Below are positions 1 to 53,486 of a stretch of DNA of 53,486 nt, in pieces (within the stretch, counting starts at the first letter, position 1; the number at the start of each line of letters is the position of its first letter). A model generated the notes under the pieces. That model had not been told where the DNA came from. It saw only the letters and a program-made list of their open reading frames with translations, and searched no databases. Where the stretch lies: NCBI GenBank assembly GCA_030425425.1, contig JAUIAO010000042.1, forward strand, positions 1-53,486, given 5' to 3'. The translations under genes were made by a program, and so were the position numbers. This DNA comes from Bacteroidia bacterium. GTDB lineage: Bacteria; Bacteroidota; Bacteroidia; Cytophagales; Cyclobacteriaceae.

Positions 1-115
1 TTACCTGCAAAAAGAAGACCTTGGATGGATGGAATTTTTTCTCAGATTTCATCCTTAAGCCCTCCTTTTGATTATTCTAATGCATAATCCGGGTTTAACC
101 AGAAATAGACCAGTC

Positions 116-140
116 AAAAAAAAGGGAGCCGAAGCTCCCT
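116..140 (-). terminator. Intrinsic terminator of the sdaAB-TolC-HlyD operon
   Basis: On the minus strand a 7-bp stem (AGGGAGC / GCTCCCT) with a four-base loop is followed by eight T residues. It lies just downstream of the adaptor gene stop at 164, so it closes the operon that begins at 3669. The same GGGAGC/GCTCCC stem is reused in the terminator at 40797-40821. Confidence 0.85.
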
Positions 141-163
141 CATTCTATTTGATTGACGAAATC

Positions 164-1540
164 TTATTCATCTTTATTCTCTTCACCGTCTTTTGATTCA
201 GCTTTTAGCTCTACAGCATCTCCATCTTTCAATCGCTTAGATACTGCCAGGAAAGGGCCTTTAATTACCTCTTGACCTTCTTCTACTCCTTCCAGTATTT
301 CGATTCTATCAAAATCACTGATACCAGTTTTCACGATGGCTTTCACTGCTACTCCTTCCTGCATCAGGAATACCACCTCATCCAGTTCTTCGTTGAGTAA
401 GTTTTCCTCAGATTCTTTCGCCTCACCTTCGCCACCTTCTTCTCCATCCATATTCTCTGAATCACCCGCTTTACGAGTAGTCACTGCTGATAAAGGTACA
501 GACAGAATGTTTCGTTTGGTCTCGGTGATGATATCTACACTTGCCGTCATACCCGGTCTGAAAGGGTATTTCATTCCTTTTTCCTCGATCAAGTCCTGAT
601 AAGAAGAATTCAATATTTTGATTCTTACCTCAAACTCTGTCACTGCATCAGAAGATACTTTACTGTTGGCAGTGTTGGCAATCTGCGTAACTACTCCTTT
701 GAATTTCTTATCCATGTAAGAGTATGAGTCCACATCTATAATCGCCGTATCTCCTTCACTGATTCTAATGATGTCGTTTTCATTCACGTCCACACGCACT
801 TCCATGTTAGACAAGTCAGCGATTCTCAGCATCTCGGTTCCTTGCATCTGCGAAGTACCCAACACAGTCTCACCAACTTCCACATCCAGCTTACTCACGA
901 TCCCACTCATAGGCGCTTCGATCTCAGTGAGGCGAAGGTTTTCCTCTGCTTCTTCTACGGAGGCCTTAGCACTCTCCACAATGTATCTTGCTGCCTCTAC
1001 ATTTTGCTTTGCTGAAGCAAGGTCTTGTTTAGCAATTTTATAATTGGCTTCTGCCAACTGATAGTCGGCTTCAGAAATCACTTGCTCATCATAAAGTTTC
1101 GTTTGTCTGTTGAAATCCAATTCAGAACGCTTAAACGTAGCCTCAGCTCTGGCCATACGAGCTTTCGCATCCTCCAGATTAGCTTTCTGCTGATTATAGT
1201 TTGCTCGTACTCTGTCACGCGCTGACATGAAATTATCCGGTCGGATCTTCACCAGGAAGTCACCACTAGATACTGAATCACCTTCTTCTATTTTCAGTTC
1301 GATGATTTCACCAGATACTTCCGGGCTTATTTTAATCTCTAATACAGGTTGTACAGCACCAGATGCACTTACTTTCTCAATGATTGTGGCCAATTCTGCT
1401 TTTCCTGTTTCTACTTCAAGCGATTTTTTCTGACCAACCCATCCCTGAGACTTCCCTACTACTGCAAAAATGATGAGTGCAGCTACTACAGCGAGGAGGA
1501 TGTAGAGTATTTTATTATTTGATTTTTTCTTTTTAGCCAT
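164..1540 (-). CDS. HlyD/RND-type efflux periplasmic adaptor
   Basis: Membrane-fusion (adaptor) subunit of a tripartite efflux pump, joining an inner-membrane transporter to a TolC-like channel. Residues 10-29 form one hydrophobic anchor after a Lys-rich N-terminus. Then come a first lipoyl-like half (about 60-100, with the typical GEIIELKIEEGDSV pattern), a long Ala/Glu/Lys/Arg-rich coiled-coil hairpin (about 110-205), the second lipoyl half (APMSGIVSKLDVEVGE, about 208-225) and beta-barrel and membrane-proximal domains. A Glu/Gly-rich insertion (about 365-385) interrupts the membrane-proximal part and makes the protein a little long for the family. It starts 2 bp after the TolC-like gene stops, so the two are co-transcribed. 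No transporter subunit (MacB- or AcrB-like) is present before the terminator at 116-140, so the inner-membrane partner must be encoded elsewhere or beyond the left edge. The family is clear; the substrate is unknown. Confidence 0.9.
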   Translation of the reverse strand: MAKKKKSNNKILYILLAVVAALIIFAVVGKSQGWVGQKKSLEVETGKAELATIIEKVSASGAVQPVLEIKISPEVSGEIIELKIEEGDSVSSGDFLVKIRPDNFMSARDRVRANYNQQKANLEDAKARMARAEATFKRSELDFNRQTKLYDEQVISEADYQLAEANYKIAKQDLASAKQNVEAARYIVESAKASVEEAEENLRLTEIEAPMSGIVSKLDVEVGETVLGTSQMQGTEMLRIADLSNMEVRVDVNENDIIRISEGDTAIIDVDSYSYMDKKFKGVVTQIANTANSKVSSDAVTEFEVRIKILNSSYQDLIEEKGMKYPFRPGMTASVDIITETKRNILSVPLSAVTTRKAGDSENMDGEEGGEGEAKESEENLLNEELDEVVFLMQEGVAVKAIVKTGISDFDRIEILEGVEEGQEVIKGPFLAVSKRLKDGDAVELKAESKDGEENKDE

Positions 1541-1542
1541 GA

Positions 1543-2985
1543 TTAGAGTGATTCAAATTTACCTAGATAGAAGTCAATGATTTTTCTTTTAAAAATGTAG
1601 TCATATTTAGCGCGCACCAAATCTGATTTCGCACGATATAAGTTGTTGGATGCCACCTGATAGTCTGTAAAATTGGCCGCACCCAGATTGTATTGATTTT
1701 GAATAGAACGGAAAGTTTCTTCCAATGCCTGAACCTGTTTCTGAGATGCCTGGAAAGTCTTACTAGCTGCCAATGCGTCATTATACGAAGACTCGATCGT
1801 CTGGCGCAAAGTGTTTTTCTGCTCCATCACAGCAATCTCTGCTTGTTGCAACCCGATCTTAGCACGCTGTACGTTTGATCTTGCTTGCAAATTGTTAAAA
1901 ATTGGAATGTTCAGATTTAGTGATAAAGATCTACTTAAGTTTTGATCTATTTGATCACCGAATTCAACAGTTTCAATACTACCTGCAGGAATTTGTACAT
2001 TCTGTAGGATTTCTACACCATTGGTAGTGACGTAATCTGTCGGCACTTGCATTTCTGTAGGGGCAACAGACTCATCAATCACATATTGCTGAAACGCATC
2101 TGAATAATTGGTTCTAAAACTACCACTTGCAGAAATTGAAGGAGAATACCCGGCTTCTGCAGCTTTCACACCTCTTACCGCACTTTCCACTTGTAATTCT
2201 GCACTTCGGATCTCTGGCATTAACCTTACGGCTTCCAAAAAAACATCTTCCGCAGTAAATTCCATTGGATCAAGCATATCTACTTCGATTTCAGGAACCA
2301 CAATCTGAATATTCTCGACGGATGGTAATAACATCACCTGCTTCAAATTAAGCATGGCCAGATCCCGAGCGTTCTCTGCATTAACCAGATTGACTTCATT
2401 TGTCGCTACCTGAGAGACTAATTCTAATTCATTTGTTCTCGGAAGGGCTCCTCCAGCCACCAGTTTTTTCGTTCGGTCCAGTTGCTCTTCACTAGACTTG
2501 AGTTGATATTCTGCATTCTCTACCAATTCCTGATTCAGAATCACATTGAGATATACTGTAGTAACCATCAATGAGATGTCATTTTCGGCTTTTTTCAGGT
2601 CAAACTCTGTGGATTGATACAAAAGCTTATTCTGCTTGATGGTATTGGCAATTCTGAACCAATTAAATAAGGTCACATTGGCACTTCCTCCGGCACCAGC
2701 AAAATTGATCTGCTGGGTAATGAAATCATTCGAAGTAGGGTCAACACCTCTACCCCACTGGTACCCATAGTTACCGTTTAGATTGATGTTTGGCAATTGA
2801 TTGGCTCGTGATTGATTCCAATTTACCTTGGACTGTTCCAGCTGCAGCTGGCTCCTCCTTACCGTAAGGTTGTTTTCGATGGCAATTTCTACACATTCCT
2901 GAATGGTCAACATCCTTGGTTCATTTTGAGCCAGGGCATACCAGCCAATCAGAAGTGAAAAAATAGTTAGGTGTATTTTTTTCAT
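1543..2985 (-). CDS. TolC family outer-membrane efflux protein
   Basis: Outer-membrane channel component of a tripartite efflux or secretion system. A signal peptide (residues 1-19, ending ALAQ) is followed by two TolC-type repeats. Each has long amphipathic helices rich in Gln, Asn, Ala and Glu and the hallmark segment around EIRSAELQVESA and QRAKIGLQQAEIA. The length (480 residues) is usual for the family. It lies between sdaAB (6 bp upstream) and the HlyD-type adaptor (2 bp downstream) on the same strand, which implies one transcript. The family assignment is firm; what is exported cannot be read from the sequence. Confidence 0.92.
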   Translation of the reverse strand: MKKIHLTIFSLLIGWYALAQNEPRMLTIQECVEIAIENNLTVRRSQLQLEQSKVNWNQSRANQLPNINLNGNYGYQWGRGVDPTSNDFITQQINFAGAGGSANVTLFNWFRIANTIKQNKLLYQSTEFDLKKAENDISLMVTTVYLNVILNQELVENAEYQLKSSEEQLDRTKKLVAGGALPRTNELELVSQVATNEVNLVNAENARDLAMLNLKQVMLLPSVENIQIVVPEIEVDMLDPMEFTAEDVFLEAVRLMPEIRSAELQVESAVRGVKAAEAGYSPSISASGSFRTNYSDAFQQYVIDESVAPTEMQVPTDYVTTNGVEILQNVQIPAGSIETVEFGDQIDQNLSRSLSLNLNIPIFNNLQARSNVQRAKIGLQQAEIAVMEQKNTLRQTIESSYNDALAASKTFQASQKQVQALEETFRSIQNQYNLGAANFTDYQVASNNLYRAKSDLVRAKYDYIFKRKIIDFYLGKFESL

Positions 2986-2991
2986 AGATTG

Positions 2992-3669
2992 TTATTGATC
3001 AATATCTGGTAAATAAATGACGCTCCGAACCCAGTTTAAGTTACGGATATATTCTAAAGTAATTGGTTTTATGCCTGAATCCATTTCATAAACGAGACAG
3101 GCAAGGTCATTCTTGCCTTTTCTGGAAACAGTCATAGTGGCTATGTTGCAATCGTCATGTGAAAGCACATCAGAAATAAAAGCTATACTCCCTTTCTGAT
3201 CATCGGCATTAATGATCATTGTATGAGAATTGGCAGTAAAATTACAATCGAAACCATTCACTTCTCTGATCCTGATCACGCCTCCTCCCCGGCTTTCGCC
3301 AATGATTGTTGCCTGTCCATCAGCAGCTTTTAATTCTAACTTCACAGTGTTCGGATGCATGGTAGATGCATTTCCAACTGAGCGAAAATGATATTCTAAT
3401 TTGTTTTCTTCAGCCAGATCTAGAGCTTGCTTGATGCGCTCATCATCTGTATGAAAATCCATCAAACCAGCCAATATGGCCCTGTTACTACCGTGGCCTT
3501 CATATGTTCTCGCAAAAGAATTATAAAATGTAATATTTGCTATTTGTGGCTGATGCTGCAAAATGCGTCTGGCCACACGGCCAATACGCACTACTCCGGC
3601 TGTATGAGAGCTGGATGGACCAATCATCACTGGCCCAATCATATCAAAAACACTGCTTCTCTCTGACAT
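2992..3669 (-). CDS. sdaAB: L-serine ammonia-lyase, beta subunit
   Basis: Beta subunit of the two-subunit iron-sulfur L-serine dehydratase, which deaminates serine to pyruvate and ammonia. The N-terminus has the family signature DMIGPVMIGPSSSHTAG, and the C-terminal half (about 145-225) reads as an ACT-type domain (SHTMIINADDQKGSIAF, then HDDCNIATMTVSRKG). The 225-residue length matches stand-alone beta subunits; the alpha subunit, which carries the cluster-binding cysteines, is not in the window. The gene is the first of a tight operon with the TolC channel and HlyD adaptor. That is an unexpected partnership for a serine catabolic enzyme and may be only positional. Confidence 0.9.
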   Translation of the reverse strand: MSERSSVFDMIGPVMIGPSSSHTAGVVRIGRVARRILQHQPQIANITFYNSFARTYEGHGSNRAILAGLMDFHTDDERIKQALDLAEENKLEYHFRSVGNASTMHPNTVKLELKAADGQATIIGESRGGGVIRIREVNGFDCNFTANSHTMIINADDQKGSIAFISDVLSHDDCNIATMTVSRKGKNDLACLVYEMDSGIKPITLEYIRNLNWVRSVIYLPDIDQ

Positions 3670-3851
3670 ATTCTGAAGTTTATACGTTAATCACACCTTT
3701 CAGATACTCATATTTCCATGTTATTGAAAAAGTTATGGTGAGTGGCTGCTATTCTGGTTAATTGGTCAATTGGTATTGGGAATAGAATAATTTGCACTTT
3801 ATATCCAAAACAATGATTTTCGGATTTGCCAGATTTATTGGCGAGCAAAAA

Positions 3852-4757
3852 CTAAACTGCCACCGTTGCTTTTATTCGCGGATGTGGATCGTAATTTTCT
3901 AATGTAAAATCCTCAAACTTGAATCCGAAAATATCCTTCACCTCTGGGTTGATCTTCATAACCGGAAGTGATTTCGGCTCTCGTGAAAGCTGTAACTCTG
4001 CCTGCTCAAAATGATTGGAATACAAATGAGCATCTCCGAATGTATGCACGAAATCTCCGTATTCTAACCCACAAACCTGAGCAACCATCATGGTCAACAA
4101 AGCATAGGACGCGATATTGAAAGGAACTCCTAAAAACACATCTGCACTTCGTTGATACAGCTGACAAGACAGCTTGCCTTCAGCTACATAAAACTGGAAA
4201 AGGGTATGACATGGTGGTAACCCTGACTTGGCCATCACGGGAATGTCTTTTGGATTCCAGGCAGACACCAGTAAACGTCTGGAATCAGGTTTGTTTTTGA
4301 TATCCTCAATCAACTGTGTGATTTGATCCACACCTTCGAAATTTCTCCACTGATGACCATAAACAGGACCTAATTCACCCCACTTCGCAGCAAACTCATC
4401 ATCAGTTTTGACCTGCTCTATGAACTCTTTCATCTTGGCTTTCCATTCCTCTGAATAGGTAGGGTATTGATCCGCCAGATTATTCTGATTCAGGTAGCTC
4501 TGAAACGGCCAGTCGTTCCAGATATTCACTTTGTTTTTAACCAAATATTGAATATTCGTATCTCCATTCAGAAACCAGAGCAACTCATGAATGATCGATC
4601 TGAGATGTACCTGCTTTGTAGTAACAAGTGGAAAACCCTCCTGAAGGTTGAAACGAATCTGGTGCCCAAAAACGCTGCGTGTCCCCGTACCTGTCCGATC
4701 ACTTTTATCCACTCCGTGATCTAAAATATGTTGCATTAGTTCGAGGTACTGCTTCAT
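3852..4757 (-). CDS. thyA: Thymidylate synthase
   Basis: Converts dUMP to dTMP with methylene-tetrahydrofolate as methyl donor and reductant. The catalytic cysteine lies in the motif PPCHT (Cys183), followed by the family block [15 protein letters not shown] and by PHP near the C-terminus (YDPHPRIKA). At 301 residues it belongs to the longer ThyA class, with the extra roughly 40-residue helical insertion at about 85-130 that short 264-residue enzymes lack. It is monocistronic here, with about 180 bp on each side and no clear terminator. No folA is adjacent, although many bacteria keep thyA next to it. Confidence 0.97.
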
Positions 4758-4931
4758 GACTTGATGATTTTATTAGGTTAATGACCGCTAAATTATAGCT
4801 TATTAATCAACCTAAATAGTTTGACAGGAATGATGATGAAAATTATTGAATTATCGTCGATTAAACCCCACCTCCAGAGATAGATTGGACTATCTGAATA
4901 TGCACATTGAAATAATGGCCACAACCCAATT

Positions 4932-6047
4932 TTAGTCTATCGGAACACCGATGAAATATTCGCTAAGGCGGTTATATGGGATTATACTCCATTCAGGGTC
5001 ATTGCAGCTCCGATCAATACCGGGAAAACTGGCACCGAGATAAAGTCCTTTCTTGGTCAGATACCACGATGGTTTCTCCCAGGCTTTTGTGTTTTCATAG
5101 TTACATTCCATTTCTTTCGTGAATTTCTCTGGATAAGCTGTTTTTAGCTGATCTATCACAAAAGATGCAAATTCATTTCGACGATATTTAAACCAAAAAG
5201 AAGTATTGTAAGTAGGTATGGGGAGGTCTCCTACATATATCAAATCTTCGAGCCATAGCCTTTTCCCTGTCTGGAGCTCCAGATTGGTGTATTCATTTGT
5301 GACCTTTTCGCGCTCGCTGTAGCAGGATGATTTAACCTCCGAACTATAAGATAAATACGACTGATTGAGAAACGAAATATTAATCTTCTCACTGTAACTC
5401 CCTGAATATCCGTAAGTTCCGCATTCAAAGAAACTCTCTACATGCTTTAGGTGATCATTTCTTAAAATGACATTTGGTTTGTTTACATCTTTAGTTTTGC
5501 GATTCGAATTGATCTGAAAATGCTTGACACCTGTAAAAGGTTCTTTAAACCAACTGACAGAAAATCTTCCGAATCTCTCGCGTTTATTAACCCGGACTAA
5601 CTCTAAATCACTTGTTCTCAAGTAGCTATAAGGAGACAAAAGCTTTTTCAATTCATCATTGACATACAAATGATCGATTTTATCTACGTCGATCACCTCC
5701 AATTTGATGATCAAAGAATCCTTGTCAGTAATCAAGACACCTTCCCAGGTTTCATCAGGCAAATGTTCAATAACCACTTTCTGAACGGGTAAACCAATAG
5801 AATCTTTCAGTGCACTTTCAAAATGAAATTTTGTCGAATCAGATTTTCCCTTTAAATAAAGATTAGTCTTCTCATTCTGATAAAAGTACTTCATATATGC
5901 CGCCTCAGAAAAATGATCAATCTGCACTCCAACTTTTCGGCTTCCTATATTACCATGAAGAAAATAGGTTGGTTCTATATGTGCTTTGGCCAGATAGGAA
6001 CCACAGACAATAACTACTAACAAAATGAAATTCTTCATTATGCGCAA
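4932..6047 (-). CDS. Exported protein of unknown function
   Basis: I do not recognise the family firmly. The N-terminus is a signal peptide (about residues 1-22, ending YLAKA). The mature part is about 350 residues, with many Tyr, Ser and Glu residues and no membrane segments. The C-terminal third (ERVTNEYTNLELQTGKRLWLEDLI... and later GLYLGASFPGIDRSC) faintly resembles the DUF3298/RsiV-like layout in which a 'tightly wound' beta domain follows the phrase LxTGKxLxLxDL; this is a guess. The gene stands alone between thyA and the start of the pectin locus and carries no operator motif upstream, so it is probably not part of the PUL. Confidence 0.6.
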   Translation of the reverse strand: MRIMKNFILLVVIVCGSYLAKAHIEPTYFLHGNIGSRKVGVQIDHFSEAAYMKYFYQNEKTNLYLKGKSDSTKFHFESALKDSIGLPVQKVVIEHLPDETWEGVLITDKDSLIIKLEVIDVDKIDHLYVNDELKKLLSPYSYLRTSDLELVRVNKRERFGRFSVSWFKEPFTGVKHFQINSNRKTKDVNKPNVILRNDHLKHVESFFECGTYGYSGSYSEKINISFLNQSYLSYSSEVKSSCYSEREKVTNEYTNLELQTGKRLWLEDLIYVGDLPIPTYNTSFWFKYRRNEFASFVIDQLKTAYPEKFTKEMECNYENTKAWEKPSWYLTKKGLYLGASFPGIDRSCNDPEWSIIPYNRLSEYFIGVPID

Positions 6048-6228
6048 TATTCAGAGTTCAAAATGAAAATTGGTTGATATTGAGGATAAAATGTTGGAGT
6101 ATCGCTTTTTACTTGTACCAAGTCCTGATTAGATTTCATGTCATATATATACAATTTAACTGCATATTTATCACTTTCAGAGTAAAGCCATGCCCTAATT
6201 ATCTTAGGAGCAGGTATTTCTAATGGAC

Positions 6229-6277
6229 AAAATCAGCTGGCTGATTTTCAATTTAAGTTTTCGAAACAGACTTAAAT
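6229..6277 (-). terminator. Tandem hairpins after the GH28 gene
   Basis: Two adjacent inverted repeats lie directly after the GH28 stop codon: ATTTAAGT/ACTTAAAT (6251-6258 and 6270-6277) and AAAATCAGC/GCTGATTTT (6229-6248, two-base loop). The second ends in four T residues on the minus strand. They probably end the permease - small protein - GH28 transcript. The T-run is short, so termination strength is uncertain. Confidence 0.45.
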
Positions 6278-6278
6278 C

Positions 6279-7673
6279 TTATTCGTGTACTTTCAGCTCC
6301 TCTCCTTTTACCTGATCTATAGTAACCAAACCACCGTTCCAGGACTCACCATTTATAGTTACGTTCTCGATTTCTATACTTTCAAAAAGCGACGTATCAA
6401 GCTGAGCCTTACCCGTGGTGAAATTGATATTCTCCAATTTAAAATCCACGAGTCGATCATGTTCAGTAGTACCTACCTCAGCAAAACGATCACATTGTAG
6501 ATCAAGATTTTTAAAAGTGATGTTTTCAGCATATGATAAAGGTGGGGTTTCCCTACCTTTCAAATCAAAAAACTGTCTCCATGGACGAATATAAATTCCA
6601 CTCCAGACATTCCCTGTAATATTCTCCAATGTAATATATTCATACTTTTGTGGGGTATCCGGACGCATTTTAAAGTTCATCAATCGCTGTGCATTTTCAA
6701 TCTTACAATTTCTAACGAGCACGTTTCTAGTATGAATATTCTCACTGCCACAGGTAAAAGTGGAATGACAGAATCCATATACATTGTCCTCAATCAAAAT
6801 ATTCATATTAGGGCCATTGTTTGGATCTTCATCTGCCCATGGTCCCTTTCCACCTTTTAAAGCAACTGCATCATCACTCACGGACATGTAGCATCCTTTT
6901 ATCAGCACATTAGTACAAACATCCAGATCTATGGCATCCGAACTAGGTGCACGTACTGGCTTGTGTGGAGCAAAAATCGAAACATCAAGTATTTTGGCAT
7001 TATTACACTTATAAAGATGAGTGGTCCAAAAACCTGAATTCTCTAATTTAACATCTTGAATCTGAACGTTATCACAGTCCCAAATAAACACCAACCTTGG
7101 TCTGGATACTTCTAAATTCGTACATTTCGGATTTTCTTTCCTTCTTTGCCAAAAGGCATTCCAATATTTTAACCCATTCCCATCAATTGTACCTTCGCCC
7201 GAAATAGTAAACCCATCTACACCATAAGCATTGACAAGTGCAGGAAAATAATCCAGATTTAGACCCTCCATACGTGATGGCTGCTTTGGATAATCCTTAA
7301 TCTCATTAGATCCTTTGAGCATTCCACCCTTTACTACATGCAAATGAGTGCCTGGCTTGAAAAATAATGCGCCTGACATGAAAGTACCTTCCGGAATCAA
7401 TACTACACCTCCTCCTGAGGATGATGCCGAATCTATAGCAATTTGAATGGCCGTGGTATTTAGAACTGTACTATCATCAGCTATAGCTCCAAAGTCTTCT
7501 ATATTGTAAATTGACCCCAATTCCTCTAACTGAACCTTTGTGGTATCTCTAAACCAGTCTGATATTTCAGAACCATCGGGAAATATGTCTTTAGATGATT
7601 GGTCTGATCCTGAGTTTTCAGTGCATGATGCAAAACAAATCCCTACTAAAAGGAATAAAATAATATATCGCAT
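6279..7673 (-). CDS. GH28 polygalacturonase-like lipoprotein
   Basis: Glycoside hydrolase family 28 right-handed beta-helix enzyme, expected to release galacturonic acid from pectic chains. A lipoprotein signal (residues 1-17, FASC) predicts membrane anchoring. The start of the catalytic fold, YNIEDFGAIADDSTVLNTTAIQ (about 56-77), is the classical GH28 N-terminal block. The catalytic triad region is present but divergent: SSDAIDLD (about 246) in place of NTDGID, then VSDDAVALK (about 266), then CHSTFTCGSE in place of GHG-type, and RLMNFKMRPD in place of RIK. The paired Asp residues remain. It is the last gene of an operon led by the NCS1 permease (81 bp after the small membrane gene). The family is firm; exo- versus endo-action and preference for homogalacturonan or rhamnogalacturonan are unknown. 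Confidence 0.9.
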   Translation of the reverse strand: MRYIILFLLVGICFASCTENSGSDQSSKDIFPDGSEISDWFRDTTKVQLEELGSIYNIEDFGAIADDSTVLNTTAIQIAIDSASSSGGGVVLIPEGTFMSGALFFKPGTHLHVVKGGMLKGSNEIKDYPKQPSRMEGLNLDYFPALVNAYGVDGFTISGEGTIDGNGLKYWNAFWQRRKENPKCTNLEVSRPRLVFIWDCDNVQIQDVKLENSGFWTTHLYKCNNAKILDVSIFAPHKPVRAPSSDAIDLDVCTNVLIKGCYMSVSDDAVALKGGKGPWADEDPNNGPNMNILIEDNVYGFCHSTFTCGSENIHTRNVLVRNCKIENAQRLMNFKMRPDTPQKYEYITLENITGNVWSGIYIRPWRQFFDLKGRETPPLSYAENITFKNLDLQCDRFAEVGTTEHDRLVDFKLENINFTTGKAQLDTSLFESIEIENVTINGESWNGGLVTIDQVKGEELKVHE

Positions 7674-7754
7674 GTCTAATTTCTTTAAATGATGAATATA
7701 TTCGTTAACAGTAGAATTTCCGACCTTTTCAGGTCTATTCCTTGATTCGTGATT

Positions 7755-7916
7755 CTACTTATTTTTGATCCAAAATGGTGCAAGAATGAACCATAGTATA
7801 CTTCCAATAAGCATATACCATTTCATCTGATCAATAGAAAGTGCTCCAGCCAAAGTGAGAACTGGCAAAATGAGAATAAATAAAACGGTGATTATCCCGA
7901 TGTATCTGATTGCCAT
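7755..7916 (-). CDS. Small two-helix membrane protein next to the permease
   Basis: 53 residues with two hydrophobic segments: about 5-25 (IGIITVLFILILPVLTLAGA) and about 33-50 (WYMLIGSILWFILAPFW), ending in a basic KNK tail. A longer in-frame reading exists upstream but overlaps the permease. I chose the ATG at 7914-7916 because it falls 2 bp after the permease stop (7919) and starts cleanly at the hydrophobic segment, the spacing expected of translational coupling. No family is recognised. By analogy with small accessory subunits of solute symporters, it may assist the NCS1 permease; that is inference from position and topology. Confidence 0.7.
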   Translation of the reverse strand: MAIRYIGIITVLFILILPVLTLAGALSIDQMKWYMLIGSILWFILAPFWIKNK

Positions 7917-7918
7917 GA

Positions 7919-9310
7919 TTATGCTTTTTTGATTTTCATTAATGTTATATATAGAATTCCAGATGCTACCCAACAAGGAATTACCATGTAAGCTGCAAAG
8001 ACTCCTTGATTGAGAATCATATACAATCCAAAAAGTACAGGAATAACCCAAGCTATTAGCACAGTAGTATTAAAAGAAATTCCTTTTTGCTCAGCAAAAA
8101 AGTTTGGAAAGTTGAATCGTTTTGAGAAGTAATGGTCCACAAAAATGATGGCTCCCATGGGGCCCAGGATGGTTCCATAAAGCCCGACGAAATCCAACAA
8201 TTTCGCTGATAAGTTTGGAAAAATCCCTGCGATTGTTGCAATAACTCCTGCCACTAAGACTCCAACGAAGCTCTTCGCCTTTGGCATCAAACTCTGAAAT
8301 GCCAACCCGGCCCGATAAATTGTAGGGTTGGCGGTAGTCCAACCCGCTATAATTACTACCAAGATTCCAGTCCAACCAATAGCTCCCCAAGCAAGCGCTC
8401 CAGGATTTGCTGATGTGTCGTTTATAAGGTGAATCTGAGCTGCCAAAAGAAATGCAGCAGCGATCCAAGCCATGTAGTGCCCAAGAAACATTCCAATCGC
8501 AGGCCCCCAACCGGCTTTGGTATCCTTAGCAAATCTCATGATAGAAAGATCCGCCATACCGAAGTGCATGGCTCCATTACATAACCAGGCAAAGATGATG
8601 ATTTTCCCTATTCCGAAATCTGTTTTCCCACTCTTTGCCTGAACTACAGATACAGCGTGATCCCAAAACGCCCCTTCAACCAAAGCATCAAAACTTGTAA
8701 CACCCATCTGATATAATGCAGCCATTCCACAGGCAGCAAAAACGACAATCATCCAGGGAGCAGCCATATTCGAAACCCAGGCCACCGTATTATATCCGGC
8801 CGCAGCAACCACTGTCATTACTAGTCCAACCACAATAACTATCATTGAAAAACCAAAGGTGCTAAATCCAAAAATGGATTCTGGCACATCAAAAACAATA
8901 TTAAAGGGCACTCCCACTGCACTTGCGGATACTGTCACCATTGCACCAGCAAGAAAACAGAACAATATACCATTGACAATATTGTAAACCTTTACCAACT
9001 TATCTCCAGCGATTTTTTCCAGATGAAAGTACAATGTCAATTTTTTGGAAACAGCAATTGGTGCTACAATGTATCGCCATGTTAATAATGCCAGAACGTT
9101 TCCGATAAAAAGTCCGATAAGCAAATCATACAAGCTCGCACCTGCTGCTAAAAACAGCGGACCGATCATAAACTCTGTTCCGGCGGCATGTTCTCCCGCA
9201 TACATGCCAAGAAAGCTCTTCCAGTCTTTTTGTTTTGATGCGGGTATAGGTTCTCTCTCAAATTCACCCTGAGCCACTTCCGGGGCCTCGACACTAATCT
9301 CTGATTGCAT
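7919..9310 (-). CDS. NCS1 / cytosine-permease-type transporter
   Basis: A 463-residue inner-membrane permease with about 12 hydrophobic helices. Family features of nucleobase-cation symporter-1 proteins are visible: a cytoplasmic N-terminus ending in a Lys/Trp-rich patch, then helix 1 with GEHAAGTEFMIGPLFLAAGAS, a polar helix pattern AWLCNGAMHFGMADLSIMRF, and a GWTTANPTIYRAGLAF segment in the middle. Known members carry purines, cytosine, hydantoins or thiamine precursors. Its place as first gene of an operon with a GH28 enzyme, behind the same 28-bp operator as SusC, suggests that this member carries something released from pectin, but the sequence does not show what. The start codon follows the operator and -7 box at 9429-9494. 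Confidence 0.82.
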   Translation of the reverse strand: MQSEISVEAPEVAQGEFEREPIPASKQKDWKSFLGMYAGEHAAGTEFMIGPLFLAAGASLYDLLIGLFIGNVLALLTWRYIVAPIAVSKKLTLYFHLEKIAGDKLVKVYNIVNGILFCFLAGAMVTVSASAVGVPFNIVFDVPESIFGFSTFGFSMIVIVVGLVMTVVAAAGYNTVAWVSNMAAPWMIVVFAACGMAALYQMGVTSFDALVEGAFWDHAVSVVQAKSGKTDFGIGKIIIFAWLCNGAMHFGMADLSIMRFAKDTKAGWGPAIGMFLGHYMAWIAAAFLLAAQIHLINDTSANPGALAWGAIGWTGILVVIIAGWTTANPTIYRAGLAFQSLMPKAKSFVGVLVAGVIATIAGIFPNLSAKLLDFVGLYGTILGPMGAIIFVDHYFSKRFNFPNFFAEQKGISFNTTVLIAWVIPVLFGLYMILNQGVFAAYMVIPCWVASGILYITLMKIKKA

Positions 9311-9428
9311 TTAGATTTTGGTTAGTATGATGATTTTGAATCAATAACTGAGCATATTGCTGAGCACATTTCAAAATCGGAAAATTCTATTGTAATTTGA
9401 TTTCTGATTGATGAGACAACTCACAAGA

Positions 9429-9494
9429 CAAGGATATTATTTTTTATCAGAAACGTCTTAATTCATATTCGTATTAAAGGTGCGTATATTTCGT
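9429..9494 (-). promoter_or_regulatory. PUL operator plus -7 box before the permease operon
   Basis: The minus strand reads ACGAAATATACGCACC-TTTAA-TACGAAT (9494 to 9467), 24 of 28 matches to the consensus of the seven sites by hand count. Thirty bases further is TATCCTTG (9436-9429), a fair Bacteroidota -7 element (TAnnTTTG). The operator ends 157 bp before the permease ATG. No good -33 TTG box is visible, as expected for an activator-dependent promoter. Confidence 0.7.
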
Positions 9495-9548
9495 CAGTGT
9501 ATTTACTAACCATACCAAACTCATGTTTTGCAAAGGAAATGATAGAAT

Positions 9549-12500
9549 CTAGTTGGAGGATTTATCTAAATTTTCCTTGGCGTATTGAGAAGGTGTAACG
9601 CCATATTTAGCTTTAAACACATTGCTGAAATAACGCCGGTCACTGAACCCGACCTGGTAGCATACTTCTGCTACTGGAAGTTTTTGGTTAATAATCAATT
9701 GAACGGCACGTTTCAATCTGAAATCCCGAATGAACTCAATGATCGACATTCCAGTAAGGGACTTCAATTTTTTATAAATGGTAGACTGGCTCATACCCAA
9801 TTCTCGGGCAATAAATTCAGTGGATAAATTCTCAGAATTTAAATTCTCTTCCAGGACTTCAGTCATTTTGCTTAAAAATTCCTGTTCAGGTGATTTTATA
9901 GCGAGCTCAGCAGGTTGCATTAACAGGTCAGTTTTGTATTTTTCCCTGAGCAACATCCTATTATGCAGAATATTTCTTATTCGCGTCTTAAGTACTAATT
10001 CATTGAAAGGTTTGGTTATATAATCATCTGCTCCTGTATCTAAACCCTCTTTTTTGTAAATCAGAGAAGTTCTGGCAGTAAGAATAATAATCGGAAGATG
10101 ACTAGTTCTTGGATCATTTTTCACCTTTCCAGTGAATGTAATACCGTCCATTTCGGGCATCATCACATCACTTAGAATAAGATCAGGAAAATGCTCAAAA
10201 GTCAATGTCAATGCTTCTGCCCCATTCTTCGCTTCAATTATTTTAAAATGAGGACTTAGTAAATCATGAAGATATTTTCTGATCCCATCATTATCTTCTG
10301 CTATTAATATCGAAAGCTCCGATTGATTTGGGAAATTGAACAATTTATCTTCACTTGTCTCAGGTAATTCAATACTCTCATATTGACTAAGTTCTTCACT
10401 ATCCTTAAAATCATTGATTAGAAATTCACTCCTGATATGGTCATTGCCCAAAGGCATTTTTATAGTAAATCTGGTCCATTGATTCAGCTCACTTTCAACT
10501 ATTATTTCCCCACCATGAAGCTTCACTATCTCATAAGTAATGGACAATCCCAATCCATAACCATCCTCTTGCTTAGCATCTTTTTTGTTTTCACTTTGGT
10601 AAAACCTCTTGAAAACATTTTTTATTTGATCCGGAGGAATACCTAAACCAGTGTCTCTTATTACTATAAAAGCGTGTTGGTCATCAACATCTATTTCTAC
10701 ACCTATCTCCCCTCCATTTTTTGAAAATTTGAAAGCATTAGAAATGAGGTTGTACAAAACTTTTTCCATCTCATCTCTATCAAACCATAAGTCAATATGA
10801 TCTGATGGCGAATCGAATTTGTAGTCTATTTGATGAAGATGAGCTGTTTCATCAAATGAAAGAAATATTTCTTTTGTGAATTTAACGATATTTCCTTGTG
10901 CTACTTTTAGACGAGCTTCCCCTAATTCCAGCTTCCTGAAGTCCAATAGTTCGGAAACAAGATTATGCAAGTGAGTGCCGTTTTTTTTCAAATTCTGAAC
11001 CGCATTCAGGCTTACCCTATCCGTTACTCCCCTTTCCATTAATCGATTCACAGATCCTAAAATCAATGTTACGGGAGTTCTGATTTCATGAGAAATGTTT
11101 GTGAAAAACCGCAATTTCACTTCGTGAAGTTCCGTTTCTTTTTCCCTGTTGAGTTGTTCCAACTTGAGTTGACTCTTCATCTTTTCCCAGTAAATGCTGT
11201 AAAGTCTGTAGAAATAAAGCATTATCATGAAAAGTGCCAGATATATGAGATAAGCCCACCATGTTGCCCATAGTGGTTTTGCTATAACAATGGGGATAGA
11301 AGCAGTATTGCCAGAGACCGACCCTTCTTCATTGTATGCTCTCACTTTAAAGGTGTATTTACCTGGAGACAAATTGGTATATGTAGCAGATCTATTACTC
11401 CCATTATCTCTCCAGTCTTTATCAAAATTATCCATTTTGATAGCGTATTGACATGCTTGAGAGGTTGGGAATTTAATAGCTGCAAAATCGAAGGTTATTA
11501 CCCTTTGATCATAATTCAGATTGATTAGATCAGCGTCATTGATCTGACGACTGTAGGGCTTATCAATACCGTTTTCGACTGGCTTATTGAAGACTTTAAA
11601 ATCGGTAAGTACTACTTTAGGAACCTCCGTTTGATGTTTCATTTTGGTTGGCTCAAAAGACACTACTCCATTTAGCCCTCCATAGTAGATGACACCCTGC
11701 TTGCTACGATGTATGGAACTAAATTGGTAACTTCCATTCAAATCTGGAAATTCGTACACCGTATCATTCTTCACATCATATTTAAATACACTCTCAACTG
11801 AATTGATCCAAATGTTCTTCTCTTCATCCTGAAGGATACCACAAATGGTAATGTCATTGAGTTTCTTATAATCATCAAAGCTGTTGATTGTGCCATTAAC
11901 CATATCAAACATTTTCAGACCATTATTCCATGTACCCAGCCATAAGTGTCCGCTGTTGTCATCATGAATACTTGTTATATTTTTGGATGGAAGTGTGAGT
12001 TGGTGCTTGCTGGTAAAGTCATATTGAAACCGTTGGAATGTTCTGGTTTCAGGGTCCAGAAGATTGGCTCCTCCACCAAAAGTTGCTACCCAAATTTTCC
12101 CATCCAAAGCATACTCCAGCTTCATGACATTATTATTACTGATTGTTGTTACATCACGAGAATCATATTTGTAAACAGTAAATTTTTCACTCTTTTCATC
12201 AAAATAATTGAGCCCTCCGGCCCAGGTAGCTATCCAATACCCTCCATTTCTATCTTCTAAAATGTCTCTAATTTCATTTGCAGATAAACTTGCATTATCT
12301 GATAAATCGGATTTATATCTTTTAATTTCTTTAAGATTCTGATCAAGTAAAATCAATCCATTGGAATAAGTACCTAGCCAATACTTGCCATCTTTCCTTT
12401 TTTTGATTGTAACTATCTTCAATCCATTATAAATTTTAGAAACTTTCTCTTTGGCTACATTACCCTTTTGCCCTTCTGACACCCTCTCGTGCACAAATAC

Positions 12501-13631
12501 TCCATTGCCGTCCGTACCCAGAAGTACCTGATTTTCCTCTGCATAAATGGACCAAACGGAGGCCAAATCTTCACCATCTGAATCCCCCATAAATTGTATT
12601 GGATTATGTAGACTTTCGAGGATATAAACACCTTCCCATGCAGATCCCATCCATAAATTTTCGTCACGATCTATGAATACCGCATAGATTGAATTACTCA
12701 ATAATTTAGAGACAGCAGGCTTTTTAAATAGTGGTTGTTCAATCCATTTGCCATCAACTCTCTGAAATACCAACAATCCGTCTCCATCTGTTCCCAAGAA
12801 GAGCTTCTCTGTGTTAACATCAAAAAACACAGCCCTGATATTCGAATTAAAATACGGAGAATTCGTTTCAAAAAAGGTTGAAAGTTTTTTACTCTTTGTA
12901 TCGAAAATTAACAATCCTTCGTTACGAGTTCCGATATAAAGCTGATCACCATCAAAATTGATGCTCTGTATTTTAGGATATGTTGACGGGTTCTCAGTCA
13001 GATATGCTTTGAATGATTCACTACCGGGTGAAAACTGGTACAAACCACCATCAAATGTGCCGCACCAAATATCTCCATATTGATCAGACTTGATGTCTTT
13101 TAACAAAATATCTTCAAACAAGTCACCATAAACTTTGAAATCCCCAGTTTCCTCCCTAAAAAGATTCAAGGCGTGATTCGTGGCTACCCATATTCGACCA
13201 GATTCATCTTCGTGAAGTGAGCGTACATCGTTTGAGGTTAGTAGATTTTCTTGTTCTGTGGATGACTCGAAAACTTGGAAAGAATCACTATTCCGATCAT
13301 AAAGGCTCAGTCCTCCGTCCGTCAATCCTACCCACATCCTATCTTTGGAATCTATCAGTAATGCCATTACATCCTTACCTCCAAGCACATTAGCCGATTT
13401 ATATTCTTTCAACTCATATCCATCAAACCTGTAGAGTCCATTGGTAGTCCCAATCCAAACAAAACCATCCCGATCCTGGTCGATACAAGTTATTGAAGCT
13501 GACTTCAAATCTTCCACTCGGCCAACAGTGCGCACATCATATTGCCCGAATACCGGAGTTGATAATGAAATTATCAGAATGAATAATATTGTGAAAAGTC
13601 TTATTTGTGAGTATTTAAAAATTTCCTCCAT
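9549..13631 (-). CDS. Hybrid two-component system regulator (HTCS)
   Basis: One-protein sensor-regulator of the SusR-replacing HTCS class that controls PULs. In order: a signal peptide (1-29); about 750 residues of two-component propeller repeats (recurring motifs such as DRDGFVWIGT, DSKDRMWVGLTDGG, DENLWMGSAWEG); a Y_Y_Y domain (about 690-770, ending SPGKYTFKVRAYN); one membrane helix (about 787-812); a histidine kinase with phospho-acceptor His848 in SHEIRTP and ATP-binding motifs (NLISNAFKF, DTGLGIP, GYGLGLS); a receiver domain with phospho-Asp1155 in SDVMMPEMDG; and an AraC-type DNA-binding domain at the C-terminus (about 1262-1355). All catalytic residues appear intact. It is the only regulator in the window. 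The AraC output fits the direct-repeat operators found upstream of seven PUL units. The ligand is probably a rhamnogalacturonan oligosaccharide (inference from context). Confidence 0.95.
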   Translation of the reverse strand: MEEIFKYSQIRLFTILFILIISLSTPVFGQYDVRTVGRVEDLKSASITCIDQDRDGFVWIGTTNGLYRFDGYELKEYKSANVLGGKDVMALLIDSKDRMWVGLTDGGLSLYDRNSDSFQVFESSTEQENLLTSNDVRSLHEDESGRIWVATNHALNLFREETGDFKVYGDLFEDILLKDIKSDQYGDIWCGTFDGGLYQFSPGSESFKAYLTENPSTYPKIQSINFDGDQLYIGTRNEGLLIFDTKSKKLSTFFETNSPYFNSNIRAVFFDVNTEKLFLGTDGDGLLVFQRVDGKWIEQPLFKKPAVSKLLSNSIYAVFIDRDENLWMGSAWEGVYILESLHNPIQFMGDSDGEDLASVWSIYAEENQVLLGTDGNGVFVHERVSEGQKGNVAKEKVSKIYNGLKIVTIKKRKDGKYWLGTYSNGLILLDQNLKEIKRYKSDLSDNASLSANEIRDILEDRNGGYWIATWAGGLNYFDEKSEKFTVYKYDSRDVTTISNNNVMKLEYALDGKIWVATFGGGANLLDPETRTFQRFQYDFTSKHQLTLPSKNITSIHDDNSGHLWLGTWNNGLKMFDMVNGTINSFDDYKKLNDITICGILQDEEKNIWINSVESVFKYDVKNDTVYEFPDLNGSYQFSSIHRSKQGVIYYGGLNGVVSFEPTKMKHQTEVPKVVLTDFKVFNKPVENGIDKPYSRQINDADLINLNYDQRVITFDFAAIKFPTSQACQYAIKMDNFDKDWRDNGSNRSATYTNLSPGKYTFKVRAYNEEGSVSGNTASIPIVIAKPLWATWWAYLIYLALFMIMLYFYRLYSIYWEKMKSQLKLEQLNREKETELHEVKLRFFTNISHEIRTPVTLILGSVNRLMERGVTDRVSLNAVQNLKKNGTHLHNLVSELLDFRKLELGEARLKVAQGNIVKFTKEIFLSFDETAHLHQIDYKFDSPSDHIDLWFDRDEMEKVLYNLISNAFKFSKNGGEIGVEIDVDDQHAFIVIRDTGLGIPPDQIKNVFKRFYQSENKKDAKQEDGYGLGLSITYEIVKLHGGEIIVESELNQWTRFTIKMPLGNDHIRSEFLINDFKDSEELSQYESIELPETSEDKLFNFPNQSELSILIAEDNDGIRKYLHDLLSPHFKIIEAKNGAEALTLTFEHFPDLILSDVMMPEMDGITFTGKVKNDPRTSHLPIIILTARTSLIYKKEGLDTGADDYITKPFNELVLKTRIRNILHNRMLLREKYKTDLLMQPAELAIKSPEQEFLSKMTEVLEENLNSENLSTEFIARELGMSQSTIYKKLKSLTGMSIIEFIRDFRLKRAVQLIINQKLPVAEVCYQVGFSDRRYFSNVFKAKYGVTPSQYAKENLDKSSN

Positions 13632-14264
13632 AAATGGTCAATATTTGACTTTCTGCTCAGATTAGCCAACAAATCTAAGTAATGGAGAGCCTTAAATGAA
13701 CTCAAGGTCAATTCATATGAAAGATTAATGACAAAATTGTATAGGCAAGCCTCATATTTACTCATTCGACCGACCATTTTCCTTACTTAACCATCCAACT
13801 TTTGCTAACTCACATATCATGCAGTTTGTATCGTTCTTCTTTAATCTATATCAACTTATAATTCGTGTTTCACCCTTCTCATTCACATCTGTTTTATAAG
13901 TTTTGGAAGATTATCCTCGACGATTTATGCGAATGAAAATACCATCAGATGACTTAAAATCTGTCGACAAGAAATTCTTAACCAGAGGATATTAAGTAAC
14001 AACCAAAAAAGATATGCGATTAGGTGAAAAACTATAATTTATCATTGATAGGTCGTCCTTTTCTGCCCAATTGAAATGAATATCGCCAAATTAATTAGTA
14101 TTTAATGGCCTGAATTTAGAAACAAAATCATGCGACCAATCCGTCTATTTCGGTGCCCAAATTCGGATAATGTTACCCAACTACGAGTCAAATTTATTCT
14201 ACAAACAATTGTAATTTATATTGGACCTGGTTCTATTCTTATTAGCGAATTCAAAAACCAGTAA
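13632..14264. other. 633-bp divergent intergenic region, HTCS / CotH-like gene
   Basis: AT-rich, no credible coding sequence on either strand. It must hold the promoters of the HTCS gene (minus) and the CotH-like gene (plus). On the plus strand TTATATTG (14216-14223) is a possible -7 box. It is preceded by TACGAGT (14182-14188), which resembles the right half of the PUL operator, but the left half does not align without a 3-bp gap. I do not count it as a site. Confidence 0.6.
13861..13888 (-). promoter_or_regulatory. Weak operator-like sequence upstream of the HTCS gene
   Basis: The minus strand reads ATGTGAATGA-N12-ACACGAAT. It matches about 17 of 28 consensus positions, with good ends (GAATGA and ACGAAT) and a poor middle. 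It lies 230 bp before the HTCS start, and no TTG-type -7 box is found 28-30 bp downstream (TACAAACT is there instead). It could be an autoregulation site or chance. Confidence 0.25.
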
Positions 14265-17200
14265 ATGAGTTTTAATCAATCAACTTGGAAAATATTTGGA
14301 GCTATTTCGCTTCTCAGCACCTTCTTTATATCTAGCGGTCAGATTCGCATTAATGAAATCGTTGCTTCGAATGGAACAGGATTACAGGATTTTGAATCGG
14401 AATTTCCAGATTGGATCGAATTATATAATGAGGGAACTGAGACTGTCAACCTTAGCAATTATTCACTCACTGATGATCTGGAGGTACAGGATAAATGGGT
14501 TTTACCAAACGTTGAAATACAACCGGGAGCATACTTAATTATTTTTGCTTCTGGGAAAGATCTCAAAACCAATGAATTGCACACCAATTTCAAGCTTAGT
14601 GCTGATGGTGAGTTTCTGGGTCTTTTTGATACAGAAAGAAATTTGGTTCAATCATTTGATCCTAAATATCCTGAAATACCCAGAGATTATTCATACGCTT
14701 TTTTCGAAAATAGTTATTTGATTACGTCTTCTCCTTCTCCAGGTGAAGCGAACGTCTTGGGTGAAGAGGTGGTACTTTCTCCTCCTGAATTCAGTCATCA
14801 ATCTGGGTTTTATACAAATGATTTTTCGCTATCTCTGTCAACAAGTATTCCTGATGCTACTATACACTACACCAGAAATGGTGATGATCCGTCATTATCC
14901 AGTTCAATATATTCCTCCCCCATTGCTATTTCTACCACAACGATCATTAGAGCTATTGTCATAAAAGATGGAGCCGAAAGCTACAGTGTCACGAACACAT
15001 ATCTTTTCCTCAATGATGTCATTAATCAACCAAATAATCCACCTGGTTTTCCATCACAATGGGGAAACTATGAAGCGATAAATGGAACAGCCAAAGGTGA
15101 CTATGAAATGGACCCTGAAATCACTGAAGATCCGAAATATTCCGGAAAATTAATTGAGTCGCTTCAGGCTATCCCAACGATTTCATTAGTGACTAAAACT
15201 GATAACTTGTTTTCTAAAACATATGATCCGGAAACGGGCGGCATCTATATCTTCCCTGGAGCTCCAGATCGGGAAATAGGCAAGGGTTGGGAAAGAGAGG
15301 CCTCTATAGAGCTTATTGACACAGATGGTATTCAGCAATTTCAGGAAAACTGCATCATTGAGATCCATGGTGGACACAGTCGCAGAGCAGAAAAAAGTCC
15401 GAAACACTCCTTTCGGGTATCTTTCAAAAGCAGTCAGGGCAATTCGAAGTTAAGATTTCCACTGTTTGGAGAAAATGCTACAGATGAGTTTGAGCATTTT
15501 ATTATCAAAGCTGAATTCGGTAATTCAATTGTTCATCACCAGCATGGCCAACGAATCAATGAGCAACTCATTCGGGACATGTGGATTAAAAATACGCAGA
15601 TCGCCATGGGCCAACCCGGTGGACACGGATTCCTGGCACACCTTTATATCAACGGTGTTTATTGGGGAATTTACAACCCCACAGAACGTATCAATGATGA
15701 TTACATGGAAAGTTATTTCGGAGGAGACAAAGAAGACTATGATATCATCAAGGACTATACTGAGGTGGATGCAGGAAATGCAGACGCATGGAATCGGATG
15801 ATGAGAATTGTCCGAAGAGGGCTTGAAAATAACGCGAATTACAAAGAGCTCATCGGACTGAACCCTGATGGAACAAATAACCCGGATTTTCCTACCTTGA
15901 TAGACCCGGTAAATTTGGCCGATTATATGATAATCAACTTTTTCGTTGGCAATCAGGATTGGGATCACCATAATTGGGTATCGAGCTACAAAAGAACAGA
16001 TTCAGAACAAGGTTTCCGATTTTTTTGCTGGGACAGTGAACTTACACTAAGTGGTAGCACAGTCAACAGAACATCCTTATGGAACCGGGATTGTCCAACA
16101 GAAATATTTCATGCAATGATCAGAAATGAGGAATTCAAGGTGGTGTTCAATCAAAGGGTACAACTTCACCTCACAGGAAATGGACTACTCACACCAGAGC
16201 AAACCATTGAGAGATATGAATCCTTGATAAAAAGTGCTGAATTGGCGTTTATTGCAGAATCAGCTCGTTGGGGAGATTATAGACGAGATGTGCACAATTG
16301 GAGTGCCGGACCATACGAGATATACACACCAGAGGATTTTGCTTCGGAAAAGAGCTATATGCTCAATGACTATTTTCCAGTAAGAACAGCCAATGTATTA
16401 GAGCAATTTGAAAATGCTGACTTCCTTCCTGACCTCAACTCACCCATTGTTCGCCTAGATGGTAATTTGTATACCGGTGGACCAGTCAATATGGGGCAAA
16501 TATTAACAATTGAAGGTCTGGGTGGTGATATTTACTACTCTGTCGATGGAAGTGATCCAGAAGATTTAGACCTTGAATCGGAAAATTTATTCTCCTATAA
16601 TGCCCCCATAGAAATAGATAAAAGTATGCATCTAAAAGTGCAGTACTTACTGAATAATCAATGGAGTGGGATTACCGAACGGTTGATGTACATCAACCAA
16701 AACAGAGAATCTCTCAAGCTAACTGAGATCCACTATCAGCCCCTGTCTGGAGATGGAATACCTGAAAGACAGTTTGAATTCATTGAGCTTAAAAACACCG
16801 GATCAGAAACAATCGATCTTGGAGGAATTGAATTGTATGGAAGTACAAGAGCTTCTTTACCGACAGGTGCACAAATCCCGCCCGGAGAATTTGCCATACT
16901 TGCATCCAATCAGTTTGCATTTGAAATCAGGTATGGTTTTTTACCTGATTTTCAATATTGCGGCAATCTGGACAATGACGGAGACTTGATCTATTTGAGA
17001 GATTTCAATAGAAAAGAACTTATTTCTGTAAATTATGAAAGTAGTAATTCATGGCCACAAAAGGCTGCAGGAGAAGGATATTCATTGATTCCACGGATGA
17101 CTAACCCAACAGGAAATCAAGATGGTGCCGAATTCTGGGGGCACTCTATAGAGATACATGGATCTCCCGGTTTAGACGATTCATACATTCCTCTCCTTTC

Positions 17201-17444
17201 GTTGGAATCCTCAGAGGGTGCCATTTACCCCAATCCGGCCAGGAACTTTTTCTATTTGATTAGTAATAGTAAAACAGCAGAAATTACCATAACTAATCTT
17301 TCTGGCCAACTAGTAGACAAAGTTTCAGTTCGTTCTCAAAAGAACGTTTATAAGGTGGATATTTCCAAATTAGAAAGTGGCGTTTACCTTGTTACTATAG
17401 ACACAGGGATTCAAAAGAAGAATGCAAGGTTGATCATAGAGTGA
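14265..17444 (+). CDS. Secreted CotH-kinase-like protein with lamin-tail domains (T9SS)
   Basis: Large exported protein of 1059 residues. In order: a signal peptide (1-25); a lamin-tail domain (about 27-125, starting IRINEIVASNG); a chitobiase/hexosaminidase-type C-terminal module (about 175-245, with ATIHYTRNGDDPS); a CotH-like kinase domain (about 330-700, with the motif HGGHSRRAEKSPKHSF, then YWGIYNPTERI and VGNQDWDHHNW...FFCWDSE); a second hexosaminidase-type module (YYSVDGSDPED, about 765); a second lamin-tail domain (about 815-920); and a T9SS type A sorting domain (about 985-1059, starting YPNPARNFF). CotH proteins of spores are atypical protein kinases; secreted bacterial versions in carbohydrate loci have no settled function. 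It is transcribed away from the HTCS and has no good copy of the operator. It converges on the broken esterase at 17490. Confidence 0.85.
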   Translation: MSFNQSTWKIFGAISLLSTFFISSGQIRINEIVASNGTGLQDFESEFPDWIELYNEGTETVNLSNYSLTDDLEVQDKWVLPNVEIQPGAYLIIFASGKDLKTNELHTNFKLSADGEFLGLFDTERNLVQSFDPKYPEIPRDYSYAFFENSYLITSSPSPGEANVLGEEVVLSPPEFSHQSGFYTNDFSLSLSTSIPDATIHYTRNGDDPSLSSSIYSSPIAISTTTIIRAIVIKDGAESYSVTNTYLFLNDVINQPNNPPGFPSQWGNYEAINGTAKGDYEMDPEITEDPKYSGKLIESLQAIPTISLVTKTDNLFSKTYDPETGGIYIFPGAPDREIGKGWEREASIELIDTDGIQQFQENCIIEIHGGHSRRAEKSPKHSFRVSFKSSQGNSKLRFPLFGENATDEFEHFIIKAEFGNSIVHHQHGQRINEQLIRDMWIKNTQIAMGQPGGHGFLAHLYINGVYWGIYNPTERINDDYMESYFGGDKEDYDIIKDYTEVDAGNADAWNRMMRIVRRGLENNANYKELIGLNPDGTNNPDFPTLIDPVNLADYMIINFFVGNQDWDHHNWVSSYKRTDSEQGFRFFCWDSELTLSGSTVNRTSLWNRDCPTEIFHAMIRNEEFKVVFNQRVQLHLTGNGLLTPEQTIERYESLIKSAELAFIAESARWGDYRRDVHNWSAGPYEIYTPEDFASEKSYMLNDYFPVRTANVLEQFENADFLPDLNSPIVRLDGNLYTGGPVNMGQILTIEGLGGDIYYSVDGSDPEDLDLESENLFSYNAPIEIDKSMHLKVQYLLNNQWSGITERLMYINQNRESLKLTEIHYQPLSGDGIPERQFEFIELKNTGSETIDLGGIELYGSTRASLPTGAQIPPGEFAILASNQFAFEIRYGFLPDFQYCGNLDNDGDLIYLRDFNRKELISVNYESSNSWPQKAAGEGYSLIPRMTNPTGNQDGAEFWGHSIEIHGSPGLDDSYIPLLSLESSEGAIYPNPARNFFYLISNSKTAEITITNLSGQLVDKVSVRSQKNVYKVDISKLESGVYLVTIDTGIQKKNARLIIE

Positions 17445-17489
17445 TTGTATCTTCATTTAAACCACTTACATTCATATTTTCACTGGTCG

Positions 17490-17863
17490 CTATTGAAAAA
17501 CCTGTCCCCAGCCAGTCATAGGATAATCGACATCCTTGTAAGTTGCCATAGTAGAGTCTCCTATTAAAAATATTCAACGGATTCCGGCTTTGGTTTTCTG
17601 AACGGCAACATTCAGTGTATTTTCTTCTCCATTTTCATTTAAAAACTTCACCTGATATTCCCCTGAGGTAGTCACTTTGATGGTTTCTGATGTTTCACCG
17701 GAATAACCTGTCCATTAAGAAACCACGTGTAAGACTCTCCTTTTGGTGCTACTAAAGAGCTGTTAGATTTTAACAGCTGAATCTGACCTGAGGAATTGGC
17801 CAAACCCAAAAGTGGAATAAAAGCCAATAAAAGAACTGTTACAATCGAACGTGTCGCTTTCAT
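17490..17863 (-). pseudogene. Truncated, frameshifted SGNH esterase gene
   Basis: The first 55 codons give a signal peptide and the phrase SLVAPKGESYTWFLNGQVIP, the same N-terminal module as in the esterases at 38444 and 40851 (LIAPEGDSYEWYLN, LIAPEGTDYVWFLN). At about 17700 the frame changes. The next frame continues the homology: GETSETIKVTTSGEYQVKF, then KAGIR, an in-frame TGA where the intact paralogue has Thr, then IFLIGDSTMATYKD and MTGWGQVFQ, followed by a stop. IFLIGDST is the catalytic serine block. So there is one frameshift, one nonsense codon and loss of everything after the first catalytic block (about 500 codons). It begins 5 bp after the GH28 stop at 17869 and was the third gene of the CE12-GH28 operon. 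Its deletion end abuts the CotH-like gene (stop 17444). Confidence 0.88.
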
Positions 17864-17868
17864 CTTAA

Positions 17869-19239
17869 TTAGTTTTCGAGATTGAAGTCAATCACATTCT
17901 CGTTCAGCAATGCTTCATCTCCTTTCATACTGTCCAGCATGACATTCTTTAAGATCACACGCTCAACAGGCTTTTCTTCCTGACCCTGGATTCTGGAGAT
18001 GAACTTTCCTTCTTTTCCGGATACATTGGACATATAAATATTTGAGATTGGTGTCAGCTTCCTTTCATAAGTAGGTACCAAGTCCCTCCATTGATAAAGT
18101 ACATCTGTTTCTATTCCCAATACACCATTTCTTAGCACACCACCATCTACATTTCTCATATAGATATTTTTTACATATCCGCCTCTTCGCTCATTCGTTT
18201 TGATAAATAATAGATGGAAAAACCATGCTTTCTCTCCTATTTCACAGTTTTCCAATAGCACATTCTCCACGCCACCAGAAAGCTCACTACCAATAGCCAT
18301 CAGTTGGTGACCTTGTTTTACTAAACAATTTCTCATCACGACATTTTTAGTTGGAGTATTAAGTCTCCACGCATCCTGATTTCTTCCTGATTTTACCGCA
18401 ACAGCATCATCTCCCTGATCAAAAACACAATCTTCAATTAATACATTCTGACTCATCTCAGGATCTACACCATCATTGTTATGACCATGAGCAATTACCT
18501 TGACTTCTCTAATCGTCACATGTTTTGACATATATGGATGGATCACCCAGAATGGGCTATTAGTAATAGATACACCTTCAAGGAGCACATTTTCGCATCG
18601 ATTGAACTGTATGAATTGGGGTCTCAAATGAGAAGTATCATTGACCATGTTTCGCTCTTCAACCGGACTGTATTCAGAGGCCAATGTGTAGAGCCTTTTA
18701 AGACTATTCATATGAGCAGGTGGTCTACCGAACCATGATTCCCAGGTATCCATTTTCGCCTTTAGCTCTCCCTCTCCGGTAATAGCAATATTCTCACATT
18801 GATATGCATATACTAAAGGCGAATAGTTATAACACTCCATACCCTCCCATGTGGTGTGTACAGCAGGGAGATAATCTTCAGGATCATCAGAAAACAGTAA
18901 AACAGCACCTTTCTCAAGATGCAGGTTAACGTTGCTTTTTAAATGAATTTTACCTGTAAACCACTCTCCCTCAGGTATAACCACCGTTCCACATCCACTG
19001 GCATTTGCCTCACCTATAGCTTGTTTTATTGCTTTTGAAGTAGCTACCTTATCTCCAACCACTGCACCTTTATCAACAATAGATATTTTGGGGCATTCTT
19101 CGAAATTTGGAGATTTTATGGCAGGCATTTCAAATGGAGCCTCTACAACCAACTCATTTATACCAACCTTAGATACTTCTTGAGTGCAAGATGATAGAAT
19201 AATCACAATGGCGATAAAAGCATGACTGATGTTTTTCAT
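17869..19239 (-). CDS. GH28 polygalacturonase / rhamnogalacturonase-like lipoprotein
   Basis: Second GH28 beta-helix enzyme (456 residues), with a lipoprotein signal (LSSC, Cys18). Catalytic blocks are close to the family standard: NNDGVD (about 255), GDDAVAVKSG (about 276), GHQLMAIGSE (about 310). The N-terminal sequence IKQAIGEANASGCGTVVIPEGEW is typical of bacterial exo-acting GH28s. It follows the CE12-type esterase by 132 bp on the same strand and is expected to share its operator at 20833-20898. It probably removes galacturonic acid from oligosaccharides at the cell surface or in the periplasm; exo-action is inferred from similarity of layout, not proven. Confidence 0.92.
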   Translation of the reverse strand: MKNISHAFIAIVIILSSCTQEVSKVGINELVVEAPFEMPAIKSPNFEECPKISIVDKGAVVGDKVATSKAIKQAIGEANASGCGTVVIPEGEWFTGKIHLKSNVNLHLEKGAVLLFSDDPEDYLPAVHTTWEGMECYNYSPLVYAYQCENIAITGEGELKAKMDTWESWFGRPPAHMNSLKRLYTLASEYSPVEERNMVNDTSHLRPQFIQFNRCENVLLEGVSITNSPFWVIHPYMSKHVTIREVKVIAHGHNNDGVDPEMSQNVLIEDCVFDQGDDAVAVKSGRNQDAWRLNTPTKNVVMRNCLVKQGHQLMAIGSELSGGVENVLLENCEIGEKAWFFHLLFIKTNERRGGYVKNIYMRNVDGGVLRNGVLGIETDVLYQWRDLVPTYERKLTPISNIYMSNVSGKEGKFISRIQGQEEKPVERVILKNVMLDSMKGDEALLNENVIDFNLEN

Positions 19240-19371
19240 TTTATAAATGCTGTTAATTTTTCAAATCAAAATAATTCCACAAGATTCATTTACCTATTTA
19301 CTATAAGATTTACCCTTGTGCTTTCAAGCGGCAGATTAAAAATCGAAACTCCGCTCATTGTCAATCTTTAT

Positions 19372-20694
19372 CTAATTTCCATCTGGTTTCAATGTAGAGG
19401 CCTTAATTGACATTGGCCATGCCCAGGTATCGACAGGGTCTGGTTTATTTGGATCAAAGGCCTCAAAATCCTTCTTCAAGTAATTCTTCAATTCGCAATT
19501 AGAATTTACTATTCCGGTAGCTACGCATTTAGCCAGCTGCCATGCACCATAGGTACTAAAATGCGTATTGTCTGCTATTGGCTCATTTTGACCAGGAAAT
19601 GAATTGGCAGCATAGTGCACAAATGCTTGCTTGGAACCCTCCACACCCATGGCTTCAAACAGCTTTTTGCTCATAGCATTAAGATCGATCAAAAAAACGT
19701 CTTCTTTCTTGGCTAATTCTCTCATTGCATCAGGGTATTCTTCCAGGGTATTTTTAATATTTCCATTTGCATCAAAACTACGTCTATTAGTAGAGGTGAC
19801 GAAAACAGGAGTAGCATCATTTTCTCTTGCCAGATTCACGAATTTCATAAGATGCTCATCGTATGTACTGTATGGTTCTACATGTCCACTTCCAGGTTTT
19901 TGATCATTATGAGCAAATTCCATGAATATGAAGTCTCCGGGCTTGATCATAGAAGCAATTTTATCAAATCGTTTCTCCCAAATAAATGACTTAAGCGTCT
20001 CGCCGGATTCAGCGAAATTGGCTACAACCACATTTTTGTTTAGAAATGCAGGAAACATCTGTCCCCAAGAAGCCCACGGTTCTTCTTCCTGATCAACCAC
20101 AGTAGAATTCCCAGCTAAAAATATTGTTGGTAAATCACTCACTGGTGTAATTGTTACTGACCGCACACATGGATGAACACCACCAAACTCCAGAGACAAA
20201 TTAGTGTCCCAATTTACATAAGGGAATTCGCGTGGTTTCAATTTAATACTATCGGATTCATTGATTTTGGCTGAACGAACATTTACAACAAACTCTACTG
20301 TATCGATTTGCTTTGCGCTTAGTTCTTTATTGTAAACCATTAATCGTCTCGACTCGGCTTTGATCGTAATATTTGAAGGTGCATTTTCATCTCCAGAGAT
20401 CACTTGTACGCTATAATTACCTTCAGGAACTTCTGTCCAAAAAATAAATGAACCATCTGAAGTCAGATAGTTCTTTGAAGTTTCAACTTTGCCGGTAACG
20501 CCATATTTCACCCCATTCAAGTTGTATGGCCAAATTGTACTGTGATTGACTTCTATCCCATAAGCGCCAGACTCTCCAAAACTAAAAACCATCTTTTTCT
20601 CTAAATCCGTGTTGCTCTTTATGTGGCAGTCAAGCAAACTGAATACAAAAAAAAGACTAGATATTGTAAATATGTTTAATACTTTCATTTTCAA
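19372..20694 (-). CDS. CE12-type rhamnogalacturonan acetylesterase
   Basis: SGNH-fold esterase that removes acetyl groups from rhamnogalacturonan, opening it to PL11 lyases. Residues 1-23 look like a signal peptide and LLDC could be an unusual lipobox. Residues about 30-180 form a beta-rich N-terminal domain, and the SGNH domain follows. Block I is LAGNSTVVDQ (Ser about 196); Gly-Asn-Ser here replaces the Gly-Asp-Ser of the general family, a change I recall as common in bacterial CE12. Block III is FAHNDQKPGSG and the catalytic Asp/His pair is DNTHFS (His about 377). It is the lead gene of the CE12 - GH28 - broken esterase operon, with the operator 177 bp upstream. Confidence 0.9.
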   Translation of the reverse strand: MKMKVLNIFTISSLFFVFSLLDCHIKSNTDLEKKMVFSFGESGAYGIEVNHSTIWPYNLNGVKYGVTGKVETSKNYLTSDGSFIFWTEVPEGNYSVQVISGDENAPSNITIKAESRRLMVYNKELSAKQIDTVEFVVNVRSAKINESDSIKLKPREFPYVNWDTNLSLEFGGVHPCVRSVTITPVSDLPTIFLAGNSTVVDQEEEPWASWGQMFPAFLNKNVVVANFAESGETLKSFIWEKRFDKIASMIKPGDFIFMEFAHNDQKPGSGHVEPYSTYDEHLMKFVNLARENDATPVFVTSTNRRSFDANGNIKNTLEEYPDAMRELAKKEDVFLIDLNAMSKKLFEAMGVEGSKQAFVHYAANSFPGQNEPIADNTHFSTYGAWQLAKCVATGIVNSNCELKNYLKKDFEAFDPNKPDPVDTWAWPMSIKASTLKPDGN

Positions 20695-20832
20695 TTTTTA
20701 ATTCTTCTAATGCCTCTTTGAGTTATTTTTAATCTTCACACTAATCTTCAAAATTTTGTAGATCGTTTCTGAAGAAAATGGTTCATTCAAGGCATCAGAA
20801 TGTTATCAACGAGTATCTAAAAATCCTTAATG

Positions 20833-20898
20833 CAACAATAGATATTTAATCAACTGATGGCATTTCAAGCATTCGTATGTTTTTGGTGGTATTCTCGT
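20833..20898 (-). promoter_or_regulatory. PUL operator plus -7 box before the CE12 operon
   Basis: The minus strand reads ACGAGAATACCACC-N7-TACGAAT (20898 to 20871), the weakest of the seven sites at 18 of 28 matches but with both ACGA ends intact and exact spacing. TATTGTTG follows after exactly 30 bp (20840-20833). The rest of the 410-bp gap 20695-21104 shows no coding sequence. Confidence 0.6.
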
Positions 20899-21104
20899 TT
20901 CTAATCAATTACCAGCAAAAATATTTTCGTTATGAAGCCATGCTACAATGTTTATTTCAATATCCGCGATGGATTATTAAGCCCAATCATTTACTACCCA
21001 AGATTTTTAAAGAATTAGATTCAAAAGAAATTTTGAAGCTTTTTTTGTAGAAGATAAATCAGCGTTGATCGTCCAATTTCGACCTGTAGGACTTAATAAT
21101 AGAT

Positions 21105-21605
21105 GTGCAAACCAAAGATGAAACCAATCGCTTTCCTAACTCAATACTTTTGATATTGCTGCGCCGCCTCCTTTGGGAAATTGAAAAGGCAAAATCAGCT
21201 TTTTCAGGAGCATCTTCTTACAGCATTACATTCGAAACTCCTGAACCAATTATCAATATCAAAAAGGTCAATGATCGCAAATACGCTGTAACTACAACAG
21301 GAGATCTTGGTAACCTGAATGATGTGTTTCTGGAAATCGATTATGTAGGTGATAGAGGAATGGCTTTCATTGATAGTTTGTTGGTGACTGATCATTTTTA
21401 CCATGAGAAAACGTGGGACATGGGGATGAAAAGTTATCTCAAGGATCTGGAAGGAAAGGAAATGGTACTCATTTTTCATCCATTGTTCGACAATCAGGAA
21501 TGCCTGATTGACTTTTCTAACTTACCTGAGTTTGAAAAAGGCAGATACCTGGAAATTAAAAGCATCAAGACATGCAACGCATATAAGACGGTAATTGGGT
21601 TTTGA
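21105..21605 (+). pseudogene. C-terminal remnant of a GH35-like beta-galactosidase
   Basis: An open frame of 166 codons from a GTG, without signal peptide or catalytic domain. Its body, NDVFLEIDYVGDRGMAFID, then TDHFYHEKTWDMGMKSYL and KTCNAYKTVIGF, follows the C-terminal beta-sandwich pattern of family 35 beta-galactosidases from Bacteroidota (IDYxGDxxRxYxxGKLxxDNFYNG...GLKRY). A preceding piece in another frame (FDIAAPPPL, 21149-21175) continues into WEIEKAKSAF in this frame; together they resemble the GH35 phrase PAPPLxxIPxGKAxVA. So there is a frameshift near 21175 and the whole catalytic part is missing. The family call comes from remembered patterns, not a search. An intact GH35 would fit a pectin locus, as rhamnogalacturonan I carries galactan side chains. 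Confidence 0.6.
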
Positions 21606-21826
21606 TTGTTTGCATGTGGTGGAGCACACAGAACAAAAACCAAAAAGTCAATGACGCAATACAAGGTGTGATGTAAGAGATAATTGAAAGAAAAAAGGAT
21701 TAAAAATACACTTTCAAGTTTTGGATACTCTAGCAAAAGTCAACTTAAAAACCACCTTTTTTACAACGCTTTATTTGATTGAAAGCAAGCAAATTAAGCT
21801 AATTTTGAGTGAATATCTTTGAATTT

Positions 21827-22411
21827 ATGAACGAGTTTGGCTTTTACTTAAAACAAGGAATCGATCACATCACGGACCTTGCAGGTATGGATCATATGCT
21901 CTTTGTGATCACTCTATGCGCTGTATTTCAGCTAAAATCATGGAAGCAAATCCTAATCCTTGTTACGGCTTTTACCATTGGGCATTCACTGACTCTGGCT
22001 TTATCTGCTCTGGATATCATTCGGGTTAATCAAAACCTCGTAGAGACGTTGATTCCAATCACTATACTGATGACAAGTATCTATAACGTCACTCAGAAAA
22101 ATAAAACCAACAGGAAATTTTCCTTTAATTATCTACTGGCACTTTCTTTTGGCCTGATACATGGAATGGGGTTCTCTAATTATTTTCGGAGCATGATGAT
22201 GGGCATTTCTGATGGGAGCATTATCACTCCTTTATTGGGATTCAATCTAGGTGTAGAAGCCGGCCAAGCCATCATAGTGGCGTGTTATTTGATAGTGCTC
22301 TATGTTGCAACGCGAATCTTTTCTGTCAACCATCGTGAATGGAACCTGTATATCAGCGGAGCTGGAGGTGGTGTAGCAGCGACTATGATAATAGAAGCGA
22401 TATGGCTATGA
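21827..22411 (+). CDS. HupE/UreJ-like membrane protein
   Basis: About 194 residues with six hydrophobic helices and the family's conserved histidine motifs: DHITDLAGMDHMLFVI near the N-terminus, TIGHSLTLALS, and GLIHGMGFSN. HupE/UreJ proteins are linked to nickel or metal uptake in some bacteria; members in Bacteroidota are uncharacterised. I chose the ATG at 21827 because the protein then begins MNEFGFYLKQGIDH, matching the usual start; a GTG at 21809 would add six residues. The stop overlaps the next gene's ATG (ATGA), so the two are translationally coupled. No PUL operator is present upstream; it looks like an unrelated insert. Confidence 0.8.
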   Translation: MNEFGFYLKQGIDHITDLAGMDHMLFVITLCAVFQLKSWKQILILVTAFTIGHSLTLALSALDIIRVNQNLVETLIPITILMTSIYNVTQKNKTNRKFSFNYLLALSFGLIHGMGFSNYFRSMMMGISDGSIITPLLGFNLGVEAGQAIIVACYLIVLYVATRIFSVNHREWNLYISGAGGGVAATMIIEAIWL

Positions 22412-22899
22412 GTAAACTTATACTGATATCATTTATATTACTAACGAATGCCTTTTTTCATCCACTGAAGATGACCACCAGTCGGTTAAGCATTGATCAG
22501 GCATCGGGTGAAATTGACATATATACAAACTTTTTTCAAGACGATTTTAAAGCTCATCTCCTCAACCTCTACATGGTAGACATAAGCACTTTGGATCAGA
22601 GTGCAAAGGATGCCATGCAGGCGTATATTCAACAAAACTTCTTGATAGATATTAATAAGAGTCAACCTACATTTGAGCTTAAAAAAATTCAAATAATAGA
22701 TGAAAATGTGATTCAGGTAAAAATGTCAGCATTATTACCAGGTCTTGAATCAATAGAAAAAATCAACATTACCAATACTCTTTTACTTGATGCTTTCCCA
22801 AAAGAGCAAGAAAACATTGTTCACTTGAGAGTTGATAAACAGGAAACGAAAATCTTACATTTTTCAGCTCAGGAAAGCATTCAGTCGATCTCATTATAA
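22408..22899 (+). CDS. DUF6702-like exported protein
   Basis: 163 residues from the ATG overlapping the HupE stop; a longer in-frame start would lie inside the upstream gene. A hydrophobic N-terminal signal (LILISFILLTNAFFHP) is followed by a beta-rich domain with SIDQASGEIDIYTNFFQDDF, resembling the DUF6702 pattern in which a His-Pro after the signal starts the mature domain. Function is unknown. Coupling to the HupE-like gene suggests a joint role, perhaps metal handling (inference). A bidirectional terminator follows immediately. Confidence 0.7.
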   Translation: MSKLILISFILLTNAFFHPLKMTTSRLSIDQASGEIDIYTNFFQDDFKAHLLNLYMVDISTLDQSAKDAMQAYIQQNFLIDINKSQPTFELKKIQIIDENVIQVKMSALLPGLESIEKINITNTLLLDAFPKEQENIVHLRVDKQETKILHFSAQESIQSISL

Positions 22900-22901
22900 T
22901 G

Positions 22902-22930
22902 AAAAAGGCAAGCCAAATTGACTTGCCTTT
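22902..22930. terminator. Bidirectional intrinsic terminator
   Basis: The inverted repeat AAAGGCAAG / CTTGCCTTT with a nine-base loop lies between the convergent DUF6702 gene (stop 22899) and PL11 gene (stop 22955). On the minus strand the stem is followed by five T residues; on the plus strand by only three, so it is stronger for the PL11 transcript. Confidence 0.8.
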
Positions 22931-22954
22931 CCTACCCTATTAAACCCCTAATCT

Positions 22955-25900
22955 TTATTCTTTTACAATCTTTGAAGTGTGTACTTTACCGGATGCACTT
23001 ATTCTCAAGATGTATGTTCCTTTTTCTAAACCGGACAGGTCTATTCTATATTCATCCTTTATAGTTTTTTGCATCACCTGTTTACCCGACATGGATAGAA
23101 TTTCTACTTGATCAACATCATCCAATTGGAAAAACAGATAAGACTGAGTAGGATTAGGATAAAACAATATTCCTAATTCTTTAGATTCTTCAACACCCAA
23201 CACATGAGCAACTGACCAACTGACCTCTTCATAAAAAAGTTGCTTCAGGTCATTGATATTACATTCTTTACAACCTAACTCTCCGTCACCTCCAACCAGA
23301 GCCATACATTGATCATTTGATAGGCTTTTGAGCTGAAAGTATTTGTTGTCCGTTTCTTTCATCACCAGATCAAACTCATTAGACGAATCTGCGGATTTCT
23401 CACCCTGTACAAGATAAAGCGCTGAATCAACCGTAATCGCTGCTTTGGTGTAAAATGATCGGACATAATAATTATCGCCATTGTCCTCCACAGTCCAAAC
23501 CTGATTGATTTTATCTATAGTTTCATCACCTTTTGATTCAGATTCAAGAATAACGAGAGTACCAGGGAGCGTTGAAGAGTTTTTAAGAGTCAGCCTTTTA
23601 TTATTATATCTGGACTTGATGATATAGTGAATGTCTTCACCCAACAATCCTTCTGTGAGTATTGCAGACTGATAGGTACCTGACGGTTGTTGAGTGTTTC
23701 CACAACCGCTTCCTCGAATTATTGTTGAATTTCCCTCGAAATCGTCATTTTCAAATAAAATCAGTGAAGAACCTTCTGGAATATCTAAATCAATAATATC
23801 TGAAAGATCAACTTCATTTTCAGAAATTTCTGCCTGGGTATAAGTACCAAATGGCAAAGTTTGACAAACACGCTCAGACCATTTTACCTGCTCAGAAAAC
23901 AACTGGTTTGTATTACTTTGATCACACGTTTCACATGTGATTGATCCATCTGACGCCATAGTAAGACATTTATTATTGGACTTATTTACCAGTTGAAAGT
24001 AAGTGTTGTTATTACTGTAAAACTCAACATCAAAAGTTTCAGAATCTGAAATATCCATGGATCTTGTGAGCACTACATCAGAATTACTATTGACACTTAT
24101 ATAGCCTCTACTGTGAAATCCTTTGATCACATAAGAGCCCAAATATTTCTCGAAACTCCAAACCTGATTATTACCAGAAACATCATTACCACTATCATCC
24201 TGAGACAGGATAATCGGTGTTCCTTCATCCTTTTCAGCCCCTTCTACCGTAATTAATGATCCATCGGCCATGCTTTTTATTTGATAGGTAATATCAGGCG
24301 CGAACGTTTGAGATAAAAGCATTGCTGACGTAAAACTTCCTTCAGGTTGATTCACATCACAGGATCCCTTTCCTCTCACACTTGTAGAGTTTCCCTGATA
24401 ATCATCCTGATCGAAAAGCAGCAGGGTTGAACCATTGGGAAGATCCCAATTGGTAATGTCGGATAGATCTAAGCCCAAACCTGACAATTCACTTTGGGTA
24501 TAATCTCCAAAAGGCACAGTTTGCAAATTGGCGAGGCAAGCATCCGCAAGTTTAATATCGGGCTTAGCTGGAGTTTCCATTCCTTCACCCAAATAAAAAC
24601 CAGGATGAGGTGGCTGATTGTATCCTACATTTTGCCATGCAATCGCCAAACGATATTCAGGGTCATGCATCAGTGTTCGCAGTTTGTAAGGACTATTATC
24701 AGTATTTACATATACGAACAATTTGGTACTTTCAGAATTTCTCAGAATGATCTCTTCTCTCCAATCTCCAAGAATATCACCACTCAAACAAGGATTGTTC
24801 TTTGTACCATTATTCATACTTCCCTCTGCTCCGGAAATACTATACAGAGAGTTCATTCTCTCAGAACCAAAGCTTTCCGGATTCCATTTATTGATAACGC
24901 CTCTATCTAATATTTCTCTGGTCAGATCACCATCCCACCAAACACCAAAATTGTAGCTTGGTGAATTTCCTCCTGAGGTGTTTTGAGGATAAGTAGTAGT
25001 AATCAATTTTCCATCTTTGTCATATACTCCACTACCATCCGATGCCCATACTTCATACCCGTAGTGATTTGGATCCAGGTCCATTGTTAGACCTCTTCCA
25101 ATATCCCCGGCATTTCCTTCTATGACCCACTGCATTTCCCCGTTTCCGGCATTTCTTATAGACATGTTCGGCATTTCGGCCGTTCCTTTTGATGCTTCAT
25201 GAGGCATGAAGAATTCCAATCCCGGTTCATCAGGATCTATATCAGCCAGGTGTGTAGCATCGCCGTGGCCCATCTTAGTGTTATAAAGACCAGTACCATC
25301 ATCATCGATAGCTGCAGCTCCATACAAAATTTCATCCTTTCCATCTTCGTCCACATCACCTACAGAAATACTATGCGCACCTTGCCCCGTGTAATCAGAA
25401 TATGCATTATTGGTATCGAAAATCCATCTGGTAGATAATTCTCCACCTCTATAATCGTATGCTGCCAATACTGTACGTGTATAATATCCTCTGCACATTA
25501 CCAGACTAGGCCGCTGACCATCCAGGTAAGCAATGGTTGCCAAAAACCTGTCTACTCTATTACCATAACTATCACCCCAGGCAGCTACGCTACCTCTTGC
25601 CGGATAATAGTCTGTTGTAACTAATTCCTCACCTGTCTGACCGCTGAAAACAGTTAAAAATTCAGGACCATCAAGTACATAACCAGCTGAATTACGGTAA
25701 TCAGCTGAATTACTTCCTATAATATTTCCTGCTGCATCCTTCGTACCATCAGCCGTCTTGCAGGCTACTTCTGCATATCCATCGCTATCTAGATCATAAA
25801 CCATGAATTGTGTGTAGTGTGCTCCAGATCTGATGTTAATTCCCAAATCAATTTTCCAAAGGCTCGTACCATCATATTCCAAAGCCTCCAATATGGTATT

Positions 25901-26440
25901 GCCGGTATATCCACTTTGTGAATTGTCTTTAGAGTTAGAAGGATACCATTTTAGAATGATTTCGTATTCTCCATCATTGTCTAAATCCCCTACACTGATA
26001 TCATTGGCACTGTAGGTATACTGCACACCATCAGGAGTGGTGCCTCCAGTAGGTGGAGTAATGGGAATTGATTTGTAAAATGCCGTTACCCCTACGTGAT
26101 CCTTACCAGATTCTGTCCATACTTTCACAGCACTCGATTCATCAAGAACCTCCCCATTCAAGTAAGCGATAACCTTATATTCATCATTAGAACTGCCTCC
26201 ATAGGTATATTCAAAATTCGTACTGGATGAAATGCGCGATGTGTTCACCTTGGTGTTATTTCTGAATAGATCAAATTCTACATTATCGGGATCAGTTCCC
26301 AGCATCCTCCAGGCGGCAAATACTGTGGACCCCTTATCAATGACGACAAGTCCTCTATCCAGCTTTTCCATTATTCGCTGTGCCAATACTGCATTTACAG
26401 AACCACTAAATATGAGTAGAGCTAGTATTAATTTTCTCAT
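22955..26440 (-). CDS. PL11 rhamnogalacturonan lyase with duplicated crystallin/trefoil modules (T9SS)
   Basis: Secreted lyase that cleaves the rhamnose-galacturonate backbone of rhamnogalacturonan I by beta-elimination. After the signal peptide (1-20) the PL11 eight-bladed propeller runs to about residue 620. It shows repeated calcium-binding segments (DLDNDGEYE, DLDSDGYAE, DVDEDGKDE), IRSGAHYTQFMVYDLD, and the family end AWQNVGYNQPPHPGFYLG. The C-terminal half is a tandem duplication of about 221 residues: a beta/gamma-crystallin-like unit (PFGDYTQSEL, 641 on; PFGTYTQAEI, 862 on), each followed by a ricin-type trefoil (ITYQIKSMADGSL; IHYIIKSRYNNKRL). It ends in a T9SS sorting domain (about 1085-1161, FYPNPTQS). 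It has its own operator (26530-26594) and terminator (22902-22930). Confidence 0.94.
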   Translation of the reverse strand: MRKLILALLIFSGSVNAVLAQRIMEKLDRGLVVIDKGSTVFAAWRMLGTDPDNVEFDLFRNNTKVNTSRISSSTNFEYTYGGSSNDEYKVIAYLNGEVLDESSAVKVWTESGKDHVGVTAFYKSIPITPPTGGTTPDGVQYTYSANDISVGDLDNDGEYEIILKWYPSNSKDNSQSGYTGNTILEALEYDGTSLWKIDLGINIRSGAHYTQFMVYDLDSDGYAEVACKTADGTKDAAGNIIGSNSADYRNSAGYVLDGPEFLTVFSGQTGEELVTTDYYPARGSVAAWGDSYGNRVDRFLATIAYLDGQRPSLVMCRGYYTRTVLAAYDYRGGELSTRWIFDTNNAYSDYTGQGAHSISVGDVDEDGKDEILYGAAAIDDDGTGLYNTKMGHGDATHLADIDPDEPGLEFFMPHEASKGTAEMPNMSIRNAGNGEMQWVIEGNAGDIGRGLTMDLDPNHYGYEVWASDGSGVYDKDGKLITTTYPQNTSGGNSPSYNFGVWWDGDLTREILDRGVINKWNPESFGSERMNSLYSISGAEGSMNNGTKNNPCLSGDILGDWREEIILRNSESTKLFVYVNTDNSPYKLRTLMHDPEYRLAIAWQNVGYNQPPHPGFYLGEGMETPAKPDIKLADACLANLQTVPFGDYTQSELSGLGLDLSDITNWDLPNGSTLLLFDQDDYQGNSTSVRGKGSCDVNQPEGSFTSAMLLSQTFAPDITYQIKSMADGSLITVEGAEKDEGTPIILSQDDSGNDVSGNNQVWSFEKYLGSYVIKGFHSRGYISVNSNSDVVLTRSMDISDSETFDVEFYSNNNTYFQLVNKSNNKCLTMASDGSITCETCDQSNTNQLFSEQVKWSERVCQTLPFGTYTQAEISENEVDLSDIIDLDIPEGSSLILFENDDFEGNSTIIRGSGCGNTQQPSGTYQSAILTEGLLGEDIHYIIKSRYNNKRLTLKNSSTLPGTLVILESESKGDETIDKINQVWTVEDNGDNYYVRSFYTKAAITVDSALYLVQGEKSADSSNEFDLVMKETDNKYFQLKSLSNDQCMALVGGDGELGCKECNINDLKQLFYEEVSWSVAHVLGVEESKELGILFYPNPTQSYLFFQLDDVDQVEILSMSGKQVMQKTIKDEYRIDLSGLEKGTYILRISASGKVHTSKIVKE
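23201..24520 (-). repeat. Tandem crystallin-like + trefoil modules within PL11
   Basis: Two consecutive units of about 221 codons inside the PL11 gene. Both contain, in order, VP/LPFGxYTQxE, DLSDI, a Leu-rich LLFxxDDxxGNSTxxRG strand, a Cys-rich loop, then the trefoil phrases NQVW and KCLTM/QCMAL with a CxxC near the end (CETC, CKEC). The copies are diverged, so the duplication is not recent. Confidence 0.75.
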
Positions 26441-26529
26441 GCTATTCTGATCTTTTTTTGATTTATCAATTAATGGAGAAATTTCTTCAGGTAAATATTC
26501 TGATTACTGAATTTTCATATTACCTCATA

Positions 26530-26594
26530 CAATACTAACAGATTAATGAATCATCGTATTTTGTCAATTCAGATTAATGGTGGGTCTTTTTCGG
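26530..26594 (-). promoter_or_regulatory. PUL operator plus -7 box before the first PL11 gene
   Basis: The minus strand reads CCGAAAAAGACCCACC-ATTAA-TCTGAAT (26594 to 26567), 22 of 28 matches. TAGTATTG (26537-26530) follows after 29 bp. The operator ends 127 bp before the ATG. The rest of the 302-bp gap to the next gene holds only the terminator at 26690-26719. Confidence 0.65.
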
Positions 26595-26689
26595 ATAATG
26601 CTAATATATGATGAGTGATGAAGGATTCTGTATCAATTTGAATAGGTCACTATTCGTTAGGAATTCAATTTTTATAGTCTTGAAATAAA

Positions 26690-26719
26690 CAAAAAAAGCT
26701 GCCCAATTGGGCAGCTTTT
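26690..26719 (-). terminator. Intrinsic terminator after the 1403-residue protein gene
   Basis: A perfect GC-rich stem GCTGCCC / GGGCAGC with loop AATT, flanked by A and T runs, gives seven T residues on the minus strand. It lies 24 bp beyond the stop codon at 26743. Confidence 0.9.
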
Positions 26720-26742
26720 CACTTAAATACGAACTTATATGA

Positions 26743-29700
26743 TTATTTGATAATCAAACGTTTCACCGCTTTCTCACCATCAATTACAGTATTAACGAAA
26801 TAAACTCCACTCTCTACTTTTGAAGTAAGGTCAAGTGGTAATCTATTTCTTCCAGCTTTTGCCTGTAGTGAAGTTTCGTAAACCAATTGACCACTCAAAC
26901 TAACGATCTTAACATCGATATTTTGGTCATTGGCAGCTACGAAACTAAGGTTTACAGCACCTACAGAAGGGTTAGGATATACCTGGAATGCGCTACCAAT
27001 GTTCATTGGGTCAAACAAGATTACACCATCACTTGGATACGCATCAAACATGTAGTAGGTAGACCATCTAACGAAATCCCAGAAATCCTGAGTAGCCTTA
27101 GACTCACCAGTTACAGGATCTGTATCATGATAAGCTCTTGCAACGTTAGCGTAGTATGATCTCTGAATTGGGAATTCTGCTACAGCTACAGCTTGCTCTT
27201 GAACCCATTCAGGGTTGAAGGCTGGATCAGCTGCAGTTGCTCCAGATTCTCTGGCACCTACGGCAATTACATTTACAGTAGTATTGAAACCATGCAAGTA
27301 AGGTATACCTCTTTCTGGGGTTGCATCAGACCAGGTAACTATCTGATCTTGCTGCCATCCAAGGTCAATTACCGATTCGTGGAATGGATCAACGATTTTC
27401 CACTGCAAGTCTACAGCTTCTTCGTTGGCTCCACCGTATCCCCATATACCTGCAGAATTGTCCTGCATGAACCCTTCGTCTCCCCAAGAGTTAGTATATG
27501 TTCCTGCCTCGAAACTGATACTAGGCACTGGGAATGCGTCCCTTGCAGGACCAAAATTGATCATATCTCCACTACCAATTGACTCTCCTATGAAAATTCC
27601 TTCAAGTCCAAGTCCAATATTTCCACTTGGAAGTGTTTCTTCAGTATACAATGAATCGTAAGATGCCGCATTGAATATTCCTGAAGGGATGTAGTGAACT
27701 TTCACATACTGAGCAAGACTATCATGTAGGGTCTTATCATAAGAAGCAATGTCCTCGTATGCTCCAATGAAAGCAATGGTCTTCAGTTCAGGAAGATCAT
27801 CATCACAAGCATCAGGAATTCCGTCTTTATCTACATCGATATTATCTGGTCCTGCAGCACATAGATCACAAGCATCTGGCACACCATCTTCGTCTGCATC
27901 AGCTGTATCATCACCTTCTGCACAAACATCACATCCGTCAGGAATACCATCGCTATCTGCATCTAAAGAATCATCAGAACCTTCACACATATCACATCCA
28001 TCAGGCACTCCATCGCTATCAGCATCCAGATTGTCATCTTCTCCCGGACAAACATCATCATCGTTTGGTACTCCATCTCCATCATCATCATCACTAGGAA
28101 CTTCCCATGCTACCATTGACATTCTTTCTAATTCATTAAAGAATATAGATGCTCCTTCGTCAGTAAATCCAAAATAAACGATAGAATCCTGATCGTTACC
28201 ATTACCTATGAAGGTACGAATACCTTTTGCACTGTGGCCAGCACCTGGGTAGAATTCAGTTTCTGCATCCCATCTAACCATCAAAGGAGTACCATCAGCA
28301 GCAGAAGCCAACAATGTACCATTTCCATGATCAGTGTCATCTCCATCAGGACCGAATGCACTGAATGGTCCATTCCAGAAGTTAAGTGTACCTGAAAGAC
28401 TGCCGAAAATATCATCAGTTCCAACCAAAGTAGCCTGAAGAACAGTATCTCTTGGCTCGGTAACATTTACGGCACTGGCATTATCAATCCACATGGCTCT
28501 GTTGCTTCTCATTCCCCAAAGGTTCATGGAAAGCACAGGAGCAAAGATTTTATCCCATTCTGCCATTGCATTACCCACTTGTGAACTTCCAATGTTACGT
28601 CCCATGATGACTACATCCGGGTTTGCAGCGTGTATAGCATCTACATCTGCTTGCGCTAAAGTACCATCACCACTTGCAGGGTAGAAAGGAATTACATTAA
28701 ATCCAGGGTTTGCATCAATCGCCTGAATAGCCAAAGTATCAATAGCTACATCGCTCTTAGTTACAAATAACACATCCTTGGCTGGCATTTCACTCATGCT
28801 ACCAATAGCTGCCATTCTTTCCAACTCATTGAAGAAAACTTTCTTACCTTCTTCAGTGAAACCGAAATAATTAACATTGGTATCATCATTACCATTTCCT
28901 ATGAAAGTTCTGATTCCCATTGCACTATGTGCTGCACCAGGGTAGAACTCTACTCCTGCATCCCATCTTACTAGCAATGGAGTACCATCAACAGCTTCCA
29001 AGATCAACTGTCCATTTCCATGGTCAGTGTCATCACCGTCCGCTACGAAAGAACTAAATGCTCCAGACCACAGATCAAATGTTCCAGTCATTCCACCCAA
29101 AATTGGGTCATCATTCACAACAGTAGCCTGAAGAACGGTATCCATATCTGTTACATTAGTGGCACCGCCATTATCTATCCACATTGCACGGTTGTTTCTC
29201 ATTCCCCACAAGTTCATTGAAAGAACTGGAGCGGTAACTTTATCCCATGCAGCCATAGAAGCTCCAACATCTGAACTACCGATGTTTCGTCCCATGATCA
29301 CTACATCACCAGCATTTAGTGCATCCAAATCAGCATCTGTAATCACTCCAGCACCACCTGCAGGATAATATGGAGTTACACTGAATCCAGCGTGTGCATC
29401 AATTGCTTGAATAGCAAGTGTATCAATTGCCTCTTCACTCTTAGTAACGAAAATTACATTTCGAACTGGCAACTCATAGAATTGATAGTTATCAATGTAA
29501 GTTTCTTCAGCATCAGAACCGAAATCACATGTGTTAAAGCTAAAGAAGTTAGTTCCGGCATTTGCCCCAGTAGTAAATGTGGTATCAACCATCATCCACT
29601 CTCCTTCAGTATCAACAGCGAAACCGAAGTTAGGATCTGAACCATTAGCCAGGAATCCTATACTTCCTCCAACAGTTTTCACCATTGCAACAAGTCTGTA

Positions 29701-30954
29701 TGTTGTATTAGCCTTATATGTAAACGGCACATCCAATGCAGCACCAGCATCAGGATAACCACATGAGGCATCTACAGTACAAGTTAATTTGATGGAAGTT
29801 CCTCCACTAAATGCTTCATCTGTAACTACACTTTTAAGTCCCCAACCACCGAATAAATCAACATTTGTACATTCAGGATCTGGAACCAAGTTAGTTACTC
29901 CCGGTAAAGCCGGAATGAATGGATTATCTACTACAACAGATTCCAAATTATAAACACCGTTTGTACCTGGGTCAGTCTTGTCCGTGTAGAAAGACTCGCC
30001 AGCAGCTCCACCACCTTGTAGGTAGCTTCTATCTTCTCTGATGTATGTTAGGTTGTTCCAGTTTTGTAATGAGAAACTAGACATATCGCCTTTTACTACC
30101 CACTCTGCAAGGGTATCAGCCACAGTAAAGAAAGCAGTATTCCAGTTTGTACCGTCACCTCTTTTGCTTAGGTAGCTTCCTGCCTTGTTTTTGAAATAAT
30201 ATACTTCTGGCTTTCCTGCTACAGCTTCTGCTGTAAAAATCTGATCATCAGTTGCAGCCTTTTCTCCAGAAATAGGCTGATCACCATCAGCAGAAAGAAC
30301 CAAACCTAAATTTGACTGATTGATGTAATACTCTCCGGCAACTGGAAGGTTTTTATGCATCCATGAAGCATCTGCAGAAGGATCAAATGTATCATCAGTA
30401 GTAATGATGATATGATCAATGATCGCACCTCTTTCTCTCAGGTAAATAGAAATGGTATCTACTCCCGCTTCAGCGATTTCGAAAGATGCATCTCCTTTTT
30501 TCCATTCCCACACTCCAGTAGTACCACTCTGAATACGTGCAATTGACGTACCATTCACTCCATACCAATAAGAGTCATTACTACCATCAATAAAATATTT
30601 GTGTGCCCATATGTAATGAGTACCCGTCTGTGTAAAGTTTACATAGTAAGACAAGGCAGGAGCATTAGCTGCAGCATCTGCGCCATCAGCATATACACCA
30701 TCCATGTTTCCTTGCATGTAACCACTACCGAAATATCCATCAAATGTGGTAGAGTCTGCCCATGCATCTCCTTTCGAACCACCTCTGATAGAATCATAGC
30801 TTTCAGCAGAAATCACCACCAATCCATCATCGGATTGCATAAATGATTGTGCCATCGAGACCTGCCATGACCCTGCCATAAAAAGCAGCGCTATAAGCAT
30901 TCTCGTTACCAGTCCCCGCCCTGAGGACTTAAAGTCGAAGTTTCTCATAATCAT
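26743..30954 (-). CDS. Secreted mosaic protein of unknown function, operator-controlled (T9SS)
   Basis: 1403 residues, no recognised catalytic domain. After the signal peptide (about 1-35) come: a carbohydrate-binding-like beta-sandwich (about 38-195, GLVVISAESYDSI to IIDHIIITTD, like the C-terminal module of GH115 enzymes); a trefoil-like domain (about 205-335); a CBM4/9-like domain (about 350-490, LVPDPECTNVD to ETYIDNYQFYEL); two copies of a 230-residue alpha/beta domain (about 495-724 and 725-952); thrombospondin type 3 calcium repeats (about 953-1055); a third alpha/beta domain (about 1058-1300, IAFIGAYEDIASYDKTLHD); and a T9SS sorting domain (about 1323-1403). The paired domain starts VIFVTKS / VLFVTKS, with VVIMGRNIGSS, APVLSMNLWGMR and DGDDTDHGNG, and looks like a ThuA/glutamine-amidotransferase-type Rossmann fold. 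The gene has the PUL operator at 79 bp and its own terminator, so it is probably part of the pectin response. Confidence 0.85.
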   Translation of the reverse strand: MIMRNFDFKSSGRGLVTRMLIALLFMAGSWQVSMAQSFMQSDDGLVVISAESYDSIRGGSKGDAWADSTTFDGYFGSGYMQGNMDGVYADGADAAANAPALSYYVNFTQTGTHYIWAHKYFIDGSNDSYWYGVNGTSIARIQSGTTGVWEWKKGDASFEIAEAGVDTISIYLRERGAIIDHIIITTDDTFDPSADASWMHKNLPVAGEYYINQSNLGLVLSADGDQPISGEKAATDDQIFTAEAVAGKPEVYYFKNKAGSYLSKRGDGTNWNTAFFTVADTLAEWVVKGDMSSFSLQNWNNLTYIREDRSYLQGGGAAGESFYTDKTDPGTNGVYNLESVVVDNPFIPALPGVTNLVPDPECTNVDLFGGWGLKSVVTDEAFSGGTSIKLTCTVDASCGYPDAGAALDVPFTYKANTTYRLVAMVKTVGGSIGFLANGSDPNFGFAVDTEGEWMMVDTTFTTGANAGTNFFSFNTCDFGSDAEETYIDNYQFYELPVRNVIFVTKSEEAIDTLAIQAIDAHAGFSVTPYYPAGGAGVITDADLDALNAGDVVIMGRNIGSSDVGASMAAWDKVTAPVLSMNLWGMRNNRAMWIDNGGATNVTDMDTVLQATVVNDDPILGGMTGTFDLWSGAFSSFVADGDDTDHGNGQLILEAVDGTPLLVRWDAGVEFYPGAAHSAMGIRTFIGNGNDDTNVNYFGFTEEGKKVFFNELERMAAIGSMSEMPAKDVLFVTKSDVAIDTLAIQAIDANPGFNVIPFYPASGDGTLAQADVDAIHAANPDVVIMGRNIGSSQVGNAMAEWDKIFAPVLSMNLWGMRSNRAMWIDNASAVNVTEPRDTVLQATLVGTDDIFGSLSGTLNFWNGPFSAFGPDGDDTDHGNGTLLASAADGTPLMVRWDAETEFYPGAGHSAKGIRTFIGNGNDQDSIVYFGFTDEGASIFFNELERMSMVAWEVPSDDDDGDGVPNDDDVCPGEDDNLDADSDGVPDGCDMCEGSDDSLDADSDGIPDGCDVCAEGDDTADADEDGVPDACDLCAAGPDNIDVDKDGIPDACDDDLPELKTIAFIGAYEDIASYDKTLHDSLAQYVKVHYIPSGIFNAASYDSLYTEETLPSGNIGLGLEGIFIGESIGSGDMINFGPARDAFPVPSISFEAGTYTNSWGDEGFMQDNSAGIWGYGGANEEAVDLQWKIVDPFHESVIDLGWQQDQIVTWSDATPERGIPYLHGFNTTVNVIAVGARESGATAADPAFNPEWVQEQAVAVAEFPIQRSYYANVARAYHDTDPVTGESKATQDFWDFVRWSTYYMFDAYPSDGVILFDPMNIGSAFQVYPNPSVGAVNLSFVAANDQNIDVKIVSLSGQLVYETSLQAKAGRNRLPLDLTSKVESGVYFVNTVIDGEKAVKRLIIK
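27800..28095 (-). repeat. Thrombospondin type 3 (calcium) repeats
   Basis: About four tandem 66-bp units encode DxDGxPDxCDxC with acidic spacers (DADSDGVPDGCDMC, DADSDGIPDGCDVC, DADEDGVPDACDLC, DVDKDGIPDACD). They form a rigid calcium-binding stalk between the second and third alpha/beta domains of the 1403-residue protein. Confidence 0.9.
28099..29472 (-). repeat. Duplicated 230-residue alpha/beta domain
   Basis: Two adjacent in-frame copies of about 690 bp. Both share VTKSxxAIDTLAIQAID near the start, VVIMGRNIGSSxVG, WGMRxNRAMWIDN, and the phrases DGDDTDHGNG, HSAxGIRTFIGNGND and FFNELERM near the end. Identity is visibly high over the full length, so the duplication is younger than the PL11 module duplication. 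Confidence 0.85.
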
Positions 30955-30994
30955 TAAAAATTTATTGTTTTCAACATCTAAAAGTTTAGGAGCA

Positions 30995-31060
30995 TAATAT
31001 TATGAAAATGTTACCCCTGTGCTTATTCATAAACCCGTAATAAAGGTGTGTCAATTTCGT
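30995..31060 (-). promoter_or_regulatory. PUL operator plus -7 box before the 1403-residue protein gene
   Basis: The minus strand reads ACGAAATTGACACACC-TTTAT-TACGGGT (31060 to 31033), 24 of 28 matches. TAATATTA (31002-30995) follows after 30 bp. The operator ends 79 bp before the ATG, the shortest distance of the seven. Confidence 0.7.
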
Positions 31061-31184
31061 AAATCGATTGCACGGCTCATTTTCGACGTTTTCTTAGTAA
31101 AAAAAGGGCTTTAATTCAGTCAGAAAAATGAATTTTCAGGATGTCGATGGTGTGATTTTGAAAACTAGAATTGATGAATTCTTA

Positions 31185-33380
31185 TCAATCGACCTGAAAA
31201 ACCTTATTGATAGAGATAGGTTTTCCTTCCAATGTGAAACCTTCGATGGACAACTGAAAGATCCCGGTCACGCTCGAAGTATAAAAATTAAGCTCTTGCT
31301 GACCGCAAGATTCAAAAGTAGGAATCCACAATAATTGCTCCCGGTTATCAGGGATTCTGGAAAAGTCAGATTGATGTTTGGGGTGATAGTATTTCTTGAG
31401 CGGGGAAACATCTAAGTATTCAAATTTTATGACCTCTTCTTTAAAGCCAAACCCTGCTAAATCATGATTGAATGTTTCTAATGACACAACCCCATCAAAT
31501 ATTGCAGAACCAATATATTGTCGATTGTTGACCAAACTTATCATCGAAACATAATTCAAATTGTAATCTCTCAATAGTGATCCATCTACGGGCAGACCAT
31601 CCAATAGAACTAGTGGTTTCTGATCAAACAAAGGATTTGATTTACTCATCATGAACCCAAATGCCGGTTTTCTGTCTTTTCTATAGTTAACCATGGGTAT
31701 CAATTCTGTAAACGCAACATCGATGTTTTCAAAGCGGGTATAATGATCTAAAATGTATGACTTATCAAAACTGAATTCAGTAATCAATGGATTTGGGACC
31801 AAAATACTATCCTGTTTCTGCGAATAATAAAGATTCTCTAACTGAACATTGATACTTCTCTCTGCCAGAGCCATAATCTGAACAGAGTCCAATTTTGGAG
31901 CAGTGTAATGAAACGTTGGATAGTTTAAGAGGAATTTAGAGTCTAATTCAATTTCATAAGGATCTTGATAATCCAGCAATCCTAAGAAAGCTTGTTTTAT
32001 TTGAAAAACCGGGTCTATCAATAAAGTAAAATAACCATTGTTATCCGTAGTAGAAATTTGTAATTGTGGCTTTTCACCTACAAATGAGATGAAGGCATTT
32101 TTAGAGTCAATTCCATTTCCGGCAGTATCCAGTGCTTTTCCGCTGATCAATTCGCCCCGATATTCTGGTAAATACTTGACGTGATCAGGTGTCAATTTCG
32201 GATTGAAAGTATTAGTAAAAACTCCTGCATTGGGTAGAGAGAGTACATTTCCCGCATGAAATATAAGTCCGGGATCTGCTCTCAGCAATTGATATTTAGC
32301 AAGATCGGTTGTTGGAATTCGATAAGAATCCAATTCCTTACGGTATTTTCTGATAGAAATACTATATCTGCCAGTGTCGAGATCCAATGGAATAGTTGCT
32401 AATTTCCTTTGCCCAAAAGTGATACCAGTTTCTGAAATAGGTGGTTTTTTTGATTTTGGAAGGTGATTTTTTACACTCGCAGTGTCACCTTCTTCAGTAA
32501 GGAAAACAAAGGATAAAACCTTATCATCAAAATCAGACTTTGGTAAATGAAAATATTCCCCCGCAAGTATTCTTTTCTGTGTTATCAATTCGGAGCGATT
32601 CCAAACATTTACAAGATAGGTTTGTCTTTCTGGTAAGGTTGATTGGCAATCAACTCTAAGAAAACCGCCAGCTTCCGTGATAGAGAAATATTCTCCATAC
32701 TTTTCAACTTTTGGTAGCTGGACGAAGTGAAAATTACCAGAAGTATCTTCCAAAATGGCCTTAAGTGCTCCCTCGGATCTTGGTGTAAATGACAACAAGC
32801 CTAATCCATCTTCGCTGATCTCAAATGCATGTAATTCACCATCTTGGTCAACTACTTTACCTCTCAATAGCTGTCGATCTGCTCCCAAAATACGGTATGG
32901 TAACTCACAAGGAATCCCGACTGCCAACTGCGAAGTATCACTTTCAAAAAGCTTCATGGTCAATTTGTCGGATTTTTCTGAAGATTTGTACGACTCAAAA
33001 GGGTTGACAATCACCACTGGCGACTGAAAGTAGTCATTAAAGTTCCTCATCCAATTGGTATAGGCAATCAGCTGATAAGTCCCCGTTTTCAGCGTGGAGG
33101 AAATAAAGAAATCCCCGTAACCCCTTCCCTTATCGAGCATGATTTTTTGTTGAAAGACCGGTCCATCCTCCCCTACCAACTCCACATATAATAGCTTACT
33201 GGCAAGTGATGGCTGACCTGTCGTTTCGCTATTGCAGAAAGCAGAATACAGCAATGTCTCTCCAGCAATCAGCGTTGTAGCATTTAAATGAATGTAAACT
33301 TCTTCTTTAAAGTCGGAAGATTGCGAAAAGCAATAAAGTGGACCTAAAAATAAAATGATTAAGACTTTCTTCATGGTCAA
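31185..33380 (-). CDS. MG2-like / regulatory-domain exported protein of a TonB operon
   Basis: 731 residues, signal peptide 1-19 (CFS). The mature N-terminus EEVYIHLNATTLIAGETLLYSAF with DFFISSTLKTGTYQLIAYTNWMRNF is the macroglobulin MG2-like layout seen in large exported Bacteroidota proteins. A carboxypeptidase-regulatory-like segment lies at about 410-480 (ISGKALDTAGNGID) and a plug-like segment further on (PLVLLDGLPVDGSLL). It does not form a complete TonB receptor barrel. It overlaps the DUF4249 gene by 4 bp (ATGA) and is the last of four coupled genes. Function is unknown. No PUL operator is associated with this operon. Confidence 0.7.
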   Translation of the reverse strand: MTMKKVLIILFLGPLYCFSQSSDFKEEVYIHLNATTLIAGETLLYSAFCNSETTGQPSLASKLLYVELVGEDGPVFQQKIMLDKGRGYGDFFISSTLKTGTYQLIAYTNWMRNFNDYFQSPVVIVNPFESYKSSEKSDKLTMKLFESDTSQLAVGIPCELPYRILGADRQLLRGKVVDQDGELHAFEISEDGLGLLSFTPRSEGALKAILEDTSGNFHFVQLPKVEKYGEYFSITEAGGFLRVDCQSTLPERQTYLVNVWNRSELITQKRILAGEYFHLPKSDFDDKVLSFVFLTEEGDTASVKNHLPKSKKPPISETGITFGQRKLATIPLDLDTGRYSISIRKYRKELDSYRIPTTDLAKYQLLRADPGLIFHAGNVLSLPNAGVFTNTFNPKLTPDHVKYLPEYRGELISGKALDTAGNGIDSKNAFISFVGEKPQLQISTTDNNGYFTLLIDPVFQIKQAFLGLLDYQDPYEIELDSKFLLNYPTFHYTAPKLDSVQIMALAERSINVQLENLYYSQKQDSILVPNPLITEFSFDKSYILDHYTRFENIDVAFTELIPMVNYRKDRKPAFGFMMSKSNPLFDQKPLVLLDGLPVDGSLLRDYNLNYVSMISLVNNRQYIGSAIFDGVVSLETFNHDLAGFGFKEEVIKFEYLDVSPLKKYYHPKHQSDFSRIPDNREQLLWIPTFESCGQQELNFYTSSVTGIFQLSIEGFTLEGKPISINKVFQVD

Positions 33381-34615
33381 TAAAATTTTTCAGGCCAAAA
33401 GTCAGGTTCTTCTATGCTCGCATGATGATCACAAGCTGTGCAATCATAAGGTGCAGCTGTCATTGTCCCCATTATCGGATCATATGAGATGATATTGTAT
33501 GGTGCACTCAAATACAATTCTGGATTGTTGACCAAAAAATCCCAAATAGTATATTCTGCATAATTGGAAGCTGTGGGATTACCGACTGCTAGGACATAAT
33601 CCTGATCTATGATATCATCCTCAGTACAATTTAAGGTGCCAGATACCCTGACTCTGGAATCAAATTCCCGGTTTTTGAAAAAAGCTCGTTTTTGAGAGAC
33701 ACCAGCTACTTCAAAATATCCAAGAACCTGAAAATCAGGATCATTGATATGATACAAATTCCCGATAATCTGTCCTTGCTGTTGGTCGAATAGCGAACCC
33801 GAACCATCCTGCATTTCTTTTACTTTTCTATAATAGCTGTAAGCCTCTGGTGTCAATGTATACTGCCTCACCAACAATGAATATCGGTTTCGCAAAACAT
33901 TGGTTTCCACATCTACAAAATTGATCGCAGCCTCTTTTAGTCCGGCCTCCAGATTAGTAGAATTAGCTAGAATTAAACCTGAAGAAAATCTTGTCCTATA
34001 GCATGTAGCAATATCAACTTCTCTGAGCATCACATCAAAGGTATCGGGCCCGATTTCAAAGGCCGTAGGGAAATCTGGTATGACCTGGTAAGTATCTGAC
34101 CACTCATACCTGAACTGTGATGCCTCCTCTGTCAGTTCGTCTACATCAATGAAAAACTGTAATCCTCTAAACACTTCATCAGTGCTGCTACTTGCCTTTT
34201 CGAGATATGAGGAGTAAATATTGGATATCTCCGGGGATTTTATGAGTTGTTGAACTTCAGACTCAAACTCATTACCGTCTATGGTTTTGATATGAAGCTG
34301 ATAGAAGTCCCCGGCTACCCCTCTAAATGCATCGGAGGATTCATACACACCATTTTGGGTCTCTGTGAAATCTTCGCGATTCCCATGATTATCTGTTACC
34401 CAAACCTCAGCATCGCTGATACCATCGAAATAAAAAGTATCTACAGGAATAGTATAGCTCAACTGTACGGTGTAAGGACCCGGTTCGTCTGTAATCAATC
34501 CCTCGACAACTAAAAATTGTTCATAATCCAGATTCTCTGCTTCGTATGGCTCTACACATCCTGATATCAAGTAAAGGATCAGTATCGTGGCAATATTTAT
34601 CTTATTTACTGCCAT
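33377..34615 (-). CDS. DUF4249 lipoprotein
   Basis: 412 residues with a lipoprotein signal (LISGC, Cys20), followed by YEQFLVVEGLITDEPGPYTVQLSYT, the conserved opening of DUF4249. Genes of this family almost always sit next to a TonB-dependent receptor with an N-terminal STN domain, as here, and are presumed outer-membrane partners of that receptor. Its ATG shares the last base of the receptor's stop (TAATG) and its stop overlaps the next gene, so translation is coupled on both sides. The C-terminal Cys-rich stretch (APYDCTACDHHASIEEPDFWP) is typical of the family. Confidence 0.88.
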   Translation of the reverse strand: MAVNKINIATILILYLISGCVEPYEAENLDYEQFLVVEGLITDEPGPYTVQLSYTIPVDTFYFDGISDAEVWVTDNHGNREDFTETQNGVYESSDAFRGVAGDFYQLHIKTIDGNEFESEVQQLIKSPEISNIYSSYLEKASSSTDEVFRGLQFFIDVDELTEEASQFRYEWSDTYQVIPDFPTAFEIGPDTFDVMLREVDIATCYRTRFSSGLILANSTNLEAGLKEAAINFVDVETNVLRNRYSLLVRQYTLTPEAYSYYRKVKEMQDGSGSLFDQQQGQIIGNLYHINDPDFQVLGYFEVAGVSQKRAFFKNREFDSRVRVSGTLNCTEDDIIDQDYVLAVGNPTASNYAEYTIWDFLVNNPELYLSAPYNIISYDPIMGTMTAAPYDCTACDHHASIEEPDFWPEKFY

Positions 34616-37380
34616 TAGAAATTGAAATTATATGTTATGGTAGGAATAGGATCCCCAAAAACAACCAACTTATAACCATTGACATCCTGCCCTTCAACAT
34701 TATAGAATACAGAATATGGATTATCCCTTCCCGTGAGGTTATATATAGAAAACGACCAATATGTGTGTATTTTTTTGAGTTTGTAGTACCCTTCTTCCAG
34801 ATTTATTCCAATGTCCATCCTCATATAATCCGGTATCCGATAGGCATTGCGATCAGAATAACTAATCATTGAAACTCCTTTGAATGAATAGGTGCCATTA
34901 GGAAATGTCACCGGTCTTCCGGTACTATAATTAAAATTGTAGGACAAACTCAAACGGTTGGTAATCTTCCAATTGAGCACCGCATTGATAACATGAGGCT
35001 TATCGAAGTTGGTAGGAAAAAACTGACCATCATTCACTTTTTCCACATTGAATGTGCCATTTAGTTTAATGAAAGTCCTGGAATAGGTATAGTTAATCCA
35101 GCCGTTGAGCCTACCAGATTTCTTTAATGAAAACTCCAACCCATAAGATTTACCCGGGCCTTGCAAAATGGCAGTTTCCACACTCGGGTTGAGTAAGAAG
35201 TCAGCTCCCACTTTGAAGTCCATGAGGTTTTGAAGCCATTTATAGTAAGCTTCAATAGAAACGTCTAGTTTGTTTCCTAATAAACTACTGTACATTCCTA
35301 CTGACACCTGATCAGCAACCTGAGGTAAAATATTTTTAGTAGATACCCTCCAAATGTCTGTTGGTGACAAAGAAGCAGAATTAGAAAGTGTATGTAAGTA
35401 TTGTCTGCTTCTGTTATAGCTGGCTTTTATTGAAGTCAATTTACTCAACATAAACCTCGCTGAAAATCTGGGCTCTAGACCACTGTAAAACTGCACCCAG
35501 TCACCTTTAGCAAAGTTGACAGTATCCGTTCGGCTGTCAGGGTTTTTCGGCAGTCCGTTTTGATACTGATATGAAACCCAAGGCCCCAGAGCAGTGAAAA
35601 AGGAATAGCGTCCACCAATATCAAGCAGCAACTGCTCATTGATTTCGTAACTATCAGTAAAGTATAGGTATCCCTCTGTAGCTCGTTCCTCCTGTATTTT
35701 AATAGGTACAACAGTTGATTCCTCAAACAATGGAGAAACTGTTCCAGGGTTGATATTATAAAACTTATTGCCCGCACCAAATGCGAGCTGATGCTTATTG
35801 CCTACATACTTATTGAATCCCGTTTTCACGTTCATCTCACGAATACCAAAATCCTGTAAAAAGCTATTGGGTTCAGACTCACTGAATTCCAGATCATATC
35901 CATATTTTGAAAACCAGATCCCAAAATTTCCAATTAAGTCTTTGTTGAATTCATGGGTCCAATCTGCTTTACTGTGAAAGTTGGCAAAGGAAAAATCACT
36001 AAAAGAGAACAGTGAATCCGACTTGAGCCGATATTTATCTCTACTATAATATCCAGTGAGCTGCAGGTCATCTTTTTCACTTAGCTCATGATCATATCTT
36101 ATGATCATGTCCTGTGAAGAAATTCGATTCTGCTGAAAAGTAGCATTCTTCACATTCTTCATTACCCAGTTTGAATAGGTAGTTCTTCCTGAGAATAATA
36201 AACCAGATTTATTTTCAATGATTGGAACCTCCAGGGTAACCTTGGAGGTGATTGGTGATATACCTCCCACTCCATGAAATTCTGTTTGACTTGCCTTTTT
36301 TATCGAAATATCAAAAACAGAAGAAAGTCTTCCGCCATAGTTTGCAGGGATGTTACTTTTATAAACATCCATTCCTTTGAGAGCATCAGAATTAAAAGAA
36401 GTGAAAAAACCCATAAAATGAGTGGCATTGTATACCGGCACTTCATTAAGCATTATCAGGTTTTGATCAGATTTACCTCCCCTTACGTTGAATCCAGAAG
36501 ATCCTTCTCCAATAGTCTGAATTCCTGCCATGGTAGTAGCCAGTTTCAATACATCGCGCTCCCCAAGGACTAAAGGCACATTTCTGGTTTCAGCAACATT
36601 GATTTTACTTACTCCCATTACGGCTGTTTTCACGTTTTCAGCTCGATCTGACTGCACATAGACTTCATCAAGAGTAATTACATCCTCAAGCATCTCCACA
36701 TCTAACCGCCCGTCAGAAAACAATAGGATGTTTCTTTTGGCAGACTTCATTCCACTATATTGAATATTGATTTTGTGTGGCCCTGGTGGCAAAGTCATAG
36801 AGTAAAAACCTGAAATATCTGAAGTGGCTGAAGCACTAAAATCATCCTTGTAAATCAAGGCTCCAAGTATTGGTTCACCTGTTTTAGCTTCTTTGATGTA
36901 TCCTGCTATAGTGGATGTACTCCCCGGGACAGACTCTTTCCTATGGCCGATCTCTATTAGCACTTTTTCCAAATCGCCTGTTGGATCTCCTACATCGAGA
37001 AACTCCCGAGAAAAAACCATTCCTTGCTCTATAGTTTCCTCCGTGTTCTCAGTTGATTTTGTAATATTCAAATCATCAATTACCCACACATTTTTCGAAA
37101 GATATACCTCATCGTTTCTTTGATAAAAGTATATAGGTGTATTACCAAGCGTTGATTTTAATGCCTCTTCCAAGGTCGCATCATTCACCTCAGCGGTCAC
37201 ATATATGGAATCGATATCATCCTGAATAAAGTAAAACCGTATATTTTGCTTACTCTCAATCTCATTTATCACTTCGATGAGTGGTGCATTTGTAAAAGAA
37301 AGAGAAAATTTTTCTTCCTGAGCGAATAGAAAATGAAATGCAGTTAATGTAAAGGCAAAGATTACTATTACTTTATTCAC
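34615..37380 (-). CDS. TonB-dependent receptor with STN domain
   Basis: 921 residues, outer-membrane active transporter. Signal peptide 1-20 (LFAQ); an STN domain (about 24-95, FSLSFTNAPLIEVINEIE); a carboxypeptidase-like regulatory domain (about 155-235, STIAGYIKEAKTGEPILGA); a plug domain (about 245-380, with FNVRGGKSDQNLIMLNEVPVYN); then a beta-barrel ending in an aromatic Phe (TYNFNF). STN-bearing receptors are often tied to FecR/sigma signalling, but no ECF sigma or anti-sigma gene is adjacent. It is paired with DUF4249 and overlaps the upstream gene by 8 bp. The substrate is unknown. It is not a SusC of the PUL: there is no SusD partner and no operator. Confidence 0.9.
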   Translation of the reverse strand: MNKVIVIFAFTLTAFHFLFAQEEKFSLSFTNAPLIEVINEIESKQNIRFYFIQDDIDSIYVTAEVNDATLEEALKSTLGNTPIYFYQRNDEVYLSKNVWVIDDLNITKSTENTEETIEQGMVFSREFLDVGDPTGDLEKVLIEIGHRKESVPGSTSTIAGYIKEAKTGEPILGALIYKDDFSASATSDISGFYSMTLPPGPHKINIQYSGMKSAKRNILLFSDGRLDVEMLEDVITLDEVYVQSDRAENVKTAVMGVSKINVAETRNVPLVLGERDVLKLATTMAGIQTIGEGSSGFNVRGGKSDQNLIMLNEVPVYNATHFMGFFTSFNSDALKGMDVYKSNIPANYGGRLSSVFDISIKKASQTEFHGVGGISPITSKVTLEVPIIENKSGLLFSGRTTYSNWVMKNVKNATFQQNRISSQDMIIRYDHELSEKDDLQLTGYYSRDKYRLKSDSLFSFSDFSFANFHSKADWTHEFNKDLIGNFGIWFSKYGYDLEFSESEPNSFLQDFGIREMNVKTGFNKYVGNKHQLAFGAGNKFYNINPGTVSPLFEESTVVPIKIQEERATEGYLYFTDSYEINEQLLLDIGGRYSFFTALGPWVSYQYQNGLPKNPDSRTDTVNFAKGDWVQFYSGLEPRFSARFMLSKLTSIKASYNRSRQYLHTLSNSASLSPTDIWRVSTKNILPQVADQVSVGMYSSLLGNKLDVSIEAYYKWLQNLMDFKVGADFLLNPSVETAILQGPGKSYGLEFSLKKSGRLNGWINYTYSRTFIKLNGTFNVEKVNDGQFFPTNFDKPHVINAVLNWKITNRLSLSYNFNYSTGRPVTFPNGTYSFKGVSMISYSDRNAYRIPDYMRMDIGINLEEGYYKLKKIHTYWSFSIYNLTGRDNPYSVFYNVEGQDVNGYKLVVFGDPIPTITYNFNF

Positions 37381-38191
37381 CTTTCACCTCCTTAGATAAT
37401 AATAGTTTGTTGTAATAATCTGAAAATGCCATCAACTCCTGAATAGAGCATTTTTTTAAAGCTGAAGGTATTTTATTTTCTCTTACATAGATTTTAAGCT
37501 CTTGTTTAAATCGATCGTCACTTTTCCAGAATCGTGAAACTTTCCGGGCAGGTATCAAATCAGTATCTCGCGAGAGATAGTATTGATCTTCAGATTGAAA
37601 GTAAATTTCACTTGATTTGAAGGAGCTTACTTTTTGTCTCTTGACCAGTAACTCGAAGCTGTCAGATGAAAATATAACTTCATAAAATCCCGGGGAGTTA
37701 AAATCGCGATAGTTGCGAAAGTAATGACCGTCTATTTCAAACCATTCCACCTGATCCTGATTGATTAAAATCGCCTGATCTGAGTACTTGACATTTGGAT
37801 GCTGTATGATCAATTGGTCATCGGCTACATTATAAATCAAGTTCAACGATTGATATTGCTGACCCCTGTAGAAAATCGTTCCAGATTGCCAATACTTGCT
37901 TAAAAAATTTGGATGCCCCTCTCCTAATACTGTTTCATTTTCTTTGTAAACTCCCAGTGTCACCAGTGTATTATCCAAGCCTAAATGCTCATCAAAATAA
38001 GTGGCTACATCACCGGATAAATCCAATCCCTCGAGGGGATATTCGGGTTGGGCATCAACCGCATAACCATAGAAAGAGCACACGATTGAAACAAAAAACC
38101 TAATTAGGCATGAGCCCTTTGAGCAAGTAAGGTTATTGATTCTCTTTTCTAAAGACTTTTTTTTATTCAACACTGTAAAACCCTGAGACAA
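37373..38191 (-). CDS. Exported protein of unknown function, first gene of the TonB operon
   Basis: 272 residues. A hydrophobic segment at about 30-48 (IRFFVSIVCSFYGYAVDAQ) is preceded by a long Lys-rich stretch. It is probably a signal peptide with an extended n-region, or the true start is downstream at a non-ATG codon. The body has FYRGQQYQSLNLIYNVADDQLIIQHP, a pattern I associate with uncharacterised exported proteins next to TonB receptors, and ends in a charged helix. No catalytic motif. It overlaps the receptor gene by 8 bp. Confidence 0.6.
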   Translation of the reverse strand: MSQGFTVLNKKKSLEKRINNLTCSKGSCLIRFFVSIVCSFYGYAVDAQPEYPLEGLDLSGDVATYFDEHLGLDNTLVTLGVYKENETVLGEGHPNFLSKYWQSGTIFYRGQQYQSLNLIYNVADDQLIIQHPNVKYSDQAILINQDQVEWFEIDGHYFRNYRDFNSPGFYEVIFSSDSFELLVKRQKVSSFKSSEIYFQSEDQYYLSRDTDLIPARKVSRFWKSDDRFKQELKIYVRENKIPSALKKCSIQELMAFSDYYNKLLLSKEVKGE

Positions 38192-38301
38192 TTGTGATCT
38201 ATGGAATTTTTATTTTGTCAATTATACAAAACCGATTTACTATCGAAATTGATAAGATGTTTTCAAATGAAAGAATGATCGAAGGCTTAGTTTGATTGAA
38301 T

Positions 38302-38365
38302 ATGATTTTGGCACACCTCAAATACGAATAATGATAAAATGAAGAAGGTGTATTGCTTAATTTTG
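38302..38365 (+). promoter_or_regulatory. PUL operator plus -7 box before the first SGNH esterase
   Basis: The only plus-strand copy: ATGATTTTGGCACACC-TCAAA-TACGAAT (38302-38329), 21 of 28 matches. TAATTTTG (38358-38365), a perfect TAnnTTTG box, follows after 28 bp. The operator ends 114 bp before the ATG at 38444. It lies in the divergent gap shared with the TonB operon, but its orientation points to the esterase. Confidence 0.7.
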
Positions 38366-38443
38366 GTTCAGGTTAAATTCCAGAACGAAATTCAACAATT
38401 GCCTGATTTTGGCAATCCACAATCTTAGTTTTTTATTACAATT

Positions 38444-40390
38444 ATGACATCCCTATTCAAAATTACAATCATCAAACCTTTATTGCCAATTGTATTCATA
38501 TTGATGCTATCAAGCCTGGCTTTTAGTTCCGGTAATACAATTGAAATATCCGAGAATCGAAAAGAACTGATTGCCCCTGAGGGCGACTCTTATGAATGGT
38601 ATTTGAATGACGAATTGCTGATGAATGAGCATGATAAAAACATCTCAGTAGAACAGTCTGGAACATACGAAGTGAGATATGAATCAAATACCGGTGAGAA
38701 GGAATCATTGAAAATTAAAGTTGCTGTAACAGCTGATGGGATCAGAACGATTCACGTAATAGGAGATTCAACAGTTCAGACCTACAGAGATTCAGATTAC
38801 CCGTTCACTGGATGGGGTCAGGTAATCCAACTCTTTTTCGATGAGTCACAATTGGAAGTGATTAACTATGCTATAGGTGGTAGAAGCTCCAGAAGTTTTT
38901 GGGAGCAAGATCGCTGGACTCCAGTCAAAAATGCTTTGAAGACAGGAGATTTCGTATTTATCCAGTGGGGTCACAATGATCGGGATTACAGCAAAGAGGA
39001 AAGGTACACCCCACCTGAAGACTACAAGGACTATTTAAAACTATACGTCAATGAATCACGAGCAAAAGGTGCGATTCCCATACTAATCAGTCCAATGACT
39101 ATGAACGGTCGAAATGTCTTTACAGAATCCGGTAGTGACTATAGAGGTGCTATGCTTGATGTAGCTACAGAACTCGATGTACATTTCATAGATCTCAATT
39201 TATTATCATGGGCACTAAACCAAAAGGTTGGTGTAGAACATGCTAAGTATTATATGTTTATGGGATTGGAGCCGGGTGAATACCCCAACTATCCTGATGG
39301 CTATTCAGACTTCTGGACACATTTTCAAGAAATGGGTGCATTGAATATGGCCACTCTCATAATCGATGGTTTGGAAAGTCTGGATGACAGTGAAGATGAA
39401 GATCTGGTTTTCTTGCAAAATGCTGCCAAGGAAAGATTCCTTAACAATATCTATCTGGACAATCCAAAAGCCGGAGAAGTCACCTACCCGATTAATTTGC
39501 CTGAAGGAGCACATGTAACGATTAAAACCACAATCAATTTGGGCAATAGCTTTGTAAGATGGGAAGATGGGGATGGCAACATTATTACATCGGACAGACA
39601 TTATGAATATACCAGTCCGGCAAATGAGGTGACCTACAAAGCAATAACTATAGACTGCATGGGCAACGAAGGAGGTTCTGGTTATTTTGACGCTTGTAAT
39701 GTATGTATTGATTCTGTTTTGAATTTTGAAGAATGTGTGGACGTGGTAAATAGGGCTTGCTCTACAAACGGTTCATTGGTAACCAAAACTGAGTTTGGAA
39801 AATCCATAAGTTACTATCAACTGAACTCTGGACAGACTGACACTGTCACCTACACCATGAGAGCCGGAAAAGAAGATGACTTTACAGTTGGGTTTAAATA
39901 CACTAACTCTGCGGCAGGGCAGACTGTGGATGTATATTTGGATAATCGAAAATTTGAGGAAGGAATAACATTAGAACCTGCAGGTGAAAGCCCAATTGTG
40001 AAACAATTCGATTTCAATTTAACCAAGGAAAACCATGAGGTGAAGTTTATTTTCCCTGATTTGCTGACGGATATCAACATTGGAATGGCACTCATCAAAT
40101 ATGATCCAGCTTTATATGCTACAACATGTGAGATTGAATTCCCTGATCCTTTAAGTGCAGATGAGGTATTGGAAGGTATTACCATTTCTTCTAATCCATT
40201 CAGCAATACAGCTACCTTGAGGTCAAGAGATCCTCAACAATATAGAATTCTTTCTCTTTCCGGTCAAACGCTTGAAACAGGTCAATGTGTCTATGAATGT
40301 GCTATAGGCGAACTCTTGAAGCCCGGAAGCTATATTTTGCAAACCTCTAATGGAGGACAATCCAAAGGAATGATGATCATCAAGAAATAG
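38444..40390 (+). CDS. Secreted SGNH esterase, CE12-like (T9SS)
   Basis: 648 residues. Signal peptide (about 1-27); an Ig-like N-terminal module (about 28-98, LIAPEGDSYEWYLN); an SGNH hydrolase domain (about 103-305) with block I VIGDSTVQTY (Ser near 109) and block III QWGHNDRDY; an all-beta repeat (about 345-400); a Cys-rich linker (IDCMGNEGG to CNVC); a carbohydrate-binding-like beta-sandwich (about 440-565); and a T9SS sorting domain (about 575-648). Expected to deacetylate rhamnogalacturonan outside the cell. The catalytic Asp-His pair is odd: the motif reads SDFWTHFQEMG (Asp289, His293), one residue longer than the usual DxxH. Own operator and terminator, so monocistronic. Confidence 0.87.
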   Translation: MTSLFKITIIKPLLPIVFILMLSSLAFSSGNTIEISENRKELIAPEGDSYEWYLNDELLMNEHDKNISVEQSGTYEVRYESNTGEKESLKIKVAVTADGIRTIHVIGDSTVQTYRDSDYPFTGWGQVIQLFFDESQLEVINYAIGGRSSRSFWEQDRWTPVKNALKTGDFVFIQWGHNDRDYSKEERYTPPEDYKDYLKLYVNESRAKGAIPILISPMTMNGRNVFTESGSDYRGAMLDVATELDVHFIDLNLLSWALNQKVGVEHAKYYMFMGLEPGEYPNYPDGYSDFWTHFQEMGALNMATLIIDGLESLDDSEDEDLVFLQNAAKERFLNNIYLDNPKAGEVTYPINLPEGAHVTIKTTINLGNSFVRWEDGDGNIITSDRHYEYTSPANEVTYKAITIDCMGNEGGSGYFDACNVCIDSVLNFEECVDVVNRACSTNGSLVTKTEFGKSISYYQLNSGQTDTVTYTMRAGKEDDFTVGFKYTNSAAGQTVDVYLDNRKFEEGITLEPAGESPIVKQFDFNLTKENHEVKFIFPDLLTDINIGMALIKYDPALYATTCEIEFPDPLSADEVLEGITISSNPFSNTATLRSRDPQQYRILSLSGQTLETGQCVYECAIGELLKPGSYILQTSNGGQSKGMMIIKK

Positions 40391-40440
40391 CATTGGGTGC
40401 TAATGATAATAACTGAAAGTGTTAAACATACAAATGCAAT

Positions 40441-40474
40441 AAACCTGTGGGGATTAATCTTCACAGGTTTTTTT
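40441..40474 (+). terminator. Intrinsic terminator after the plus-strand SGNH esterase
   Basis: Stem AAACCTGTG / CACAGGTTT with a 12-base loop followed by a run of seven T residues in all. It lies 51 bp after the stop codon at 40390. Confidence 0.85.
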
Positions 40475-40796
40475 GTCTACCAGTGTGAAAAGTTGTAGCA
40501 CGATTATAATTTACACTTATGTAGAACCAGTGCATAATAACCGATTTGAAAAAATCCATTACTAGACAACATTAATATTTAGAAACCTCACACTTGTTAA
40601 AAGTGCTTCCTTTTTCACATCTATGGTTGATCAGCAGTATTAATAAACTCCCGTGACGCATAGCCATCTGGGTACTTGACAGAGTTTGCTTTGCAAACAA
40701 AATGTCTCTCGACATAGAGGGTCGGGGAATAAAACCCCTTGATGGAATTCATATTAAATGTAAGTCGAATCATCATTTGTGGACCCAAGGTCAAAT

Positions 40797-40821
40797 AAAA
40801 AAAGGGAGCCATATAGCTCCC
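40797..40821 (-). terminator. Intrinsic terminator after the minus-strand SGNH esterase
   Basis: Stem GGGAGC / GCTCCC, loop of six, followed by seven T residues on the minus strand, 30 bp after the stop codon at 40851. Confidence 0.88.
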
Positions 40822-40850
40822 CTCCTACACTTATGAAAAATTCCTTTTGA

Positions 40851-42767
40851 TCATTTGACAATGATTCTGTCTTGATATGCTGCTTTGTTGTCATCAACAA
40901 TTCTAATCAAATACATACCTGGGTCTACCTGATTTAAGAGTATCTCCTGCTTTCCTGCAGAAATGTTCTGTTCATAAACTTTTCGTCCGTCCATGGTCAC
41001 CAATTCTAGCCGAGCTCCAACTATTACTTTTCCCGCCTCAATATTTAAAATATCATCCGTCACTGGATTGGGGAAAATCCGTAAGTTTAAGGCTTCTGTT
41101 CCCAAAACTCCTGCTGCGTCCTCTATTGAAAACAAATGTGCCGCGCTCTCAGAAGTTCTGCGTATGACTGAAATCTTAGCTCCTTCCGTTTCCTTTTTTC
41201 CTGAAACAGCAATATTTGATAAAAGATTATCTTTTGGAACCAACCGATAATAGTCACCATCTTTCTCTAATCTCCAGTCTAGTGGCTCAGCTGACAAAAT
41301 AGAAGTAGATCCGGCATAGGAAAGATATTGATCATTGCCTAAATTTTTAATCAGGTAATGATTATCACCAGTCGCTACAAATTCCCACTCCATGATGTCT
41401 TCACTGCCGCACGCTTGTTGTTCTAAATAATTCTCACCCGGAACTAGACACAAGCCAGAATGAACCGCTTGAATTTTGTAAGTCGTTTCTTCCAGAAAAT
41501 CATGTTCACATGGAAATAACTCGGTGTAACCACCAGAACATTCTCCACAATCATCTATCGAAGCCCCTCCCTCATAAAAACCACTACAATCTATCTTGGA
41601 AAAATCATCGTCAAATCGAGCCTCTAATGTCATAGACTCTTCACCTGTGGTGAATCTGTATAAAGGGTCGATCGATAGTCTGTTACCATCACCGTCAAAC
41701 CAACCAACAAAAATTAATTCCTCACTATCGTAAAGAACTTTATAGTTAACCTTGGTACCAGATGGAAAGCTATCAGTTTTAGTCATTCTCACTTGATCTG
41801 GATAATTAGTGGTAGTAGTAATGGTGTGAAACTGCTTAATATGTGGAATCAATTTGGCAATCATTGGATCATCACTCAATAACTGTAATCCATGAATTGC
41901 TGCTTGACCAATTTTATTGCATCCCATTTCCTGTGGGTGCACTACATCACTGTGCCAAAAATCAGTGGCATATTCAGTGCCGACCGCATCGTAATCAATT
42001 TTATTAAGGCTGTCAATATCTATCAGCGGTACGGATACTTCCTCCGCTAAATCCCTGGAAGCCTGTGCATAAGCGCCATAACCACCCAAATCTCCTCGAC
42101 GAATAGTAGTACATAATATCGGGTAAGCACCTCGGGCAATTGATTCATCAACATATTTTTTCAAATAATACTTGGTTGACCCTGGTGTATCAGAACTTCC
42201 ATATGGATCTGTAGTCCTGTCTGGTCCTGCTACACTTCTATCATTGATTCCAAATTGAATCAATACGAAATCACCTTCTTCTAATAATTCTCTCACCCTT
42301 GGCCACCAATCAGATTCTTCATAATAACTTTTGGAGCTCCTACCACTTCTTGCTTCATTGATGACTTGCACATTTGCTTCATCAAAAAATGGTTGCATCA
42401 CTGCTCCCCATCCTTGCTGAGGGTAATAGCCTGCATTCCATTCCTGCATAGTTGAGTCTCCAATCATAATAATCCTGTAAACGGTCCCATCTGCCGCCAC
42501 ATTTAAGGACATTTTTAGTGAAACCTTTTTGCCTGAAAGATTTGTAAATACAACACTGTAAGTACCGCTTTCACTGATCTTGATAGACCTGGTGTCACCT
42601 TCAATTGATTGGTCATTTAAAAACCATACGTAATCCGTGCCCTCAGGAGCAATCAGGGTCTTTTCATTTCGATCAAGTGACAATCGCTCGGTATTATTTG
42701 CAAGTCCGGGGTGGCTTATCACCAATACTATCAAGATTAACCAAATCAGACTGTAATTCTTTTTCAT
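40851..42767 (-). CDS. Secreted SGNH esterase with trefoil domain, CE12-like (T9SS)
   Basis: 638 residues, paralogue of the 38444 esterase. Signal peptide (about 1-23); Ig-like N-terminal module (LIAPEGTDYVWFLNDQ); SGNH domain (about 97-290) with MIGDSTMQEW, FGINDRS (block III with Ile in place of His) and a regular Asp-His pair DVVHPQEMG; an all-beta repeat (FVGWFDGDGNRL); a Cys-rich linker (IDCSGFYEGGASIDDCGEC); a ricin-type trefoil (about 425-550, YKIQAVHSGLCL, WRLEKDGDYYRL); and a T9SS domain (about 565-638, IFPNPVTDD). It follows SusD by 88 bp, but a hairpin lies between them and no operator precedes it. It may depend on read-through from the SusC promoter or on its own weak promoter. 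Confidence 0.87.
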   Translation of the reverse strand: MKKNYSLIWLILIVLVISHPGLANNTERLSLDRNEKTLIAPEGTDYVWFLNDQSIEGDTRSIKISESGTYSVVFTNLSGKKVSLKMSLNVAADGTVYRIIMIGDSTMQEWNAGYYPQQGWGAVMQPFFDEANVQVINEARSGRSSKSYYEESDWWPRVRELLEEGDFVLIQFGINDRSVAGPDRTTDPYGSSDTPGSTKYYLKKYVDESIARGAYPILCTTIRRGDLGGYGAYAQASRDLAEEVSVPLIDIDSLNKIDYDAVGTEYATDFWHSDVVHPQEMGCNKIGQAAIHGLQLLSDDPMIAKLIPHIKQFHTITTTTNYPDQVRMTKTDSFPSGTKVNYKVLYDSEELIFVGWFDGDGNRLSIDPLYRFTTGEESMTLEARFDDDFSKIDCSGFYEGGASIDDCGECSGGYTELFPCEHDFLEETTYKIQAVHSGLCLVPGENYLEQQACGSEDIMEWEFVATGDNHYLIKNLGNDQYLSYAGSTSILSAEPLDWRLEKDGDYYRLVPKDNLLSNIAVSGKKETEGAKISVIRRTSESAAHLFSIEDAAGVLGTEALNLRIFPNPVTDDILNIEAGKVIVGARLELVTMDGRKVYEQNISAGKQEILLNQVDPGMYLIRIVDDNKAAYQDRIIVK

Positions 42768-42808
42768 AAGTTTATTGTTTAGGGAAAACTAAAAGAACTA
42801 TAATGAGT

Positions 42809-42833
42809 AAAGCCTTCAGAATATGAAGGCTTT
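42809..42833 (-). terminator. Hairpin after SusD
   Basis: A perfect 10-bp inverted repeat AAAGCCTTCA / TGAAGGCTTT with a five-base loop lies in the 88-bp gap between SusD and the SGNH esterase. The T-run is only three bases, so it may be a partial terminator or an RNA-stabilising element that sets SusC/SusD above the esterase. Confidence 0.55.
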
Positions 42834-42855
42834 ATAGTCAGTTCAATTTATCATA

Positions 42856-45249
42856 TTAATAACCAGGATTCTGGTAATCATTAAATTCATCTACACCATA
42901 TGGAATACCCTCTTCATCAGTAAGCAACTGAAGAAAATCAAGTGGCCATGCTTTGAAATTGTGATATTTACCGAGTTGACCTCTACCATAACCTGTTGCA
43001 CCAATTCCACCAGGACCATTAGTCTCATCTTCCGGATCAACAGGGAAAGGGAAATCAGCTGTTCCGGTGGATTCACTTGGAGCTCCAACAGGGTCTCTAT
43101 AGTATACCCTTTCGTACCATATTCCTGCATTGTGAAGATCTTCATTAGTGATTGCCTCGAAAATGTGCTCTCTAGCCTTTTCATTGTAAATGAAATGAAT
43201 GAATCTTTCCATTTCAGTAGTGGCTGTTGGAGGATAATTTTCCATGGCTGCTTTTGCAGTACCTTGCTGCCATTCAGATCCGTCTACCAGGTTATCGGCT
43301 TCTGTATCATTCAATATTTGCAATGTCGAATTATCCACATTAGCCATATCCACTCCACTTGGATCTAGAATCGCAAGGTCTGTAATTGTTTCTCCTGCTT
43401 TATATGCTGCTCTTCTTCTGATCACATTCAGATCAGGAATAGCTGCGGCTGGTCCATCTCTTCTTCCTAGAGCTTCAGCTCTAATCAGGTAAGTCTCTGC
43501 CAATCGGATCAATGGAATGTCTATTGACCCTCCTCCTCTATCATCAGTTCCCAGACCTCTGTTAGGATCAAAAAACTTACCAGAGCTAAGGAAGGTGATA
43601 GCTGATGCACCTTCAGCATCAGTGTTGTAGCGACGTACAGTAGCCTGATCCGATGGAACGATACGGTATCTAACTGTTCTGTTAGATACATCCGTAACCA
43701 CGGGGTTATCTGGATCGATTGTGATACCAGCCTTTAATCCTGTAACATTGCCCGAACCATCATAATTAAAGTAACCTTCTCCATTTGGACTTCCAGCTAC
43801 CCATCTTGCCAACAACAAGTATGGCTGACTAGCCAGCCAGAGTGAATCTACAGGCTCATCTTTACTGTTTTCAATATACCCAAGACATCTTTGGTCCTGC
43901 TCGATCTTGCTAGTACCAGCTACTACGTCTTCTCCTCCATATCTGCTTGGATATTTAGTTTTTAGAAAGTTGTTATAGAAGTAAGCAGACTCATCTGTCC
44001 AGTCTAATCTAGCAGCACTCGCATTATTTGATTCATATGACATGAAAAATGACTTATAAAATCTTGAATCAGCAGCCCTGTTATTAAACATATCATATGC
44101 CCAGTCCGTAGGATTCATATCTCTAAAAGGTCTCGGCAAAAGTGTTCCTGACCTATCCAGTCCTACATCCAAAACTGTGAAATCTTGATTGAATATATTA
44201 TGGAACTGATTCACATATCTACCATTATATGTCTGGGATCCTTCGTATTGTGCAGACAAAATAATCTCACTAACAAGATCTCTTGAATAAACACTCGTGG
44301 TACCAGGAGAATATGCTGGTGTAGCCCAAAGATCACCAAAATTAGGTGCTAAACCTCCGTACGCAGTTTCTCCAGACTTTTGATCTATTACCATTGATGC
44401 ATAATAAATACTCGAATCCAAATCTGTAGGTACATTGCCTTTGTAGAGCATATCCAGATGTGTTTCAGCACCTTGCCATCCTGCGGCTTGAGCACGATGC
44501 AAATAGATTTTAGCAAGCAAATGCGCGGCTGCCGGTTTTGTAATTCTTCCCAACTCGCTATTAGGATCAGCAATTTCTGGATTTAAAATCTCCACTGCAT
44601 TTCTAAGATCACTAATCATCGATTTGTAAATATCCTCTAAAGAGGACTTTGGAAAGTAGTTAATATCTGAATACGATCTTGGTGCTTCCAATATAAGTGG
44701 CACAGGTCCTAAAACATTCGTCACAAGATAGTAACCATATGCTCTCATGAATAGGATTTCACCTTTTCGGGTTTTTAAACCCTCTTGCTCACTTTCAGTC
44801 AAAAAGTTCTCATAATTATATAAGAACAAATTACACCTTGTGATCGAAGGGTAAACACCTTCTGAAAAACCACCAGATACAGCACCTAATAACAAACGAA
44901 TCTGAAGTGTGACCTGATGTTGGTCATCAGTGGCTGTAGGCCCCCAACTACTAATATCGTATAAGCCAGAAGCTCTTCGATATTGTTCAGCCGTATATGG
45001 ACTTTGGTTAAAAACTTCAATATCATTTCCTCCGGCGAATAATTTATTTCCGTGGTTATAATCAGTCTTAAATCTCAGCAACTGATAATTGGCTGTAACT
45101 AAAGCTTCTAAACCATCTTGTGTGGTATAAAACAAATTATTAACAACAGAAATAGGCTCTTCCTCCAAAAACTCAGGTTTACATGCAGCAAAACCAAAGA
45201 CTAGTAGAATTACAAATATCCTTTTCATATCTTTTAATGTCTTTTTCAT
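42856..45249 (-). CDS. SusD/RagB-family glycan-binding lipoprotein
   Basis: Outer-membrane lipoprotein that captures oligosaccharides and forms the lid over its SusC partner. Lipoprotein signal with FAAC (Cys23), then FLEEEPISVVNNLFYTTQDGLEALVTANYQLLRF, the SusD opening, TPR-like helices (GEILFMRAYGYYLVTNVLGPVPLI; AHLLAKIYLHRAQAAGW) and the late phrase IPLIRLAETYLIRAEALGRRDGP. At 797 residues it is clearly longer than most SusDs (about 500-650); the extra sequence is spread between about 300 and 560. The first ATG (45249) is preceded by AAGATAAGAAG; a second ATG seven codons on is possible. It starts 13 bp after SusC. The substrate is inferred to be rhamnogalacturonan oligosaccharides from the neighbours. 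Confidence 0.95.
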   Translation of the reverse strand: MKKTLKDMKRIFVILLVFGFAACKPEFLEEEPISVVNNLFYTTQDGLEALVTANYQLLRFKTDYNHGNKLFAGGNDIEVFNQSPYTAEQYRRASGLYDISSWGPTATDDQHQVTLQIRLLLGAVSGGFSEGVYPSITRCNLFLYNYENFLTESEQEGLKTRKGEILFMRAYGYYLVTNVLGPVPLILEAPRSYSDINYFPKSSLEDIYKSMISDLRNAVEILNPEIADPNSELGRITKPAAAHLLAKIYLHRAQAAGWQGAETHLDMLYKGNVPTDLDSSIYYASMVIDQKSGETAYGGLAPNFGDLWATPAYSPGTTSVYSRDLVSEIILSAQYEGSQTYNGRYVNQFHNIFNQDFTVLDVGLDRSGTLLPRPFRDMNPTDWAYDMFNNRAADSRFYKSFFMSYESNNASAARLDWTDESAYFYNNFLKTKYPSRYGGEDVVAGTSKIEQDQRCLGYIENSKDEPVDSLWLASQPYLLLARWVAGSPNGEGYFNYDGSGNVTGLKAGITIDPDNPVVTDVSNRTVRYRIVPSDQATVRRYNTDAEGASAITFLSSGKFFDPNRGLGTDDRGGGSIDIPLIRLAETYLIRAEALGRRDGPAAAIPDLNVIRRRAAYKAGETITDLAILDPSGVDMANVDNSTLQILNDTEADNLVDGSEWQQGTAKAAMENYPPTATTEMERFIHFIYNEKAREHIFEAITNEDLHNAGIWYERVYYRDPVGAPSESTGTADFPFPVDPEDETNGPGGIGATGYGRGQLGKYHNFKAWPLDFLQLLTDEEGIPYGVDEFNDYQNPGY

Positions 45250-45262
45250 CTTCTTATCTTAA

Positions 45263-48200
45263 TTATAGACCTAGCCTTACACCAAAAACATAGCTTTGCT
45301 CAATAATCCTGTTGTTATTAAGACCTCCAAGCACTCTATCTCCTTGTGGTTGCCAACCATTAAGGTCATCTGGATTAATTCCTGCCTTGACTACATTTCC
45401 GCCCCAGATGAACGGATTCAAAATTTGACCAAACACTTCTAAACTGCCGACTTTTAAGGTATTCAGTACCTTTTGATCAAAGTTGTATGTCAATGAAATA
45501 TTCCTTACGATGAAAAAAGAACCATCATTAACTCTGGTGCCAGAATGAGCTGTTGTATTCACAGATTGGATTGTTAATGCAGGCCATTGAGCATCTGGAT
45601 TATCTTCTGACCAGTATTCGTCTATGGAAGCCTTCGGCGCATTACCTACATAACCACTACCAAAAACACCTCCAGGGCTCAAATCAGCCCAATACTTTTG
45701 TCCGACTCTTGCATAGATGAATGCACTTAGAGTGAATCCCTTGTAAATGAATGTATTCGTGATTCCTCCGGTCCATTTCGGGTTTGTGGTACCTGTAATC
45801 ACCCGATCTTCGTCTGTAAGTCGGTAGTCACCATTCTGGTCTACTGGTTTCCATTGACCAGGAGCATACTTTATTCCACTAGAATCTGCCCAAATTTCCA
45901 TTTCGGCGAGATCCTCTTCTGTATTTTGCCACAATCCATCTACCTCATAAGTTCTGTATATACTTACCGGATAACCTAAGAATAAGTTTGAACCAGGAAG
46001 ATCCTGACCGGGCTGGATGAGTTTATCTATTTTCTCATTGTTTGTAGCGAAGTTCATGGAGGTTTTCCATGTAAAATCCCGAGTATCAATATTCACAGAA
46101 TTAATAGAAAACTCAAACCCTGTATTTCTAATCTCTGCTATGTTGGCCGTAATTTCAGGATATCCAGTAGTAGCAGGCAGAGGTAAGGTTCTGATCAAAT
46201 TAGTAATATGAGATTGATAATATTCAGCAGAACCGGTAATCCTGTCTTGTAAAAATCCGAAATCCCAACCAAAATTTGTTTGAGCAACTCTTTCCCATGT
46301 TAAATTCTCATTAGGTTGTGATCTTGGCATGTAACCAGCAGCTGGTGTTGCTCCGAAAATATAATCATATTGCACTAACTGACCTGACGACTCATATGGT
46401 CTAACTGATCCCTGATTTCCTGTCTCTCCGTATCCAATTCTCAATTTGGATTGACTGATGATTGGAATATTTTGCATGAAAGGTTCTTCCTCCATTTTCC
46501 ACCCTAAGCTGAAAGATGGGAAGTAATCCCATTTATTTGAACTTCCCTTTGACAATACAGAAGCTCCATCCCATCTTACTGTCCCGGTCAATAGATATTT
46601 ATCTCTGAATGAATAATTCACTCTGACCATATAAGACTCGAGAGTTCTTCTTGAGTAATATGAACTAGTATTGAAAATTGTACCGTTGCCTAGACCGTAC
46701 CATAAATAATTATCAGTTAGTATCCCTGAGCTTGTTCCAGACAATGTTTCATATTTATCATCCTGAGCAGACTGCAGCAAAGTAGCCTTAATACTATGCT
46801 GATCTATTGTTTTATCCACATAAAGAATATTCTCTACCATCCATCTGAAGTTCTTACTTGTCTGCATGGAAGCCCAGGCAGTTGGCTGATCTGCGCCACG
46901 TCGTGTGGTGGATTCGCTACCTTGAAACTGACCTCTACGGTAGTTTTTAATACCGGCTCCAAAATTGACTCTATACTTTAACCAAGGGGTAAAATTGATC
47001 TCACCGTAAAAGTTACCCTGGAAATAATCTCTTATTCTTTTGTCTTCTGTATTGTTTACATCTATCAATGGATTGAAAACAGGCAAACCTGAGTTGTTTC
47101 CTGGAAACGTAATTAACTCTCCTAATGAATCGTAAGGTTGAGCCATGATGTACATTCCCTGTCCAATACCGTAAATATCTTTAGGGCCTGTTGCGCTACC
47201 TGAGCGATATACCGAACCATACAATTGTTCTGAATATGTAGCTGTTATTGAAGATCCAATTTTAATCCAATCTTTCGGTTTGATATCTCCATTGATTCTT
47301 GCCGTATATCTAGAATACCCCTGATTGATCTGTGCTGCTTTGTTATCTAAAAAACCAAAAGACGCATAAAGGTTAGAGTTATCACCACCCGCTGATACTG
47401 AGAGCGTATGGTTTTGTGTCACTCCGGTTCTTGAAAGCAAATCCATCCAATCATATCCCGTGACATTGTCTGGATTATATACTGGTACTGAAGCGGGATA
47501 TCCTGCAACTCTTTCAGCATCATTGGTCGATCTCATTTTTACTATTGAGTATGTCCCTGGATCTTCCCATTCGTAACCATTTCTGATGGCTTGTATTGTG
47601 TGGTAATCATTTTTCCCAAACAATCTGATATCCTCAAATGGATCAGGATAATTGTGTTGATATACTGCGTCACTTGGGTGATTGATAAATGCTTGTCTCG
47701 TACGATCCAAAACATTACCGGCACTTCCCCATTCTGTCAAAGAATTGATCTTATCAAAACTTGTGGTCCCACTGTAATTGATTCTTACACCTTTATTACC
47801 GCTTTTTGTGGTTATTAACACTACTCCGTTCGCGCCTCTCGCACCATAAATGGCCGTAGCTGAAGCATCTTTAAGAATATCAATTGATTTGATGTCATTT
47901 GGATTGATGTCATTTAAATCTCCGAAAAGAACTATACCGTCAACTACATAAAGTACAGGTTGTGATCTATCGATTGATTTGTTACCTCTGATTCTAACGC
48001 TAGATACTTCTCCCGGTCGTCTATTGGTGGTAATATCCACACCGGCAGCTTTTCCCTGCATGGCGTCTACAGCATTCACCACTGGCCGTTCTTGTATTTC
48101 TTCCGCACCTATACTAACCAGGGCACCCGTCACGTCTCTTTTCTTCTGAACACCATATCCAACAACTACTACTTCTTCGAGTGCCTCGATATCAGCTTCC

Positions 48201-48496
48201 AATGCAACATCAATTATAGATTGGTTACCAACTTTAACGGTGGATGCGGCAAATCCAACGAATGAAATTTGCAACGAAGCATCATCGCCTACAGCTAACT
48301 TATAATTACCGTCCAAGTCTGTAATAACTCCATTAGAAGTTCCTACCTCCATTACAGTAGCACCAGGCAATGTTTCACCTGTTTCTGCATCTGTCACCGT
48401 TCCAGTGACCACTTTTTCTTGTCCAAAGGAAAAGGTAGTGAACACAACTACCAGTATCCCTGTGAGACAAGCTCTCAGATTCATCAATTTTCCCAT
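45263..48496 (-). CDS. SusC/RagA-family TonB-dependent transporter
   Basis: 1077-residue outer-membrane importer. Signal peptide (1-25, TFSFGQ); a carboxypeptidase-regulatory-like domain (about 27-105, VVTGTVTDAETGETLPGAT); a TonB-box region (EALEEVVVVGYGVQKKRD); a plug with the SusC signature SIDILKDASATAIYGARGANGVVLITTK; then a barrel with IDRIIEQSYVFGVRLGL-like C-terminal aromatic strands. It is the first gene of the SusC-SusD unit, with the operator and -7 box at 48606-48671 and a 110-base leader. It carries no STN domain, unlike the receptor at 34615. Confidence 0.97.
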   Translation of the reverse strand: MGKLMNLRACLTGILVVVFTTFSFGQEKVVTGTVTDAETGETLPGATVMEVGTSNGVITDLDGNYKLAVGDDASLQISFVGFAASTVKVGNQSIIDVALEADIEALEEVVVVGYGVQKKRDVTGALVSIGAEEIQERPVVNAVDAMQGKAAGVDITTNRRPGEVSSVRIRGNKSIDRSQPVLYVVDGIVLFGDLNDINPNDIKSIDILKDASATAIYGARGANGVVLITTKSGNKGVRINYSGTTSFDKINSLTEWGSAGNVLDRTRQAFINHPSDAVYQHNYPDPFEDIRLFGKNDYHTIQAIRNGYEWEDPGTYSIVKMRSTNDAERVAGYPASVPVYNPDNVTGYDWMDLLSRTGVTQNHTLSVSAGGDNSNLYASFGFLDNKAAQINQGYSRYTARINGDIKPKDWIKIGSSITATYSEQLYGSVYRSGSATGPKDIYGIGQGMYIMAQPYDSLGELITFPGNNSGLPVFNPLIDVNNTEDKRIRDYFQGNFYGEINFTPWLKYRVNFGAGIKNYRRGQFQGSESTTRRGADQPTAWASMQTSKNFRWMVENILYVDKTIDQHSIKATLLQSAQDDKYETLSGTSSGILTDNYLWYGLGNGTIFNTSSYYSRRTLESYMVRVNYSFRDKYLLTGTVRWDGASVLSKGSSNKWDYFPSFSLGWKMEEEPFMQNIPIISQSKLRIGYGETGNQGSVRPYESSGQLVQYDYIFGATPAAGYMPRSQPNENLTWERVAQTNFGWDFGFLQDRITGSAEYYQSHITNLIRTLPLPATTGYPEITANIAEIRNTGFEFSINSVNIDTRDFTWKTSMNFATNNEKIDKLIQPGQDLPGSNLFLGYPVSIYRTYEVDGLWQNTEEDLAEMEIWADSSGIKYAPGQWKPVDQNGDYRLTDEDRVITGTTNPKWTGGITNTFIYKGFTLSAFIYARVGQKYWADLSPGGVFGSGYVGNAPKASIDEYWSEDNPDAQWPALTIQSVNTTAHSGTRVNDGSFFIVRNISLTYNFDQKVLNTLKVGSLEVFGQILNPFIWGGNVVKAGINPDDLNGWQPQGDRVLGGLNNNRIIEQSYVFGVRLGL

Positions 48497-48605
48497 ATTT
48501 ATTTAGGTTGTATAAACATTTACTTCGATTAACTATTCTCAAGATTTCCCTGGCACAGATTTGATGTTATGTCTAGGGTGCAATCGATTGAACACATCTC
48601 CTATA

Positions 48606-48671
48606 CAATATTAGATTAATATTAATAGGACTGATTTCCCCAGATTCGTTGAATAAGTGTGTCATTCTCGT
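48606..48671 (-). promoter_or_regulatory. PUL operator plus -7 box before SusC
   Basis: The minus strand reads ACGAGAATGACACACT-TATTC-AACGAAT (48671 to 48644), 22 of 28 matches. TAATATTG (48613-48606) follows after exactly 30 bp. The operator ends 147 bp before the SusC ATG. The remaining 355-bp gap holds no coding sequence. Confidence 0.75.
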
Positions 48672-48852
48672 ATTTCCATGCCAGAGCCATAGAAAGGGGA
48701 TTTTATGAATAAATTAGTTGATTAATGGTTGAGATTTTTTCATTCCTACTCCTGCAACTGGTGTTCAAAAAAACGTCAAATAATATGAATTTTCACAATC
48801 CTATTTTTGATTCGAAGCACCTTATAATATTTATGTAGAGCGCAAGGCGTAA

Positions 48853-49020
48853 TCAAGTGTAAGTTGTATAATCTTCGGCCTCAATAATCACCGCTCCATT
48901 GGCATTTGTAGAATATGAGTTTCCAGATGTTTGAGCTCTTACCCCAACAATGAAAATCATTGCTAGTCCAAAAAGAATTGGTCTTTGCCAATTCAATAAT
49001 CTGTGTCGATTTTGTTTCAT
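48853..49020 (-). pseudogene. Truncated secreted-protein stub (signal peptide + start of a CBM)
   Basis: A 55-codon frame: a basic N-terminus, a hydrophobic core (PILFGLAMIFIVGVRAQ, a good signal peptide), then SYSTNANGAVIIEAEDYTTYT and a TGA. The phrase GAVIIEAEDY is the conserved opening of CBM6/CBM35/malectin-like carbohydrate-binding modules; compare GLVVISAESYDS at the start of the 1403-residue protein. The protein stops exactly where the module should begin and nothing downstream continues it in any frame I could follow. It is most likely the head of a lost PUL enzyme. A decayed operator and a TA-initiated -7 position lie upstream at the usual spacing. Confidence 0.65.
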
Positions 49021-49074
49021 AGGTTTTTAAGTTTAGAAATCTTCATTTTGATGAATTGGAATCATTTTCCAGGC

Positions 49075-49140
49075 ATGAAGTAATCAAAATCGCCAATTAA
49101 CATAGTTCTGTATTTTCACCATAGAGGGTTGAATTTTCGT
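49075..49140 (-). promoter_or_regulatory. Degenerate PUL operator before the truncated stub
   Basis: The minus strand reads ACGAAAAT followed by a diverged remainder ending GGTGAAAA (49140 to 49113). The left half-site is perfect and the right one is lost. At the expected 30-bp distance lies TACTTCAT (49082-49075), keeping TA but not TTG. It fits decay of a promoter no longer under selection. Confidence 0.4.
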
Positions 49141-49198
49141 AAGACAATCAAAAATCCATTATATCGCTCTCAGAGCCTGTTTTTGGATATAAACAACA

Positions 49199-49229
49199 AA
49201 AAAAGGAGCTACGAAAAGTCGCAGCTCCT
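49199..49229 (-). terminator. Intrinsic terminator after the second PL11 gene
   Basis: An 11-bp stem AGGAGCTGCGA / TCGTAGCTCCT (one mismatch) is followed by at least five T residues on the minus strand, 75 bp after the stop codon at 49305. Confidence 0.85.
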
Positions 49230-49304
49230 ATTGACGAGGTTCAAATTGGTAAATATTCCCTAAACTATTTTCCCTTAAAGAAGCCTCTCTTACACATATG
49301 ATCT

Positions 49305-52300
49305 TTATTTATTTATCAGGATTTTCTTCTGATCGATGATCTCTCCTTCTCGCTCAAAATTGATCAGATACAGGCCTGGGCGAATACCTTTCAAATTGAT
49401 TGACTGACTATTACTACCGATTATTACCGTTTTAATCAATTGGCCATCAATTCCCACTACCTTTAAAGTTGACCCACTAGCATTTTTACTCCTTACATTG
49501 ATTATACCATCGCTAACTGGATTAGGATAAATATCAATAGTGGCCTCAATATCATCAGCACTCAACACCACATCTTCGAAATAGAACAAATGAGCTGATG
49601 AAGTATTATTTCTAACGATCACTCTTACAGGATCTCCTGACTCAGTGCTATTTCGCAGAATGGCACAATCGGAGTTGATATTATCAAATACCACTAACCT
49701 ATGTACGCCTTCAGAGTCCTCTATCCTCCATTCGGTAGCTTCATCTGCCAGATTCGTATATGATCCGATCATACTTAGGTACAAGTCATTACTCAAATTC
49801 TTTATCTTATACGCTCCGGTAGCACTACCACTTTCCAAATGCCACATCTGTGCTGATCTCCCACATTCCTGCTGTTCTACAAAGTCCTCTCCGACTCCAA
49901 GGCATAATTGAGAGTGCTCGGCTTTTATCAGCACTGGTACTTCCGTAGCAATATTGATGTTACATGGATCATAACCTGTATTTCCAGAGACACAAACTCC
50001 ACAATCATCTTCGAAGGCTGAACCATTATAAACTCCATTACAGTCAAATAGCTCTGGATTAATATTCTGATCTGTAATAGTTACCTGATCCAGATTTGCA
50101 TAATCACCTCCTGTAGCTGTTAATACTATGGTATTATTGAATCCATGATTTAAGTTCAGGGTGATAGAATCATCCAACCACTCCGCAAAACCTCCTGTAC
50201 CCTGCATGGTGTAATTGAAAGTAGAATCATTTAATGTCATCTGTCCTGTACGAGGATCATTACCTAGTGCATATCTAAAAACTACGCGATAAAGTCCCGC
50301 GGGCTCATCGTTATATAAATATTTTAACTCAAGGCTTCCGGAAGAATTGAAATTCACAAAACCAGTTCCATTATACCCTTCATGATCAGAATCTTTCCAA
50401 CCTCCATCTTCGCTTAGTACTCCAGACTCAGCCTGTACAGTTTTGTATTCTCCTGGTACTACAGAAGTCTCCTCAGAGTAAAAAGACTCTCCCTGACCTA
50501 CCGCTGTTGCTACATAATAATAAGTGTTGGTTTCACTCAAACCAGTATGGTTAAACTCAGGAGACGAGAGTAATTCACTATTCAGCTTTACAAAACCCTC
50601 ACCAGATGTCTCTGACGCATAGACATTATAACCTTCCACTCCATTAGCAGTTGATTCTTCCCAGAAAACCATGGTTTGATCTTTACCTGCTCTTGCCACA
50701 ATCCAGACCGGAGCAGCTGGTCGTGCTGTTGGTCGTGCAAATAAAGTATCGGATGGGCTAGATGTATTACCATCCAAATCTTTTGCAACCACATAATAAT
50801 AATATGAACTATCCAGGATGATGGTCTCATCACTGAAAAATGCATCCGTGATGCCTTGCTCTAAAACTTCGAAATTGTCATTGGTACTCACAGAACGATA
50901 AATCATGTAAGAATCAAAATCAGACTCATAGTTCATTACCCAGCTTAATTCTACTGCAGATGTATCCCATTCCAGAGTTAAATCACTTGGAGGTGAAGGT
51001 GGTATGGTTGATTTGTCATCAAACATCCCCGTACCCAAATAAAAGCTTGGATGTGGAGGCTGATTATAACCTACATTCTGCCACGCTATAGCCTCCCTAT
51101 ATTGCCGATCCTGCATAAGGGTGACAAGCTTGTATTCTGTTGGTATGTTTGTAGTATAAATTCTCAGAGCTGAATTATCCTCTAATCTCCACATTACTTC
51201 TTCTCTCCAGTCACCTAAGATATCTGCCTGTAATGCAGGCGTCGATTTCGTACTGTTATTTGAAGAACATCCAGTTGCCTCGAGCAATACTTCTTGCTCT
51301 TGTGTCTGATAATTCCATTTTCTTACTGAAATATTGTCCATCAGCTCTCTGCTAAGATCTCCGTCCCACCAACATAAAAAGTTCACTGATGGATTACCGC
51401 TAGTTACTACCAAGTTAGTTGCGCTTCTTACCTGATCTCTATACCACCAGGTCTCAGCTCCATAATTATTAGGATCAATATCACCAGCTACAGCTCTACC
51501 TACATCGGCATTTCCAGATTGCCAGAGTACCTCTCCTGATTTTCCATCTTTAAGTGCAACACCCGGATTATGTGTACCTTCATGAGGTCCAAAAATTTCC
51601 AAGCCGTCTCTTTCAGGAATCAAATCTGTAACGTGTAGAGCATCTCCATGCCCTAATCCAGTGGTCCAAAGCCCATTTCCATCATGATCAACTACCATTG
51701 CTCCGAAAATGATTTCATCTTTACCATCTCCATCCACATCAGCTACACTTAACTGGTGATTACCCTGTCCTTCATAATTACTTAAGCCATTAATTTTCGT
51801 ATCAAAAATCCATTCTTGATCAAGTTCACCACCTACAAATCGGTAGGCCACCAAAACTGTTCGTGTGTAATATCCTCTCGCCATCATGAGATATGGATGT
51901 ACTCCGTCAAAATAAGCTATTGCAGCGTTGAATCTATCTACTCTGTTTCCATAGCTATCTCCCCATGCAGACACATCACCTCTGGCAGGGTTATAATTAA
52001 TGGTATGCAATATGTTTCCCGTTTGTCCGCTAAAAACAGTTAAAAACTCAGGGCCAGAAAGCACGTATCCACTCCCATTTCGATAATCTGCATTTTCGTC
52101 TCCGATAATTGTTCCAGCATTGTCCGTAGTACCATCTGCTGTTTTACATGCTACTTCAGCTATACCATCTCCATCCAAATCATATACCATAAACTGGGTG
52201 TAGTGTGCACCAGATCGGATGTTAATTCCCAGATTAATCTTCCACATGCTAGTACCGTCAAACTCTAACCCCTCCAGAATTGTAGGGCCTGTGTAGCCAC

Positions 52301-52868
52301 TTTGAGAGTTATCTTTTGAATTGGATGGGGACCATTTCAATACGATTTCTAGCTCTCCATCACCATCCAAATCAGCTACACTGGCATCATTGGCAGAGTA
52401 GGTGTAGGCATTTCCATCCGGCGTAGTACCACCACTTGGGATATTCAATGAAACTTCCAGGTATTCCTGATCCCAGGTAGCAACTGTCTTCGATGCAGGT
52501 TGATCTTGCCCATCAAGTACCGGAACGACATAGTATTCGTTGGATGCTGATGTATTGGCTGTTGCGTCTAAATAGTTCGTTGAGTTGACTATCAAGCCGT
52601 CATTCAATTTTGTTGGCGAACCTTGATCAGTAATCCTATAAATGTCAAAACCGATATCTGTTGGATCTGTAGTTAATAGCGCCCATGATATGTAAATGCC
52701 ACCATCAGCATTTAGTGCCACCACCGATCGATTGATATTGTCTACATCTGTCTGACCAATAGCAATGTTGGAAATGAATAACATCAACGCCAATGAAAGC
52801 ATCTTGTTAGTCTTGTTCAGTAAATTGAATAATTTCATATCGTTTCTTCTACGTCTATCTTTTCTCAT
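49305..52868 (-). CDS. PL11 rhamnogalacturonan lyase with FN3, CBM35-like and trefoil domains (T9SS)
   Basis: Second PL11 lyase (1187 residues). The catalytic propeller (about 45-610) is closely similar to the 22955 enzyme, with the same phrases IRSGAHYTQFMVYDLD, EVACKTADGT, GYYTRTVL and AWQNVGYNQPPHPSFYLG, and calcium-type loops DLDGDGELE, DLDGDGIAE and DVDGDGKDE. The accessory half is different: two fibronectin type III domains (about 625-715, 720-805), a CBM35-like module (about 808-935, VQAESGVLSEDGGW), a Cys-rich linker (DCNGVYNGSAFEDDCGVC), a ricin-type trefoil (about 975-1095) and a T9SS domain (about 1115-1187). The first ATG gives an Arg-rich start (MRKDRRRRND); the in-frame ATG at 52838 (MKLFNLLNK) may be the real one. 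Own operator and terminator. Confidence 0.94.
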   Translation of the reverse strand: MRKDRRRRNDMKLFNLLNKTNKMLSLALMLFISNIAIGQTDVDNINRSVVALNADGGIYISWALLTTDPTDIGFDIYRITDQGSPTKLNDGLIVNSTNYLDATANTSASNEYYVVPVLDGQDQPASKTVATWDQEYLEVSLNIPSGGTTPDGNAYTYSANDASVADLDGDGELEIVLKWSPSNSKDNSQSGYTGPTILEGLEFDGTSMWKINLGINIRSGAHYTQFMVYDLDGDGIAEVACKTADGTTDNAGTIIGDENADYRNGSGYVLSGPEFLTVFSGQTGNILHTINYNPARGDVSAWGDSYGNRVDRFNAAIAYFDGVHPYLMMARGYYTRTVLVAYRFVGGELDQEWIFDTKINGLSNYEGQGNHQLSVADVDGDGKDEIIFGAMVVDHDGNGLWTTGLGHGDALHVTDLIPERDGLEIFGPHEGTHNPGVALKDGKSGEVLWQSGNADVGRAVAGDIDPNNYGAETWWYRDQVRSATNLVVTSGNPSVNFLCWWDGDLSRELMDNISVRKWNYQTQEQEVLLEATGCSSNNSTKSTPALQADILGDWREEVMWRLEDNSALRIYTTNIPTEYKLVTLMQDRQYREAIAWQNVGYNQPPHPSFYLGTGMFDDKSTIPPSPPSDLTLEWDTSAVELSWVMNYESDFDSYMIYRSVSTNDNFEVLEQGITDAFFSDETIILDSSYYYYVVAKDLDGNTSSPSDTLFARPTARPAAPVWIVARAGKDQTMVFWEESTANGVEGYNVYASETSGEGFVKLNSELLSSPEFNHTGLSETNTYYYVATAVGQGESFYSEETSVVPGEYKTVQAESGVLSEDGGWKDSDHEGYNGTGFVNFNSSGSLELKYLYNDEPAGLYRVVFRYALGNDPRTGQMTLNDSTFNYTMQGTGGFAEWLDDSITLNLNHGFNNTIVLTATGGDYANLDQVTITDQNINPELFDCNGVYNGSAFEDDCGVCVSGNTGYDPCNINIATEVPVLIKAEHSQLCLGVGEDFVEQQECGRSAQMWHLESGSATGAYKIKNLSNDLYLSMIGSYTNLADEATEWRIEDSEGVHRLVVFDNINSDCAILRNSTESGDPVRVIVRNNTSSAHLFYFEDVVLSADDIEATIDIYPNPVSDGIINVRSKNASGSTLKVVGIDGQLIKTVIIGSNSQSINLKGIRPGLYLINFEREGEIIDQKKILINK

Positions 52869-52946
52869 CGTAAACCCAGATTAATTCGGCCTGTTATAAC
52901 AATGGATATTTCCATACCCAGTCGAATCAAAAGATTGTTAGCAATA

Positions 52947-53012
52947 CAAGGATATTTATTCTGCTGAAAATATGAACTTACCAGATTCGTAAGTTTGGGG
53001 TGTCATTTTCGT
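52947..53012 (-). promoter_or_regulatory. PUL operator plus -7 box before the second PL11 gene
   Basis: The minus strand reads ACGAAAATGACACCCC-AAACT-TACGAAT (53012 to 52985), 22 of 28 matches. TATCCTTG (52954-52947), the same octamer as before the permease, follows after exactly 30 bp. The operator ends 117 bp before the first possible ATG. Confidence 0.72.
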
Positions 53013-53419
53013 TTGCCTCCATTTCAAGCCTGAAGATGAGGAATGCACTCATTATGAGGGATTGAAAATAAGCTTTGTAAAATATTAAGAGATGAATTCA
53101 CTAACAGTTTTTACGAATCTCTTAACCACATCAGATGATGAAAATTAACGTTCATATGTCCTGACTTATAAAATATTGCAACATCTATTCATTATCAGGT
53201 ATTCTGAAATCTTGAATTATGATAAAAATAGCCAGTCGGTTTTGAATTGAGAACTGATTTTAAGACTGCTTTAATTAAACTAATATGTTAAATGCAGGAA
53301 TTAGCTAAACAAGTCCATAAGTGAGATCTCAATCGAGCAATTAAAATTTAGTGGATTTTGGATCAATCCGAAAACCTGTGGGGTATCTCCAAAAAGTCTA
53401 ATTTGCATTTCAAAAAGAA
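53013..53419. other. AT-rich intergenic region up to the insertion sequence
   Basis: No coding sequence or operator seen on either strand. The last 50 bp before the transposase frame (from about 53375, with GGGGTATCTCCAAAAAG) probably hold the left end of the insertion sequence, but the matching right end is beyond the window, so the terminal repeat cannot be checked. Confidence 0.5.
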
Positions 53420-53486
53420 TTGGGAGATTTATCAGCATGGGAATTACTTCTACCAGAAGGAGTATTAGAATACTTTGATGTAGTAA
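53420..53486 (+). CDS. Transposase N-terminal region, partial (ISAon1-like)
   Basis: The frame reaching the right edge encodes GDLSAWELLLPEGVLEYFDVV. The phrase LLLPEGVLEYFD is characteristic of the short N-terminal open frame of ISAon1-type transposases in Bacteroidota, as I remember the family. No ATG is present; the frame is open back to a TAA at 53399-53401 and TTG at 53420 is the likeliest start. The gene is cut by the window end, so whether the element is intact is unknown. Confidence 0.5.
   Translation, partial: MGDLSAWELLLPEGVLEYFDVV

Follow-up and report, generated by a model that had tools for sequence, protein, structure and literature searches.

A conserved 28-bp direct repeat as the predicted operator of a hybrid two-component regulator in a rhamnogalacturonan locus of a Cyclobacteriaceae bacterium

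Introduction

Which protein reads the 28-bp element that precedes seven transcription units of a locus with two PL11 rhamnogalacturonan lyases and a single hybrid two-component regulator (HTCS), and how is this element placed relative to the promoters? The DNA studied is a 53,486-nt stretch of contig JAUIAO010000042.1 (assembly GCA_030425425.1, Bacteroidia bacterium, Cyclobacteriaceae; forward strand, positions 1-53,486), called the window here.

Results

Seven sites in the window

The initial annotation had listed seven 28-bp sites, and all of them were recovered at the coordinates and strands of Table 1, where they read in the direction of transcription and lie outside long ORFs. Non-ORF DNA (ORFs of at least 150 aa) makes up 11% of the window and holds 7/7 sites. 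Counted against the 23 specified letters of the 28-bp consensus, the sites match at 20, 22, 20, 19, 17, 18 and 18 positions on their own strand; the 18-24 matches of 28 first claimed thus become 17-22 of 23, the earlier figure having been counted differently. The core pattern ACGAA-N5-CNCNCC-N5-TACGAAT, with up to three mismatches, has seven matches in the window, which are exactly the seven sites, while 0.27 are expected by chance and 100 shuffles gave a maximum of 2.

A matrix built from the seven sites ranks them at the top of about 107,000 window positions, with scores of 34.3 to 26.0 bits and the next position at 15.4. In leave-one-out scoring every site exceeds all non-sites, with two narrow margins (20871, 16.6 vs 15.4; 38302, 18.2 vs 16.8). 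Ten random windows reached a top score of 18.7, so the leave-one-out scores of 20871, 38302 and 26567 are individually not beyond chance.

Table 1. Predicted operators and associated genes in the window
Feature	Coordinates	Strand	Remarks
Operator (predicted) of SusC	48644-48671	-	TAnnnTTG octamer 48606-48613, 30 bp on; orthologous sites before SusC in G065 and G001
Operator (predicted) of PL11 lyase 49305-52868	52985-53012	-	Octamer 52947-52954, 30 bp on; orthologous site in G065
Operator (predicted) of 1403-aa protein	31033-31060	-	TAATATTA at 30995-31002, 30 bp on; G065 counterpart before homolog of 1403-aa protein, with TAATATTG at 30
Operator (predicted) of permease-like gene	9467-9494	-	Octamer 9429-9436, 30 bp on
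Operator (predicted) of GDSL esterase + GH28	20871-20898	-	Octamer 20833-20840, 30 bp on; weakest site
Operator (predicted) of PL11 lyase 22955-26440	26567-26594	-	Octamer 26530-26537, 29 bp on
Operator (predicted) of GDSL/SGNH esterase	38302-38329	+	Octamer 38358-38365, 28 bp on
SusC 45263-48496, SusD 42856-45249	42856-48496	-	Pfam Plug, SusD_RagB
PL11 rhamnogalacturonan lyase, T9SS tail	49305-52868	-	Pfam RGL11_C, 773.1 bits
PL11 rhamnogalacturonan lyase, T9SS tail	22955-26440	-	Pfam RGL11_C, 759.5 bits
1403-aa protein of unknown role, T9SS tail	26743-30954	-	Behind site 31033
Permease-like gene	7919-9310	-	NCBIfam cytosine permease, score below cut-off; no Pfam match
GDSL esterase 19372-20694 (CE12 in the initial annotation) + GH28 17869-19239	17869-20694	-	Pfam
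GDSL/SGNH esterase	38444-40390	+	Behind site 38302
HTCS	9549-13631	-	Pfam: propeller repeats, Y_Y_Y, HisKA, HATPase, receiver, AraC-type HTH

Anatomy of the site

Three boxes are conserved, A1 (ACGAA, positions 1-5), B1 (CNCNCC, 11-16) and A2 (TACGAAT, 22-28), while positions 17-21 are weak. The 22-bp period of ACGAA, also claimed at the outset, stands out clearly: in 19 sites, positions 1-6 repeat at +22 with 70% identity, against 9-41% at the 21 other shifts between 14 and 35. The site is therefore a direct repeat about two helical turns apart, as in HTCS operators of Bacteroidota polysaccharide loci. For B1, the identity at +22 is 27%, vs 14-32% at other shifts, which gives no complete second half-site. 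The second B box (33-38) is not conserved and stays at or below 0.49 bits per position, so no full two-repeat site is apparent. A palindromic operator is rejected, as the opposite strands of the seven window sites match just 5 to 7 of the 23 letters.

Outside positions 1-28, conservation drops to no more than 0.33 bits over the 12 preceding positions and 0.49 bits over the 24 following ones. Functionless inheritance from duplicated promoter or gene segments might produce similar sites, and the locus does contain paralogs (the two PL11 genes; the GDSL esterases), but this fall-off outside the 28-mer, the presence of the site before unrelated genes and its retention in another genus make such an origin extremely improbable.

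Spacing to the promoter

The initial annotation placed a -7 octamer 28-30 bp past each site. This holds in the strict form TAnnnTTG for six of the seven window sites; the exception is 31033, which has TAATATTA at 30 bp. When 15 held-out sites are added, the strict octamer starts at 28-30 bp in 17/22 sites, and at none of 1364 other offsets. The held-out sites were picked by score and position before a gene, and model R2 was built without three weak G001 sites. Hits of at least 12.5 bits that were excluded from the 15 are 19297 (+, 13.1) in G001, and 34476 (+, 14.7), 31895 (+, 13.2) and 2812 (-, 13.0) in G065. In a recount by score alone, the held-out scores show a gap between 12 sites of at least 20 bits and the next hit at 16.7; the box lies at 28-30 bp in 11 of these 12, the exception being 38529 in G001. 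The seven scanned regions also contain 14 hits between 12.5 and 16.7 bits, of which 13 are without the strict box and only G065 31895 has it at 28-30 bp.

Such a rigid spacing would also be expected if the 28-mer were no operator but an extended promoter element read by a dedicated sigma factor. To our knowledge, sigma factors do not read a three-box element so far upstream, and several copies of this one occur in only 3 of 196 genomes. TAnnnTTG is, moreover, a relaxed variant of the sigma-A box of Bacteroidota, TAnnTTTG (PMC9723704), which points to sigma-A promoters and makes a dedicated sigma factor very improbable.

Specificity within the genome

The scan for unrelated hits that the initial annotation had proposed was run over the 5.85-Mb genome with the model of the seven sites, which was applied to 150 of 1660 first-look candidates. 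Among these, a single extra match at E<=10 was found, upstream of an unlinked operon of rhamnogalacturonan type (GH88, GH2, GDSL esterase), with its -7 box at 29 bp. Six of the eight genome hits precede SusC, PL11 (2), GDSL esterase (2) or GH88, in susCD and enzyme operons that serve a single glycan pathway; the other two precede the 1403-aa protein and the permease-like gene.

Elsewhere in the genome, six further HTCS loci have top scores of 8.4 to 16.5 bits. Four of these six loci gave no candidate pair of the same geometry to compare, C115 gave only weak ones (12 of 23), and a single pair (18 of 23) came from C38. No site accompanies the PL11 genes of contig C15 in two 20-kb stretches (best 10.5 and 10.2 bits), which indicates that the motif tracks the regulator and not the enzyme family. 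Upstream of the HTCS gene itself the best score is 5.8 bits, with no sign of autoregulation via the motif, and no site is oriented with the operon at 31185-38191 (top score -4.9 bits).

Relatives and family genomes

Orthologs of the HTCS are found in the relatives G001 (58% identity) and G065 (63%), and in both the site is kept before orthologous genes: SusC, two PL11, the esterase, the 1403-aa homolog and GH105 in G065, and SusC and GH105 in G001. The GH105 site of G065 is inside an ORF as mechanically called, and a later start codon has to be assumed. The spacing is also kept in G065, with 29 bp for the ortholog of site 26567, and 28 bp with an identical TAATTTTG for that of 38302; this PL11 and this esterase are the cases that suggest a spacing inherited per promoter. 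In G001 and G065 alike, the orthologs of the unlinked GH88 operon sit within the HTCS locus.

The window-only model detects two sites in G001 and five in G065, each no farther than about 30 kb from the HTCS ortholog, and none in G002-G005 (E<=1) or in G005, G063 and G104 (E<=10). Several sites per genome occur in only 3 of 196 family genomes (38 candidates scored per genome), and these are the genomes whose HTCS shares 58% identity or more. The other genomes gave four isolated weak hits (E 0.03-0.09), which have no box within 50 bp and three of which are inside ORFs. A 16.7-bit candidate adjoining the HTCS gene of G104 (HTCS 44%), without the strict box, was left uncounted. The clear pairing of motif and HTCS concerns three genomes, and the motif co-occurs with the HTCS but equally with the rest of the locus. 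Loci with HTCS relatives of 24-37% in the best segment (80 loci) were left out of the further analysis.

The HTCS as proposed binder

The HTCS has a sensor, a histidine kinase, a receiver and an AraC HTH within one chain according to Pfam, the sensor being presumably periplasmic, and its receiver-HTH part matches PDB 12aw at 1.7e-58. As claimed at the outset, it is the sole AraC-type regulator recognised in the window: it is the only HTH protein that Pfam finds among 25 ORFs of at least 150 aa (five without a match), and by eye none of 12 small ORFs (45-149 aa) lying outside the main genes resembles a regulator. The HTH segments MSQS..YKKLK.LTG and DRRYFS.VFK.KYG are closely similar across the three motif-bearing HTCSs and differ in paralogs, an agreement equally expected from overall kinship.

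Alternatively, the site could belong to a different regulator whose gene lies elsewhere, for instance a LacI-type protein or a stand-alone AraC-type one responsive to galacturonate or rhamnose. The five ORFs without a Pfam match leave room for it, many further HTCS-like proteins are encoded in the same genome, and LacI genes are present in the G001 and G065 loci. Nevertheless, the G065 LacI gene carries a site of its own, as expected of a target, and Pfam detects no LacI in the 25 window ORFs. The site is a direct repeat and not the palindrome of LacI-type operators, and several copies are found only in genomes whose HTCS ortholog has 58% identity or more. Another regulator is therefore unlikely, and the assignment to the HTCS made in the initial annotation is supported as the best reading: across 196 genomes the motif follows the HTCS ortholog, and in two relatives it lies upstream of orthologous genes.

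Discussion

Proposed mechanism

The observed motif, spacing, genome specificity and tracking of the HTCS indicate that the 28-mer is very probably the operator of the HTCS at 9549-13631, and its best reading from sequence is an AraC-type tandem activator site at about -70 to -41. The periplasmic propeller would sense rhamnogalacturonan fragments, the kinase would phosphorylate the receiver, and two AraC-type domains would bind the 28-mer in head-to-tail order, 22 bp apart. The distal domain may read A1 and B1, and the proximal one mainly A2. If the -7 octamer is set at -12 to -5, the 28-mer falls at the position given above, where the proximal subunit would be placed to reach RNA polymerase and to activate a promoter with a -7 box of sigma-A type.

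This gives a testable rhamnogalacturonan regulon of one regulator and eight or more promoters, of which one is unlinked, and the regulon would be intact despite one operon placed away from the regulator. The fixed operator-to-promoter geometry can be transferred as a trial to other HTCS loci. A general promoter code, with an asymmetric A1-B1-A2 site, a rigid 28-30 bp to the -7 box and a spacing inherited per promoter, is a tentative and rather doubtful extension; if it were general, -7-anchored searches could read the operators of many uncharacterised HTCSs from sequence.

Comparison with known systems

In Escherichia coli, AraC binds I1-I2, two head-to-tail half-sites about two turns apart that adjoin the promoter. 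The proposed operator shares the head-to-tail half-sites and their distance, whereas AraC is a soluble one-component sensor.

The initial annotation knew of no published operator of this form for a rhamnogalacturonan HTCS, a view that does not stand, as direct-repeat operators of about 21 bp for such HTCSs have been in print as predictions since 2013 (Ravcheev 2013, PMC3878776). HTCS_Rgu-1 (BT4111/BT4124) and HTCS_Rgu-2 (BT4178/BT4182) of Bacteroides thetaiotaomicron have predicted repeats of 12+9+12 and 14+6+14, and the mean distance across all HTCS motifs is 21 bp (PMC3878776). In arrangement, which was compared instead of motif letters, they are alike in having direct repeats before operons of rhamnogalacturonan loci, distant members included (PMC3878776), while here the organism is different, the period is 22 bp and the second B box is not conserved. 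HTCS_Man of B. thetaiotaomicron has 16-bp sites with a 5-bp spacer (PMC3878776), which resembles A1-B1 (1-16) plus N5, although there are two 16-bp repeats there and the second is reduced to A2 here. The receiver-AraC part of BT4124 binds the bt4114 susCD promoter in EMSA (2024, PMC11253607), likewise a rhamnogalacturonan HTCS and a susCD promoter, with experimental evidence there and sequence evidence here. The predicted operator is thus a further case of the known HTCS operators, with an asymmetric three-box anatomy.

Genes of the window and the predicted regulator

Pfam scans covered the 25 window ORFs of at least 150 aa and identified two PL11 rhamnogalacturonan lyases, two GH28 proteins, SusC and SusD, three GDSL/SGNH esterases, one of which had been labelled CE12 in the initial annotation, a name not given by Pfam, and a 1403-aa protein in which a type IX secretion tail is the only family match. 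Five of these ORFs have no Pfam match, including a permease-like protein whose NCBIfam match is under the cut-off. Given this enzyme set, rhamnogalacturonan I is the probable target of the locus and the presumed ligand. The sole HTH protein detected by Pfam among the 25 ORFs is the HTCS, a hybrid two-component regulator with an AraC-type HTH. It reads SHLP at the S/CHIP motif, which is reported to be conserved in HTCS receivers (PMC11253607), while its orthologs in the same-family genomes G065, G001 and G104 read SHIP.

A divergent operon, which encodes a TonB-dependent receptor (with a weak FecR_C match, under the cut-off) and a DUF4249 protein by Pfam, is kept in G065 and has no site in its own direction in the motif scan. 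A 55-codon ORF, read by eye, has a signal-like start and NANGAVIIEAEDYT, and may be what remains of a larger exported protein.

Features and their positions
Feature	Position	Strand
Operator site, window (start)	9467	-
Operator site, window (start)	20871	-
Operator site, window (start)	26567	-
Operator site, window (start)	31033	-
Operator site, window (start)	38302	+
Operator site, window (start)	48644	-
Operator site, window (start)	52985	-
HTCS gene, window	9549-13631	-
Divergent operon, window	31185-38191	
55-codon ORF, window	48853-49020	
Eighth operator site, window genome	G000:C36:95470-95497	
LacI-associated site	L196:10812-10839	
LacI-associated site	L178:16476-16503	
Weak match in HTCS gene, G065	L195:11895-11922	+
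PL11 stretch without motif (L180)	G000:C15:155001-175000	
PL11 gene without motif	G000:C15:28376-30121	
ORF behind first C38 promoter	L040:921-4028	-
ORF behind second C38 promoter	L040:5763-7214	-

Operator sites and their anatomy

All seven 28-mers are present where the initial annotation had placed them. With a position matrix built from the seven, they are the top seven among about 107,000 window positions (34.3-26.0 bits; runner-up 15.4), and each one, when left out, still outscores all non-sites. The leave-one-out margins are narrow for sites 20871 (16.6 vs 15.4 bits) and 38302 (18.2 vs 16.8 bits), and site 26567 reaches 18.6 bits; since ten random Markov windows gave scores of up to 18.7, these three sites draw as much support from their context as from their score. 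The core pattern with up to three mismatches matches the seven sites and no others in the window (chance expectation 0.27), and all seven fall in the 11% of the window lying outside ORFs of at least 150 aa.

Among 19 sites from three genomes, the conserved stretch runs from position 1 to 28 and is built by the boxes A1 (ACGA), B1 (C11, C13, C15, and C16) and A2 (TACGAAT), with a repeat period of 22 bp. B1 does not recur at +22, and positions 33-38, the expected place of a second B box, all stay at or below 0.49 bits. Two boxes therefore seem to be read by one subunit and one box by the promoter-proximal subunit. The two HTH segments agree closely among the three motif-bearing HTCSs, unlike those of paralogs, an agreement that would also follow from overall kinship.

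Spacing between operator and promoter

The sigma-A type -7 octamer TAnnnTTG starts 28, 29 or 30 bp downstream of 6/7 window sites and of 11/12 held-out sites of at least 20 bits, selected by score alone, the exception being G001 38529, with TACCTTAG at 30. Among 14 matches of 12.5-16.7 bits, drawn from these and additional stretches, one has the box. An earlier count gave 11/15, in a held-out set that included three weak G001 sites picked for preceding genes; recounting by score alone left the confidence in the assignment unchanged. The octamer is absent at the other offsets (0-25 and 36-71) of 22 promoters (0/1364), and it occurs at 28-30 in 0.5% of letter-shuffled promoters; the binomial value of 7.6e-23 is overstated because orthologous promoters are not independent. 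Spacing is kept across both genera at the esterase promoter (28) and one PL11 promoter (29), and differs by one between genomes at the SusC and GH105 promoters. In Flavobacterium psychrophilum the box TAnnTTTG is reported at -12 to -5 (PMC9723704), and this position, if applied here, would put the 28-mer at about -70 to -41, in near agreement with the initial estimate of about -40 to -70.

One weak match in G065, scoring 13.2 bits and followed by TAGATTTG at 29 bp, is directed antisense into the HTCS gene's 3' end; it is either chance or an antisense promoter.

Sites elsewhere in the genome

A genome scan, suggested in the initial annotation, was run over the entire 5.85 Mb with R1, the sequence model from the seven window sites; 150 of 1660 first-look candidates were scored, so weak sites may be missed. 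It returned eight matches at E<=10: besides the seven window sites, one on contig C36, which is 67 bp upstream of an operon-like row of GH88 (Pfam; called GH105 in the relatives), GH2 and GDSL esterase genes. A rhamnosidase gene lies beyond this row. Products of lyases such as PL11 are substrates of GH88/GH105 enzymes. The genes of this unlinked row belong to the HTCS locus in both G065 and G001; this accounts for the eighth site.

Six other HTCS loci of this genome have no comparable site (best 8.4-16.5 bits, the highest at L041:3147). The same is true of further PL11 genes on contig C15 (63%, 45% and 35% identical; best 10.5 bits), which point to a second, differently controlled rhamnogalacturonan system. 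Beside another HTCS, on contig C38, two promoters share TACCAAA(A/G)TGGAATAAAAGT 28-29 bp before TAnnnTTG, which may be a further HTCS operator that keeps this spacing.

Distribution in the family

HTCS orthologs occur in G001, which shares the genus (58% identity), in G065 from a different genus of the family (63%), and in G104 (44%); the top-scoring matches listed for G002-G005 are 35-38% identical. R1, trained on the window only, has five matches in G065 and two in G001, each no more than about 30 kb away from the HTCS gene; it matches nothing in G005, G063 or G104 at E<=10, nor in G002-G005 at E<=1. When 80 kb around each HTCS ortholog were scanned with the window matrix, G065 had seven sites of at least 21 bits, before PL11, SusC, GH105, esterase, the 1403-aa homolog, a second PL11 (64% identity) and a LacI gene, the GH105 site falling within the mechanically called GH105 ORF, for which a later start is assumed. 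G001 had four of at least 20 bits, before SusC, GH105, a 151-aa ORF and a 320-aa protein (33% identical to a portion of the 1403-aa protein); in the two genomes the runner-up scores were 14.8 and 14.7 bits.

The LacI-family gene follows its site in G065 and comes after the 151-aa ORF, which has a weak lipoprotein match, in G001; LacI was not found among the 25 window ORFs. From this arrangement, a second regulator may be under HTCS control as well.

R2, a second model from the 19 sites, was run on 196 family genomes at E<=0.1 and matched seven of the eight known sites in the window genome, four in G001 and six in G065, as expected because it was trained on these three, with a single weak match in each of four other genomes. 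The informative outcome is the near-absence in the remaining family genomes: 189/196 have no match. An HTCS of at least 58% identity is present, out of the 196, in the same three genomes on which R2 was trained. Four further genomes with an HTCS at 38-44% have no R2 match.

Comparison with known HTCS operators

We consider the 28-mer a real operator of a real regulon, very likely that of the HTCS, its predicted binder. The initial statement that no such operator was known does not stand as to form: operators were predicted for 16 B. thetaiotaomicron HTCSs (Ravcheev 2013, PMC3878776), all described there as direct repeats, on average 21 bp apart, and two of the regulons in the set are for rhamnogalacturonan and have distant members. 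EMSA is also reported to show binding of the BT4124 receiver-AraC part to the bt4114 promoter (PMC11253607). Titles and abstract openings among the matches listed, with subscription journals mostly outside the scope, announce neither a non-Bacteroides operator of a rhamnogalacturonan HTCS nor a fixed distance from an HTCS operator to the -7 box. The operator and regulon are of an already known kind; what merits further attention is the rigidity of the promoter spacing and the lack of a fourth box.
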